Origin: Lepisosteus oculatus
Taxonomy: Eukaryota > Chordata > Actinopteri > Semionotiformes > Lepisosteidae
Assembly: GCF_040954835.1 (NCBI RefSeq)
Contig: NC_090709.1
Location: forward strand, 37,908,039-37,972,038
Direction: 5' to 3'
DNA length: 64,000 bases
Both the position numbers and the translations under genes were made by a program. Under the pieces are notes generated by a model. The model did not search any database and was not told the DNA's origin. It worked only from the letters and a program-made list of their open reading frames with translations. Shown here piece by piece: positions 1-64,000 of the stretch; positions within the stretch are counted from its first letter, which is position 1, and every line of letters starts with the position of its first letter.

Positions 1-423
1 AGCTGAAATGTGTTTTTTTCTTCTCTTTTCAGCATGGAATATGCCTATTACTTGTTCCTTTGCAGACTGCACATGCTGATGCAGGTACCCACCTACAATA
101 TCAATTAGTCCACCAGAAATGGCTTCATGCAGCTTAGCTGCTTTCTACCAGGTAATCAGGAAAAGTAAACTAGTTATATTTTACCTATGAAATATAATTA
201 TACTATTATACGAATGCAAACTAAATGGTCATAATCAAGGGTTTGATGACACACCCTTGTAAAAACTCATTTAAATCAATATTTAGCAACAATACAAACA
301 GTTGCTGCTCCAGTCCAGGAGTGGTCATCCCCTTTAACCCCAGAGAGTGAAAAGCCAACTGGTTCAGCCCTGTAAACTTAAAGCAAATCTCAAGAACATA
401 TTCTACCCCCCAGAGCAGCCTGT

Positions 424-530
424 ACTCACCCCTGTTCTGAACCACTGAATGGAAACAGGAGTAAAGGGAGTCCTCTGTTTTATACCCTGAGCCAGACTGG
501 CACCTCCCCCATGGAATGTAGCAAAAACAG
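424..530 (-). promoter_or_regulatory. Minus-strand TATA promoter and first exon (M1)
   Basis: Read on the minus strand, a GGTATAAAAC box at 477-486 is followed about 30 bases later by a short exon-like stretch. That stretch ends at a good splice donor, GGTGAGTA, near 424-430. The same arrangement occurs at 36560-36660 and, more diverged, at 58806-58920. Conservation of both the TATA box and the donor in three places supports a real promoter plus first exon. The rest of this transcript would run left out of the window. Confidence 0.6.
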
Positions 531-1239
531 AGAATGGTAAAGCATCCACAGGTGACAGTCGTAGTGGCTGTGAAACAGGTTTAACCCACAGTTAAAAGGG
601 GTGTTCCTTAATGTCTTTTTATAGGACCATACATGTGAATAAGGATTTATTTGCACTTGTGTATATAAGAAATAAACTGTCTTGAATAAAAAACAGCCTT
701 GTAAACACAAACATACGTAGGAGAGATGAGTTTCTAGGCTTCTGCAGATATAAATGTGACATTTAAGAGCCCAACCATTACTTATTGTACTTCCACCATG
801 TTCATTTGTCATATAAATTAACTGTTTTTATTTTTTCAGGAGTGTAGGAGTGTCATTTTTTGTGATTTTGTATTTTTTTTCTTGTGATTAGTGATTGTTT
901 TGACCAAATAAAAGTTAATGACAAGGTTGCAGTTATGTTTGGTTACACAATGAACTGTGTTGTGTTTATATATGTGACATACAGTATGGATATATATATA
1001 CACTTTGAACATTTGGAATTATGTTAAGGACACTTTAAGGATCTTGAATAATTTGCAGTTTGGCTTCAAGTCACCTTTTACTATTTATGAATGGAATTGC
1101 AGGGCTAAAAATGGTGGTTTAATCACTAAGAAACTGCAACTAATTGAATAACAGGAGCAGGGTGCTATTTAACGAGTGTTCTTGGTAGTAATTTGGAAAT
1201 TAATTTGGCTTTGGGATGAAGAGATCAATAGGTTAGCTG
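531..1239. other. Interval between head-to-head promoters M1 and P1
   Basis: No gene is visible. The interval separates a leftward and a rightward promoter by about 0.9 kb and is very well conserved in the second block (36670-37400), more so than the transcribed parts. It includes a minor TA-repeat near 989-1003. A shared enhancer or bidirectional control region is a reasonable inference. Confidence 0.5.
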
Positions 1240-1498
1240 GCTAATGCTTGTTTGGTCGTTGGAAGCAGGTGTGTGTTGTATTAGGAGCGGTGGGGGTTTG
1301 GTAGTGGCCCTTTGAGGAGCCGTTGGGATTGGCTCCTGGTGAATTAGCTACAGCCGTGAGGTCATCATGAGGCTTATAACAAGGCAGCCCAGGAGGGTGG
1401 GTGTCTGGCTCTCTTTGTCTCTTACTACAGTAGGTAAAAGAGAGGCTTTATGTTATTAGAGTGGTGGTTATTAGTTTTTAGTGTTATTACTGTATAAG
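1240..1498 (+). promoter_or_regulatory. Plus-strand promoter and first exon P1
   Basis: An inverted CCAAT box (GGGATTGGCTCC, about 1325-1336) lies about 45 bases before a TATA-like GCTTATAAC (1372-1380). The likely start is near 1400-1410. Two donors follow: GTAAAAG at 1434 and the stronger GGTAAGTG at 1498-1499. The upstream TTGGTCGTTGGAAGCAGGTG motif, the CCAAT box and the TATA spacing recur at 6905-7131, 37395-37645 and 42300-42520 and, diverged, at 61380 and 61945. I infer a Pol II promoter from position and recurrence; no transcript has been seen. Confidence 0.65.
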
Positions 1499-1985
1499 GT
1501 AAGTGATTTTGCTATGCTTTTTTTAATCAAGAGTTGTAGAATTGTAATGCTTTTCATAGATGTGTTTTTAAGAACTTCATGAAATGTAAATGCTTGAGAG
1601 TATGGGGGGGAAGTCCCTATCTGCTTTTGGTTTAGACATACTCTCAGTTTTCCCAACATTTGTCTGATTTTAGTGTATGAAACTCTTGTTGGTAAATACT
1701 ATAATCTCTTCTCTAGAGCTCAAACCAGCAATAAGAAAGAGGCTTTATATCCTGACTTGGCACTTTCACTGAAACATCAGTGAAGACCCTACTCTGTTCA
1801 ATATGCTGGTGTTCCAGTCTCTGCTGGACTGTAGAAAACTGTGCTGCTGCTTGTGGTCTTGGGGCTTCCCTCAGTGAACATGGTGAGCTTTTAAGGCTGG
1901 AAGAAGTTTGCATGGTACTTGCTCTGGTCCTCTTTCTGTGGGAGTTGAGTGGTCATCACTGTTTTGCTACCCTTGTCTCTTTCAG

Positions 1986-2299
1986 GTGCCATTCTGAGAG
2001 GCAGATGGTGACAATGAGCACATTCACTTGAGAGAGGATGCTGGTGGAGTTTCCAGCTGAGATTTTGTTGGAACAGTGCGTGTGTAAACCTTAGGCTTCT
2101 TGCACAGAACGGCTTTTTATAAGGTTGGTCAGCAGTGGTTCTGATTAATTCACAGAAACAAACTACACTGCAATGCTCGGAGCTTCTCATTCCCTGGCTA
2201 TCTGAATGCACAGTGTGGAGTGAGGGCTTGGAGAATTGTTCAGAGGAAGCTCACTGGCTGGCTAAAAGGATACTGACTGTGACCTGTTGATGCCCACCT
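1986..2299 (+). ncRNA. Exon-like module E1, copy 1
   Basis: The module opens after a pyrimidine-rich acceptor (CTTGTCTCTTTCAG, ending at 1985) and closes at GTAAGTATT (2300). Other copies open at 38132, 45139 and 48960, each after a T-rich tract and CAG. They close at GTGAGTATT or similar at 45357 and 49290. The copy at 38432 has GTGCAT instead of a donor. No shared open frame is visible. Confidence 0.5.
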
Positions 2300-2339
2300 G
2301 TAAGTATTGAAGTCTTGTGGTTTTAACAGTGGAAGGTGA

Positions 2340-2418
2340 AGATGTGCTGCAAGCAGTCCTTGAATATTATGGATGCCCATAAATCTTAAGCAGTTGCAAA
2401 GGTAATGTCTAGAAGGAG
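2340..2418 (+). ncRNA. Exon-like module E2, copy 1
   Basis: This module has the core CTGGATGCCCATGGATCTTG (TATGGATGCCCATAAATCTT here) and ends at GTGAGTTTTAC (2419). Seven other copies share the core: 5121, 38552, 41110, 43167, 47855, 49434 and 53382. All but the 43167 copy keep GTGAGT, GTGGGT or GTAAGT followed by TTCAC or, at 49434, TGTGG. The left edge is not certain. Confidence 0.45.
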
Positions 2419-2722
2419 GTGAGTTTTACTCTTGTATCCTGTTTATGTAGAGTAGGTTAAAGATTAATTTTCTGTGTACATGTGGCTTTTTAAAACCAGT
2501 ATGTGAGTATTAATGAAGTGATTCCTTTTTCCCTTAAGAATTGGCCTACTGTTAGTTTTGGAAGCCTTCTGTTGATTTTCTATCATGTTTAATTTGAGGT
2601 GTAGGTTTTTTTTCCCTCAAGTTCTGTGCACTGCACTATATACTGATATGTATAGTATGGAACCGAGAGTAAAAATTCTTAGTTTCCAATTGCAGAGGAT
2701 CATATCTAAATCTCCACTTCAG

Positions 2723-2993
2723 GTTCTGCTGTCGGAAGGGTTGACCAGGCCTTTGCTCCCAAAGGGATGACCTTTATTTGCCTTGAATGTGCAGATGTGG
2801 CAAACTATAGACTGGGTGCTTTCTCTTCTGTCAAGATCTGCTGGAGGAGTTAAGTGTTTCTAAACGGCCAACAGGAGTGTTGGGGTAACCAGTCAGAGCT
2901 GCTCATTGAGTTTTCTGCCACCCAGGAGTACAGACTAGGGGAGATTGTGTGGGGGCAGCTCTGGGCTTGACATTACTTGAGCCTCTTTCAAAG
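2723..2993 (+). ncRNA. Exon-like module E3 (long form), copy 1
   Basis: It opens after CTCCACTTCAG and a shared GTTCTGCTGTCGGAAGGG start. It may run to the donor CAAAGGTAGGAG (2994), which is conserved at 39076. Its first part is homologous to the shorter E3 modules at 5800 and 54066. Frames are not kept open between copies. Confidence 0.45.
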
Positions 2994-3264
2994 GTAGGAG
3001 TGGCTTTCTGTTCAGACTGCCACTCTGCACACCAGCCTTGACATGGCTATTTCTAGGAGCACTTGAGCCACCTTGCTGGTTGAGCCATAGCTGACTGTTG
3101 CTGACAGGCAGGAGGGGACCCTGATTTTTTAAAGCCTTTGTTTAGTTGTAGCTGCTGGGCTTCATTGGTTTTCTAGCTTAAAGGATAAAGTGGTAAATCA
3201 ATACTGAATGATTTCCATAAATTATTTTGCTTATGGTACCACTGGAAAATAAAGACTTGGCAGT

Positions 3265-3311
3265 ATGTAAGATTTATTTCATGGGTGCACACGTGTAACT
3301 AAATCTTACAT
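3265..3311 (+). ncRNA. GUGCAC-loop hairpin, copy 1 (type I)
   Basis: ATGTAAGATTTA pairs without a gap with TAAATCTTACAT. Inside this, CATG pairs with CGTG through one G-U pair, closing the loop GGTGCACA. The stem is about 19 pairs with one mismatch and one bulged U. It lies downstream of E3. The outer stem differs from the type II hairpins but is fully complementary, so both arms have changed together. Confidence 0.6.
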
Positions 3312-3689
3312 TGACTGAAATCTTGAACTGAATTAAAGTTAAAAATGCAAAAACCTATGCTCCATTTAGTGTAAGGTGGACTTCATGATTTAGCCCAGTG
3401 AGGCTCTATGTTTCCAATTTCCTACACTAAAAGCAATGTTGCGAGGTTAAGTACAGAAAGCAGAGGGAGTGGAAGTGGTATGTATTCTCTTGTGAGAAGG
3501 GAGAGAGCAGTATGGAAACCTAGGCAGTAGTAAGCCAGTTTAAACAGGATCACATTTTTCTCTTGGCTCTTGCGTATTGACCTGTGACCATACAGGATAC
3601 TATGGTAGTAAACTATTCCTATTTTTACACCTTTTAGAACATTTGATTCCCTTGATTAGGGAATGTGAAGCTTAGCTTTACCAATGGCT

Positions 3690-3880
3690 TGTTCTGTATA
3701 TGTACAAGCTGTAATCTCCCTAATGGTAGAGAGCATGCTGTGGCTGGAAGGCTGAAATCAATTTTAAGTGTTAAAGCTCAAACCTTTCCCCTCTTATGGA
3801 GCTCCAATCAAGGCTGCTGCTGTTGGTACTGAAGATGGTTAGTGTGTTTGGTCTTGTACTGCTGTGGGACTTTTATTTTA
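3690..3880 (+). repeat. Array module R, copy 1
   Basis: The module holds CAAGCTGTAATCTCCCTAAT, then GGCTGGAAGG, then a stretch ending near TACTGAAGATGGTTAGTG. Copies lie at 7420-7640 (with a second short piece at 7727), 39735-39910, 46540-46750 and 52650-52860. It always comes before E4. I see no splice sites or open frame that define it. Confidence 0.55.
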
Positions 3881-4113
3881 TTTTTTTTGGAGTGGGGGGA
3901 CATTTTTATACAAAACGTACCACACCTCTTGGGGTGTGTGTTGATGCTTGCTTTTTTTTTAAAAAAAACAAAAAAACATTGTCCACCACTATTTGATGGG
4001 GTATGCAACTTTGCCAAATTTCTTTGTACTGTAAGCTTGGTACTGGTTTTCTGTAGAAGTGCTGGTACTTTTCATTAAGGTGTACATTGTGCTTATATAC
4101 CCTATGCCACATT

Positions 4114-4130
4114 GGGGGGGGGGGGGGGGG
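4114..4130. repeat. Poly-G tract
   Basis: A run of 17 G lies in block A. It is absent from the matching place in the second block, so it arose after the duplication or was lost there. A G-quadruplex is possible. Confidence 0.85.
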
Positions 4131-4261
4131 AGAGTCAATGGAATTGAGTTTTTTTTTTTTTCCATTGCTTTAGGAATGTTAAACTTGTGTAAACTGACTT
4201 GAAGATCTGAGTATTTGTGGGGAGGGAGAAGCTAAGGTGAAGAATTCTAGTCTCTTGCCTC

Positions 4262-4312
4262 AAGCTTGCAAGCTAATGTCAAGGAAGAGAAGCAAGGGTA
4301 TCTATTTTCTGG
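4262..4312 (+). ncRNA. Exon-like module E4, copy 1
   Basis: The core AGGAAGAGAAGCAAGGG ends at the donor TCTGGGTGAGCAGG (GT at 4313). Copies end at 40351, 47199, 53297 and 54608, each at GTGAG or GTAAG after a G. The conserved donor in five copies is the main evidence for an exon. The acceptor is unclear. Confidence 0.45.
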
Positions 4313-4877
4313 GTGAGCAGGGCAAGGATTTGTTTTGTTTTTTTTCCTTTTTCAACCAGTAAGGAGCCAGCAGTGAAGGTTAGGATTAGTGATCCATCAG
4401 GACTGGGGTGGAGTTGAGTCCATCTGTATGTTTTGAGATGGATGCACTGAATTTGAAACTGGATTTTTTGGATTCATGGTTTTTGTTTGGTTCTGCATGT
4501 TAATTCCAGTGAGCCGCTGACAACCAATAATGGATATTGCAAAAGGATCCAATTTCCCTGGATGTCTGCTGTGTTAAAGGAAGAATGTTGAGGAAGCAGA
4601 AGGCAGTGCCTATTTCAGCTATTGTCTGAATCTCTGACCTTGGCTGCTCTGTGATGGGCAGTTTGCTGGAAACGCTGGTCAGTAATCCAATCAGCCCAGC
4701 CCAGTATCTTCAATGCTGATCCAATTATTGCTCTTAACTCAAGTGCACTCTTGTGGCCAAGGTAAAGGGGAGTTTGAAGGTAAGTAGAAGGGAGGTGCAG
4801 GTCAAGATCTTTGTGAGGTTGGTCAACACTGGTGCTGATTGTTTAATTGGTTTTAATACAATGATTGAGTTCCCCAG

Positions 4878-4988
4878 TCCCTGGCAAGATGAATCTACAG
4901 TGTGGAGAAACAAGGTTGGTGAATCCTGTTCAGAGGGAGCTCACTGGCTGACTAAAAGGATACCAGCTTTGTGACTTGTTGTCCATTT
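4878..4988 (+). ncRNA. Exon-like module E1', second in unit A
   Basis: It opens after GAGTTCCCCAG and closes at GTGAGTATGG (4989). It shares AGCTCACTGGCTGACTAAAA with the other E1 copies. Four copies keep the CCCCAG or CGCAG acceptor (here, 45254, 47612 and 49186), although the pyrimidine tract before it is weak. Confidence 0.45.
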
Positions 4989-5041
4989 GTGAGTATGGAA
5001 GTCTTGTGCTTTGAACAGTGGGGAAAGTGAAGAGGTGTTGC

Positions 5042-5120
5042 AAGCTGTCCTTAGGCTTCCTGGATGCCAATGGATGTTGGAGTAGGTGGAAGGGTAGTGT
5101 CCACTGTCCCTGGAGCTGAG
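5042..5120 (+). ncRNA. Exon-like module E2', second in unit A
   Basis: Same core as the first E2, ending at GAGGTGGGTTTCAC (5121). The type II hairpin follows about 285 bases later in the presumed intron. Confidence 0.45.
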
Positions 5121-5404
5121 GTGGGTTTCACTCCCCCCCCCTTCAATTTTTCCTTAACCTACTCCAGATCTGTGACCCCTTAATTTTGTATACGTGTTAT
5201 CCTTTCTTCTGAAGGATGAAAAGTCCCTTTTGGCATAGTCCAAGTTAAGCTCTTGGATATCTTTGTCTGCAAATGGCATGGTTTTTAATGTGTTAAACCT
5301 TTTTGGCTTTTTCTGGGTTTGTTCCCTGCTTGGTTGGAGCTCTCCCACACTGTCATGCACTTGACTGGCTGTCATTCTGACTCAGACTGAATTACTGCAT
5401 TGTA

Positions 5405-5444
5405 TGTGATTTATTTCATGGGTGCACACATGTAAGTAAATTGC
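5405..5444 (+). ncRNA. GUGCAC-loop hairpin, copy 2 (type II)
   Basis: TGATTTATTTCATG faces CATGTAAGTAAATTG around the GGTGCACA loop. Changes on the 3' arm relative to copy 5 (G for A in AAGTAAAT, TTG for TCA) are absorbed as G-U pairs. It sits between E2' (donor 5121) and E3' (start 5800). Confidence 0.55.
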
Positions 5445-5799
5445 TTTTGATACACTGCAGTACAACAGTGACCCTGCACACCAGCAGCCTCCTCCACTGC
5501 AGACTCCTTGCTGGTTGAGGCTCTGAGGAGACGGCATGTCAGCCAGGTTCTCTTGATGGGTGTAAGCACAAGAACTGCTCTCTTTATAGGAGAGGAACTG
5601 CACTGGATCCTTTCCCTGTGGAAAGAGACCTGGACTGGGGTTTTTCTCTGCTCTCTACACTGTTTCCTTGTTGGGTTTGTCCTGGTTTGGTGCTACATTG
5701 AATATTTTGGAAGCTCATTACAAACCTGGATCTGGGGTTGAGCTTCCTTACTGTTTCTAACAAGTGCAGAGAATGGTCTAAATCTTTTCTCCATTTCAG

Positions 5800-5973
5800 G
5801 CTCTCTGCTGTCAGAAGGGTTGACCAGGGCTTGGGTCCATAAGGAAGACCTTTCATCACCAGGCATGTAGCACAGGTGGAGCTGGTACCTGGCATCTTTC
5901 TGTGAAGATCTGCTGGAGGTGTGGGGTGCTTGTTTCAAGACTGGAAGTCATATTTGGGGGTGAAGATAGTCAG
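5800..5973 (+). ncRNA. Exon-like module E3', second in unit A
   Basis: It opens after CTCCATTTCAG and closes at AGTCAGGTGAGAGG (donor at 5974), length 174. The copy at 54066-54240 opens after the same CTCCATTTCAG and closes at AGTCAGGTGAGTGAG, length 175. Both boundaries are canonical and conserved across about 48 kb while the reading frames are broken differently. This is the best-defined exon of the family. Confidence 0.6.
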
Positions 5974-6900
5974 GTGAGAGGATGAGATGAGTTTCCATCC
6001 AGGAGGAGAGACTTCATACATAAGGGTTTATTTGGTTACTTTCAAGTATATTGGGGTACATTGGTGCATACTATGTTCAATTGAGTACTGTGGGTACATT
6101 GTGTACATTTTGATTAATCTGTTACATTGTATATTTGAGTCTGTGATACATTTGGGTTCATTCTGGTGCATATGGTAATTGGATACATATTTGTTAAAAT
6201 GAGTGTTCTAGCTTGGCTTCAAGTTGTATTACACTGCTGTGGGAGATGAATTTTCCCTTTTTCTTTTCACAAACAACAAGTAATTCTTGGCATGTCCATG
6301 GGAGTTGGAACATTCTGTGCGGTACATCAAGAAACTCAACATTTTTCTCTTGGCTACTTTTACTTTTGAGAGTGTGACAACATGCAGTAGTCTGTTGTAC
6401 TTATCTGTGATGGAGTCTGTTAGCAGAACCTGTATGTTGCTCTGTACCCATATAGTGGTAGGAGATGGGAGCTCTCAAGGTGAATGGATACCTTAGGCTT
6501 GAATCTCTTGGTTATATATGCATTTTAAAACTGGTTTGGATCAAGTGTGTAGTACTGTGCTCCCTCCAAATAAGGACGTTTTCAGACATAAGACCTCTAT
6601 CCTAAAGTCTCTTGCTCACCAGTTTCCATGCAAATTCTTGTGACCAGAAAGTGCTTTTGTATTTAAGTTGTATATGCAAATGAATCATTGTCTGTACTGG
6701 TTAATATTTCTGTTTTACTTCAAGTATGTTTCAGATATCATACCTTTCTCTAGTCTTCCCAAACTGAACACATGGTTATTTGTTCCTCCACTCTTAAAAA
6801 AGTTACTTTATCTTTTGTTTGAGATAACCAATTGATACCTAATGGATAAGTAGTGGTGGGATAGTTCTCTATGGCTGATTGTAATGTCTTCTGATTAACA
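5974..6900. other. Spacer between unit A and promoter P2
   Basis: T-rich sequence with a short internal repeat of GTACATTG-like words at 6020-6180. Part of it (about 5850-6365) is missing from the second block. No gene, RNA or mobile element is recognised. Confidence 0.5.
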
Positions 6901-6904
6901 GATG

Positions 6905-7131
6905 AAGTGGTAAATGCTTGTTTAGTCATTGGAAGCAGTTGTGTTGAATTGGAAACAGTGGGGGTGTGGAGGTGGGACCTGATCACAAGTTGGGATTGGC
7001 TCCTGTTGATCTCCCTGAGGAGTTTTATAAGGCATCCCTGGAGCCAGTGTGTTCCCAGCTGCAGCAGGTGAAGGAGCTCCTGTGATTTGTGGTAGTTTTT
7101 GACTTTTAAAATGTTGGTAGTACTGTGGTAG
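6905..7131 (+). promoter_or_regulatory. Plus-strand promoter and first exon P2
   Basis: TTTAGTCATTGGAAGCAG, then GGGATTGGCTCC (inverted CCAAT), then GAGTTTTATAAGGC (TATA at 7023-7032). The likely start is near 7050. Donors are CAGCAGGTGAAG (7068) and GTAGGTAAGTG (7132). It is matched at 42300-42520 with the same TATA box and both donors. Confidence 0.65.
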
Positions 7132-8430
7132 GTAAGTGTACTGGCTTCTTGAGTTTTTAATCTAAATATTTCTAGGTTTGTTTGTAAGCCAGTGAAAATC
7201 AAGTGTTTTGTTTTCGTGATCTGTTAATCCTTTTACAGTGGTATATTAATAGGTTTGGAGTTTTGTGGTTTTGTTTCATTCCGTTTATTAGTATCCTGTA
7301 CAACAGTCAATACACAGGAGCTGTGGTGGTAAAAGTGTTAACTTGGGTAAGTGGTTGTTGAATTTTCAGAGGTGTTTCTAGTCATTGTGGACATGAGACT
7401 TGCTTTTATGAAGGGTTTGATCTGTACGTGTACAGGCTGTAATCTCTCTGTTCATAGAATGCATGGAGTGGCTGAAAGGTTTCATTGGTTGTGGCCTATC
7501 ACTAGGTTGAGTGGTATTTGTGCTTTTGAGTTGCAAGTATTCTGTATGTTTAAGCTCTAAAACCTTTTCAGTCTGGGCTGCAGCTGTTTGGTGCTGAACA
7601 TGATTAGTGCTTTGGTCTTTCTTACTACTGTGGATCTCGATCTTTTAGAACACATTTGTAGGCGTGTCTAGTCACTTTGCAATGTGGAGTTTAGTTTTAT
7701 AAGTGGTTTGATTTGGATTTTATACAAGCTGTAATCTTCCTGGTCTGACGGAAGCTTTTAATCCTTTTACAGTGGTCTATAGGAAAAATAGCTGGTTCTG
7801 CAGTAAATGTAGTACATGACATTTAGTGTTTTAATGACTTTTTTTTTAAATGTACTTTAGATGTGTATTCAATCACATGAAAAAGCACTGTAAATGGAAT
7901 TGTCAACAGCTTCTTTCTGGGTTATAGGGGAATGGAATAAGTGAAGCTAGAGAATGTTGGCTTTGTTTTACAAATGTTCTTGCTTTTGATACATGTTTTA
8001 ACCTGTTTCAGTCAGTATCCTGTCATCTGCTTGTAGCAAGAGCATCTGTATCTTGGATTAACAGTGCAAGGAATTTGGGTTTCCTTTATTCGGGCCAGTA
8101 AGAGGCCAATGTTTTAAGAATAGGCTCTGATCAGTCAAGGTTCAAGGTGGACTTGAGTCAATTTGTTTTGAGATGGATGCACTGAACTTTGTAAATTAAA
8201 CTTTGCTGGTGACAACCATGGCGTATTACAACAAGATCTTCCCTGGAAGTCTGCTGTGTCAATGGAGGAACTATAGCTGAAAGGTGAGTTCAGTAATTGC
8301 ATGACTGTCCATCACAGAGCTACCAAGGTCAGTTTGTAGGAGTGGCTATTGATCACTGCATGTGCTCCAGGTCTAAGAAGAGGTAACGAATTGGATGGAT
8401 AAAGCTGAGGTGATGCATCTGCTCACTCTT
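7132..8430 (+). ncRNA. Partial noncoding unit downstream of P2
   Basis: After the P2 first exon come two R-like pieces (7420-7640 and 7727-7760) and a diverged E4-like piece near 8010-8060 that lacks a donor. The array ends at about 8430, where the sequence turns into unrelated material. No E1, E2, hairpin or E3 is found after this promoter, so the unit appears cut off. Confidence 0.4.
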
Positions 8431-9470
8431 CTCTTATTGCTCCTCTTGTCAGTAATCCGGTGTGAAAGCTCTCTCTGTCGGAATCAATGTCTTACCTCTC
8501 CGTCTTGTGTTTCAGGTCTCCTCTGGCTGCTGACCCTGCCGTCAGGACAGAACACATCCTGCACTGACCACACTGCTGGGTTTACTGTATGTGACAAAGA
8601 GCTTGAGCAACACATCTAATGTGATCTCTGCACGCTTCCCGAGGAGGGTCCAGCAACGTTCTATATAGTGCACATCACCATCGGGATGAAAAACAAAAAT
8701 CCCCAGTGGGAGTCCAGTCTTTCCCTGCTACGCAAATTGCTTTTCGTTAGGTGAGGTCGCAAGTTCTTATTGGAGAATGTTGTACAGTTTCTTAATGCAA
8801 TAGGGCGAGCAAGACTGAAGTTCCCCCCCGTGTTGGCCGATCAGTGGAATGAAACTGAAAAAAGCTCCTTGAAACTGTGATTCATACACTTATACACTGG
8901 CTCAGCATGGTGCTCACCTGCTGTCCTTGGGTGTCTGCTGAAATTTGATTTTTTTTTTTCAGGAGCACTGTGACCCAGAGCTCAATAATCATTTCAGCTA
9001 CTGAAGATCATTCAGTTTTTAATGCTTTTCATTTTAACATCCTACTTGTTAGTATTTCCTCTTAGGTGAGAATACTCTGGTACATTTCTGGGTCTTAGTT
9101 GAGTGAGCTTTATTAGAATAATTGAACAATACTTTCACCTCCACATAACACTCATAGATTTTTCAAGGGTTAAATATGGGAGCCACGTTTCTTACATGTT
9201 TCCTTTTGTAAGTTGATTCACAAAGCTTTCACCGCCTCCACTCCAGTGAATCACTTTGTTTAGCAAGTGATCAGGTGGAACAGTTTAATTTCTTCCTGCA
9301 AATAATGCCTTTTCCTTTTTCATCCCATTCAAGTCTCCGTCCTAGTTAGAGTCATTGTGATGTAGAACGGCAGTGGTCCAGTTGAAAGGTTCAAGGTTTC
9401 ACTGTGTTTTAGAGTGCAGATAAAGAAGATAATAGGAGAGGAAACTGGAAAAGCCGTGACTCTGTCATTC
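8431..9470. other. Unassigned sequence with a local repeat
   Basis: No gene is supported. A start codon near 8395 opens a 74-codon leucine-rich frame, but the frame crosses the array break and has no other support. The stretch 8800-9060, with TGTTGGCCGATC followed by a long T run, is a diverged copy of a repeat at 20395-20600 and 29360-29600. Confidence 0.4.
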
Positions 9471-9473
9471 CAT

Positions 9474-9560
9474 TCAATTCAATTTATTTTCATATAGCAC
9501 CTTTCACAACAAGGTTGCCCCAAGGCGCTTAACAATACAGGTAAATATACATTTTGTGAA
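9474..9560. repeat. Fish LINE/SINE-type tail
   Basis: ATTCAATTCAATTTATTTTC, then ATAGCACCTTTCACAACA and AAGGCGCTTAACA, resembles the widespread fish 3' tail of the form 'tttatatagcgcctttcacaa..aaagcgctttaca'. The family is named from memory of that consensus only. Confidence 0.5.
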
Positions 9561-11122
9561 TACAGAACTGAAGACAATGGAGGAAAGGAACCAAAGACTC
9601 AGTAAGGAGAATAAAATCCTCTAGGGGTCCAAGGTCAACTGGCTGCCCAACCCCTTTGGGCATGCTAACATTATATCATTAAAAAAGAAAGAAATGAATG
9701 CGGGTGTAGAGAAAACCGGTTCAGGGACGCCAAATATGTAGTCATAGTGGCTCTCTGAAGGCACCAGTTCTGTAGGGTTTGGGCATTTACTGAGACAATT
9801 TTTAATTGTAGCAGTAAATCACAAAGTTGATTCTTTTGATGGCTTTAGAATCCAACCATGCGACATAACTCAAACAACGCACACACACAGGTACTAATAC
9901 ACGAGGATACATTTATTAATACATAGAATATGCATATAAACCTAACAGATCTTATTGAGAGGGTTATCAGAATACAAAAGATATATATTCAATCAGTTAC
10001 AAAGTGTTACACATATCAAGAGGACATACGTTCAGTATATCATTCATTAAGACCGTTTCGTAAAGTGAACTTGGTTACAACTTCTACATTAGATACTCAA
10101 ACAAGTACATAACTCTTAGGAATTAAATTGATATCAACTGGTTTGGATAACAATTGAATTCTCGAGCTGTAATGCATTGAAGTTGAATACTCATCCAATT
10201 TTTGGGGATTCAGATCTCCTGCGGGCACAAAGAAACAGTTGCAGACTGTTGCTGTCCAATCCGCGCTCTCTGGCTCGGTGCCAGGCTGTGCTGTGCGGCT
10301 TGCGACGGTGCGCTGCTGATGCTCATTGTTGGCTTTAACTAGCAAAGTTTGTGCACAGGAGAAAAGATGACTGTGGGTCCCAGCAAGTCAGGAAGAGGAC
10401 CGGTTCGTTCCTGATGAAGAGCTAGTTCTGAATAGTGATTCAGCTGTCCACAGTTCCGACCTGTTCACGAGGCCTGCTGCTGGTTACTCTCTGGCAACCT
10501 CCACTCTAGACTCTTAGAACAAAGGAAAGTTCTGGCACTCGGACACACTGGCCGTTCCGTGGTTGTCCGGGCTGAGTCTCAGGATGGTCAGGAGGCGCGC
10601 TGCGAGAATGTCCTGCCCTTGGGAGCCTTCTGCTCCTGGGCCGTCCTGCTCTGGAATTCTCCTTTGAATTCCTTCTGAATCTTGTCTGAATCTTGTTGAA
10701 TCTGAATCTCACAGGCTCTCTGTGTTGCCTGTTTTTACCTGGAGGAACTTTAGCTCATTGATTGGCTGAAAGTTCCATGGGCATCAGAGTCCCACGTGGG
10801 TTACTCGGCCCTACCAGTCCCTGATTGGTTGATCAAGGTGAGATATGAGTCACTTAGTCCTGACACTTAGGAATGCAGTCCAGATGTCCAACTGGCACTC
10901 CCTAGACAGATAGGCGCCAATGGGTGACCATTGATCATGATAGCCAGGCTTAGCTAAGTGCATCCCCCTTTGGGAGCTGTCCTTGGACCTTAAATCACCT
11001 TGCATGAATGGTTTCTCTGTGGCTGCACCACAGAGATGAACAGAGAAATGAGGCCTAATTTGGGAAAGCTCAGAAACACTTAATTCTGTCTTATTATTAA
11101 GCCTCGCCGCTACACGGGTATT
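9561..11122. other. Unassigned 1.5 kb stretch
   Basis: Mixed composition with a CpG-containing part (10200-10800). Minus-strand frames of 82, 68 and 95 codons occur, but none resembles a family I know. GATTGGTTGATCAAGG and GATTGGCTGAAAG near 10760-10830 are CCAAT-like. An old mobile element is possible, but I cannot support one. Confidence 0.3.
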
Positions 11123-11123
11123 A

Positions 11124-11142
11124 ATCCATCCATCCATCCATC
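11124..11142. repeat. (ATCC)n microsatellite
   Basis: Four and a half ATCC units. Confidence 0.9.
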
Positions 11143-11259
11143 ACGTTATCTGTACGTCAGTACCCCATGCAGGTCTCTGCAGACCAGCAGAATCCTCCTA
11201 AACGACAGCTGTATCCATGATGCCCCTCTCGGATCCATGGCACTGATGCAGCATTCAAC

Positions 11260-11499
11260 TCACATGGTGCCCAGCCCATGACAGACAGTATTTCTCCTCT
11301 GCAGCATCCCTGCGAGGCAGGACAGGTGCCTGACCTCTGAGAGCCTTGTAAGTAGAAGGAGTTTGAAGTCCGCCCTGTACCTGAGAGGAAGCCAATGAAG
11401 AGAGAGAAGTATGGGGGTTATGTGGTCATTCTTTCTGCTCCAAGTAACAATTCTAGCTGCTGCATTCTGTAAGTATTCAAACTCTTTGCTGTGACACAT
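11260..11499 (-). pseudogene. L2-like LINE reverse transcriptase remnant
   Basis: The minus frame reads YLQNAAARIVT, then ITPILLSLHWLPLRYRADFK. This is the usual signature near the end of the L2-type LINE ORF2 ('QNAAARLLT...ITPVLxSLHWLPVxxRIDFKILLLT'). After about residue 50 the frame no longer matches. Only about 200 bases are recognisable, so it is a dead fragment. It is the first of several LINE pieces in the middle region. Confidence 0.75.
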
Positions 11500-12243
11500 C
11501 TAACGTACTTTAGGCAGACAAAACGACCTTAAAAAGCCACATGATTTTTAAGTAGTCTGTCTGTGTGTAGTAACAGTGGTTCACATTATTTCAGAACGTA
11601 TACTCCCGTCTCTGTAACTTTCCTTAGTCAGTTAGTGAACATTCTGTATTTACATCACGATAGCACTACTTTCTCGCGCGCGGTCACACTGGCCGTCCAC
11701 AGACACGGGCAGGAGCAGGGAACACGAGGCCGCTCTGTAGTGCCCCTGTAGCTCTCCAGCAGAGGGGAGCACTTTGCTCAACAGCCCTGAGCCAAAGGAC
11801 CCAGTGATAAAGCTGAAAATCTGGCAAGTCTCCCTGGGGCGCTGAAGAGGATTTCATCTGATGCTGAGGTTCCTGTAACTCAACACAAAATTGAACACGG
11901 CGAGTTATGAGTTTGTGAAGAAGTGACAGCGGAACAATGTCAAACAGGAAGTTAACCTACAGGAAAGAATGAATTGAATCTCTGATATTCAAGCACGCAG
12001 TGTGACGTCCACTGTCTTTTCAAATCTACTCTGCAAGTCTTACAATTCTTTTTCATACACCGTCTCCTGGTTATTGTTTTGTGAGTGCTTGAACTGTTTC
12101 TCAGTAGAAATAAGACCGATAACTCACTGCTTCAGGATGCACACTATCGTCGATGAAACCTGTGGTGTAAGCAAGCGAAAAGAGACAGATCCTTCTAAAA
12201 CACAGAGGCCATCGGGAGGGCAGAAACACTCTGCAACAGGTAG
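11500..12243. other. No gene recognised
   Basis: Unassigned sequence. GCATCGGGAGGGCAG-like GC-rich words begin near 12200. ACAGGTAGGAG at 12236-12246 could be either a donor or an acceptor for the exon-like segment that follows. Confidence 0.3.
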
Positions 12244-12362
12244 GAGCTGTGGAGCCGTGATTCCCCCGAGCCAGAGCCCTCGTCCTCCCTCGACAGCGAA
12301 CTGAGCTCCAGCGACTGGAGCAGCTACCTGCCGTCGTGGGACCTCCTGCAGATTGGGAACGG
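12244..12362 (+). other. Isolated exon-like segment of unknown gene
   Basis: Between AACAGGTAG and the donor CGGGTAAGG (GT at 12363) one frame is open. It ends with the residues SSSDWSSYLPSWDLLQIGN after an acidic, proline-serine-rich start (EPEPSSSLDSE). Balanced amino acids and a good donor make a real or former coding exon plausible; similar acidic tails occur in many signalling proteins. I do not recognise the protein, and no neighbouring exon is found. Chance is a serious alternative. Confidence 0.3.
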
Positions 12363-12639
12363 GTAAGGCAATTCGACACGAGCCCACTCCTCTTCCCACT
12401 GCTTACACCCCTATAACAAATAGTTTCAGGGTATTATTCAAGTACAGGATAGAGATGACAGGTGTTCCCAATTGGCTGAGGATACAACTCTCTCTCTCTG
12501 AGAAAGCACACAGAGGTGGACAAAGCAATTAAATGCGTTTACAAGTCATTTCCTCTGTTTCTGGTCTTTCTTTACATATCAGAAAAGTGAACTGGTGGCT
12601 GTTGGAAAGTGTCTGCTCCGTACGTAATATACATGTAAA

Positions 12640-13270
12640 AGATGTGATTAAATATCTTGGTATTAAGATTTTCAAAAAGGTGATTTTGTGATTTGATGTT
12701 CTCTACCTTAGTAAAATAAAAAAAAAAAACTTTATTCATGGTTGCTATTTGTCAAACACGGGCAGAAGGAGGCCTAAATGCTACAGGGTTTAGAGCATCT
12801 AATACCGATACCGACAGCATTATTTACAAAATTAAGCAAAGTAGGTGATGTATGTTTCCCTAATTTAATCATTCAGGAACTAGGTATTGATGCTTTTAAG
12901 AAACTAACAGTAGCCCATCAGAAACTATGATAGAATTTACAACCTTTATTAGACTACAAGGAAAACAATTTAGTTATACTTGTACTAATAAATACTTCAG
13001 ATCCCTCTCGCAATCTCACAATATCTTGTCAAACTATTTTGGAGCACCTCTTTGGGGAAAGTGAGTGGAATCAAACGACTATTGTCAAACAGATTTTGTA
13101 TGAATAATAAGGTTAAGGCGTCAGTACAAAATTGTACATTGGATCGACCCGGTAAAGATACACAGTGTGCATAGATTTAAAAGTAATATAGATGATAATT
13201 GTCTATCTCAAAGCAGCCCAGAAACCTTACGTTTGTTTTTGTTTTGTTCTGTTGTTTAAACACTCTGAAC
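12640..13270 (+). pseudogene. Tx1/L1-like LINE remnant
   Basis: A frame near 12640-12665 reads DVIKYLGIKIF, the 'YLGI' motif of L1/Tx1-type ORF2 downstream of the reverse transcriptase core. AGAAGGAGGCCTAAATG at 12767 fits the 'GGLN' motif that follows in those proteins. The rest is decayed and frame-shifted. It is weakly supported on its own, but other Tx1-like pieces lie at 29690-30300 and 30440-30860. Confidence 0.45.
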
Positions 13271-13830
13271 AGATCGGCAAAATGGTGTAAAGAAGGCTTC
13301 TAATTCTGACATTTCCTGTAGACAAATTGATGTTATTTTACTGCTCAATACTGCTGAACCGAATCTAAAATATAATGTATCATTGGCTTAATCATTATAC
13401 TCGCTCGTTATTAGATGTAGAAATAGCCTAAAATGAGAAATAATCGAAAATTGAATAATTAGACCGTATGTCGTAGTAGCAGAGTGTACTTTTCGCCTAC
13501 TTGATGTGGTCGAGCAACTCCACAATCGCCATACAATCCGTCCGTTCTCATGCTCTGACTTTCAGGTTGGGCAGTGGACTGGATTCCAGGGCAAACTCGT
13601 TCTTGTTTGATTATCCGTCTGAAATCTCGCCCAATATAACAGGTAAGCTCATGCACTGAAATGATGCGCTTCCAAATTAAAGCGACACGCATTTGAATAA
13701 TTCAAAATACACACGAGGGAACGTCTCCAAACCATGTCTAAGTATCACAACATGAAAGCTGTGCGTACCTTATCTTTATTTGACTGTATAATGTACTCCG
13801 GTGATCTGTAACGTAGTCTTGCGTGCATCG
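13271..13830. other. No gene recognised
   Basis: Unassigned sequence, rising in CpG from 13450 onward. It leads into the tandem repeat and promoter-like unit that follow. Confidence 0.3.
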
Positions 13831-13834
13831 TAAA

Positions 13835-13999
13835 GGATCCGGACTTCCGGCTACGGAAAACCCGGAGTGGATCGGCCTTTCCACCGGACCCGGACTTCCG
13901 GCTACGGAAAACCCGGAGTGGATCGGCCGTTCCACTGGATCCGGACTGCCGGCTACGGAAAACCCGGAGTGGATCGGCCTTCCACTGGATCCGGACTGT
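13835..13999. repeat. 51-bp tandem repeat, 3.3 copies
   Basis: Units begin GGATCCGGACTTCCGG at 13835, 13886 (GGACCC) and 13937, with a partial unit at 13987. Unit lengths are 51, 51 and 50. Each holds GGAAAACCCGGAGTGGATCG. The repeat is GC- and CpG-rich, with CCGGAAGT-type ETS-like words on the minus strand (ACTTCCGG). Because 51 is a multiple of three it stays open in frame, but no coding role is supported. Confidence 0.9.
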
Positions 14000-14545
14000 G
14001 AGCAGCTTTTGTCCAATCGGCGCTGAGATTTCAGCAGGAGGCGGGAGACAGGCTCTTGTCCAGTCACACAGCTTCAGTCCCGGGACTTTTCCGAATTCCG
14101 GCGGGCGGTGACACTTCCGAGAAATGTCCACTGGGTGGCGACAGAGATACACGAGTCCACGGAGCTGAGTCTCAAAGCGCTATCGGAAAGACTTGAAATC
14201 GGATAGAAATACATTTGTTACGTTTTAATCCCATTGAAAAGGAAGATGAAAATATCGTTTGTATTTTAAAACATTATTATACTTGCGCAACATAATTATT
14301 AAGGGAATGGTGTGAGAGGAGACCGTGTTTGAACAGTTTAAGACGGATGTAAAGACATTTTATTTCAGAATGTCTTTCTGAAATGTGTTTCTGTGTTGTA
14401 AGAACGTTGAAGCATGGACGGGCCTTATCTGCATTTACCTTGTTGAATCTTTTTTTCCATAAAATGTACATGTATTATTGCATGTACCCTGACAATACGA
14501 CTGCTACGTTACGTTTTCTTGTAGTTTTTGGTCTCATAAAAAATA
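14000..14545. repeat. Local unit, left part, copy 1
   Basis: From AGAAATGTCCACTGGGTGGC (14113) rightward this matches 22108-22635, and the AT-rich part from about 14270 also matches 21900-22090. Shared words are AAAATATCGTTTGTATTT, AGGAGACC and ATGTACATGTATTAT. No open frame is shared. The function is unknown. Confidence 0.75.
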
Positions 14546-14700
14546 CAAAAGTATGAGTCGATGACGTCAAAATGGTGTCGCCCACAGGGCTTAGGGGTAA
14601 TGTAGTCTCTGTAGTTCACTGGGCTGCCCTGCCCATGTGTTTCGCTGATTTCATTGAACATTAGAATGAATTATATTAATACAATTTCAGCGTATTTATC
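14546..14700 (+). promoter_or_regulatory. CRE / ZNF143-like site module, copy 1
   Basis: GAGTCGATGACGTCA (an ATF/CREB-type TGACGTCA palindrome) is followed by GTCGCCCACAGGGC and GGGTAATGTAGTCTC. The last resembles the ZNF143/STAF site (TGGGAATTGTAGT in one orientation). The module recurs at 20720-20900 and 22637-22800. The 22680 copy, TGTGGGAAATGTAGTCTC, is closest to the ZNF143 consensus. The palindrome is exact in two copies and altered (GATTACGTCA) in the third. Confidence 0.5.
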
Positions 14701-14834
14701 GTGTCTTGTATTTCTTTGTCTCTCTTATGTGTTCCCTTGTGTGTATGTTTTCTTGTATTTCACTTGTCTGCGGCGCTGGTTAATCGACCTGGCACATAAA
14801 GCAAACCCACTGTCCTCGTGTTTCTTAGCTCCCG

Positions 14835-14930
14835 TCTTGTTTGCAAACTTTTCTCCTGTGTTTATTTTACTTTGTCAATAAAACGTGGTTGCCGGGGAAA
14901 CGGTGCTGCAGAAGTTGTTGCGAGCTGACC
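14835..14930 (+). promoter_or_regulatory. AATAAA signal and X-box-like site, copy 1
   Basis: TTTATTTTACTTTGT, then AATAAA (14877-14882), is followed six bases later by GTTGCCGGGGAAAC (14888-14901). The last is a near-palindrome of the RFX X-box type. Copies occur at 15507 (GTTGCTGTGGAAAC) and 23142 (GTTGCCGGGGCAAC, perfect). A 3' end immediately upstream of a promoter would fit both signals, but the AATAAA may be incidental. Confidence 0.45.
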
Positions 14931-14974
14931 TCTAGGAGGTAAACAGTCGGCTTTTGTAATCTAATCAGCGAGCA

Positions 14975-15047
14975 AAGCAGAAACGTAAGTCTAAAAAGCG
15001 CTGGCTGAGTATTTTGTGGACATTATGCAGAAGAAAAAGAAGAAACG
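14975..15047 (+). other. Basic exon-like segment with donor, copy 1
   Basis: The segment contains SKKRW-type codons followed by lysine-rich codons and ends at AAACGGTGAGTCGCAGG (GT at 15048). Copies end at 15647 and 23299, all followed by the same GCAGGCTGT. In the 23255 copy the frame reads SKKRWLEYFV after LKKLE. In the 15590 copy it reads SKRRWLEYFVDI followed by basic residues. This copy has a one-base loss after TGGCTG. A short coding or former coding first exon is possible. Confidence 0.4.
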
Positions 15048-15115
15048 GTGAGTCGCAGGCTGTCGGTAAATATCAGCGCTGGACACCAGCCTCACACCGC
15101 TGGGCTCACTGCACC

Positions 15116-15169
15116 ATGAGCGAGTCCGTCGGCGCCTCCGCCTGCTGGGGTGTGTTACTGCAGGAGTGA
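15116..15169 (+). CDS. Conserved 17-codon open frame, copy 1
   Basis: GCACCATG starts a frame reading MSESVGASACWGVLLQE and a stop. The copy at 23381-23434 differs by one residue (A to S) and keeps start and stop. The third copy near 15698 has lost the start and an internal part. The frame could be a tiny upstream frame in a leader exon; GTGAGAGACGG (15212) may be the donor. Conservation may simply reflect recent duplication. Confidence 0.25.
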   Translation: MSESVGASACWGVLLQE

Positions 15170-15255
15170 GGAGTCTCCGGTCTCCGGTCGCGTCATGATC
15201 TGCAAGTGGAGGTGAGAGACGGCGGCGCAGTGGGTGGCAGGGCTGGGAGCCTGGA

Positions 15256-15400
15256 TTTAGTTCCTGGGGTGCTGTCTGTGTGGAGTTTGCATGCTCTGCT
15301 TATGTTCTCGTGGCTCGAGTTTTCTGGGGTGCTGTGTGTGTGGAGTTTGCATGCTCTGCTCATGTGGCTCCAGTTTTCTGGGGTGCAAAATTCTGTTTAT
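15256..15400. repeat. Short degenerate array of the 60-bp minisatellite
   Basis: Two and a half units contain GCTGTCTGTGTGGAGTTTGC and CATGCTCTGCT. This is the small form of the large array at 23516-25010, and it lies at the same place in the local unit. Confidence 0.85.
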
Positions 15401-15449
15401 TTCACAAGACGGACCCGAGCAGCAGCATGTGTCTGCAGCGCTCATCCTG

Positions 15450-15895
15450 CCTGGATGTTTGCAAACTTTTCTCCTGTGTTTATTTTACTTTGTTAAATAA
15501 AACGTGGTTGCTGTGGAAACGGTGCTGCAGAAGTTTTTATGATCTGACCTCCGGGAGGGAGACAGCTGGCAAAGCCGAAACTTTAGTCTAAAAGGCGCTG
15601 GCTGGAGTATTTTGTGGACATTTTGCGGAAGAAAAGGAAGAAGCGGTGAGTCGCAGGCTGTAGGACAGGACTGTCAGGGAAATGTAAGCGCTGGGCTGAG
15701 CGAGTCCGTCGGCGCCTCCTCCTGCAGGAGTGAGGAGTCTCTGGTCTCCGGTCGCATCCTGATCTGCATGTGGAGGTGAAAGGCTGAGAGACGGCGCACA
15801 TGCTCTGCACATGTTCTCATGTGTCTGGTTTCCTGGAGTGCTGTCTGTGTGGAGTTTGCATGCTCTGCTCATGTTCTCAAGGGTTTCCTGCCGCT
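15450..15895. repeat. Second tandem copy of the local unit
   Basis: This repeats 14840-15400: TTTGCAAACTTTTCTCCTGT, AATAAA, the X-box-like GTTGCTGTGGAAAC (15507-15520), a basic exon-like segment with donor at 15647, the leader segment (15698) and one to two minisatellite units (15830-15890). It is shorter in places. It shows that the local unit expands by tandem duplication. Confidence 0.8.
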
Positions 15896-16990
15896 TCTGC
15901 AGTCCAGTGTTGGTGAGTCTGTCAGGTTGATTGTGTTGTGGTGTGAGTGTGCCCTAAAGGGGTTTTAATAGTATGGGGTTTGTGTGTTCACTTGTATGCA
16001 GACCACTGGAGAGACTGGTTGTTTTTTGCCAGGCAGACTAATGGCTGCATATTCAATTCCAGCTACTGATGTTGCCAAACCAGCAAGTGGGACAGTGTTT
16101 GAAAACCCTTTCAATGAAAGGTTTGTAGAACAGTGTTGCTATTGTTCTGTTTAATTTGAGGTCACCAAGCTTATAAATGGTCTCACAACGTTTGTCTCTT
16201 TTCAGGTTTCTCCGACCCGGAGAGTGAACAAAGAAGTGATAAGGGCCCATAACACCTAAGCTCGGCACTCTCACACTCGTCAGCCACACGAGCTTCCTCC
16301 TGGTAAAATACTGGGCAAGCCCCTTTCTGACAGGGACAGTGGAAAACCCCCTGAGGGAGATGGGCTGAGGGGAGGAATAAAACCATCTGAGCCGGAACGG
16401 AGCACGCTCCCGATTCCCACCAGACCTGGGAGACGACACAGGCAGCACAAGGGAAGCTGCGGCGCGCGAGTTCACGGAGGCAAGGACCGATTGACGACCA
16501 CGGGAGACAGTGGCATCGGAACAGAGGTACTGTACAGAGACTTTTAATACCTGAAGGCAAGGAGCGAGAAACCGGCCCGGCTAGCCGCTCCAAACTGAGG
16601 GGAATGGAATACAGTTCGCGGGAGGATTTCTAGTGGAACCTGAACGGAGTCTGGGGAAATGGGACCGGCCTCTCGTTCACTGGGGCCATCAAAGACTTTA
16701 CAGGTACGAAGAAGAATCGTTCGAGTGGCCACTCTTCGGTACTTGACAGAAAAGACTGCCGTCCCTCTGGATTCATTATGACCCTTGGAAGGACCTTTTG
16801 TTGCTGCTGTTTTCGTTGTGTCTTTGGCTGATGGTGAATGTGGATAGAAAATAAAAAGGTCACTTATACGATACACATGCTTGTCGCTGGTCTGTGTGGG
16901 CATTGGTGGATCTGGGAGATCAACAGAACCTGTTGCATTGCTAGGTGCCGTAGTCCTATATGAGGCAGGAAATAATTCTTGTTTGAGGGG
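15896..16990. other. GC-rich block with TATA-like and AATAAA signals
   Basis: GAGGAATAAAACC (16371-16383) looks like a TATA box. It is followed by CpG-rich sequence with donor-like AGAGGTACTG and ACAGGTACG, and by AAAATAAAAAGG (16848-16859), a polyadenylation-type signal about 480 bases later. Promoter and polyadenylation signal at that spacing would fit a solo LTR or a small retroposed transcript. I see no coding match or clear end repeats. Minus-strand frames of 119-140 codons look like shadows. Confidence 0.3.
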
Positions 16991-16995
16991 TCACC

Positions 16996-17565
16996 TCACT
17001 CTGACACGAACGTGTTGGGAAGACGCACCAGTTCTGACGTTAGTGCGACGGGTCTGTAGGCATTAAGGCAGGTTCTTGTGTCCTTTTTTGGAACAGGAAC
17101 AATAACAGAAGATTTGAAGCAGTCTGGCACTGTGCACTGGGACAATGATTGCTTAAAAACGTCTGTAAAGATTGGAGCGAGTTGGCCAGCACAGGGCTGT
17201 AGTGTGGCTGGAGATACACAGTCAGGTCCTGCTGCCTTTTTACAGTTTTGCTTTTTGAATAGCCTTAACACATCCTGTTCTTTGCTTCACAGGGCATTCT
17301 CAAGACTTGTTAACGGCGTCAAGTCTTTGTGAGAGATTGAGTGTGAGTGGGTGTGGCACTCCAGTTGAGTGGGGGACAATAGCTCATCCCCAGGATGTGA
17401 ATTATTTGGACGAGTTGCGAGACTGCCATGGACAAGGTCGTTGGAGATCCTTTGTGTTTCAGGCCTGCTGTAAAATGTGTTATCTGGTAGAGAGTGATCA
17501 AGATGTATCTGAGGGGATTTTCTCTTGTAATTGGTAACAGTTTGGAGACCTTTCCAGACAGATAA
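16996..17565 (-). pseudogene. LINE reverse transcriptase remnant (Rex1/CR1-like group)
   Basis: Minus frames read DHSLPDNTFYSRPETQRISN and, after a break, KKAAGPDCVSP, then LAPIFTDVF, SVIVPVPKK and LNAYRPVALTS. This is the N-terminal half of a non-LTR reverse transcriptase ('KAAGPDGVSP', 'YRPVALTS'). The catalytic FADD part is absent, and the piece is split over frames. The same broad family appears at 49740-51560 and 31230-31905. Confidence 0.85.
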
Positions 17566-18910
17566 ACACTTTGTTAGCAAACAGTTGTTCCAGCTGTGGA
17601 CAGGAGGGGAAACAAAAGGTAGAGAACTATTTTTAGAGAAATGGTCCTAAAGGAACAAAGCATAGTGTAGGATGCCACTAGCTTAAGTCTTAACAGCACT
17701 GCATGAGAGGAGACTCCAGTGTCTATTTGTTCCGAGGGATCCTCAGAAAGGTCAAAAGGTTGCAAACAGATAGGAGACTGGTTATATGCCTGAAGCTTAG
17801 CTAGAGGAACATAACATTGCTGGAATGCTGAGAGGGGAGGTTATCATAGCCTAATGTTATTGAGAAAAATGGCAACTAGGTATAGAAGATCTGATGAATG
17901 TCTGTCCTGTGAATTGTTAAAGGTTTCATGTATTTGTGTGTCCAAGTAGTCCGGACTGCTGTGCTATGTGTTGTTTGTCTTTTGAATTTTCTCTTTTACA
18001 CCTATTGTATCCATAGTGGTACGGGCCAAATCCAATTTAAAGGGTGTTGTGAGCACTGGGGTTTGTTGGGAGTGGTGAGTTAGGAGTATGGAAATGAGAG
18101 CAAGGTGCGAGTGGATATGATAAAAAGATTGTTCCTTTATTTTGTTTCTGATACCTGGTGAAGAGACTCAGTGAGTGTTTGAGTGGCCAGCTGCGTCATC
18201 TTCAATAAAACTGGCCTTTTGGTTTGTTTGAGTGCTGACTTGCTATGGTGTATTTTTTCTCTCTGTGAACAACAGGTCCTACGGCCAACACTACCCACAC
18301 AGGAGGTGTGTGCGTGACAGCTCCTCAGCTGCAGCAGGAGTCCAAGTGTGCACAGATTTCTTGTTGGGGTTTGTTGTTTGAAGTTTCTGTTTGTATGTAG
18401 GAAGCAATTGTGCCATCGCGTGGTCCGAGTTATAGCACGGGACGAGAGCTCCCGAAGAGCGCCTGCCTCCTGCCCGATTCGACGTCTAAAATCATCACAG
18501 AACGAGAGGAGCCAACAAGAATGCAAGTCTCTTCTGGTGAGGAGCCTCCGACACGGCCCCCAGTACTGGGTGTGCAGAAAGAATCCTGTTCTACAGTTGT
18601 GGTGCGAAATGGCCTCCAATCCTTGTCAAATGCTGGGTTTCTCTGGACTGCAGTCCCCTCCGCATTTGGATGATTGTGATTGGTGTTGCTCTAGCTGTGC
18701 TGTCCTGAGACTGACTGGTGTCAACACCAGCTGTACTCTGGGATCAGCAGGGCCTAGTGGTGGTATGAATTGTGGCCTCTGTTTCTCAGGTGTAACAAGT
18801 GTTTGATTACTCTGTTCTGTATGTTTATCAATAGTGGGTACTGGCCTAATTCAGCCCTGCACTCGCTGTTGGCTGTTTTTCTCTGCGCAAGGCGGATGTT
18901 TCTACAGATT
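17566..18910. other. No gene recognised, except a repeat piece
   Basis: Frames of 87-160 codons occur on both strands at 18137-18806, but none has family features. The piece 18600-18720 (GGTTTCTCTGGACTGCAGTC, CCCTCC, then CTGTGCTGTCC) is a third copy of the sequence that precedes the exon-like segment at 25294. Confidence 0.35.
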
Positions 18911-18919
18911 GATTAGAGT

Positions 18920-19830
18920 TTCTACAGAGTGTACTCCTGGTCTGTGAGGGGACCCCACACTTCACTGCCGTATAGGGCAATGGGTTGGATTACACTTTCA
19001 GATATTTGGAGCGAAATTCTTGTTGGTGGGTTGACATTGAAGAGCCTCCTTCTTATTGCGTAGAAAGCCCTGAGTGCCTTCTCCCTCAGTGCCTTTACTG
19101 CCAGGTCAAAACTCCCAGAAGAGCTGATGGTGAGACCGAGATATGTGTAGCTGGATGTGTGCTCCAATGTGTTGTTGTTCAGTGTGAATTTGTACCTGTT
19201 TCCCTGAGGTCTGGCTTTCTCCTGGAAAACCATAACTCTGGTCTTGTCCAGATTGACTGGCAGTGCCCAGGTGTGACAGTCCTGCTCCAGCAATACCAGG
19301 CTCTGCTGTTCTGGGTCCAGATGGGCTGGCAGTGCCCAGGTGTGAATGTGATGGGATGTGTGGCGGTTTGGTAGGAAGCCAGTCTGACTCTAATGCGGGA
19401 CATTGTGCTCAGTAAGGAGGGCCGGTTATCAGATATTCAAGTTACGACAGAGTTCCTTCCCCAGGTTACTGTTCACACTGAAGCTCCGGTACCTGTTGGG
19501 GTCGAGTCTGTCTCCATTCTTACTGACGGGCGTGATCAGTCCTTGATTCCAGGCCTCAGGGAAACAGCCGGCCGTCAGGACGAGGTTGGGGAGTTTGAGC
19601 AGGCTTTGCTGCAGGTCTGAGCTGCAGTTGGATCAAGCGTTGTTGACTGTGTCTTGGCTACAGGCCTTTTGTGGTCTGAGAGTTGTCTGTTTGTGTATGT
19701 ACTTATTTTCTTTAGGGTGTGCATGTAGTGTCTAACCATCTCACAGTATCTGAGGCGCAGTTCAGAGTGGTGTGGTGTTGTTTTAGTTCTGGTAGTTCTC
19801 TTCAGTTGTTTCTGCACTCTGTATCAAGCC
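18920..19830 (-). pseudogene. Non-LTR retrotransposon ORF2 fragment, copy 1
   Basis: On the minus strand the order is YCEMVRHYMHTLKKI (19.8 kb), then LVLTAGCFPEAWNQGLITPV (about 19.57 kb), then CHTWALPVNLDKTRVMVFQ, YTYLGLTISSSGSF and IQPIALYGSEVWGPL (18.95 kb). These are the middle and end of a LINE reverse transcriptase of the type common in fish and amphibians; the clade is not resolved. The part that would hold the FADD box is missing or disrupted. A 69-bp piece (LLEQDCHTWALP region) is present twice, at 19261 and 19330. The whole segment is duplicated at 26590-28110. Confidence 0.85.
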
Positions 19831-19954
19831 ATTTGATATTGTTTCTGAGTGTGTTTCATATGAATGTAGTCATTTTGATTTTAAGGCTAGTTTCCCAAAA
19901 ACATGGTTTAAATTTATGCCCGATTTGTTGGTTTGATTCAGAGCGTTTTGAAAT

Positions 19955-20620
19955 GTAAGGGAACAAGTAATGGGTTTATTTGCTGCTGAAAAGAGAAGAA
20001 AGAAAAAAAAAAGAAATGAGACAATTAGCTTGTAATGAGTTTATAACAACAGTAATTAGATTCCTGCAAGCACTCTTTTCATTGTCCAACAACTGAAAGC
20101 TTTTAGGTATAAAGGAAGGGTCCTCTAATATTTGATGTGTGAGATTGTCGTTCTATTGGAGATGTTAGTGAGTCTGAGGATTCGTGTTAATATGACAATA
20201 CTGCTACTACTATTAATAATGCAGCATGGCAAGACTTCTTTCAGTCATTTCCCACCCCTCCACCTCAGTGAATCACACATGTTAAACTTCCATCTCGGGT
20301 TCCAGATCAGACATGAGCAATCTTATATTACAAATACTTAGCACCAGGCAATTTAACCAGACAATAATTTAAGCAATTATTCATTCAAGAGAAGCAGCAG
20401 GACGAGTAAAGTGCCCCTCTGATGGCCGGTCAGTGGAATTAAACTGGAAAATTTCTTAGAAATGATTATTCTTACAATGATGTGCCAATGGCGCCGCTTG
20501 GTGGTCATTCAGCAAAATTTCACCGAAAGTTTTTTTTAATTAAAATACCGTTAGTAATGTTCGTATTAATAAGTTATTTTAATTTTAAAAATATTTAAGC
20601 ATTTTCAACAGCAAAGAATA
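19955..20620. repeat. Interspersed local repeat, copy 1
   Basis: CAATTAGCTTGTAATGAGTT, then ATTCCTGCAAGCA and AACTGAAAGCTTTTA, matches 29036-29125. GGAATTAAACTGGAAAA, ATGGCGCC and CAAAATTTCACC (20430-20530) match 29400-29490 and, in part, 8840-8960. The order is kept, so this is one duplicated tract next to the duplicated LINE. No coding content. Confidence 0.75.
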
Positions 20621-20719
20621 CATTGCATTGCAAACAAGAGTAATGAATGAATGTATTGTACATGGATACAAAATACAAAATAAATACAATAAACCAAAAA
20701 TTAAAATAACATTCAAAAG

Positions 20720-20900
20720 GCGCGAGTCGATGACGTCAGAAGGAAGTCGCCCACAGGGCGTATGGGTAATGTAGTTTCTTTAGTTCTCTGGCCCGCACTG
20801 CCCACGTGTTTCGGTGATTTGATTGAACATCAGAATTAATTATATTGTACCATTTCAGCGTGTTTGTCGTGTCATGGATTTCTACGACAGTCTTATGGGT
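20720..20900 (+). promoter_or_regulatory. CRE / ZNF143-like site module, copy 2
   Basis: GAGTCGATGACGTCAGAAGG, then GTCGCCCACAGGGC and GGTAATGTAGTTTC, then CACGTGTTTCGG. The palindrome is exact. The AATAAA/X-box part seen downstream in the other copies is absent here, so this is a partial unit. Confidence 0.5.
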
Positions 20901-21639
20901 TCTCTTGTGTGTCATGTTTATTTTAGTGGGTGGCAGTGCTGGGGCCCTGAACTGTAATCATTCGTGTTTAGCATTTGTTACTGTGACCCTCCTGGGAGGA
21001 GGGGACCTTTGTAAGATTCCTGTCCTGGCAAGCAGCAGGTGAGAGTTTGCTGTCCGACTCAATTACACCTCCGCTACCTCATTTCACCTCTTTCACCAGC
21101 CTGTAAAGGGGGTTGTGATAGTATGGGGTCTTTCTCTTTAACAACCTCAAACCGCAGGAAAGAAATGCTTCATTTACAAGATTGAAATATAACCAGAAAG
21201 TATAAAAATAGCTATTTGTGTGTATCATGTCAGAAATATTTGTTTTTATTTTAAAAGAATTTAGAAGAGAAATATGATTAATAAGGCAGTAGAATCCATT
21301 TAAACTGTCATTTTCCTGCTTAGGTTGGAAAGTTTAATTTGATCAAGTCCACTTGAGTGCCTAAGCAACTGTTTGGGTAGTTTGGCTGGTGTGGTGGTGC
21401 TCTCCAAATACCTGATCCAAACGGACAGAGAGACAAAGTGAGAAAGAAAAGGTGTAAATAACAGACATATCATATGCAGAATACAGTAATGTGCTGTTCA
21501 GCACAGTGACCTAGAGTGAAGATGGAAATCAGTCATTCTAGTGCTCTCAATGGTTTTCCATTACAAACGGACCAGGGCTTCCTGAGACACAGGCAGTTGG
21601 AGTTATATAGAGTTAGAGGTTTTTTTCACGGCACCAGCC
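20901..21639. other. No gene recognised
   Basis: AT-rich unassigned sequence between partial local units. Confidence 0.3.
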
Positions 21640-21884
21640 GACTAAAGCAGAGACCTCCTTCCACTCCAGAATTTTTTTTTTATTTGGGTGGGATCATCTG
21701 GAGTCTTGATTCCTTTCACGGAGTCAGCAGTAGATACACAGCTGTTAGCATAGGAGGAGTACAGAAGAGGTGACAGCAGTGCTGGGGACCCTCTGGCACA
21801 ACCAGAGGTGTGAAATTGAAATTGTTTGGAAGGAATGGGAAGCTAAAGGCAGAGTCACAATCTCTGATTCATGTAATCAAAACA
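21640..21884 (+). other. Repeated exon-like segment, copy 1
   Basis: This matches 25010-25364. It ends at CAAAACAGTAAGTTC (donor 21885). The last part reads VWKEWEAKGRVTISD in one frame. The acceptor region seen in the second copy is deleted here. Confidence 0.35.
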
Positions 21885-22635
21885 GTAAGTTCTTTCCTCG
21901 GGCAGCTTCGTTAGAACATTTTAAATAGATGTAAAAGTGTATTTACAGACTATATCAGCCCTTATCTTTATTTACCTGGTTTAATCTTTTTTTCAGAAGT
22001 GTAAATATATTATACTTTGTACCCCTGATGGAATTATTGATGTGCTATAAATATACTCTTGTTTGTATTGTATCTATTTTTATTGCTACAATAAAAAGTT
22101 AAAAGAACTGCACTTTCGAGAAATGTCCACTGGGCGGCGACAGAGATACACGAGTCTATGGCGGCGAGTCCAATAGCGCCTCCGTACAGATCCTCGTTGT
22201 GCAGAGATTGAAAATCAATACAGATAACTGTGACGTTTGTGACAGCAACTCTGAAAGATAACGTAAAGAAGGAAACTAATATTGACATTACTTTTAAAGA
22301 AGTTAAATAATACTACATTTTAAACCTATTGAAAGTAATATGAAAATATCGTTTGTATTTAAAAATATATGATACTTCCACGATATAATAATTAACGAAA
22401 TGCTGTGAGAGGAGACCCATGTTTAAACACTTTAAAACGGATGTAAATGCGTCTGTACAGACAATTTGAAACATGGACGGACCTCATCTGCTTTTGTTTA
22501 CTATTAAACAAGATTACTTGTTTAATCTTTTTCCATAACATGTACATGTATTATCGTATGTACCCCTGACTATACTCTGTGTTATATGTATTCTTGTTTT
22601 TATGGCATGTATTGTTGTTATAATTAAAAATAAAA
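21885..22635. repeat. Local unit, left part, copies 2 and 3
   Basis: 21900-22090 matches the AT-rich part of 14270-14540, and 22108-22635 matches 14103-14545, including AGAAATGTCCACTGGGCGGC. Two copies therefore stand head to tail. Confidence 0.75.
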
Positions 22636-22810
22636 AGACGCGACTCGATTACGTCAAAAGGAAGTCGCCACAGGGCTTGTGGGAAATGTAGTCTCTATAG
22701 TGCTCTGGACTGCGCTCCACATGTGTTCCGCAGATTTGATTGAGCATCAGAATTAATTATACAATGTCAGTGTATTTACCGTGTCGCGGATTTCTATGTC
22801 TGTCTTACAA
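22636..22810 (+). promoter_or_regulatory. CRE / ZNF143-like site module, copy 3
   Basis: CGATTACGTCAAAAGGAAGT, then GCCACAGGGC and TGTGGGAAATGTAGTCTC. The ZNF143-like site is the best of the three copies, while the TGACGTCA palindrome has lost a base match. Confidence 0.5.
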
Positions 22811-23513
22811 GACGGACTCGGCAGGAGCTGTTTCTTGCTCTCCGGAGTGAAGCTGCTCTGGGAAGAGACGAGCAAATCTTTAGACTCTTTGTAAATGAGA
22901 CATCATGACAGCTGTGCCGACCTGCTCTTTATTGACCTTTTGAACCTGTTTGTGTAAAGAGCAGGAGTCTTGTTTACCCCTGATTGTGTTATGTGTACTC
23001 TAGTGTGTTTGCAGCGCTCGTCCTGCCTGGTTTATCAACTCGACACAGAAACAAAACCCACTGCCGTCGTGTCTGTGGGTTTCTGAGCTCTCTTGTCTTG
23101 TTTGTCTCCTGTGTTTATTTTACTTTGTTAAATAAAACGTGGTTGCCGGGGCAACGGAGCTGCAGTAGTTGTTGCCGGAGCGGGTCTGACCTCCAGCAGG
23201 TCAACAGGCGGCTTTTTTAATCTAATCTCCGAGAAAAACAGAAACTTAAGAAACTTGAGTCTAAAAAGCGCTGGCTGGAGTATTTTGTGGAAGAAACGGT
23301 GACTCGCAGGCTGTGGGACAGGACTATCAGGGACACATCAGCGCTGGACACCAGCCTCACACCGCTGGGCTCACTGCGCCATGAGCGAGTCCGTCGGTGC
23401 CTCCTCCTGCTGGGGTGTGTTACTGCAGGAGTGAGGAGTCTCCGGTCTCCGGTCGCGTCATGATCTGCATGTGGAGGTGAGAGACGGCAGCGCTGGGAGC
23501 CTGGATTTAGTTC
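22811..23513 (+). promoter_or_regulatory. AATAAA, perfect X-box palindrome and leader, copy 3
   Basis: AATAAA (23131-23136) is followed by GTTGCCGGGGCAAC (23142-23155), an exact inverted repeat fitting the RFX X-box. Then comes the basic exon-like segment with GTGACT at 23299 (weaker than GTGAGT in the others), the 17-codon frame (23381-23434) and GTGAGAGACGG (23477). The minisatellite begins directly after it. Confidence 0.5.
23381..23434 (+). CDS. Conserved 17-codon open frame, copy 2
   Basis: GCGCCATG starts MSESVGASSCWGVLLQE and a stop. It is the same as 15116-15169 apart from one residue. A tiny leader frame is possible; no protein family is known to me. Confidence 0.25.
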   Translation: MSESVGASSCWGVLLQE

Positions 23514-23515
23514 CT

Positions 23516-25010
23516 GGGGTGCTGTCTGTGTGGAGTCTGCATGCTCTGCCCCTGTTCTCATGGGTCTGGTTTCCTGGGGTGCTGTCTGTGTGGAGTCTGC
23601 ATGCTCTGCCCCAGTTCTCATGGGTCTGGTTTCTTGGGGTGCTGTCTGTGTGGAGTCTGCATGCTCTGCCCCTGTAATCATGGTTCTGGTGTCCTGGGGT
23701 GCTGTCTTTGTGGAGTCTGCATGCTCTGCCCCTGTTCTCATGGGTTCAGTTTCCTGGGATACTGTCTGTGTGGAGTCTGCATGCTCTGCCCCTGTTCTCA
23801 TGGGTTCAGTTTCCTGGGGTGTTGTCTGTGTGGAGTCTGCATGCTCTGCCCCTGTAATCATGGGTCTGGTGTCCTGGGGTGCTGTCTGTGTGGAGTCTGC
23901 ATGCTCTGCCCCTGTTCTCATGGGTCTGGTTTCCTGGGGTGCTGTGTGTGTGGAGTTTGCATGCTCTGCCCCTGTTCTCATGGGTCTGGTTTCCTGGGGT
24001 GCTGTCTGTGTGGAGTCTGCATGCTCTGCCCCTGTTCTCATGGGTTCAGTTTCCTGGGGTGCTGTCTGTGTGGAGCCTGCATGCTCTGCCCCCTGTTCTC
24101 ATGGGTCTGGTTTCCTGGGGTGGAGTCTGCATGCTCTGCCCCTGTTCTCAGGGGTCTGGTTTCCTGGGGTGCTGTCTGTGTGGAGTCTGCATGCTCTGCA
24201 CCTTTTCGCATGGGACTGGTTCCTGGGGTGCTGTCTGTGTGGAGTCTGCATGCTCTGCCCCTGTTTTCATGGGTCTGGTTTCCTGGGGTGATGTCTGTAT
24301 GGAGTCTGCATACTCTGCCCCTGTTCTCATGGGTCTGGTTCCTGGGGTGCTGTCTGTGTGGAGTCTGCATGCTCTGCCCCGTTCTCATGGGTCTGGTTTC
24401 CTGGGGTGCTGTCTGTGTGAAGTCTGCATGCTCTGCCCCTGTTCTCATGGGTTCAGTTTCCTGGGGTGCTGTCTGTGTGGAGCCTGCATGCTTTGCCCCC
24501 TGTTCTCATGGGTCTGGTTTCCTGGGGTGGAGTCTGCATGCTCTGCCCCTGTTCTCAGGGGTCTGGTTTCCTGGGGTGCTGTCTGTATGGAGTCTGCATG
24601 CTCTGCCCCTGTTCTCATGGGTCTGGTTCCTGGGGTGCTGTCTGTATGGAGTCTGCATGCTCTGCCCCTGTTCTCATGGGTCTGGTTCCTGGGGTGCTGT
24701 CTGTGTGGAGTCTGCATGCTCTGCCCCCGTTTTCATGGGTCTGGTTTCCTGGGGTGCTGTCTGTATGGAGTCTGCATGCTCTGCCCCTGTTCTCATGGGT
24801 CTGGTTCCTGGGGTGCTGTCTGTGTGGAGTCTGCATGCTCTGCCCCTGTTCTCATGGGTCTGGTTTCCTGGGGTGCTGTCTGTGTGAAGTCTGCATGCTC
24901 TGCCCCTGTTCTCATAGGTCTGGTTCCTGGGGTGCTGTGTGTGTGGAGTTTGCAGGCTCTGCCTGTGTTCTCATGGGTCTGGTTCCTGGGGTGCTGTCTG
25001 TGTGGAGCTG
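23516..25010. repeat. 60-bp minisatellite, about 25 units
   Basis: The unit opens GCTGTCTGTGTGGAGTCTGC, then ATGCTCTGCCCC, then TTCTCATGGG, ending TTTCCTGGGGT. Most units are exactly 60 bases; from about 24100 on, several are 59 or are shortened to TGGGGTGGAGTC joins. Higher-order repetition is visible: a block near 24050-24130 with the CCCCCTGTTCTC and TGGGGTGGAGTC variants recurs near 24480-24560. The unit length keeps long frames open on both strands, but these shift wherever a 59-base unit occurs. Confidence 0.97.
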
Positions 25011-25364
25011 ATTAAAACAGTGACCTCCTTCCTCTAGAGATTTTGTTTTTATTCCGGTGGGATCATCTGCAGACTTGATTCCTTTCACAGCAGTAGATAC
25101 ACAGTTGTTAGCATAGGAGGAGTAAAGAAGAGGTGACAGCAGTGCTGGGGACCCTGGTATCTCTTCCACTGAGGACCCTCTGGCACAACCAGAGGTGTGA
25201 AATTGCCTCCATTCTTTGTAAATTTAAAGGTTTCTCTGGACTGCAGTCCCCTCCCGCTTCGCTTTGGATATGCTGTGCTGTTCTCTACAACAGAAGACCC
25301 TTTGTTTGGAAGGAATGGGAAGCTAAAAGCAGAGTCACAATCTCTGATGCATCTAATCAAAACA
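25011..25364 (+). other. Repeated exon-like segment, copy 2
   Basis: The right part, 25294-25364, opens after CTGTTCTCTACAACAG and ends at the donor CAAAACAGTAAGTTC (GT at 25365). One frame stays open through it, ending with WKEWEAKSRVTISDASNQN. The acceptor has a fair pyrimidine tract. The related copy at 21640-21884 keeps the frame and donor with a few residue changes. It could be a coding exon of an unknown multicopy gene or of a mobile element. Confidence 0.4.
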
Positions 25365-26130
25365 GTAAGTTCTTTAAAACAACTAAAAAAAACTGTCATA
25401 AAGTAAAAACTAATGTGCAAGTCAAGGTGCACCACTTAAACCCCCAGGAAAAGAAAATCCCCACCTGATCGTATCCCAGTTGAGGAGAAAGCCAGGGCTG
25501 CAATGCCAACCAGTCCGTCACTCCAGGTGTCCCGACACACGAGTAAAAACCTTTCCTGTTCATCACCTGTCAGGTTTCAAGTCAGAAGGATGGGCGTCTC
25601 CAGGCCGGTCTTTGCAGCTGAGGCTCTGAGGAGCTCCTGACAGACATTAGTGGAGCTTCGCTTTCAACACCACTGTGGTCAGTAAAGGTTTAATATTCTT
25701 AAACACTGAGAGCTGGAGTTTCTCTGAATGTTATCTGATCACAGCAGCCATGTTTCATTCACACCAGAACTCACAACACACACTAACAGTGCAAGTTAAC
25801 GTGACCGTAAAAATACTCATTGTATTACATAATATATTTGTAAAGCAGCCCGAAGGTGCTGATTTCACAGGCATCTGTCTAATGTGCTGTAGAGTGGGCC
25901 TGCTGGACAATGGGTGGACGAGTCGCCCCTTCCTGCAGATGCAGTACTTTGACACCAGAGGAGTGCAAACATTTGTAGAAAAGTCATTTTCAGATGCGTT
26001 GTGTTTTCTTGAGAGAGGGAGTCTTCATTATCCCCGAGGTGGACGTGTTTCACGGCAGCAGGCAATATATAGAAAAGCACACAAACTAACAACTCACAGG
26101 CACATGCCCAAGAGTCATCTGTTGAGATCA
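25365..26130. other. No gene recognised
   Basis: A 166-codon frame at 25675-26175 has no family features and overlaps an antisense frame of similar length. I see no splice-site pattern. Confidence 0.3.
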
Positions 26131-26625
26131 CACACTGTATTATTATTAGTGAGAGACAGACTCACTGTTCCTTAGGCTGGGACAGGAGATCACACACTGT
26201 ATTATTATTATTATTGAGAGACAGGCTCACTGTCTGTTCCTCAGGCTGGGACAGGAGATCACACACTGTATTATTATTATTATTATTGAGAGACAGGCTC
26301 ACTGTCTGTTCCTCAGGCTGGGACAGGAGATCACACACTGTATTATTATTATTATTATTGAGAGACAGGCTCAATGTCTGTTCCTCAGGCTGGGACAGGA
26401 GATCACACACTGTATTATTATTATTATTATTGAGAGACAGGCTCACTGTCTGTTCCTCAGGCTGAGACAGGAGATCACACACTGTATTATTATTATTGAG
26501 AGACAGGCTCACTGTTCCTCAGGCTGGGACAGGAGATCACACACTGTATTATTATTATTGAGAGACAGGCTCACTGTTCCTCAGGCTGGGACAGGAGATC
26601 ACACACTGTATTATTTCTCTCCCAG
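26130..26625. repeat. Tandem array with internal (ATT)n, seven units
   Basis: Units of about 62-73 bases each hold GGCTGGGACAGGAGATCAC, then ACACTGT, (ATT)3-6, then GAGAGACAGGCTCA and sometimes CTGTCTGTTCCTC. Length varies with the ATT number. The array abuts the LINE segment at 26625. On the minus strand the last unit is in frame with the LINE C-terminus (VCDLLSQPEEQ), so the array probably grew from the LINE 3' end. Confidence 0.9.
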
Positions 26626-28110
26626 CAGGACTCGACATTGTTCTGATTCTGACAGGTTTGCGATATGATCTGTTTTATTGGTGAATAATGTTCGTCTTGT
26701 TCCAGAATATTTCTCACCGTGCGGCAGAAAGTGTATCTCTCTTTCCTTTTTTTCTTTCGGCAATGGGAGCACAGCCTGTCCTCTCTGGACATTCGGGTCT
26801 TTGTCAGCCAGTTGCTCTGGCCTGATTGTGTCTCTGAACCTATACTTGACAGGGTCTGTATCTCTTTGCTGTTTCTTGGCCTGGTCAAATATCCAGCTAG
26901 TGTTTATTGTGTGGATTGGCTGTTTAGGATTCTGTAGCATTCCAGTTTGGAGGATGTTTTTTTCTTTTGGATGGAGCATCTACAGGCTGTTTGTCCCATT
27001 TAGTGTAATCTTGCTCACTGAGGGGATCCCACACTTCACTGCAGTATAGGGTAAAGGGTTCGATTTGCATTTTTGAATATTCAGAGCCAATTGTATTTGG
27101 GGGACTGATGTTGTAGAGCCTCTTTTTACTGCCATGGAAAGCCCTGTGTGCCTTCTCCTTCAGTGACTTCACTGCCAGGAACACTCCCAGATGAACTGAT
27201 TGTCCGTTAGAAGTATGTGTAGTAGGTTGTGTTTCAAAGTGTTGTTGTTCACTGTGAAGTTGTAACTGTTTTCCTGAGATCTGGATCTGTTCTGGGAACC
27301 AATGAGTCTGGTCTCACGCAGAAGGGCTATCAGTGTCCAGGTCTGACAGTCCTGCTCCAGCAGTGCCAGGCTCTGCTGTTCTGGGTCCAGATGGGCTGGC
27401 AGTGCCCAGGTGTGACAGTCCTGCTCCAGCAGTGCCAGGCTCTGCTGTTCTGGGTCCAGATGGGCTGGCAGTGCCCAGGTGTGACAGTGCTGCTCCAGCG
27501 GTGCCAGGCTCTGCTGTTCTGGGTCCAGATGGGCTGGCAGTGCCCAGGTGTGACAGTGCTGCTCCAGCGGTGCCAGGCTCTGCTGTTCTGTGTCCAGATG
27601 GGCCATAAGAGCCCAGGTGTGAATGTTATGGGATGTGTGGCGGTTTGGTAGGAAGCCAGTCTGACTCTAATGCAGGACATTGTGCTCAGTAAGGAGGGCC
27701 GGTTATCAGTTATTCAAGATACAACAGAGTTCCTTCCCCAGGTTACTGTTCACACTGAAGCCCCGGTACCTGTTGGGGTCGAGTCTGTCTCCATTCTTAC
27801 AGACAGGCGTGATCAGTCCTTGATTCCCGGCCTCAGGGAAACAGCCGGCCGTCAGGACAAGGTTGAGGAGTTTGAGCAGGCTTTGCTGCAGGTCTGAACT
27901 GCAGTTGGGTCAGGCGTTGTTGACTGTGTCTTGGCCACAGTTCTTTCATGGTCTGAGAGTTGTCTGTTTGTGTATGTGCTTATCTTCTTTAGGGTGTGCA
28001 TGTAGTGTCTAACCATCTCACAGTATCTGAGGCGCAGTTCAGAGTGGTGTGGTGTTGTTTTAGTTCTGGTAGTTCTCTTCAGTTGTTTCTGCACTCTGTA
28101 TCAAACCATT
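26590..28110 (-). pseudogene. Non-LTR retrotransposon ORF2 fragment, copy 2
   Basis: This is homologous to 18920-19830 but reaches further at its 3' end. After YCSEVWDPLSEQDYTKWDKQ the minus strand adds a piece reading EREIHFLPHGEKY and LSESEQCRVLLGE. That piece fits the cysteine/histidine-containing C-terminal part of these LINE proteins. Frames are broken at several points. The 69-bp repeat is expanded to about four and a half copies at 27345-27620. Confidence 0.85.
27345..27620 (-). repeat. 69-bp in-frame repeat inside LINE ORF2
   Basis: GACAGT starts units at 27345, 27414, 27483 and 27552, an exact 69-base period. On the minus strand it encodes a 23-residue repeat with LEQDCHTWALPAHLDPEQQ. 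The seed is the LINE segment LLEQDCHTWALPVNLD. The duplicate LINE at 18920-19830 has only two units, so the expansion followed or accompanied duplication. Confidence 0.92.
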
Positions 28111-29035
28111 TGATATTGTTTCTGAGTGTGTCTCATATGAATTTAGTCATTTTGATTTTAAGGCTAGTTTCTCAAAAACATGGTTTAAATTTATGAACGA
28201 TTTGTTGGTTTGATACAGAGCGTTTTGAAATGTAAGGGATCAAGTAATGGGTTTATTCCCTGCTATAAAGAGACGAAAGAAAACAATGTTTTGGCTGTGG
28301 AGCCTTCTTTGAGTTTTGAAATGTAGTTTATTTTGTTTGAAGTTTGTCTTTAGGGCTCTTTGGCATTCGTGGCTGTTTGGAGTCCATCTACGCCTGGTGC
28401 AGGTCATGCAGCTGGCTGGGCTGTGTCAGTGTGTCCCTGTGCTGCTGTGTTCTCTTGATCCGAGTGGGGCCTGACAGTGAAGGCACTCTTACAGCACAGT
28501 CCACCACACTGATGCCCAGAGCTGAGCTGAGCTGACAGTGAACTTACTTGGAGTAGTTTTGTTTGCACCAGGTGGCAAAATCTTCGCTAGTTGGCCCATG
28601 ACCCTACACATCTGCCTGCAAGAAACTAATAACAGTTGTCTGCAAATTTGTCTTACTTGACTGGTAATAACGTACAAATTGTATACTGAACAAAGAGAAA
28701 GAAAGACAATATAGATCCTTGGGAAGCATTTGTGCAAGAATGCAGCTTGAGACGAAGTATGGTTGACTCTTAGGCCCTGAGTTCTGTCTGTAAGGAAATC
28801 AGCAACCCAACTGACAAGATTAAGAGCAGCACCAAAATTAGACAGTGTGGTTGCCAGTAAATATGGTTGCAATACTATGATTTAATTATCTACTTTATAA
28901 TTTAATTCATCTTTAGTGTCCTGAAGCTAATTTGTTGTTTTCATCAAAACCTTAAACATAAAACATACATGACAATAATAAAATACAACAACGGTACATT
29001 ACCATAATGCATAATATCATAAGATTAAAATTAAA
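28111..29035. other. No gene recognised
   Basis: 28111-28260 still matches 19830-19970. The remainder is unassigned and AT-rich toward the right. Confidence 0.35.
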
Positions 29036-29640
29036 TCAGACAATTAGCTTGTAAAAAGTTCATAACAGTAATTGGATTCCTGCAAGCAATATTTTAATTG
29101 TTCAACATCTGAAAGCTTTTATGTATAAAAGAAGGATCTTCTAATATTTGTTGTGTGAGATTATTAAGATGTCGATCTGTTTTATATTTTGAGAATATTG
29201 CAAATACCACCAGACAATGTAACATTTTCTCATAATTCATCCATCATGAAACTTAAAATAGTTTTCAAATCCACAGTGCACAGGCTTCATTTTCCATAAT
29301 TCATCACATCTTCCCGTAAAGAAAAGCGCGATATAAGTGAAAGCAATTATTATGAATTCAATAGAAACAGTAGGAGAAGTGCCCCCTCTGTTGGCCGATC
29401 CGTGGAATTAAACTGGAAAAATACATTTTGATTCTTACAGAAATAGTGCAATGGCGCCACTTTGTGGCCATTAAGCAAAATTTCACCTTCAAAACTTTTT
29501 AAATTGAAAATACCGTTAACAGAATGTAAGTTTAATAGTTTTTAGTTCTTAAATAGTTCTTAAATCTTATTTATTAATAGTTCATTTTAAAAAATATGTA
29601 AGCATTATCGAACACAATACAAACAAGAGTACAGATAACA
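29036..29640. repeat. Interspersed local repeat, copy 2
   Basis: Matches 20022-20620 in order. It also contains AAGCGCGATATAAGTG and AAGCAATTATTATG at 29323-29353, which resembles the 3' tail of the 5S-type SINE at 44071. Confidence 0.7.
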
Positions 29641-29689
29641 TTTCAAGACAAAAGCATCACAGGGGTACATATTATAAAATAAATACAAA

Positions 29690-30300
29690 TGATAAAAAGG
29701 TGAAACAAATTGAAGTCTGCACCGCTTTCATATTTTTACAATTTGAAACAGTCTGCAGATTCTCCTTTACATCCATATTAAAATGCTCAAACATAGGATT
29801 TTTCCCAGACTATTTCATTTTGTGTACATGATAATGTGCCATTCTAATAAAGTTACAAATGATATTTTTGTATCGTTTTCGATGGGGCTGAGATTGAACA
29901 TGCCATCTATTTCTTCAAAGCAAATATAAATATTGGTCTATTTTTTAATATAATTTGCAACTTAGTCCAGAAAGGTTTTACCATGGGACATAACCAAAAT
30001 AAATATAGAAAAGTTACTAATGTCACAATAAAACACATTTATCACTTATCTCAATTTTAAATTGCTGGACAACAAGGGTCTCATCTGGGTAAGTATGATT
30101 AATTATTTTGTATGAAACCTCCTTAACCTTATTAGTTATACAATATTTATTCGGCAGCATCCACATTTGCTTTTCCAATCAACCCATTTTACAAATGAGG
30201 AATTCCAATATACTGTAACAGCGAGGATATTGTCATCTTGCAACAGAGATCTTAATTTATTACATCCACAAATATTCATAGAATTGTTTAGTCTCCAAGT
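29690..30300 (-). pseudogene. Tx1/L1-like LINE ORF2 C-terminal remnant
   Basis: The minus frames read KVKEVSYKIINHTYP, then LCPMVKPFWTKLQIILKN, then a stretch ending FVTLLEWHIIMYTK. These fit the C-terminal region of Tx1-type L1 ORF2 ('KVKEVSFKIL..xYP', 'CP..xPFW'). The zinc-knuckle part between them is degraded. Overall the element is dead. Confidence 0.7.
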
Positions 30301-30379
30301 AACGCTCCTAGATTTTTTTCAAGACTAACTATGAGCTGGACTTTAGTTTGTAAAAATACTCTTCACCTAATTGTTAGAA

Positions 30380-30900
30380 TTGAGGAGAAGCTTACGGGGA
30401 TCTTTAAAACTTATAAACATGTAGCCCGTTAACTATGTTGAATTACAAAGTGTCTATTTCTGCTCATCATAAGCGTCTGCAATTTAATTTTCAGCAGAGT
30501 GTATTTGATGAAAAATGTAATCAAACAAAAACTGATTTGCAGCTCACAGTGCAGCTCTTAAAACACTCTTCACACTTTAAAAGCGTCAGAATCGAGGAGA
30601 AGCTCACAGGTGTACTTAAAACTTATACACATGTAGCCTGTCAACTATATTGAATTAACAGGATCTCTGGAACATCAGCATGTCATGCGATTGAGTTTAT
30701 CTGGGAGAAGGATCTGGCTGAACAGCGGAATAGGGTCTGGAAAGATGTACTGTACACAGTGTCTATTTCTGTACATCATCAACTTAAGCAATTTAATTTT
30801 CTGCACAGAGTGCATTTGATGTGCGGAAAACAGTCTAATGCAGCCATCTGTAACAGACTTGTGCTTGTGTTGGAAAGAGGGGAGCTGTCTGTTTTTCATG
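30380..30900 (+). repeat. Local duplication carrying Tx1-like pieces
   Basis: GAGGAGAAGCTTACGG, TTAAAACTTATAAACATGTA and TATGTTGAATTA at 30381-30446 recur at 30594-30660. GTGTCTATTTCTG, CATCAT and CAATTTAATTTT at 30449-30492 recur at 30757-30800. The right copy reads QFNFLHRVHLMCGKQSN, a Tx1-like C-terminal motif on the plus strand, opposite to the neighbouring remnant. Confidence 0.55.
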
Positions 30901-31229
30901 TAGGATTTGGAAATGCTCCCGGTTAGTGCAATATCGGTTTATGGTATTAAAAACTTTCAAGTTTAAATGCAGTGGTCACCTCTTAGGATCCCAAGAGCTT
31001 TTGATCTCTTTAACTAGTTTCCAGGAAATTCAAGAAAAGATAATTACCTGAATTTGTGCAAAAAGTGGAAAAATATAAGGAAGAAGGAATATGGGATAAA
31101 TTAAACTTTAACATCCACTTAGTGATTCATTGTCTCGTGTGGCTGGTATAAGAGACGCACTGAAATTGATTGCAAAAAGGATTTGTAAGTTGGTGATGAA
31201 ACAGTACCAATTATTGTTCAAGTACATAC

Positions 31230-31905
31230 ATTTCTGAATTATGTGTAGTAAGATGCTACATATGTTCTATCAGTCGGTGGTAGCGAGTGCCATTTTCTAT
31301 GCAGTGGTGTGCTGGGGCTCTGGGATTAGAGCAGTGGATTCTAAAAGGCTGAACAAGCTCATCAGAAGAGCAAGCTCTGTCATTGGGTCTGACCTGGACC
31401 CCTTGGAGGTAGTGGCTGAGAGGAGAACGATGTCCAAAATGGAGGCCATCATGGACAACTTCTCCCATCCCCTCTATGACAGGCTTGCAGAAATGAAGAG
31501 CACGTTCAGCAATAGACTGATTCATCCACGGTGCAACAGGGAGCGCTACAGGAGGTCGTTCTTGCCTTCTGCCATAAGACTGTACAACACATCCACCTTG
31601 CGTCTGGCCAGAGGCAACATTGACAGTGATCTGTTCTCTTTCTTTTTCCCCGTTTACAACCGTTTTTTGTGCAATATATGCCAGGGACCTGTGCATTACA
31701 TCTATATTTATATTCATATGTGTGATACTATTTTTCTGTGTACTGTTCTAGTTTGTTCTTTCTGTGTCCGGACTGTGAGTAACTCTTGTATTGTATGTAT
31801 TGTACTATTATTATGTAATTCGTTACACTGTGTCTGTGTTAAGCTGCTGTTGCACTGCAATTTCCCTCACGGGATCAATAAAGTATCTATCTATCAAAAG
31901 CCATC
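31230..31905 (+). pseudogene. LINE 3' end (Rex1/CR1-like group)
   Basis: The frame reads MLHMFYQSVVASAIFYAVVC, then LNKLIRRASSVIG, LSHPLYD-type sequence and RRSFLPSAIRLYN, the C-terminus of a fish LINE. It is followed by an untranslated tail ending ATCAATAAAGTATCTATC. It is truncated at its 5' side and open through the visible coding part. The frame continues past the protein end into the tail only by chance. A related tail lies at 51115-51345. Confidence 0.85.
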
Positions 31906-32119
31906 TGAGGTTCTTCTGAGGAACACGATTGTGCTGTTCCATTACTGTCCACAGTGTCATATTTATTTTTTTATTGTTCTTCTACACACTTCAGGACTAA
32001 TTCTGGTTGTACATAGTGCATGATTTAAAGTCCAGAACTTTGTTCATTGGTTGTGCTCTTTTGCATGTGAAACCTGCCTACTTGTGTCCATCTTTAATGA
32101 AACAAGAAGGCACAGCCAG
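31906..32119. other. Boundary between LINE-rich middle and array flank
   Basis: Unassigned. The sequence returns to T-rich array-like composition to the right. Confidence 0.3.
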
Positions 32120-35100
32120 GTCTTGACTGAGTTTTTATTGTGGTGATTTGTAGCCTCAGTCCTGCAGAACTAAGTAGAACAGTACAGGGGGAGAGCTGCT
32201 CCTTTCGGAATAACCTTCCCAGGATTTTACAGTGGCACAAGTAGGCAAACTTGTTTGAACAGGAAAAATTGTCTTTTTGGGTGGTGCAGGCAGGCCATGA
32301 TGGTGATTATCCAAGTTACTCTTGGAAATACTATGATACCTTTTTTCAGACCCTTTGAATGCCTGTTTGTGCCAAAATGCTTTCCCACTGGTGTGTAGTC
32401 CTGATGGTCCCAGGAGGTCAGTGAGCATAGTACCTTCTGTTCCAGAGATGGTACCTTCAAGTTTAAAGACAAAACTGCAGTTAAAACTCTTATCTAACTT
32501 TCACACTCTTGATAATTCAATTGGACTTGTAAACATATTGTTCTTGTAACCTTGTATAACACACTTTAAGACTGAGTACCACCTACAGTGGTAGCATGTT
32601 TATTGGTTTTAAACATGTCTAGGGGATCAAGGCTGAGGAGAAGGAAGAGTTGAGGGGTGGATAAACACCAGATAAACTGGGAGTGTTTGTTACAGATTTC
32701 ACTGCATTATCTCCAAACAACAAGGCAAAAATGTCCTACAATATTCTGTCATCTTACTAGTTATAGATCCTTCAGCATGAGCTAATGCCTTCTGGTTTTA
32801 CCATGGTATAGCAGGATGTGTGAATGAAGCATCCAGCTGTATTTTCATGGCTTTTCTCTAAAACCACAGCTACTGCCCAGGGTTCTCAGTAAAGTCTCAC
32901 CCCAGTCACTTTGAGCAGAAGTGAAGCCTCTGGAACCTCAAATTTTGGACAATCACTTCAATTTTTTAAAATCAGTTTCTGCATAGTCCAAGTCTAGCAA
33001 TTATAATTTGGACCTTATTAACAACAGTAATTTCTTTAGCCAGTCCTAGTGCTCATTAAGAGATTTGTCTTATGGTTGAGTAGGCAGTGAGGATCATGAT
33101 AGCTCACTCAATACTCTTCTTCCACTGTTCATTCTGGTTTACTTGCGAGTCTGTTGGTTGAGACCTGCTAATTTTATTGGATGGTTTACATTGACGTAAG
33201 AATGAAATGTGCCTGCACTAGAGGAGCCCTGGGGTCCTAGAGGATGAAGGCTGCCTCCCAACGTAGATTGGAAACTCAGGCAAGAGAACCAGCAGAAAAT
33301 AGGCCAGAGCTCCAGGGCGAAGGCCAGGAACCACAGTGCAGACTGGAGTGCAGGTTTGGAACTGGGAGCTGTAGTGCAGAGTGAAGGCCTGGAGAAAGAG
33401 CAAACTGGAACAGGAGATGCAGTGTAGAGTGATATTGCCAAGTTAAAATTGAACCCAGGCTTGAATACGTGAGGAACTCTGTTGTACCTTAATTTTTACA
33501 GTCATCCACTTTTGTATATTTTGTTTGCTTTTTACATAAGCTATCGCACATAATATTTTTAATTAAGCTTTAATGCAAACACACTTTAATTGTATGTTTA
33601 AAATTCACAATATGTATAAATACATTACTTCTCTCTGAAAAAAGGTAACCTACTTACATCTAGCATTTTCAAATTTCATGGTGCAAAACCTACCGCTATC
33701 AGAAAACAACTTAAACTTGATAGGTTAGTCTAGTCATGAACATTCTGAGCAAAACCATTTCTCCTGTATTTTAAGGAAGGTTGTGTGAGACTGGGCAAAA
33801 GAGAACAGTGGAAGAAGGTACATTTTAATATGTAAGTGGAGTTGAGTATTTTTTCCCCCAACTGCTTTCTCATACTTTTTTGTACTCTGAAGACAAACAT
33901 TTGAGGTAAAGCAGTTGCCACATTGTCAACGATTGGTTGAGCTCTGTGGGCTTTGCCCTAGCTTTTGAAATCACTTCCACAAATAAAATCACTTTTCTTC
34001 CACCCAATAGGTACAGGAGATCTAAATTAAACTGCAGTAATTAAACTGGGTCTCAATTCCTCCTTACTGATGTCAGCCTTCATTGAGGTGCACATGTGAA
34101 GCTGCTACAGATCCAGAAGACGATATTGATCTTGGCCACCTTGTGGATTTTGTAAAGAGTAGTGAGATTCTGCTAAGGTCAGACTGGAAAGGCAATGGAA
34201 AAGCTTCATTTCTATAACAGTCAGTTAACTATATAAACAAAACAAACATTTAACCAATGATACGGTTACCATTTTAAAGGACTGATGGCTTGTTTCAGCA
34301 TAGGCAGGCAGTTAAACTCCAGATTATATCCTGGAAAGACATGGGTGTGAACTTGTACTTGTGACATTTTATATCTCATCTGGCACTGCCACCACATGCT
34401 GGTTGTAGTTGCAGGTAGTAGGTATGTATTACTAGTACCACAGCAGCTAAAAAATCATGTTTTAAACTTGTAAGCGCTTGAGGAGGAAGCTGTCCACATT
34501 TTTTGGTTGTAAAGGAACAAGAAAGTTAATTGCAAAGTGAACAATAGATTGGTTTCCACTGCTGAGCCTTAAAACTGGAAGATAATTTTAATATTGCCTA
34601 TAGAGCACTATTCCAGTAGGAATGTGTCCAGCGTTCACCTCCACTTCCCCCCCAGTTTAATTGCAGTACTGAGCCCTTGGATTAACACTTGCAGTGTTAC
34701 ATGTTGCACTCAAGTAAGATGGTAAGATTTATAACTTTTATAAACCTAGAATAGTACACTTGTCTATGGAAAAAAAGACAATAGTAACAGATTAAAAAAC
34801 TACACCATTGATGAATCAATCACTTAAAATGCCATTATAGTTCAAAACTTGGCACAAACTAGTATGTGTTGTAAACCGTATTACACAGTTATAACCTGTG
34901 CAGTTCAATCTGTGATTCAGGGAAACTAGTACATTTACTCACCTTTTCCATGCTCTACACGAGATGCAAGTGTTACTAAAGAACAGTGTGCACCAGGAAG
35001 AAAGCTCTGCATCACGTTTTGCAAAAATGACAGAAGCACTGAAGATGAACCACCTCCCAGGGTTTGATGCTGTACATGAGGTAAGGAAAAGGGATACTAT

Positions 35101-36030
35101 TGATAGGCCATTTGAAGTTTAGTAGTCAAAGCCATAGTCCATCCTTCTCAAGGGTAGAGGTACACAGCTTTTGTGTAATCACATAAGCATATTACCCAGC
35201 CCTTTATTGAAAGAACCCAAGGCGTCTGCCTCCGTGATGTGGCTAAGCACTGTTTGGGACTCCCACAATGGCAGGAGTACAGCACCTCCTGTTCTCAGGA
35301 TCACTCTTCACAGGGGTCCACGGGTCCTCCTTCCCAAACCCTGGTTCATTCCAGCTGGGAAATGAAGGACAAGGACAGCAGCTCTGGTTAACACTGCTCA
35401 TTAGGTGCCAATTCTTTAAAAACATGGAAAACCTGAAGAGTAAGTTTGTCGGGCCAAGACGGGGTATCTATGCTCTAGAGCAGTAGTTCCAAGTCTTGGT
35501 GACCTGCACACCTTTGGGACTTTATTTAACTTACAATATATTACTTTAAATCTCCAACATGAGTAAGAGCAGGGAACAAACCAAAGTCAATGAAGGGTTT
35601 GATTGTGTAACTAAAGGCTGAGCTGAAACAAGGTCAACAGGAACAGGATTGGGAACCACTTCTCTAGAGTTAAGAGCCACTGGAATTGTTTCCCAAGATT
35701 CAGAAAAAGTTATTTTCAATAAACTGGGAAACCCTCACTTTGGTGGGCAGGTGGAAAGTGTCATAGCTTAACAGAAGGATTCCACATGAAGGAAAATGGA
35801 CACTGCTACAGTGTACCTACCCAGCTCACAGTATCCTGACCTTTCCATCAGGAACAGGCACTCCAGTCAGTTTACTAGAACCAGCCAAGTGAATGAATCT
35901 AAGAGCCCCCACTCATTAAAAAAGTAAACTAGAGAAAAACAGCACTTGACAAAGAGGCTTGTCCCAAAAACAGCCAGATGTCACCACTTTATAAATGCTG
36001 AATGAACACAGGAGCAGTGACTTTTACACC
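32120..36030 (-). ncRNA. Candidate minus-strand transcription unit
   Basis: Promoter-like signals M3 (36022) and M2 (36613) point left, and a minus-strand AATAAA lies at 32134-32139 (TTTATT on the plus strand). I see no LINE or SINE here. A minus-strand acceptor-like CTCCTGTTCCAG is near 33401-33412, and a 100-codon minus frame covers 33139-33441 without family features. The plus-strand modules E1-E4 are not present in either orientation. A leftward noncoding transcript is an inference from its ends. Confidence 0.3.
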
Positions 36031-36060
36031 TTAAGCTGGGCTGGCACCTCCACAAGAAAC
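35985..36060 (-). promoter_or_regulatory. Minus-strand promoter-like element M3
   Basis: On the minus strand GGAGGTGCCAGCCCAGCTTA is followed by GGTGTAAAAG (36022-36031) at the same spacing as the TATA box in M1 and M2. Then come TCCTGTGTTCATTCA and a donor-like AAGTGGTGACAT. It is a diverged relative of M2, which lies about 590 bases to its right. Confidence 0.45.
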
Positions 36061-36559
36061 CTGAGTAAAACCAGTTTTCCAAGCAAAAAAAAAAAGAGCC
36101 AAAATCAATTGGAAACAAAAAGAAGGTTTCACAGTTGAAATGTGTTTTCTTTCTTCTCTTTTCAGCATGGAATATGTATATTACTTGTTCCTTTGCAGAC
36201 TGCGCATGCTGATGCAGGTACCCACCTACAATATCAATTAGTCCACCAGAAATGGCTTCATGCAGCTTAGCTGCTTTCTACCAGGTAATCAGGAAAAGTA
36301 TACTAGTTATATTTTACCTATGAAATATAATTATTATACTATTATAGGAATGCAAACTAAATGGTCATAATCAAGTGTTTGATAAAACAACCTTGTAAAA
36401 ACTCATTTAAATCAATATTTAGCAACAATACAAACACTTGCTGCTCCAGTCCAGGAGTGGTCGTCCCCTTTAACCCCAGAGAGTGAAAAGCCAACTAGTT
36501 CAGCCCTGTAAACTTAAAGCAAATCTCAAGAACATATTCTACCCCCCAGAGCAGCCTGT

Positions 36560-36660
36560 ACTCACCCCTGTTCTGAACCACTGAATGGAAACAGGAGCAA
36601 AGGGAGTCCTCTGTTTTATACCCTGAGCCAGGCTGGCACCTCCCCTATGGAATGTAGCAA
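36560..36660 (-). promoter_or_regulatory. Minus-strand TATA promoter and first exon M2
   Basis: Same design as M1: GGTATAAAAC at 36613-36622 (minus strand), then TTTCCATTCAGTGGTTCAG, then the donor GGTGAGTACAGG (GT near 36565). Confidence 0.6.
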
Positions 36661-37394
36661 AAACAGAGGAGCAAAGCATCCACAGGTGACAGTCGTAGTG
36701 GCTGTGAAACAGGTTTAACCCACAGTTAAAAGGGGTGTTCCTTAATGTCTTTTTATAGGACCATACATGTGAATAAGGATTTAATTGTACTTGTGTATAT
36801 AACAAATAAACTGAACTGAATAAAAAAACAGCCTTGTAAACACACACATATGTAAGAGAGATGAGTTTCTAGTCAGCTGCAGATATAAATGTGAAATTTA
36901 AGAGCCCAACCATTACTTATTGTACTCCCACCATGTTCATTTGTTATATAAATTAACTTTTTTAATTAGTTTTTTTTTTCCTCAGGAGTGTAGGAGTGTT
37001 ATTTTTTCTTGTGTTTTTTTTTCTGTGTGATTAGTGATGGTTTTGAACAAATAAAATTTTATGTTAAGTTGATATCAAGGTTGCAGTTATGTTTTGTTAC
37101 ACAACCAAACATGTTGTGTTTATATATGTGATATACAGTGTGGATATATATACACTTTGAACATTTGAAATTATATTAAGGACCTTTTAAGGATCTTGAA
37201 TAATTTGCAGTTTGGCTTCAAGTCACTTTTCACCATTTATGAGTGAAATTTGAAGGGATAAAAAGGTGGTTTAATCACTAAGAAACTGCAACTAATTGAA
37301 TAACAGGAGCAGGGTGCTATTTAACAAGTGTTCTTGGTAGTAATTTGGAAATTAATTTGGCTTTGGGATGAGAGATCAATAGGTTAGCTGGCTA

Positions 37395-37645
37395 ATGCTT
37401 GTTTGGTCGTTGGAAGCAGGTGTGTGTTGTATTAGAAGCGGTGGGGGTTTGGTAGTGGCCCTTTGAGGAGATGCTGGGATTGGCCCCTGGTGAATTAGCC
37501 ACAGCTGTGAGGTCATCATGAGGCTTATACAAGGCAGCCCAGGAGGGTGGGCATCTGGGCTCTCTTTGTCTCTTACTTCAGCAAGTGAAAGAGATGTTGT
37601 TATTAGACTGGTGGTTGTTAGTTTTTAATGTAATTATTATATAAG
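37395..37645 (+). promoter_or_regulatory. Plus-strand promoter and first exon P3
   Basis: GGGATTGGCCCC (inverted CCAAT) lies upstream of GAGGCTTATACAAGG (TATA-like, 37521-37535). The donor region is TATATAAGGTAAATT (GT at 37645), weaker than GGTAAGT in P1. Confidence 0.6.
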
Positions 37646-39373
37646 GTAAATTATTTTGCTATGCTTTTTTTAACCAGGAGTTGTTGAAGAATTGTAAAGC
37701 TTTTGCAAAGATGTTTTTCAAAACTTTAAGAAGTGTCAATACTTGAGAGTATGGAGTGAAGTTAAGATTAGTGTGAAGTCTCTATTTGCTTTTGGTTTAG
37801 ACAATTTTTAGTTTTCCCCAACACTTATACGTTTTGTTTTAGTGTATGAAACTCTTGTTGGTAAATACTGTGATCTCTTCTCTAGAGCTCAAACTGGCAA
37901 CAGGAAAGGCTTTATATCCTGACTTGACAGTTTCACTGGGACATCAGGGAAGACCCTTCTCTGTCCAACATGCTGGTGTTCCAGTCTCTGCTGGACTGTA
38001 GAAAACTGGAGATGCAGGTCAGTGCGGGGTGAGCTCTTAAGGCTGGGAGAAGTCTGTATGGCACTTGTTCTGGTCCCCTCTCTGTGGCAGTGGGGTGGCC
38101 ATCAGTGTTTTGCTGCCCTTGTCTCCTTCAGGTGCTGTTCTGAGAGGCAGATGGTGACAATGAGCACATTCACTTGAGAGAGGATGCTGGTGGAGTTTCC
38201 AGATGAGATTTTGTTGGAACGGTGTGTGGAAACTGCACAGACCAGCTTTTTATAAGGCTGTTCAGCAGTGGTTCTGATTGTCTGTGAGTTAAACTACACT
38301 GCAGTACTCAGAGCTTCTCAATCCCTGGCCATCTCAATGCACAGTATGGAGACACCGCTTGGAGAATTGTTCAGAGGAAGCTCACTGGCTGGCTAAAAGG
38401 ATACCCACTGTGTGACTTGTTGATGCCCACCTGTGCATATTGAAGTCTTGTGGTTTTAACAGTGGAAGGTGAAGAGGTGCTGCAAGCAATCCTTGAATAT
38501 TCTGGATGCCCATGGATCTTGAGCAGTTGTAAAGGTAGTGTCTAGGAGGAGGTGAGTTTCACTCTTGTATCCTGTTTTTTTTATTTATTTATTTTTACTC
38601 TTAAGAATTGGCTTAGTGTTAGTTTTGGAAGACTTCTGGTGATTTTTCTATCATGTTTGAGTGTTGGTTTAATTTGAGGTGTAGGTTTTCTTATCTTCTG
38701 GGTGCTGTACTATATACTGACATGTATAGTACTAAACTGGTACTGGGAGTAAAAATTCTTACTGTTTCAAAGTGAAGAGGATCAAATCTAAATCTCTACT
38801 TCAGGTTCTGCTGATGGAAGGGTTGACCAGGCCTTTGCTCCCAGAGGGATGACCTTTATTTGCCAGGAATGTGCAGATGTGGCACCCTATAGACTGGGTT
38901 CTTTCTCTTCAGTGAAGATCTGCTTGAGGAGTTCTTGGTTACTAAACCAAGACAACTGCTGTTAGGGGACCCTGTCAGAGCTGCTCAGTGAGTTCTCTAC
39001 CACCCAGGAGTAGAGACCGGGGTGACCGTGTGTGGGGCAGCTCTGGGCTTGACATTGCTTGATCCTCCTTCAAAGGTAGGAGTGGCTTTCTGTTCTGACT
39101 GCCACTCTGCACACCAGCCTTGGGGTGGCTGTTTCTAGGAGCACCTGAGCCACCTAGCTGGTTGAGCTATAACTGACTGTTCCAGGCAGGAGGGGTCCCT
39201 GATTTTACAGCCTTTGTTTAGTTGTAGTTGCTGGGGTTCTTTGTGTTTTCTAACTTAAATGAAGTGGTAAATTAGGAATGGAAGTCCAATACTGAAAGTG
39301 TTGTGCAAGCACAGGGAAAGATCTGGCTAAATTATTTTGCTAAGGGTACCAGTGGAAAATGGAGATTCACAGT

Positions 39374-39420
39374 ATGTGAGATTTATTTCATGGGTGCACA
39401 CATGTAAATAAATCTAACAT
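39374..39420 (+). ncRNA. GUGCAC-loop hairpin, copy 3 (type I)
   Basis: AGATTTATTTCATG pairs fully with CATGTAAATAAATCT apart from one bulged U, around GGTGCACA. After one mismatch the outer ATGT pairs with ACAT. The 3' arm includes AATAAA. It lies downstream of E3. Confidence 0.6.
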
Positions 39421-41299
39421 TGACTGAAATTCTGAACTGAATTAAATTAAAAAATGGGGAAACCTATGCTCCAGTCTAGTGTAAGGTGGACTTCCTGATT
39501 TATTCTCTTGTGAGAAGGGAGAGAGAGCAGTATGGAAACTTACTTGTGCTGGAGGACTTCATTGTTTGTGCTCCTGTTTAAACTGGTTTTATACTGCATA
39601 TTTTTCCCTTGGCTCCTGTGTATTGACCTGTGACCATACAAGATACTATGGTAGTAAACTATTTCTATTTTTACACCTCTTAGAACATTTGAATGACTTG
39701 ATTAGGGAATGTTAAGCTTAGTTTTACCAATGGCTTGTTCTGCATATGTACAAGCTGTAATCTCCCTAATGGTATAGAGCATGCTGTAGCTGGAAGGCTG
39801 AAATCAACTTTAAGTGTTAAAACTCAAACCGTTACCCTCTTATGGAGCTCCAGTCAAGGCTGCTTCTGTTGGTACTGAAGATGGTTAGTGTTTTTGGTTT
39901 TGTACTGCTGTGGAACCTAATTATTTTTTTGGAGGTGGGGGGGACTTTCTGCTCTTTTTGTAGTAAATGCAAACTTACTGCACCTCTTTCGTTGTGTGTT
40001 GAGGCATTTTCTTAAAGCATTGTCCACCACTATTTGTTTGGGTATACAACTTTGAAATGTCTGTCAATTCTCTGTACTGTGAACTTGTTACTGTTTTTAT
40101 GTAGAAGTACTGGTAGTTTTATTTAGGTGTACATTAGATGTACTTGTATGTACCCTATGTCCAGATGGGAAAAATATCTTCCATTAACTATTTTTCCCCT
40201 TTACTTTAGGAATGTTAGTCTTCTGTAAATTGACCTAAAAATCTGAGTATTTGTGTGGCACGGGGAAGCAAGTTGAAGAATTCTAATCTCTTGCCTCAAA
40301 AGCTTGCAAGCTAATCTCAAGGAAGAGAAGCAAGGGCATCTATGTCCTGGGTGAGCAGGACAAGGATTTGTTTTTTCTTTTTTCTTTCAGCCAGTAAGGA
40401 TCCAGCATTGAGGGTTAGGATCTGTGATCCATCAGGATTGGGGTGGAGTTGAGTTGGATGCACTGAATTTGATTCATTTTTTTTTGTTGTTGTTTGGTGC
40501 TACATGTTTATTCTAGTGAGCTGTTGACAACCATTAATGAATATTGCAAAAGGATCCAGTTTCCCTGGACATCTGCCATGTCAAAGGAAGAATGTTGAGG
40601 AAGCAGAAGGCCGTGCCTATTTCAGCTATTGCCTGAATCCCTGACCTTGGCTGCTCTGTGATGGGCAGTTTGCAGGAAATACTGGTCAGTAATCCAGTCA
40701 GTCAGAGTCTTTAATGCTGATCCAATTATTGCTCTTAACTCAAGTGAAATCTTGTGGCCAAGGTAAAGGTGAGTTTGAAGGTACGTAGAGGGGAGGTGTA
40801 GGTCAAGATCTTTTGGTGTGGATTGTTAATTGATTTTAGTAGAATGATCAGTGTTCCCCAATCCCTGGCAAGATGAATCCACAGTGTGGAGAAACAAGAT
40901 TGGTGAATCCTGTTCAGAGGGAGCTCACTGGCTGGCTAAAAGGATACCAGCTTTGTGACCTGTTGTCCATTTGTGAGTATGGAAGTCCTGTGCTTTGAAC
41001 AGTGGGGAAAGTGAAGAGGTGTAAGCTGTCCTCAAGTTTCCTAGATGCCCATGGATCTTGGAGGAGATGGAAGGGTAGTGTCTAGAAAGACACTGTGCCT
41101 GGAGACAAGGTGGGTTTCACTCACCCAACCCCCCCCCCCCCTCTTGGATATCTTCTGGTGGCAAATGACATGGTTTTTAATGTGTTAAACCTTTTTGGCT
41201 TTCTTTCTGGGTTTGTTCCCTGCTTGGTTGAAGCTCTCCTACACAGTCATGCATTGGACTGGCTGCCATTCTGACTCAAAGACTGAATTACTGCATTGT

Positions 41300-41343
41300 A
41301 TGTGATTTTATTTCATGGGTGCACACATGTAAGTAAATCACAT
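41300..41343 (+). ncRNA. GUGCAC-loop hairpin, copy 4 (type II)
   Basis: The outer arm ATGTGATTT pairs perfectly with AAATCACAT. Compared with type I (ATGTAAGATTT with AAATCTTACAT), both arms differ yet match. One extra T lies in the 5' arm. It is placed 190 bases after E2' and 352 before E3'. Confidence 0.6.
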
Positions 41344-42299
41344 TGGATACAGTGCAGTACAACCGTGACTTGGCACACTGCAGACTCCTTACTGGTTGAG
41401 GCTCTGAGGAGATAGCATGTCAGCCAGGTTCTCTTGATGGGTGTCGGCACAGGAACTGCTCTCTTCAAGGGAGAGGAACTGCACTGGATCTTTTCCCTGT
41501 GGAAAGAGCCCTGGACTGGGGGGTTTTCTCTGCTCTCTACATTGTTTCCCTGTTAGCTTGTCCTGGGCAGGTGCTATACTGAACATTTTGCAAGTTCAGC
41601 GCGATCCTGGATTTGGGGTTGAGCTTCCTTAGTATTTCTGAAAAGTGCAGAGGACTTGGACTAAATCCTTCTCTTCCATTTCAGGGTCTCTGCTGTCAGA
41701 AGGGACGAGCAGGCCTTGGGTCCAGAAGGACTTAGAGTGTGACAACATGCAGGGGTGTCAGTTGTACTTATCTGTGATGGAGTCTAAGAGTGGAATCTGT
41801 TACTCTGTACCCATATAGTGGTAGGAGATGTGAGCTTAAGGCGAATGGACACCTCCTGCTTGAATCTTTTGGTTTTACATGCATTGTATCAGTTTAAAAC
41901 TGGTTTGAATCAAGTGGGTAGTGCTGTGCTTGCTCCAGATAAGGAATTTTTCAGACTTAAGACCTCTGCCTTAGTCTCTTGCTCAGCAGTTTCCATGCTA
42001 GTTCTTGGGACCATAAAGTGCTGCATGTAATTAAGTCATATGCAAAGAATTGTCTGTACTGGTTAATATTTCTGCTTTACTTCAAGTATGTTTCAGATAT
42101 CATACCTTTCTCTAGTCTTCCCAAGCTGAACACATGGTTAAGTAATTTTGTTCCTCCAGTCTTGTCTTATTTTAAATAAAGGTTAATTTCCTTTTTAGTT
42201 TGAGATAACTAATGGATTAATAGTGGTGGGAAAGTTCTCTATGGTTGATTTGTAATCCATTAATTATCCAAATCTCATCTGATTAACAGATGAGGTGGT

Positions 42300-42520
42300 A
42301 AGTGCTAGTTTAGTCATTGGAAGCAGTTGTGTTGAATTGGAAACAGTGGGGGTGTGGAGGTGGGACACTGAGCACAGGTTGGGATTGGCTCCTGTTAATC
42401 GCCCTGAGGAGTTTTATAAGGCAGCCCTGGAGCCAGTGTGTTCCCAGCTGCAGCAGGTGAAGACGCTCCTGTGATTTGTGGTGGTTTTTTACTTTTAAAA
42501 TGTTAGTATTACTGTGGTAG
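42300..42520 (+). promoter_or_regulatory. Plus-strand promoter and first exon P4
   Basis: GGGATTGGCTCC, then GAGTTTTATAAGGC (TATA 42411-42420), then CAGCAGGTGAAG and the donor GTGGTAGGTAAGAG (GT at 42521). It is nearly identical to P2. Confidence 0.65.
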
Positions 42521-44000
42521 GTAAGAGTAATAGCTTCTTTTGAGGTTTTAATTTTTTTCTAGGTTTTTTTTTTTTTGCAAGCCAGTGTAATCAGATTTAC
42601 TGCAGCCCTGAGCTTTATTGGATGAAAATCAAGTTTTGTTTTAGTGATCATTGATCCTTTTACATGGTGAATTAACTAATTGTATGGATAAAGCCGAGGT
42701 GATGCATCTGCTCAATTTGTTTTTTTTTTTTTTTTTATCGGCTCCAATTGTTAGGACTCACAGACTGTAAACCAATCATCCCACTGCCTGAAATTCCTGA
42801 CCCTAACCTATAACCTGCACCTTCAATGCTGACCTGATCATTGATCCTAACCCAATCAGTGCACCCATGTGGCCAAGGTAAAGGTGAGTTTCAAGTCAAA
42901 CTTTTTGTGCATTTGGTCAGCAGTGATGTGCTTCCCGGTCCCTGGCCAGCTGTATGCACAGTGTGGAGTGACAGGCCTGGAGAATCCTGTTTCGAGGAAG
43001 CTCACTGGCTGGCCGAAAATATGCTAGCTGTGTGACCTGTTGATGCCCTACCGTGAGTATAAAGTGCAGAACTTTAAAACGGGAGAGCGAAGACATGCTG
43101 CAAGCTGTCCTTACATTTCCTGGATGCCCATGTATCTTGGACCAGTTGCACTACCCAGAGCAGAGGCGAGTTTCACTCTTCTCCTGTCTTCCCTAATCCA
43201 AACCAAATTTGATGCTCTAACCATTTAGTATTGGTGAGTGAGCTTCTCTTTCAGATATCTTTCATGTTGCTTAGTCCGAATTGATCAAACGACCCCCTCA
43301 CTTGTAAGAATTTTACAATGGAGGAAAGGGTACTTTTGGTGTAGGCTTTGTGTTAAACTCTTGAACCTCATTGCAACATGCTATCCACTTAGAAATGAGG
43401 TGTAATTTTGGATTTGTCTTGTCTCTTTTGGGTGATGTTTGCTCCTTGATTGGGTGAGGCACTGACGTGCACTTGACTGGCTGTCATTCTAGCTCTCGAA
43501 GACTAAATTAGTGCTTTGTATGTGATTTATTTCATGGGTGCACACATGTAAATAAATCACTTTGGTTCAATTGTGACCTGATGAATCGGACTCCTGGCTG
43601 GTTACAGCTCTGAGGAGACAGTGTGTCAGCCAGGTTCTCTTGATGGGTGTTTGCACAGGAACTGCACTTGCTCCCCTGTGGCACGACAGTGGACTGGGGG
43701 GTTTCCTTTGTTTTCTGCAGGGTGTTGTCCTGTTGGTTTGACTTGGACCCTGTTGGTAGTGAAAATGCGGACTTGACTGTTTTCCTAGAAAGGTAGAGGA
43801 CTTGAGTTAAATCCTTCTCTCCATTTCAAGCCCTCTGCTGCCAGTAGGGATGAGAAGGCTTGTGCTCCTGAGGGAAGACCTTTCATCACCAGGAGTGGAG
43901 CGCAGATGGGGCCGGTCTCTTTCTATGAAGGTCTACTGGAGGAGTGGGGAGCTTGTTCCAAGTCTGAATGTCATTGATAACATCAGAGGATTCAGGTTTG
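42521..44000 (+). ncRNA. Noncoding unit after P4
   Basis: P4 is followed by a long T run (42720-42737), an E1' module ending at the donor CCGTGAGTATA (43053), an E2' whose donor has changed to GCGAGTTTCAC (43167), a type II hairpin (43522) and an E3' opening after CCATTTCAAG (43831). The E3' has no clear right donor. R and E4 are missing between promoter and E1'. It is a shorter, partly decayed unit. Confidence 0.4.
43522..43560 (+). ncRNA. GUGCAC-loop hairpin, copy 5 (type II)
   Basis: GTGATTTATTTCATG pairs without mismatch with CATGTAAATAAATCAC except for one bulged U: 15 pairs closing GGTGCACA. It is the cleanest short form. AATAAA lies in the 3' arm. Confidence 0.65.
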
Positions 44001-44064
44001 ACTACAATGTGTACACTAGCTACATGGGGAACATTTTCATTGGGTACAGTACATACACCTGGGT

Positions 44065-44591
44065 TCACGTAATAATAATAATTGCTTACACTTATATAGC
44101 GCTTTTCTGGACACTCCACTCAAAGCGCTTTACAGGTAATGGGGACTCCCCTCCACCACCACCAATGTGCAGCATCCACCTGGATGATGCGACGGCAGCC
44201 ATAGTGCGCCAGAACGCTCACCACACATCAGCTATCAGTGGGGAGGAGAGCAGAGTAATGTAGCCAATTCATAGAGGGGGATTATTAGGAGGCCATGATT
44301 AGTAAGGGCCAATTGGAAATTTGGCCAGGACACCGGGGTTACACCCCTGCACTTTTCGAGAAGCGCCCTGGGATTTTTTATGACCACAGAGAGTCAGGAC
44401 CTCGGTTTTACGTCTCATCCGAAGGACGGCGCCTGTTTACAGTATAGTGTCCCCGTCACTATACTGGGGCATTAGGACCCACATGGACCGCAGGGTGAGC
44501 GCCCCCTGCTGGCCCCACTAACACCTCTTCCAGCAGCAACCTTAGTTTTTCCCAGGCGGTCTCCCATCCAGGTACTGACCAGGCTCACGTA
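44065..44591 (-). mobile_element. 5S-rRNA-derived SINE (SINE3-like)
   Basis: On the minus strand it begins TGAGCCTGGTCAGTACCTGG, then ATGGGAGACCGCCTGGGAA. This is the internal-promoter part of 5S rRNA, lacking the first half. A GC-rich body follows (GGCCAGCAGGGGGCGC), then the 3' tail AAAGCGCTATATAAGTG and a TTA repeat. Both ends carry TCACGTA (44065-44071 and 44585-44591), a probable 7-base target duplication. It lies between a decayed E3' and the next E1. Confidence 0.85.
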
Positions 44592-45138
44592 CAATTGTGT
44601 AGACTGTTGTATGGGGTATATTTATGTGTACTGGGCAGATGGCTTTTGGCATGGGACATAGTGTTGTATGACAAACTCTTGGCTACTTCTAGTTTGTACT
44701 TGAAGTTGAAAGACCCTGTAATCAGGGTCAGAGATGCAGGACAATCTGAAAGCCAAGCATTCTTGAGTTTACTGCATGGAAAACTGAATGTTTTGAGAAT
44801 CTTTGATTTTGCAACTAATTTTAACTGTAGCAATCCGTTGGCCATCTTCAGTATTCAAGCCAGTGTTGTGATGCAAGATAGATATGTTGAAATACTTTTT
44901 TTTTTTTTTTACACTGTGTATTCCAATGAGCAGGTGACAGCTGTCAGAACGGGGGAGTAGAAAGCATTACTGGTGGTGAACTTGGGCTGCGCCGAGTAAA
45001 CAATGTGAGCTGAAGGTAAGCAAAGGAGAGATTCAGGTCAGTGTGAGGAGAGCTTTTAAAGTTGGGAGCAGCCTACACAGCACAACCTGGTCCCCTCTGT
45101 GTGGAGGATGGGAGTGGTTAGTTCTGTTTCTTTTACAG
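44592..45138. other. Array spacer
   Basis: Low-complexity T run at 44899-44917. The stretch from 44960 (GGTGAACTTGGGCTGCGCC) matches 48800-48960 and precedes an E1 acceptor in both places. Confidence 0.4.
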
Positions 45139-45356
45139 TTGGTGCACGTGGCAGTGGTTGAAGACAAGATGCTCCTAGTCTCAAGAGAAGAGTGTCTTGG
45201 TCTCTGGAATGTTTCTGTGATTTAGGGTGGAATGCTGTGATTTGTGCTCCCCAGTCCCTGTCCACCTGAATGCAAAGAGTGCTGATGGACGCCTTGTTTG
45301 GAGATGAGCTTCCATTGAATAGTATTGGCCGTCTGAAAGGATATCGGGAGTGTTCT
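45139..45356 (+). ncRNA. Exon-like module E1, third long copy
   Basis: It opens after GTTTCTTTTACAG and closes at TTCTGTGAGTATT (GT at 45357). It shares GGTGCTCCCCAGTCCCTG-type sequence inside, which in shorter copies serves as the acceptor. Confidence 0.45.
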
Positions 45357-46124
45357 GTGAGTATTAAACGCGTGGGAAGGTTGTGCAGAACATTGTCTAA
45401 TCATTGGTGAGTTTTGGCATTTTGCATCTTGTGACTGGTTCTCTACACTTTCCCAAATCAAAGATGACTGAAATATCAAACTATAGTGTTTGATTAAAAG
45501 CATCTTTATATGGAGTCAGGTGTGAGTGTCTTGCTAGCAAATTCCAAATGCAATGCCTTTTCACTTTTGTACTAGGCTTAGTTTTGGGATTCACTGGGCA
45601 AGTTTAGCTTCCTGTTGAACTGTGGGTTTCTTTATTGTAGGCTTTTGTTTTGATGTTTCTTGCTTAAGCAGTTGTAGCACCAGCAGTCTCCTCCTCTTGG
45701 AGACTCCTTGGAGATGTTTTCAAACCGTGAAATACCATGTCTGAGACCCAGTCAGATCAGTGAGGTCCTTACCACTAAAGAGTAGATTGGGGCAGCTGTG
45801 GGCTTGACACCACTTGAGCAGCTTTCTTTTCCGACTGCTGCTCTACACATCAGCCTTTTGATGGTTGTTCCCAGGAGCAGCTGAGCCACCTGGCTGATTG
45901 AGCCAAAGTTGACTTTGTTCCAGGTAAGAGGGGACTCTGATTATGTAGCCTGGAGGTGCTGGGTGTCTTTGTTGGTTTTTTAGCCTTAATGGTAAAGTGT
46001 CACTGTAGCATAAATACTGGTTAATCAGGGGACGGAAGTCAAATACTGAAAGTGTTGTGCAAGCACTGGGGAGGATTTGGCAAAATTGTTTATGGTATGA
46101 CTGGGAAATCAGAGAATTGTCAGT
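45357..46124. other. Array intron-like stretch
   Basis: It carries the E3-long homologous part near 45680-45930 (GGGGCAGCTGTGGGCTTGAC, GAGCCACCTGGCTG), matching 2880-3110 and 39000-39190. The E3 opening itself is not recognised. Confidence 0.4.
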
Positions 46125-46171
46125 ATGTAAGATTTATTTCATGGGTGCACACATGTAACTAAATCTTACAT
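46125..46171 (+). ncRNA. GUGCAC-loop hairpin, copy 6 (type I)
   Basis: ATGTAAGATTTA pairs fully with TAAATCTTACAT, and CATG with CATG, around GGTGCACA, with one T-C mismatch and one bulge. It is almost the same as copy 1 despite lying 43 kb away. Confidence 0.65.
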
Positions 46172-48155
46172 TGAAATTTTAGAAGTGAATTAAGTAAATT
46201 AAAGGGGGAACTAAGCAGAGTATGGTGTCTTCCTGATTACCCAGTGAGACTATTCTGTGAATGTCCAGCACAGTCCTGTCAGAGGTTTAGTGCACAAAGG
46301 GGAGTGTTTCCAGCTGATTAGAAGTGGTTGTGTACTGTGCCTTGTGAAGGAGAGAGCTACATGAAGACTGTTGGACTTTCTTATACTGGATGTGTACTTT
46401 AACCATGAGCACAAACTGTTATTGGTGTAAAACTGGCTGTGAAACTTGCTTAAGTGGTTCTGCTGATCTTCTAGAAAGCTTTTTTTAAAGGTGCTTCTAG
46501 TCATTGAGGAATATGAGGCTTAGTTTGACCATGGGTTAATCGGTATGTGTTCAAAGTATTCTCTCCATGATGGTCAAGTGCGTGATGCAGCTCAAAGACC
46601 TCAATCCACTTGGTGCCCTATCAATCAGTTTCGAGTACTGTGTGCTTTTGTTTCAATTGTTTAAAATGTTTAAGCTCTAAAGCCTTTTCACCTTGGTTAA
46701 GGCTGTAGCGGTTTGGTACTGAAGATGGGTAGTGTTTTGATCTCATACTGCTGTGGATCCTTGCGGTTTTGGAATTTTGTTACTTTTGCAAAATCAGAAG
46801 TGGCTTGTCTCAAATTGAGTTTAAGGCAAAAATTCTGCTGCACTAGGTATGCATTTTTAGGGTCTCTTTAAAAAGATTGAATTTCAATTACTATTTTATT
46901 TGGATATGCAGCTTTGCATAATCAGTTCTGTTTTTCAGTAGTGGTGGTTGGATTTTAATGATGGGTAAGTTGTGCTTGAATGTGCAGTACGTCTACATGG
47001 TGAACTACTTTAAATGGATTTGGTAACAATCATGTATCTTGGTTATAAGGCTGTTGGTTAAGCTAGAGGTTTTTAATTGGGTGTCTCAAATTTTCTACTT
47101 TTTTGCTTTTGCAACTGATTTGACTAGTTTTCATTTCTGGTTTCAGCCAGTATCCAAGCTAATCTCAAGGAAGCGAAGCAACAGCATCTAAGTCCAGGGT
47201 GAGAACTGTCCTGGAGTATTGCAACAAGATCCAGAACTGTCAATGTTAGTGGTGTCTGTGTCCATGATGCCATGCTGCATGATGGTCCAGCTCAGAAGAG
47301 AGGAGGCTAGCTTTGTCCCGAGTAAGGTGAGGTGATCCACCTGCTTCAAGTTCTCATCTACAAAAACTTCCAAGCCTCTGAATAAAGTGGAAATGGTGGT
47401 GGGTAAACCAATCATCCTACTGCCTGACGTTCTTGGGCTGTAACCAGCATCTTTGGTGTGGATATGCATTTGCTCTCGCCCTAATCTTTGCTCTTTTGAG
47501 GCCTAAGTACAGGTGGGTTTGAAGGTAAGTAGAGGAAGTGCAAGTGTAGCTGTTTTTCCTGAGATTGGTCAGCAGTGATGCAGATTTGTGATTTTGATTA
47601 TAGTTCAGTGCTTCGCAGTTCCTGGCCAGCTGAATGCACAGTGCAGTGACAGGCTTGGAGAACCCTGCTCAGAGGAAGCTCACTGGATACCAGCTGTGTG
47701 ACCGGTTGATGCCCATTAGTAAGTAATGAAGTCTGTGGTTTGAACAGTGGAAAGCAAAGAGGTGCTGCAAGCAGTCCTTGAAATTCCTGGATGCACATGG
47801 ATCTTGGAGCAGGTGCAAGGGTGGTGTAATGGAGGACATGTCCCTGGAGCAGAGGTGAGTTTCACTTTTCCTGTCTAATCGTATCCATTTCAAACTTGAT
47901 GCTATATAACCTTTTAGTATTTGCTTGTTAGAACTGTTTACTGAAGCCGAAAAGCTTCTTTTGGAGTAGGCTACATGTTAAGCTCTTGGATCTCTTCTGG
48001 TGTATAACATCACGCTTTAACATGCTGAACACTTAAACTGTTTCTAGAGGTGAAGCTTTTTGGGGCTTTCTTCTGGGTAACTTTTCCTCCCTGCTTGGTT
48101 GAGGCATTTGTATACTAATGTGCACTTGACTGGCTCTGTAAGACAATTACTGCTT
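46172..48155 (+). ncRNA. Array modules R, E4, E1', E2'
   Basis: R at 46540-46750; E4 with the core AGGAAGCGAAGCAACAGC and donor CAGGGTGAGAAC (GT at 47199); E1' opening after CTTCGCAG (47612) and ending at ATTAGTAAGTAAT (47719); E2' ending at GCAGAGGTGAGTTTCAC (47855). All three donors are usable. No promoter of the P type is seen directly upstream, so these may be internal exons of a longer transcript started at P4 or P3. Confidence 0.45.
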
Positions 48156-48205
48156 TGCATCGGATTTATTTAATGGGTGCACACATGTAAATTGGTTTCG
48201 ATGCA
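48156..48205 (+). ncRNA. GUGCAC-loop hairpin, copy 7 (type II, changed outer stem)
   Basis: The outer arm is TGCATCG pairing exactly with CGATGCA, unlike any other copy, while the loop GGTGCACA and the adjoining CATG are kept. The middle of the stem (GATTTATTTAATG against CATGTAAATTGGTTT) is weaker, with G-U pairs, bulges and a mismatch. Two-sided change at seven positions is strong support for RNA pairing. Confidence 0.6.
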
Positions 48206-49740
48206 CAGCAGTACAATAGTGATTTGGCACACCAACAGCCTCCTCCGTAGACTCCTGCTGGCAGTATCAGCCAGGTACTCGTGATGTGTTGGCACAGGAA
48301 TTGCTCTCCTCACAGGGGAGGAACTGCACTGGATCCCTCCCCTGTGGCAAGAGCCCTTGACTGGGGGTTTTCTCTTCGCTCTCTGCAGGGTGTTTTCCTG
48401 TTTTATCTTGGACAGATGCTGCACCATAAACATTTTGGAAGTTTAGTACAAAACTGGAGCTGGGAGTAATTGTTCTTACTGTTTCTAAGTGCAGAGGATC
48501 ATAACAGAATCTGTCTACTAGGTTATCTGCTGCCAGAAGGGTTGACTAGGCCTTTGCTCCCAGATGGATGACCTCTCATCACCAGGAGTGGAGTAAACTG
48601 AGTAATCTAATTATCCTACTGCCTGATTAGTTTACTCCTAACCCATCTTGCATTTTTAGTATAGATCATGTTCTGCTTAATCAGTTATCCTTATCTTTTT
48701 GGCTTCGATGTAAATGACTGTGGGGGGGTCTGTGTTTTTTTCTTTTTTTCCACAGGATGCAGTTTTCCCATAGCTGTCTTGGTGGAGAGCAAGGAGTGCT
48801 ACTGCTTGGGAAGTGGACTTGGGCTCCTCTCCATGAACAAGGGGAGTTGAAAGTAAGTAGAGGGGAGATGCAGGTCAGTGTGAGGGGCACTTTTAAAACT
48901 GCATCTGCATGGTGGTAGTGTGGAGGAGGAGAATGGACAGTCCTGTTTTGTCCTTGCAGTTGGTGCACTGAGAGGCAGCTGTCAGATGAGGACTGTCACT
49001 GGAGAAAGGATGCTTTTGAAGTTTTCAGCTCCTGGTCTCAAGAGAAGAGTGTTGGTATCTTGGTCAGTTATGTTCACAGAACCGCCTCTCTCAATGAGGC
49101 TAGACAACAGTGGTGCTGAGTGGTATGATTGACTCTGTAATATTGTTTGTGATTTAGAGTGGAATGCCATGATAGGTGCTCCCCAGTCCCTGCCCACCTG
49201 AATGCAGACAGTGCTGATGACGTCTTGTTTGGAGATGAGCTTCCATGGAACAGACTTGGCTGTCTGAATGGATATTGGGAGTGTGACCTGTGAGTATTGA
49301 AGTCCTGCAGGTTGAACACTAGAAAGCAAGGAGGGGTTTTAAGCTGCCCTTGGTGAATCTGCTGGGCACCTGTGGATGTTGGAACACATGCAAAGGTACA
49401 GTAGTCATGCAGGACACTGTCCCTACTGCAGTGGTGAGTTGTGGCCTTTTGCATCTTGTCTTTGATTTGGGAAAGTGTAGAGTTCAAGTTTCATTATACT
49501 TATATACAGGTATATGGTATAACGAAATGCTATTTGGCTAGCTCTTGGATGTTAAGCAGTACAAAACAATACTTTTGTATAAGAAAATAGGCAATGTGCA
49601 AGATCATACTTCAAGTATATGAAATAAAGGATAGAAAATTTTATGGAGTGAGCTTCTTGGCAAGTGAGGTAGATTTCAATGTGTGCGTTTTAGATTTGAT
49701 TGAGGGTTCAGCTCATGGGTGAGAGGCTGGAAGTTTAATG
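48206..49740 (+). ncRNA. Array modules E3', E1, E2
   Basis: A diverged E3' near 48515-48600 has no AG acceptor at the usual place. An E1 follows, opening after TTTTGTCCTTGCAG (48960) and ending at GACCTGTGAGTATT (49290). An E2 ends at CAGTGGTGAGTTGTG (49434). The rest is T-rich intron-like sequence up to the LINE insertion. Confidence 0.45.
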
Positions 49741-51560
49741 GTTGTGTAGTGCGTGGGTAAAAACTGTCTGGGCCCAAATACTCCGGTACTGTTTTCCAGA
49801 TGGTAGAGGCTCAAGCAGTCTTCTTGCTAGGGTGTGTGGGGTCTTTGCTTAGAGCTTTCCTCAAGCACTCTCCATCATAAATGACTTGGATGGGAGAGTA
49901 ACCCCAGTGATGGACTGGGCAGTTCTCACCACCCGCTGTAGGGCTTTGTGGTCCGCAATACTGCAGTTGCCATACTACACTGATGCAACCTATGTGCTTT
50001 CTGTAGTGCATCTGTAAATGTTGGTGAGAATCTGGAGACATATCTTAGCTGCCTTCAACCGTCTTGGGGAAATACAGGCTGTGTTGTACTTTCTTAATCA
50101 GACAGGTGGACGATGGATTAAGCACACACCCCAGGGGGACTTCTGTGTTCAGTTGGTGCTGGAGGTGCAGTTTCCAAGCTTGACAGCTGGAGGTCTGCCT
50201 GTTGGAAAGTCCCAAATCCCATTGCAGAGGGTGGTGTCGTGACCCAGTGCATTGAGTTTCTTGACTAGTTTCTGGAATGATGGTATTAAAAGCTGAGCTG
50301 AAGTAGATGAATAGTAATCCTGTGTATGTTTTCTTTTTATCCAGATGTGGATAAAAAGTGTTGCTGGCTTCAAACTGAGCATAAAAGGCATTGAGCTCAT
50401 TAGGCAGGGAGGCATCATGGACAGATGGTCTGCCTTTTTGTAGTCTGTGAGGGCCTGTATACCTTGCCACGTGTGCCTTGGGTCAATAGTGCTGAAGTGT
50501 TACTCCAGTTCCTGTTTGAGTGTGATTTTTGCATGTTTAATACCTTTCTTTAGATTGATACTGGCTGACTTCAGTTCTGATTTATTGCCCGATTGAATGT
50601 TGCAGACCTCTGTTCATCCATGGTTTCTGTTTAGGAAATGCTCTTATTACTTTTGTCACATAGCCAGCACATGTCTTGATGTAGCTAGTGACTGATGTAT
50701 ATTCCTGTATGTCGATACATACTGTGTGGATGCCTCTTTTAAAAACCTCAGTCAGTGCCTTCAAAACAGTCCTGCAGGAGTGATTCAGCTCCTTCAGGCC
50801 ACACTTTCACTGTCCTGACTGCTGGTTTCACTCACCTGTGCAGCTGTCTGTGTGTGGGGAGGAGAAATGGTGATTGTGGTCTGTTTCCACACTGGGGGAG
50901 GGGTATGGCCTTGTAAGCATTCTGTGCAATGTTGGTGTAAATGTGGTCCAGAGTGTTTTCTCCTCTCGTTGGGAAGGAGACTTGCCGATTGGTATTTCAG
51001 GAGAATGGGGTTGAGTTTGTAAGACTAAAGTCACCCAAAATGATAAAGGTTGTCGGGATGTGCAGATTCTTTGCCATTAGTCGGGGGTGGATGTAGATGG
51101 CAGTCATAAACGGTCTGAACAGTAAACTGCTACATCTGTTTTCGTGCAATATGCCAGGGACTTGTGCAATACAACTTTGTGTACTGTTTTGGTTTATTCT
51201 TTGTATGTTCTGGACTGTGAGTAACTCTACTTAGTGCACTTCTCACTGTACTGATTGTATTGTATCATTCATTACAATGCTGTTCACTTTAGCTGCTGTT
51301 GAACTGCAATTTCCCTCATGGGATCAAAATATCTACCTATAATAAGTTTTAAATTCCCTCAGCAGATAAAAGGGGTGTTATTTGATCATTAGAAATTCCA
51401 GAGTGGGTGAGCAGTGTTTCATGATGGAAGATGTTGCACCATGTGTTAATAAAAATGCGAACTCCCCCACCTCTGGATTTACCAGACTCTGTAGTTCTGT
51501 CCATGTTGAAGGCAGAAAACCCATCTAGGTGTATTGCTGAGTCTGTAATACTATGTTAGC
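49740..51560 (-). pseudogene. LINE (Rex1/CR1-like group) inserted in the array
   Basis: Read on the minus strand from the right: an endonuclease piece with GKSRGGGVRIFIN-type residues (51.46 kb); the second endonuclease part ending SDHN-like (TDHNHHFSSP, about 50.86 kb); VTSYI and FPKQKPWMN (50.65 kb); SLPNELNAFYAQFEASNTF and LLFIYFSSAFNTIIP (50.3 kb); and the C-terminal IYDGECLRKALSKDPTHPS (49.87 kb). It is frame-shifted in many places. It is split at 51115-51345 by a plus-strand LINE tail. It lies between an array E2 and the next hairpin. Confidence 0.85.
51115..51345 (+). mobile_element. 5'-truncated LINE 3' tail nested in the opposite-strand LINE
   Basis: CGTGCAATATGCCAGGGACT, then CTGGACTGTGAGTAACTCT and GAACTGCAATTTCCCTCATG, ending GGGATCAAAATATCTACC. 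It matches the tail of 31660-31905 in order. Its host LINE resumes on the minus strand at about 51360. Confidence 0.8.
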
Positions 51561-51858
51561 TAAGTTTTGGTGAAAACATGAGTCAAGAGTTGTAACTGAA
51601 ATTGAGAACTAGAGCTTGATTACTAAGGCTCCTGCCTCCTTTAGAACTAGGAAACGAGTCTTGCTAGCTTATACAAAATGTTTAAATGTCTTTTCAGTTT
51701 GAGGCTTAGTTTTTGTGATTTCTGGTGGGCAATTTAAGCATCCTTAAGCTTAATCCACACGATTAGTAGAGCTGTTGGTCTATTTCTTGGAAATGCTTAT
51801 TGGTCTTGGTTAAGCAGTGTCTCACTTCACTGGCTCTCTTTCTGGCTCTGAAAGCCTG
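51561..51858. other. Array intron-like stretch
   Basis: T-rich, with the usual lead-in to a type II hairpin (CACTGGCTCTCTTTCTGGC, 51828-51846). Confidence 0.4.
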
Positions 51859-51890
51859 AATTTATTTCATGGGTGCACTTTGAAGTAAAT
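51859..51890 (+). ncRNA. GUGCAC-loop hairpin, copy 8 (rearranged)
   Basis: AATTTATTTCA now pairs with TTGAAGTAAAT after the usual CACATG was replaced by TTTGAAG. The stem still forms (one G-U pair) around TGGGTGCACT. GGTGCAC is kept. The lead-in and downstream sequence are those of type II. Confidence 0.45.
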
Positions 51891-53685
51891 CTCTTTAGAT
51901 GCACTGCAGCACAAGAATGACTTGGCACACCAGCAGACTCCTGGCTGGTTACAGCTCTGAGGAGATGGCATGTCAGCCAGGTTCTCTTGATGGGTGTTGG
52001 CACAGGAACGGCACTTGAACCCTCCCCTGTGGACTGGGAGGTTTCCTCTTTGCTCTCTTCAGGGTGTTTTTGTTTGTTTTCTCTTGAACAAGGTTTGCTG
52101 TGAAAATGTTAAAAGTGGAAATGCTGGCTTGACTGTTTCTACAAGGTGCAGAGGATCAAGTCTAAATCTGCACCTGAGTTAATTACAGATGTGGTACGCT
52201 TTAGACTAGGATTGCAGCTGGGGTTCATTGTAAGGATTAAGATGCCTAAAACCAAAAGTTTAGCACTGAAAGTAATGCTGTCTGTTTTAGTGCAGAAAGG
52301 GGAGGGATGAGTTTCCAGCTGTCTGGAAGTGGATGTGTGCTGTGCTTTGTGAAAAGGGGGAGCTGCAATAATATTTATGCTTTTGTTAGAGGACTTTCTT
52401 CTTGTGGATGTTTACTTTTTTAAAACAATACTAACTGCTACATTAAGTTTTATTGTTCTGTGTATAAGTGTAGTACTGATGTATACTATACAAAATGGTG
52501 CATGGTTTTGCCCAGAGTATCTTGTACAGCAGGTCATATAAAGGAGATGTGACTGTAAAAGTGTCAACTTGTGCAAAGTGGTTGTCAAACCTGAACTTTG
52601 AGGAGTTTATATTCATTGGGGAATGCAAGACTTGGTTTGATCTGATGTGTGCAGGCTGTAATCACCCTGGTGGTAGAATGCATGAAGTGGCTGGAAGGTT
52701 TAAATCCATTGGTTGTGACCCATCACTAGGTTTTGAGTGCTGCTGGTGTGCTTTTGAGTTTGTTCTGAATGTTTAAGCTTTAAAACCCTTTCAGTCCAGG
52801 CTGCAGCCGTTTAGTACTGAACATGGTCAGTGTTTTGGTCTCGTATTCCTGTGGATCTCAAGATTATTGGGTTGCCCTGAATTTTTCTTTATGTAAAACC
52901 AAAAATTTTAATTTTGGTTAAGTCACATTTCTACAGCCCTAGGTATACATTTTAGTGTGCTTTAAAAAAGCCTGAATATCAACCACTATTTAATTGGGTG
53001 TAAAACATTTTGAGATTTTGACTTGTATGAAATCTGTACTGCCTTTTAATAGAAGATGGTTTTATTTAAAATGAGTTTTATTTCCATGTGTTTGGTCTAC
53101 ATGAATAAAAATGTTAATGGACTTGGTCATTCCCTTTTACCTTGGTTATACGATAGTGGAATCTAAGCTTGATGGTTTTAGATAAATTTCTTTCTCTATT
53201 TATTGCTTGTGTAACTGGTTTGAACAGTTAATTTTCATAGCCAGTCACCAATCTGTTAATGTCATGGAAGTAAAGTATGAGCATTTTATATGCTGGGTGA
53301 GACTTAGATTCTTTTGGATGCCTATGGATCTTGGAGCTGTTGCAAAGGAAGTCTAGGAGGACCTTGTTCCTGGAGCGATTGGTAAGTTTCACTTTCCAAT
53401 AACTTTCATTTCTCTAATCAAGTCTAAATCAAACACTTAATTTTGTCCTTGCTTGTAAGACGTTTTGTAAAAAGCTCCTTTTGGTTTGGTTAAGCTCTTG
53501 TTTATCTTCTGGCAGAGCACATTATGCTTTAATGTGCTAAACATCTAGAGTCATAGTGGTGTAGTTTTTCTTTGACTTTCTTCTGGGTAATATTTCCTCC
53601 CTGCTTGGTTGAGGTATTTGTATACTAATGTGCACTTGACTGGCTGTCATTCTGGCTCTGAAAGATGGAATCGGTGCTTTTGTAT
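51891..53685 (+). ncRNA. Array modules E3-like, R, E4, E2'
   Basis: A decayed E3-like piece near 52150, R at 52650-52860, E4 ending at GCTGGGTGAGAC (GT at 53297) and E2' ending at GATTGGTAAGTTTCAC (53382). E1' is missing between E4 and E2'. Stretches between modules are AT-rich without other features. Confidence 0.45.
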
Positions 53686-53725
53686 GTGATTTTATTTCAT
53701 GGGTGCACACATGTAAATAAATCAC
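53686..53725 (+). ncRNA. GUGCAC-loop hairpin, copy 9 (type II)
   Basis: GTGATTT and ATTTCATG pair with CATGTAAATAAATCAC around GGTGCACA, with one extra T in the 5' arm as in copy 4. It lies 304 bases after E2' and 341 before E3'. Confidence 0.6.
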
Positions 53726-54065
53726 TTAAATACCGAGCAGTACAATGGTGACTTGGCACACCAACTGCTCCCTTCAGTGATTTTTTTTTTTTTGCTGGTT
53801 ACAGCTCTGTGGAGACCACATGTCAGCCAGGTTCTCTTGATGGGTGTTGGCACAGGACCTGCTCTTCTCCCAGGGGAGGAACTGCACTAGATCTTGTGCC
53901 AAGAACCCTTGACTAGGGGGTTTTTCTTGGCTCTCTGCTGGGTGTTTTCTTGTTGGTTTGTCCTGGACAGGTGCTGCACTGTGTTCATGTTGGGAGTGGA
54001 AATGCTGGCTTGACTGTTTCTAAGAAGTGCAGAGGACCTGGTCTGAATCCTTCTCTCCATTTCAG

Positions 54066-54240
54066 GCTCTATGCTGCTAGAGCAGATGAGCAAGCTTGGG
54101 CTTCAGAGGGAGGTCCTTTCATCGCCCAGGAGTGGAGCACAGATGGGGCTGGTCTCTGGGGTCTTTCAGTGAAGGTCTGCTAGAGTGGTGTGCTTGTCTG
54201 AAGACCGCAAGTTAAAGGCAGCATCAGAGGATCCAGTCAG
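54066..54240 (+). ncRNA. Exon-like module E3', best-preserved copy
   Basis: It opens after CTCTCCATTTCAG and closes at CCAGTCAGGTGAGTGAG (GT at 54241), length 175. It matches 5800-5973 at both boundaries. Confidence 0.6.
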
Positions 54241-55356
54241 GTGAGTGAGGCAAGTTCTCATTTTGAGTACACTGGGTACATGGTGTTTCATTTGAGTACT
54301 TTGGATATATGTTGATTTGTTTAGGTACAGTTGTGGAGATTGCATGTCAAGTTAGATAATTGAGTATATTGGTTAGGCAGCTGTTGGCATGTGCATGGGA
54401 GTTGTATAGTACAAACAACTTTTTTTTCTTGCCTAAACTTTTTTACACTTTAAATGAACATGAAAGATCCTGTTATCAGAGGAATGTGGAAGAATCTAAA
54501 ACCCTGCATTTTTAATGAGGAATTGAATATTAGAGAATGTTAACTGTTTTAATTCTTGTCTTAAGCTAGCACACCTAGGAGGAGAAGCAAGTGGATTTAT
54601 GTCCTTGGTAAGTATTCAAGAACAATTTAGTTCCTCAAGGTTGAGGGAAGGGAGAGGTTTAACTGGCTGTTTTGGGGAACTTGTGTGGGAATGTTAAATG
54701 CTTTAAACAAGGTATTAGAAATGGACTTGAGTTCTGCACTCTGTTTTTGCTTTATCACATTTTAGGGTGGTTTTGTTGGTTTGTCCTGAAAAGGTAGTAC
54801 TGAACATTTATAGTAGTTTAGGTCAAACTGGGTGTTGGAAGTGGAAATGTAGGCTGGACTACTTCTGACTAGTGTTTTTTTTTTTTCTTCAGGTTCTTTG
54901 CTGTCAGGGGGATGACCAGGCCTTTGCTGCCAAGAGAAGACCTTCACCAGGACAGGAGCCCAGATGCAGCAGACTGGGTAGCAGGTTCTGTCTGCGAAGA
55001 TCTTGATGAATCTGTTCCCATCCCAGAAGCCAATAGGCACATCAGAGGATCATTAAAGCTGCTGTAGAAGTTTCTAATGACAGGCAAAAAATGAGGGGGG
55101 GGGGTTTGGGTTAATTGTGGGCTGGAAAGAGGTTCAGGTGCTGTTGATGGTCCAACAGGAGCTGTGAAGCTCTAAGTGAATCTCTGCACACCAGCCTTGT
55201 AATGGCTGTTAGGACCTTGGCTTGTAACTCCAGCACCTGAGCCACCTGGCAGGGAGGAGACTGACTTTTGGTGCAGGAACAGAGAAAGAGTTCCAAGTTT
55301 TGTAACTTGGTAGCTACTTTGCACATTCTTAGCCATTTTGAAAAGCGTTTGAGAGG
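54241..55356 (+). ncRNA. Array modules E4 and E3
   Basis: E4 core AGGAGGAGAAGCAAGTGG ends at CCTTGGTAAGTATT (GT at 54608). E3 opens after T(12)CTTCAG at 54893. A part homologous to 3020-3130 (GAGCCACCTGGCAGG) follows at about 55180-55270. A G run lies at 55095-55105. Confidence 0.45.
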
Positions 55357-55422
55357 CTAAGGTCAAGCAATGATTTATTTGCATGGGTGCACACATGTAG
55401 ATAAATCTTGCCTTGGCTGTAG
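55357..55422 (+). ncRNA. GUGCAC-loop hairpin, copy 10 (type I, longest stem)
   Basis: The inner stem GATTTAT...CATG pairs with CATG...ATAAATC. The outer arm GGTCAAGCAA then pairs with TTGCCTTGGCT through two G-U pairs and one bulge, and CTA pairs with TAG at the base. About 27 pairs in 66 bases make this the copy most like a microRNA precursor. It follows E3. Confidence 0.6.
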
Positions 55423-57840
55423 AGTAAAAGTGAATTAAACCTATTAAGTAGGGATGAATAAAAGGAAAACTAATCCCATCCACTCATTTAGGAAAAGTTT
55501 TACCTGAGTGTGGCTCTTTTTTTGGTACCTGCACAGAAAGCTCTTGTCATGGGAGAGGATTTTTGTTTTATGTTGTGGCTTTGTAAATACTTTGCCAGAG
55601 AATGTTCTCGTGTATTGAATGTCTTTTTGTCTGTATGGGATGTTAATAAAGTACCAATTTTTTCTTTCTTGTACCACCACCATCAACATAAGTTGCTGTT
55701 AATTATATTAAGTACATTGTGCCACTGGATCTGCTTTTTCCTGTAGTTTTTATTTGGACATTTTGCTCCCTAATTGATTGGTTTCACAATTGATATTTTT
55801 TTTTTTTACTACTGGGGAGGTTCAGGTCCTACTTTTTGGGTACATTTGATGTAAGTAGAGGATGTTTATTAGCATTCTTTAGGCATCTAAGCTTTGGTAT
55901 ATATTTTTAGGCATTGATAATGTAAAGCACAGAATTTTAATGGTTTGGGTTTATGAAAGTTATTAGATTTTGCCCCTGGGTGGTTTGTGCCTTGTTCAGT
56001 TGTGTAGAAATGAAAATGTACTTTATTTTCTTTGTAACAGAGGTTTTTAGAATGAAGGTGTCTTTGGTTGTGATTGGCTTGGCTTTGGTTTTTTTCAGTT
56101 CTCATGTTTTACTTTGGGGTTTTTTTTGTCTAGCTTTGGCTTCATTTTTTTTTGTGTGAACTTTTTTGCAATTACCTTGTCCTAACATGTTATCAACCTT
56201 TGTGTTCTTTTGTAGTATGTTTTGTCATCTTTTTTTTGCTTTTGGTTGTAGTTCCCTAGTGTATTGAAGTGAACGTAGTTGAAGTTGTTGGGTACATTGG
56301 TCTTTGTATTAGAAACTAGTTTAGGATGGGCAAGTGCCTTTGTTTTATATGGCTGGCTGAGGGTAGTTAAGGTTAGCCAGGGTTTCAGATGCCGAAGACC
56401 TGAGTGTTTTGGGTTTTTGTGTGGTTGGCTTTCTCACTATTAGCCAGCCTCTTTTTTTCTTTTATTTGGCACTGCTCTAGTTCCATGTTATCCTGTTTAT
56501 GTACCAGTCACTTTAAATAAATCTTTTGCACCAAAACTTGTCATGCTTTCTAAGTTCTTTACCAGAAACCCACCAACATCCAAGACCATCCTAGAAGTTA
56601 CAACTTTAGACACTTTTAAATGGGTTGGGGTTGTAACAGGCACACTGGACACCCTCTGTGACTAGCAGTACCATCCCCTATAGAGGGAGTTTTTACTCCT
56701 ACAGTCCTGGAGGGGATTGCACCCTTGTAAGGTTTCATTTCCTCCTTGCTTGTCCCTTTATGCCTTTCTCCATGTGTAGGCAAACTCATGCATCTTGGGT
56801 AGTAAGGTTTTGCTTTTTACTTTATGCACCCTGCTCAATAGTGTTAGTCCAGTCTGGAGGTAATGTTGGCACTATGGTTTATTTTTTCACTGTTTGTGGT
56901 TGCTGCTAATGTCATACTGGTACTTTTCCATCTGGGGTGGTTGACTTTTTTTACTGATGCTCTTAACAGTGCCTCCCATTAGTCACAATGGATACACTTA
57001 TTTAAGAGTAAACAAGCAGTTCCAGTGCAACTGAAGTTACACCAATTAAGTCTTCCATTCCCTTCCATGTGAAAATGTCCCAAAAGCAGTTTACTTAAGC
57101 TGTCCATTATACAAGGTTTTCTGTATGTGTAGTGAATTTGGGTGCAGCTATTCATATGTCTTAATGCATTAGTTGATGTCTTTAAAAGAACAAAAGTCTA
57201 CTGGAAGTATTGCCAAGATGAATCCATTTCATACTGTAGTGATTGAGACTGCATTGCAAAGTACTATTTTTGTAACATGTTGGTGTGAAATTGTTATAGC
57301 TGCAGTAGTTGTAGATTATAGAATAGACCAAGAGAATATAATAGATTTAAGAAAGGAGTTATCAGAATTGTATGGAGTTGTGTAGAGGTTGCCATTTAGG
57401 GCAGAGACAACTGCTAGCATTGGTGGCAGTAAAATTATTTATACATTAGGTTTACAGTCTAGCAAATGTAATTGTTACACAATTCTCATCCTTTTAAACT
57501 AATTAGATTTTTGGTTAGTGAGGTCTTTTTTTATAGAGGGCTTGGTCTGTCTCTGCAATAGATCTGTTGTGGATGTTACTATAAGTGATTTCTGCCAGCA
57601 AGGAAGTATAAATCTATTTACAGTGGTTTAACCATACTGCTCACTGCACCAATGAAGATCAGATGGAATGCCATTCCTTTCCTCATCTACTTGTGCCAGA
57701 ATGCAATTAACCTACCTCCATGTTCTTGGACTGTGGCAGAGAACACATCTCGGAGACAGCCACAAACTGGAGAGAAAATTACATGAGAAGCCCAAATCTG
57801 GTTCTGTTCCAGTCGTCCCACAAAGTGTAATGTGTAGAAA
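55423..57840. other. T-rich 3' flank of the array
   Basis: No array module is recognised after the last hairpin. AATAAA occurs at 55645 and within TTTAAATAAATC near 56516, either of which could end a plus-strand transcript. The piece 57690-57800 (CAATTAACCTACCTCCATGT, TTGGACTGTGGCAG) resembles a common fish interspersed repeat. Frames of 60-103 codons lack family features. Confidence 0.4.
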
Positions 57841-57881
57841 AATAAACTGGTGACAAGTACCATGTGTAAGGAGTGTTTATT
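57841..57881. terminator. Convergent polyadenylation signals
   Basis: AATAAA on the plus strand (57841-57846) and TTTATT, an AATAAA on the minus strand (57876-57881), face each other 30 bases apart. The plus signal could end a rightward array transcript. The minus signal could end the transcript started at M4 (58878), about 1 kb to the right. Confidence 0.4.
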
Positions 57882-58805
57882 TTCATGAGCCCTGCATGAA
57901 GGAGTCCTTTGGAACCATGATGATGGCTTGGAGAGAAGCAAGAATGTGCACATTGACATTTAATAAGCAATGGTATGTATCATTCATAGGATAAATAAGT
58001 TTCACATTAGTTATCACATCATAAACTTGAGTTGGTAGTTAAAGCAACCTTTTCTTCATTTTTAGAAGAACCCAAAAAAGTGTGAAAAGGTCAGATTGTC
58101 CAGATCCTGCCTCTTCAAGTTCAACTGCTTGTAGATGTAATTACATTTCATTAATGAAAACACAATGGTGACATACTGAGTTTATAAAATATGCCACTCC
58201 AGTATTCATATATGCCATATGAGATTGGTAGTTATCAAGGTTTTGTTGATTTATTACTCTTATACTTTGGGTACAGTAGCTTAGCTGCTCAATGTATTCT
58301 ACTAGAGTTTAGGGGCCTTTTTCTCCAATCCCAGAGGTTAGTGTGATTTGGGTCAGTCCAGTACAGAGTGTAATGACCTTTACAATTATAATCTATTTCA
58401 TTAATTATATCCCAGTTTTTTCAAGTACCATGTTAACCATAAAAATGCCAACTTTGTAGGTTTTGAATTGTAAGTGCATGGTTTAGCTAAAGAGACACCT
58501 TAATTTGTGGTTTTGTTTTTAACACTTTTTATTCTTAAAACCTTTAATAATTTATCACATTATGAAATAAATCCTCTTCATTTATATAGACCTGTTTGGA
58601 AGTGTCCACCAATTAAGTCAGTAGAAACTTTAACGTGCGAGTAGGTTATTGCAAAAAAGGTAGTAGATTTGGTTAATAAATATAAAATAACAAATACTTT
58701 GCTCAACAAAAGGTTTGTAGTAGGAGCCAAGTGTATTTAATCTAAGTACCCCTTTTCTAAAATAAACTTTGTTAGAAAAAAAGATTTACAAAAGTAAGGA
58801 AATAG
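57882..58805 (-). ncRNA. Possible short transcript from M4
   Basis: AT-rich sequence between the M4 first exon donor (58814) and the minus AATAAA at 57876. No frame or RNA family is recognised. It is supported only by its ends. Confidence 0.25.
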
Positions 58806-58920
58806 TACTCACCACTTACCACTCTTCTCAGCTCCTGGACTCTTGAATGAAAACAGAGGCACAGGGAGTCTGCTCTTTTATCCTCTGAGCTGGGCTGGCT
58901 CCTCCCCCTCAGAATGTACC
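58806..58920 (-). promoter_or_regulatory. Minus-strand TATA promoter and first exon M4
   Basis: On the minus strand GGGGGAGGAGCCAGCCCAGC is followed by GAGGATAAAAGAG (58874-58884), then GACTCCCTGTGCCTC, CATTCAAGAG and the donors GTGGTAAGTG and GTGGTGAGTA (58806-58820). It is a diverged relative of M1 and M2 with the same spacing. Confidence 0.55.
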
Positions 58921-59638
58921 AAGTCCAGTGAGGGGTGAAAGCTTCACAACTGTATATAGTGGCTGGCTGAATTAAATCAACAGTTATACAAACTCCATAT
59001 AATACATCTATTCATTTGAAGATGGATAATGAATTTCTCATTTTGGGGTTAAATAAAGTGCGACTGATTGAATCATATGTGGGAAGCTATTCATTGATGA
59101 TTATTGTTTGCACTTTTGAGCCTTTTTGTGTTTTTTGATCAAGAGATTTATACAGATGTAGGCATTCAAAGTGCATGTTTAAACCTGGTTAATATGGAAT
59201 CTTAATATCGAATTTTAAAACAAAAGGGTAATTTTGGTAGCTGAGCATAAAAAAAACAGGAGCATAAATCTTTGAACATCATATCATCATAAATTATATT
59301 GATTTAGTAATATAAACATTATACTTAATGTCTAAGACTGATAGAGATAGCTTAAATAAAAAGTACACAGAAGGATTGCACTTTACAATCGTTATGCATC
59401 AAAGACTCACTTTATGTGGTTAAGTTTTGATGTGCTCTTTCTGACTGTTAAATTTAAAACATAATTAAGATTAAAATATTATGGATTCTTTTAAAAAGCA
59501 TATAAATCTTCTCTATGACTCCTTGCATTATTCCAATAAAATACATGTACTTTTTAGAATCCACTGAATGAGGTAAGATTACTTTACTAGCCATATACAA
59601 TTATAAAAGAATTTGTCTTTTTCACATAACCCAAACTT
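58921..59638. other. AT-rich spacer, no features seen
   Basis: Very AT-rich. No gene, RNA or repeat is recognised. Confidence 0.4.
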
Positions 59639-59815
59639 GCTGTCCATGAGATACAGAGAGGTCTGGGGCCATTATACAGCACCCCTGGAGCAATTGGCCT
59701 TGCTTAGGGGCCCAATGGAGAAAAAGCCCTCTGATAGCTGTGGGATTTGAACCAGCAACCTTTCAGCCACAGGTGCAAATCCTTAGCCACAGAGCCACCA
59801 CACTTTCCTCATGGG
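59639..59815 (-). mobile_element. tRNA-derived SINE, minus strand
   Basis: Minus strand: GTGGTGGCTCTGTGGCTAAG (A-box-like), then GGTTGCTGGTTCAAATCCCA (B box GGTTCAAATCC), then a body with TGCTCCAGGGGTGCTGTA. It is homologous to the plus-strand element at 60361-60625. Confidence 0.8.
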
Positions 59816-60002
59816 ATTATGAAATGGAAATATGTAGTAAAAGAAATTAGTAATCACATTAATGGATCAAAATATTAAAGATTTATGTAACTGATTGTAT
59901 AACTGTAGTCTGTTTTCTTTGAAAATGTTTATTTTGTGACTCATTCAGTCCTGATTACTTTTGGAACAGTTTGACCTGTCTATTTCAGCAGCAGTTCCAA
60001 GT

Positions 60003-60080
60003 GCTCTGTTGGTGCAGTGGGTTTAGCTGTGTGGTCCTCTCACCCCCTGGGAGATCTGAGTTCAATTCCTGCTTAGGGCT
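60003..60080 (+). pseudogene. tRNA-like fragment
   Basis: GCAGTGGGTTTAGCTG and GAGTTCAATTCCTGC give A-box- and B-box-like parts about 45 bases apart, with ends that could pair as an acceptor stem (GCTCT and AGGGC, weakly). It is probably a tRNA pseudogene or a SINE head; no amino acid can be assigned. Confidence 0.35.
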
Positions 60081-60265
60081 CAAGGTTTTTTTCTAATACA
60101 CAGTCTACTTTTTAAAAACATGAAATAGTAAATATGTATAGTATATTAAGATTTTTATATAACTATAGACTTTTATATAACTTTTTTATATAACTATCTA
60201 GTAAAACAAATCTTTAGGAATGAAAAACAGGTAGAGCACGCTACATTATGAGGTGTGCTGTTGGG

Positions 60266-60339
60266 TGCTGGATAGCTCAATGGGTTAGAGTATGGTATTA
60301 ATGAGCTCAAGGTTGTGGGTTCAATTCCTGCATGGGCCA
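60266..60339 (+). pseudogene. tRNA-Ile(AAT)-like pseudogene or SINE head
   Basis: GGATAGCTCAATGGGTTAGA matches the D arm of vertebrate tRNA-Ile. TTAATGA keeps AAT in the anticodon position, and AAGGTTGTGGGTTCAATTCC matches the T arm, ending GGGCCA. Several stem mismatches argue that it is not a working tRNA. Confidence 0.6.
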
Positions 60340-60360
60340 TGAAATCCCATTTTCCATGGG

Positions 60361-60625
60361 GTGGTGTGGTGGCTCTATGGCTAAGGATCTGAGAGTGGCT
60401 GGTAGGTTGCTGGTTTGTATCCCACAGCTGGCACAGGAATCCTATTTCATTGGGCTCCTGAGTGAGGCCCTTTACCCCAAATGCTCCAGGGGTGCTGTAC
60501 AAATGGCTGACCCTGCAGTCTGACCCCAAGCTTCTCTCCCTGTATGTGTGTCTCATACACGGGGTTGTGGAAAGACAAATTCCTAATATCATAAAAATAT
60601 AGATGGCCAATAAAGTGTTATTATC
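60361..60625 (+). mobile_element. tRNA-derived SINE, plus strand
   Basis: GTGGTGGCTCTATGGCTAAG, then AGGTTGCTGGTTTGTATCCC (B box degenerated), a body with TGCTCCAGGGGTGCTGTACA and a tail with TAAAGTGTTATTATC. It is the same family as 59639-59815 in opposite orientation. Confidence 0.8.
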
Positions 60626-61238
60626 TATTGTCCTTTACCTCTATAGGGACACAAACAGTTTTAAAAGTTAAAAGTCCAAAACATCAATTTGTGATATTTT
60701 TGGCTGCTTAGTTACGTGATTCCATATTAATATAATTAAGTGGTATTAATTCAATGCCATTATTTATAACAGCAAGTGGCATTTACTATGTATTTTTTGA
60801 AAAGGATAAAAATAATTTCACATGTATATAAACTATAGTGTTAGAAGCAGCATGTTTAAACTTTTGTATATCCCACTGTAATTTACCATTTTAAAGATTT
60901 TGATGCCTAAAAAGATGTATGAAGAAGGTGGAATACTGTTGTGTACATTATTTATATATTATGTTTTATTTCTACTTTCTGCTATAAAATTATATATTTG
61001 GATTTTCTCTTTGTCGATGTAAACCTGAAAGAGGCATATTATGTTCACACCCTACAGTATAATAATAAACTATTTGTATATATCCAACTAAGCAGTCTTG
61101 TTTTTATTCTATCTACTTACTTTTAAGTACTTTGATATTTGACATGCTGTCATACACAGTATACAATTCAATTTCTATAACTGGCAAAGAATTGTTCCTT
61201 ACCTTTGACTTGGATTTAAACTCTGGCATTTTCTGGTG
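60626..61238. other. AT-rich spacer, no features seen
   Basis: A 61-codon frame at 60941 is of low complexity. Nothing else is supported. Confidence 0.4.
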
Positions 61239-61625
61239 ACTGTCCAAATATTCCACAAAGAAGTGCAGTCCCACAACTGAGTGTTTGTAAAAAGTTGCAG
61301 CACCTAGCAGATGCTGAACCTTTTAAGTACTCCTGCATTATCACCTGTGTCTTCTGAATGGCTGGATCTGTAGATGGGCTGGCTAATACTTGTTTAGTCA
61401 TCGGAATCAGGTGTGTCGCATTATGAACAATAGGGCTTTGCTAATTGACCATTTCGAGGACATGTGGGGATAGGTTCTTGATGAATTAGCCACACCTCTG
61501 AGTTAATGATGAGGGGTTTAATAACACAGCCTTGGAGACTAGTAGTCAGTCTGCTTCTGGCTCCTGGATGGGTAGGAGCTCTTGGCTTGCAGCTGTGTTA
61601 GCCCAAAGACTGCTATGGAAGGTGA
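61239..61625 (+). promoter_or_regulatory. Promoter and first exon P5, tandem copy 1
   Basis: GGCTAATACTTGTTTAGTCA, AGGTGTGTCGC and GATGAATTAGCCACACCTCT match the P1 layout, but GGATTGGCTCC is changed to GGATAGGTTCT. GGGGTTTAATAAC (61514-61526) takes the TATA place. The first exon ends at TATGGAAGGTGAGTGG (GT at 61622). Confidence 0.55.
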
Positions 61626-61805
61626 GTGGTTTTGATGTGTTTGTTGGGTTTGGGTGGTAATTTGAAGAAGGTTGTAGGTTTAAGTTTTTGATGGTTGAAG
61701 GTTTTAAAGGTGTTTAGAATATTTTTGTACTGTGAGTTTGGGAATGGTTTTTGTAGGTGATGGGTGGAAAGGTAACATATTCAGTTGAAACTTGACTGTC
61801 TAAAG
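61626..61805. other. Spacer between tandem promoters
   Basis: G/T-rich. No features. Confidence 0.4.
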
Positions 61806-62190
61806 ACTGTCCAAATGTTCCACAAAGTAGTACAGTCCCACAAGTAAGTGTTTGTAAAAAAAAATGTTACCCAGCAGATCCTGAACCTCTAAGTAGTCCC
61901 CACATTATCACCTGTGCATTTTGAATGGCTGGATCTGTAGATGGCCTGGTTAATACTTGTTAAGTCATTGGAAACAGGTGTGTGTCACATTATGAACAAT
62001 AGGGCTTTGCAAATTGACCATTTTGAGGACATGTTGTGGTAGGTTCCTGGTGAATTAGCCACACCTCTGAGTTAATGAGGGTTTTAAAAACGCAGCCTTG
62101 GGTCTAGTAGTCAGTCTGTTTCTGGTTCCTGTAAGGGTAGGAGGTCATGGCTTGCAGCTGTGTTAGCCCAAAGACTGAGAAAGGTGGGTG
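61806..62190 (+). promoter_or_regulatory. Promoter and first exon P6, tandem copy 2
   Basis: Repeats P5 at a distance of about 565 bases, including GTCCAAATGTTCCACAAAG, the CACACCTCTGAGTTAATGA word, a TATA-like GGGTTTTAAAAAC (62078-62090) and a donor AGAAAGGTGGGTG (GT at 62183). Confidence 0.55.
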
Positions 62191-63259
62191 TTTTTTATGC
62201 TTTTCTTTTGGGGGGGGGGGGAATTTGAAGTAGGTTGAAGGGTTTTAGAATATTTGTGCAATGTGGGTTTGGGAAGGTTTGTGGCACTTGTTGAGTTTAA
62301 ATGTAGTATAATCAGTTGAAACTAGAGTTTTTTTTTCTGAAGATATGGAAGAAAAGTTACTTTAGTTTATTTTAATGTTTTCTGAAATCTGATGTTTATG
62401 CTTGTGAGGGTTATGTTCTTTGAATTGAAATGTTTTCAGCCATGGGTTGTGTTCTATAAGGTGGTAGGATTTAAATTTATGTTCTGCTTATGTTCTTTTT
62501 GACTTTTTGAATTAAGTCAAAGTCTTAATTTTCAATGTGAATAGCCTGTTTTGGTTGTGTGTTATGTTGGAACTTTGCAATTTTCATGTTTTGGAATTTC
62601 TATTGCTTTGTATTTTTGAGTCATGCACTACAATGTAGAACTGAAATTGGAGCATTTATTTGCTCTATGATTGTGGAGGCAGTTTGGTTTTTTTCTTGAT
62701 GGAAGTTTGCACAATTACATTAGTTTAGCAAGGGGATTGTGCAGGAAGAGAGGTGTTAGTTTTGGGGGTTGGTTTGTTTCGATTTGTACAGATGCAGCCA
62801 TTCAAAATGAGCTGGGTACACTGTGGTACAACGCGGTGGGCGTGTTGCATCAAAATGCGCAATTTTGTGTCATACTGCAATTGACTGTATGCAAATTAGA
62901 TTGTTAATAGTACCCGGAATCACCTTGTAAAACCACCAGGTGGAGATCACAAAGCTTAACCTTGCATGTCCAGCATTTGAGCTGTCACCAGAAATTGCCA
63001 GTTTTGAATCCCGATCACTGCTGAGGGACAATCTTTATTCAATTATGACTTGAAGTTGTATACTCTTTAGGCTTTAAACTGTGTATTACAGCATCTTAAT
63101 CATCCAACATTAAAAAAGGTATATTTGATGAAAGCAAGATTGCTCAGTTGGACAAAAGCACACAACCCACCTTTAACATAAATATTTTCTGCATCAGTCT
63201 TTACTGAAGATATTACTAATAGAATTAATAATGAATGTAGTTGTTTTTCTTTGTTTCGC
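62191..63259. other. Spacer right of P6
   Basis: A G run lies at 62210-62221. CTCAGTTGGACAAAAGC and ATCCCGATCAC words near 63005-63160 look weakly tRNA-like but are not supported. No gene is seen. Confidence 0.35.
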
Positions 63260-64000
63260 TGTGCCTTTTTTTTTCAGTTCTATTCTATTCGTGGGATGCT
63301 ACTCCTGACTTCCCAGCCTGTGAGCGGGTCAGTCTGTGTCATGCCGTCCTGACATACACTTCTGAATATTTGGCTTTCCTCGGGTTGTCTCTCCTGGCTT
63401 CCGTGATTGAATGTTGAGCTGGGTTTCCTTTTCTTATTGCCGGATATCACTCCGGACATCCATGTCTGTGAGCGGGCTCCTTGCCTGGCTCTCCCTGGGT
63501 TGTTCATTCCGATATCAGTGATGGAATGTTGAACATGTTTTTTGCTTGGTGTTGATTTTTCACTTCCCGGTTTCCCCTTCTTTATGGTCTCCCAGGTTTA
63601 ATTGTGTTGTGGTTTGTGCTTGTTTTTTTTTTTTTTGGCAAGTCTCCAGAGCTCTACCTGACCCCCCCCCCCCCTCCTCTACCCAATAAAGTTTTAATAC
63701 CCTGGAGGAGGGGGCAGCTCTCAGCTGTGGACTCCTGGAGGTTTCCTTTCTGTTAAATGTTTTTCCTCCCCCAAGTGCTATGCAGCTCACTTATTTGTAT
63801 GGACGTTAGGAGCCACCCATTAAGGGGGGGGCGTACTGTCACGCCCTCTGCAGGGTGCTCCTACTGTCTTGTCCTTAGTTTCCTGTGCTTTGCTCTCCTT
63901 CTGGTGTCTCTCTCTCCCAGGGGCTATATATTTCTGGGTAACTTATTCTCCTTCGCTCAGCATTGATGCTCGGATATCTTGAGACCCGCCTAGCACCAGG
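63260..64000 (+). mobile_element. Gypsy-type LTR element edge, incomplete in window
   Basis: A polypurine tract (TTAAGGGGGGGGCG, 63820-63833) followed by TACTGTCACGCCC (from about 63834) has the form typical of the internal-to-3'-LTR join of vertebrate Gypsy elements, whose LTRs often begin TGTCACG. The LTR would start near 63837 and run out of the window. The upstream part, 63260-63820, may be the element's 3' internal region: it has a C run at 63663-63676 and repeated CTGTGAGCGGG words. No capsid or polymerase part is recognised here. It is a fossil or fragment as far as seen. Confidence 0.5.

Follow-up and report, generated by a model that had tools for sequence, protein, structure and literature searches.

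The genome of Lepisosteus oculatus contains a constrained family of hairpin repeats that is located near many chromosome ends and faces the telomere. The family came to light in a stretch of 64,000 nucleotides (assembly GCF_040954835.1, contig NC_090709.1, positions 37,908,039 to 37,972,038), referred to here as the window, for which ten copies on the plus strand had originally been predicted. The ten positions and the strand are correct; an intact hairpin is present in nine of the ten copies, while the copy at 51859 is degenerate.

Hairpin copies in the window and at chromosome ends

The features of the window, in window coordinates and with fold z-scores (z) for 87-nt folds, are:

1..7640, plus strand: first array copy, incomplete; strand bias as in the main array
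3261..3317, plus strand: hairpin copy 1, A-type; loop 3284-3291; z -3.68; from alignment
5393..5462, plus strand: hairpin copy 2, B-type; loop 5421-5428; z -2.86
36940..57500, plus strand: main hairpin array, G+T-biased and CpG-poor; right edge approximate
39374..39420, plus strand: hairpin copy 3, A-type; loop 39393-39400; stem with one G.A mismatch; z -3.36
40843..40972, plus strand: exon-like block, followed directly by a conserved GTRAGT donor (40973)
41289..41359, plus strand: hairpin copy 4, B-type, long form carrying outer helices; loop 41318-41325; z -4.10
41685..41730, plus strand: beginning of the following exon-like block, preceded by a TTTCAG acceptor-like site whose AG ends at 41684
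43522..43559, plus strand: hairpin copy 5, B-type, with a deletion of the 3' outer arm; loop 43537-43544; z -2.95; from alignment
46125..46171, plus strand: hairpin copy 6, A-type; loop 46144-46151; z -2.84
48148..48213, plus strand: hairpin copy 7, B-type variant TGCATCG/CGATGCA; loop 48176-48183; z -3.80
51851..51915, plus strand: copy 8, degenerate; GGGTGCAC retained at 51871, loop and stem gone; z -0.29
53686..53725, plus strand: hairpin copy 9, B-type; loop 53702-53709; z -1.41
55361..55418, plus strand: hairpin copy 10, C-type; loop 55386-55393; z -4.19

The string GGTGCACA is present at nine of the ten loci and at a single unrelated site in the window (34087), and CATGGGTGCACA occurs in eight of the ten copies, with AATGGGTGCACA at 48176 and CATGGGTGCACTTTG in the copy at 51859. 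The z-scores lie between -2.84 and -4.19 in eight copies, leaving 53686 (-1.41) and 51859 (-0.29), the latter having no hairpin in its minimum-energy fold. In copy 1 a 3' CACGTG places a U.G pair within the loop-closing helix. Long pieces of the incomplete array at 1..7640 are 80-88% identical to 36133-42590.

A whole-genome search for the hairpin core, allowing up to two mismatches, returned 113 forward and 120 reverse matches, and placement was determined from 100 listed exact cores. Eighty-eight of these are no more than 300 kb away from a contig end, every one pointing at that end, and the remaining 12 belong to a head-to-head pair on contig C14 that includes this window. The list of C-type copies is complete and comprises 46 genome-wide; 44 of them (38 on large contigs and six on small ones) are at most 200 kb away from a contig end, mostly at 8-34 kb, and all 44 face it, while the other two are on C14. 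The C-type copy is the most telomere-proximal one in the arrays fetched. TTAGGG arrays were found at three of the four fetched ends of contigs C1 and C2, the fourth end reading N; at the right end of C1 some 19 kb separate the start of the array from the contig end. Class I arrays carry four hairpin copies and the fetched class II arrays seven intact ones. Given this terminal position and telomere-facing orientation, the ten copies of the window are part of a subtelomeric array, rather than a local family.

The large number of copies in the genome would also fit the end of a mobile element or a short palindromic transposon, an explanation that is hardly credible given that the copies listed are found close to contig ends, in a single orientation and, where fetched, within collinear arrays. 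Genome-wide scatter, named in the original prediction as evidence for such an element, was looked for, and among the matches listed (46 C-type copies and 100 exact cores) the only copies away from contig ends were the C14 pair; a scattered mobile element was rejected.

Constraint on the loop and stem

Subtelomeres generally diverge quickly, and the flanks of the hairpins differ by 15-26% between array classes. In searches anchored on these flanks, scoring 40 of 46 (C), 40 of 135 (B) and 40 of 48 (A) first-look candidates, a listed core with at most one mismatch in 28 stood beside all 40 scored C-flank places; the core was exact at 24 of 26 places adjoining the B flank and 22 of 24 adjoining the A flank, the latter two checks covering places on C1-C20. 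Hairpin windows compared between array classes were identical at 26-31 of 31 positions, 11 of the 15 reaching at least 30 of 31, against a mean of 22.9 of 31.

Folding was examined in 110 telomere-ward copies, consisting of 39 from the fetched ends and the window (without the 51859 copy) and 71 picked for an exact core; this selection biases core conservation within the set, and the flank-anchored counts were therefore used instead. The loop had been described as fixed, and an 8-nt GGUGCACA loop closed by G-C is indeed formed in the minimum-energy fold of 109 of the 110 copies, though the window copy at 51859 has lost it. Constancy is greatest in the loop and the loop-proximal upper stem, and the outer arms vary between subtypes. 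Together, the folds and the flank-anchored conservation support a real and constrained hairpin family.

It is quite improbable that these are functionless subtelomeric repeats, made alike by exchange among chromosome ends and with template-switch mutation preserving the pairing of the inverted repeat. Template switching is able to create and maintain hairpins (PMC8794818), the shared blocks of the C1 and C2 ends are 92-97% identical, and a gain of AA/TT in opposing stem arms, seen by eye, fits a templated event. However, the loop and upper stem remain unchanged between classes with diverged flanks, and template switching, which matches arms, would be expected neither to fix a loop nor to favour G.U over A.C.

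Regarding the stems, the original claim that they covary did not hold up statistically. A tree-simulation test on 64 B-type copies was not significant (paired cells 0.958 against a null of 0.927, p=0.12), a result that is also compatible with the absence of function; stem breaks numbered 13 against 13.8 expected, and pair 20-70 gave p=0.02 uncorrected. The only unusual event is a lone double change in helix P2, with p=0.014 within this helix and 0.114 across all helices. This phylogeny-aware test has low power because there are few events per column. A column-pair test found no excess covariation for stem pairs, unpaired pairs scoring equal or higher. Individual compensations can be seen by eye, such as TGCATCG/CGATGCA in one form and TGCATCT/AGATGCA in another, linked by a G-U intermediate, and there are also stem-breaking copies (the 39374 type, G.A; L097, G.G; L060, L067 and L103, G.A).

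The accompanying observation that single changes are often G-U was confirmed: 28 G.T were counted against 6 A.C, where 63% G.T was expected (p=0.012), and the ratio outside the core was 26:6 (p=0.020); in the control, a single alignable window, it was 29:13. This modest bias of G-U over A-C (p 0.01-0.04) may lend modest support to selection at the RNA level. In 109 of 110 copies the plus strand folds more stably than the minus strand, a difference that was dropped as evidence since the flanks show an equal trend and it does not discriminate.

Consistent with the statement that no known RNA family is recognisable, no Rfam family reached its gathering score in the window, and two hairpins searched against Rfam at E values up to 5 gave matches only far below threshold. 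A tRNA identity was rejected. Three core strings found no match in the literature text searched, and the repeat was not found among the listed titles and abstract openings of literature on subtelomeres, TERRA and hairpin lncRNAs, a scope in which subscription papers were mostly not included.

The suggestion of a microRNA precursor is disfavoured by the distribution of conservation. An intronic microRNA-like precursor releasing small RNAs from one arm would agree with the stem length, which overlaps that of small precursors, and with the 3' arm start ACAUGUA, which nearly all listed copies share irrespective of type (A, B or C). It is nevertheless very unlikely: instead of a conserved mature arm with a less conserved loop, the loop and upper stem are jointly constant, the loop has only 8 nt and lies within the most constant stretch, the 5' arm sequences vary by subtype, and the Rfam microRNA matches of the two hairpins searched are far below cut-offs.

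Putative telomere-directed transcript

The main array is marked by an abrupt change in strand composition. The G+T bias changes at 36940 from -0.04 to +0.18, and such a change point coincides with the array start in all four arrays tested. At two class I ends, the CpG observed/expected ratio in the 500-bp bin before the change point is 0.75 and 0.76, with CpG-poor bins following; in two class II arrays it is 0.05 and 0.05, with no peak at the change point. The G+T bias extends beyond the arrays, reaching +0.13 to +0.17 in the window insert at 15-20 kb, and replication could be an alternative source of it.

Acceptor motifs are enriched on the plus strand (7 against 0.9 and 9 against 2.2 expected) and occur near expectation on the minus strand (1 against 1.1 and 3 against 1.9), while plus-strand GTRAGT slightly exceeds expectation (11 against 8.1 and 25 against 18.5). 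The GTRAGT donor at 40973 is retained in 12 of 16 aligned copies, and the CAG of the TTTCAG acceptor in five of seven aligned B-type units; between classes, acceptor-like sites are conserved in 1 of 10 cases on the plus strand and 3 of 12 on the minus strand. Blocks related to the exon-like block 40843..40972 end at 2300, 4989, 43053 and 47719, and the hairpin at 41289-41359 is located between the donor (40973) and the acceptor-like site (41684).

The sharply starting G+T bias, the acceptor-like sites and the conserved donor suggest a spliced non-coding transcript directed toward the telomere. On these sequence features the arrays are probably transcribed telomere-ward, and it is plausible that the hairpins are located within introns of the plus-strand transcript. 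Six-frame searches of 36001-45999 and 46001-55999 found no Pfam family above cut-off; a protein-coding array was rejected, and one HEAT_ATR hit (E 0.033) scored 14.6 bits, short of the cut-off of 27.

Two known systems resemble this layout. TERRA is transcribed from subtelomeric regions toward chromosome ends, and human TERRA has two promoter classes, one of them a CpG-island class close to the repeat tract (PMC6468625). The array orientation and strand bias described here likewise point telomere-ward, but unlike TERRA the arrays are CpG-poor, carry splice-like signals and hairpins, and have a transcript that is predicted; compared with the CpG-island promoters, only the two class I ends tested show a bin with more CpG where the array begins. 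In Plasmodium falciparum, lncRNA-TARE is transcribed towards the telomere from homologous telomere-associated repeat loci at many ends (PMC3218844), likewise a telomere-directed repeat family at many chromosome ends, although the organism is unrelated and the abstract makes no mention of such a hairpin (PMC3218844).

Possible loop-loop pairing and alternative roles

The explanation preferred here, tentatively as a whole, is that the hairpins would recur as a structured element within a non-coding transcript unit near chromosome ends, read toward the telomere in a TERRA-like layout. A B-type unit would consist of an exon-like block, a donor, a hairpin-bearing intron and an acceptor. The stem would display the 8-nt loop G-GUGCAC-A, the hexamer of which is self-complementary, so that any copy could pair loop-to-loop with any other, within one RNA or between RNAs of different ends, and this would multimerise or compact chromosome-end RNA. 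Under this proposal the loop would be fixed because it must match every other copy, and the outer stem would be free because it merely holds the loop.

That the hairpin acts as RNA is rather likely; that it acts by loop-loop pairing is possible, and held a shade more tentatively than the explanation as a whole. A palindromic hexamer is expected by chance in 1 of 64 loops, and the computed duplex of two loops has an energy of -10.7 kcal/mol (-7.9 for the hexamer alone), loop geometry being ignored. The window copy without a hairpin (51859) counts against the explanation as a whole.

The HIV-1 dimerisation initiation site (DIS) has a loop with one more 5' purine than the loop described here. Its loop palindrome is GUGCAC, with flanking purines needed for dimerisation (PMC7357161), and the apical loop of the gar hairpins similarly has GUGCAC flanked by the purines G and A. 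Unlike the viral site, the hairpin has an 8-nt loop, is chromosomal with several copies per array, and is a putative dimerisation element. The oskar and bicoid mRNAs use palindromic or complementary six-base loops for pairing, providing cellular RNA counterparts of the hexamer palindrome (PMC7357161), but those loops are elements of fly mRNA 3'-UTRs serving localisation.

Constancy of the loop and upper stem beside a variable outer stem would equally be expected if these were the recognition site of a protein-bound stem-loop in a telomere-ward transcript, with no loop-loop pairing. Such recognition agrees with the bulge of one base and with the G...A on either side of the hexamer, both uniform in nearly all copies of a set with 71 of 110 picked for an exact core. 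This alternative is somewhat unlikely, as it does not predict a perfect hexamer palindrome in the loop and has no candidate protein.

The symmetry axis passes through the middle of the loop, and a DNA palindrome would look alike. The near-palindrome CATGGGTGCACACATG with A/T arms could thus be bound as duplex by a dimeric protein, organising subtelomeric chromatin or recombination, the hairpin being a by-product of symmetry; the strict chromosome-end location and orientation are also in its favour. We consider such a DNA element unlikely, since the symmetry reaches well past 16 bp and includes a bulge of one base, the asymmetric G/A flanks of the hexamer retain a single orientation, and A.C changes in the stem are rarer than G.T at modest significance.

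Returning to loop-loop pairing, its furthest extension is that many chromosome ends make a spliced telomere-directed non-coding RNA whose 4-7 intronic GUGCAC kissing loops would glue ends together as a telomere-clustering scaffold, a speculation that we regard as rather improbable. A subtelomeric stem-loop that stays unchanged at many chromosome ends while its surroundings drift calls for a function. The hairpin arrays offer a case for telling RNA selection from template-switch maintenance and, if the element is RNA, would give a concrete handle on whether telomere-directed transcripts work via RNA-RNA contacts.

Distribution of the hairpin in the gar genome

The original prediction placed ten hairpins in the window, and all ten coordinates are right, every copy lying on the plus strand. 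The expected GGTGCACA is in place on this strand in nine copies, the copy at 51859 being degenerate. In 87-nt folds of the ten window copies, eight have z-scores of -2.84 to -4.19, with weaker values for copies 53686 (-1.41) and 51859 (-0.29). The earlier statement that no known RNA family was recognised agrees with Rfam, which gave no match at gathering score anywhere in the window; for two hairpins searched at E values up to 5, all matches were far below threshold. Among the papers listed, none describes the repeat in its title or the beginning of its abstract, and the letters of its core (the constant 21-mer) had no match in the searched papers.

The window spans C14:37,908,039-37,972,038 in an assembly of 1.2 Gb. 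A search allowing up to two mismatches matched the core 113 times in forward and 120 times in reverse orientation, and its reversed control nowhere. Among the 100 matches listed, all of them exact cores, 88 are no more than 300 kb away from a contig end, and every one of these faces it; the remaining 12 form a pair of arrays on C14. The 28-mer of the C-type hairpin, the subtype nearest the telomere in the fetched arrays, was found at 46 places (45 exact, one with a mismatch), comprising 38 near the ends of 27 large contigs, six on small contigs and two on C14. C-type copies at most 200 kb from a contig end face it in 44 of 44 cases, at a median distance of 19 kb. At three of the four fetched ends of C1 and C2 the hairpins are followed outward by TTAGGG arrays; the left end of C2 reads N.

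Subtelomeric features on C1 and C14
C1, from 78,907,764: TTAGGG array beyond the hairpins, an example among the fetched ends
C14:37,963,410-38,022,674, plus then minus: subtelomeric arrays arranged head to head on either side of CCCTAA repeats, at the end of the window and beyond it, in the interior of a 60.0 Mb contig

In the fetched stretches of C14, the plus array is followed by N from 37,978,539, by CCCTAA repeats within the stretch that was fetched starting at 37,996,039, and by the minus array. This layout is what joining two chromosome ends at their tips would give, through either an end-to-end fusion or an assembly join.

Array classes and conservation of the core

The ends of C1 and C2 (class I) share blocks at 92-97% identity, and their four hairpins follow one another telomere-ward as B, A, B, C. 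Class II comprises the C7 left and C14 arrays; C7 left and C14 minus hold seven intact hairpins apiece. Identity in alignments between the classes is mostly 65-82%, one example being 73.6% over 2.3 kb. The genome-wide C-type list likewise has two main classes, class I at the ends of many large contigs and class II on several smaller contigs plus C7, C9, C10, C12 and C14; a third variant occurs at C16 right, C19 left and C45. Inward of the hairpin array at C1 right (78,878,722-78,883,714; L013) lies a satellite that repeats about every 356 bases; it is present too at the C1 left and C2 left ends. Self-alignment of the window revealed minisatellites at 23502-25007, 26124-26615 and 27319-27622 (periods of about 60, 60-70 and 69 bases), within the insert separating its two hairpin arrays. 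Open reading frames at 18922-19389 and 31238-32023 resemble LINE reverse-transcriptase remnants, and an 80-aa frame at 8377-8619 may have a signal-peptide-like start.

Conservation was assessed using flank queries without the hairpin, to avoid picking copies by their core. Of 46 candidate places for the C flank 40 were scored, and all 40 adjoin a listed C-type core, C flanks of other classes being only 74-82% identical to the query. On C1-C20 the exact 21-mer adjoins the B flank at 24 of 26 places and the A flank at 22 of 24. Of the B-flank exceptions, one has a single A-to-G change that makes a U.G pair in the closing helix and one is partly degraded; one A-flank exception, window copy 1, has an A-to-G change to U.G like that of the B flank. 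When C1 right is compared with the window, 31-bp windows at hairpins have 26-31 identical positions (11 of 15 at least 30); the mean of 19,260 windows is 22.9, and 3.5% of them, the hairpins counted in, reach 30. Also highly conserved are exon-like blocks and stretches near 11,000 and 17,650 of the fetched C1 right end.

Possible signs of transcription and of selection on RNA

All four arrays tested have a G+T excess on the telomere-ward strand, with change points at 10,960 (C1 right), 3,911 (C2 right), 36,940 (C14 plus) and 9,260 (C14 minus), where bias shifts from between -0.02 and -0.05 to between +0.18 and +0.20. It also occurs outside the arrays: the insert has values of +0.13 to +0.17 at window positions 15-20 kb. 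Strand bias can mark germline transcription, the probable reading here, with replication direction as the alternative. Just inward of the array start, at window 35800-36600, the bias is -0.16 to -0.18, a negative value of the kind that a divergent promoter would give. Arrays are CpG-poor (0.04-0.33 in 2.5-kb bins), as is the C14 sequence just inward, and the 500-bp bin that precedes the change point has values of 0.75 and 0.76 in two class I ends vs 0.05 and 0.05 in two class II arrays. The CpG-richer bins lie at 10500-11000 of the fetched C1 right segment and 3500-4000 of C2 right. Directly preceding the G+T bias, the CpG-richer bin of class I ends is a candidate promoter.

Acceptor-like motifs are enriched on the plus strand (7 vs 0.9 and 9 vs 2.2 expected) and not on the minus strand (1 vs 1.1, 3 vs 1.9). 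GTRAGT on plus slightly exceeds expectation (11 vs 8.1, 25 vs 18.5), and AATAAA is above expectation on both strands. Donor sites are retained in 3 of 11 cases on plus and 0 of 1 on minus, and acceptor-like sites, between classes, in 1 of 10 and 3 of 12, respectively. One GTRAGT donor persists in 12 of 16 aligned copies, and the acceptor CAG 3' of the hairpin is intact in five of seven units of the B-type alignment. Some B-type hairpins contain a perfect GTAAGT within the 3' arm (window 5432 and 41329; 12711 of the fetched C1 right end), which is probably not their function, since other copies lack it. Six-frame searches of 36001-45999 and 46001-55999 gave no Pfam family above its cut-off.

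Compensatory stem changes are real and visible by eye; the covariation claimed from them did not reach significance in a tree test on 64 B-type copies (paired cells, p=0.12), with 13 stem breaks vs 13.8 expected. The best stem pair has p=0.02 uncorrected, and unpaired columns score equally high; helix P2 has a single double change (p=0.014 for P2 alone, p=0.114 over all helices), and for pair 23-62 the paired fraction is lower than its null mean. The power of this test is low because there are few events per column. Single transitions in Watson-Crick pairs yielded 28 G.T and 6 A.C, where flank rates predict 63% G.T (p=0.012; p=0.041 and 0.034 at two other window sizes); the sole control window that fitted gave 29:13. 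Outside the selected core the ratio is 26:6 (p=0.020), with G.T at 26 of 31.5 expected from flank rates, A.C at 6 of 18.7 and transversions at 24 of 51.5. This pattern lends modest support to selection on the telomere-ward RNA strand.

A fixed loop within variable stems

The layout is similar to those of TERRA (PMC6468625) and lncRNA-TARE (PMC3218844), and the array, known here from DNA, is assigned to neither. In minimum-energy folds, a G-C pair closes the 8-nt loop G-GUGCAC-A in 109 of 110 copies. Its palindromic hexamer GUGCAC is also that of the dimerisation loop of HIV-1, in which flanking purines are needed (PMC7357161). The duplex of two loops has a computed energy of -10.7 kcal/mol, loop geometry excluded. 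Rival explanations to the proposed pairing between loops are recognition of the RNA loop by a protein, a palindromic site acting as DNA, and neutral homogenisation with template switching (PMC8794818). Under loop-loop pairing, copies would join to one another through GUGCAC, and such pairing among many copies would require the loop to stay fixed while leaving the outer stem free.
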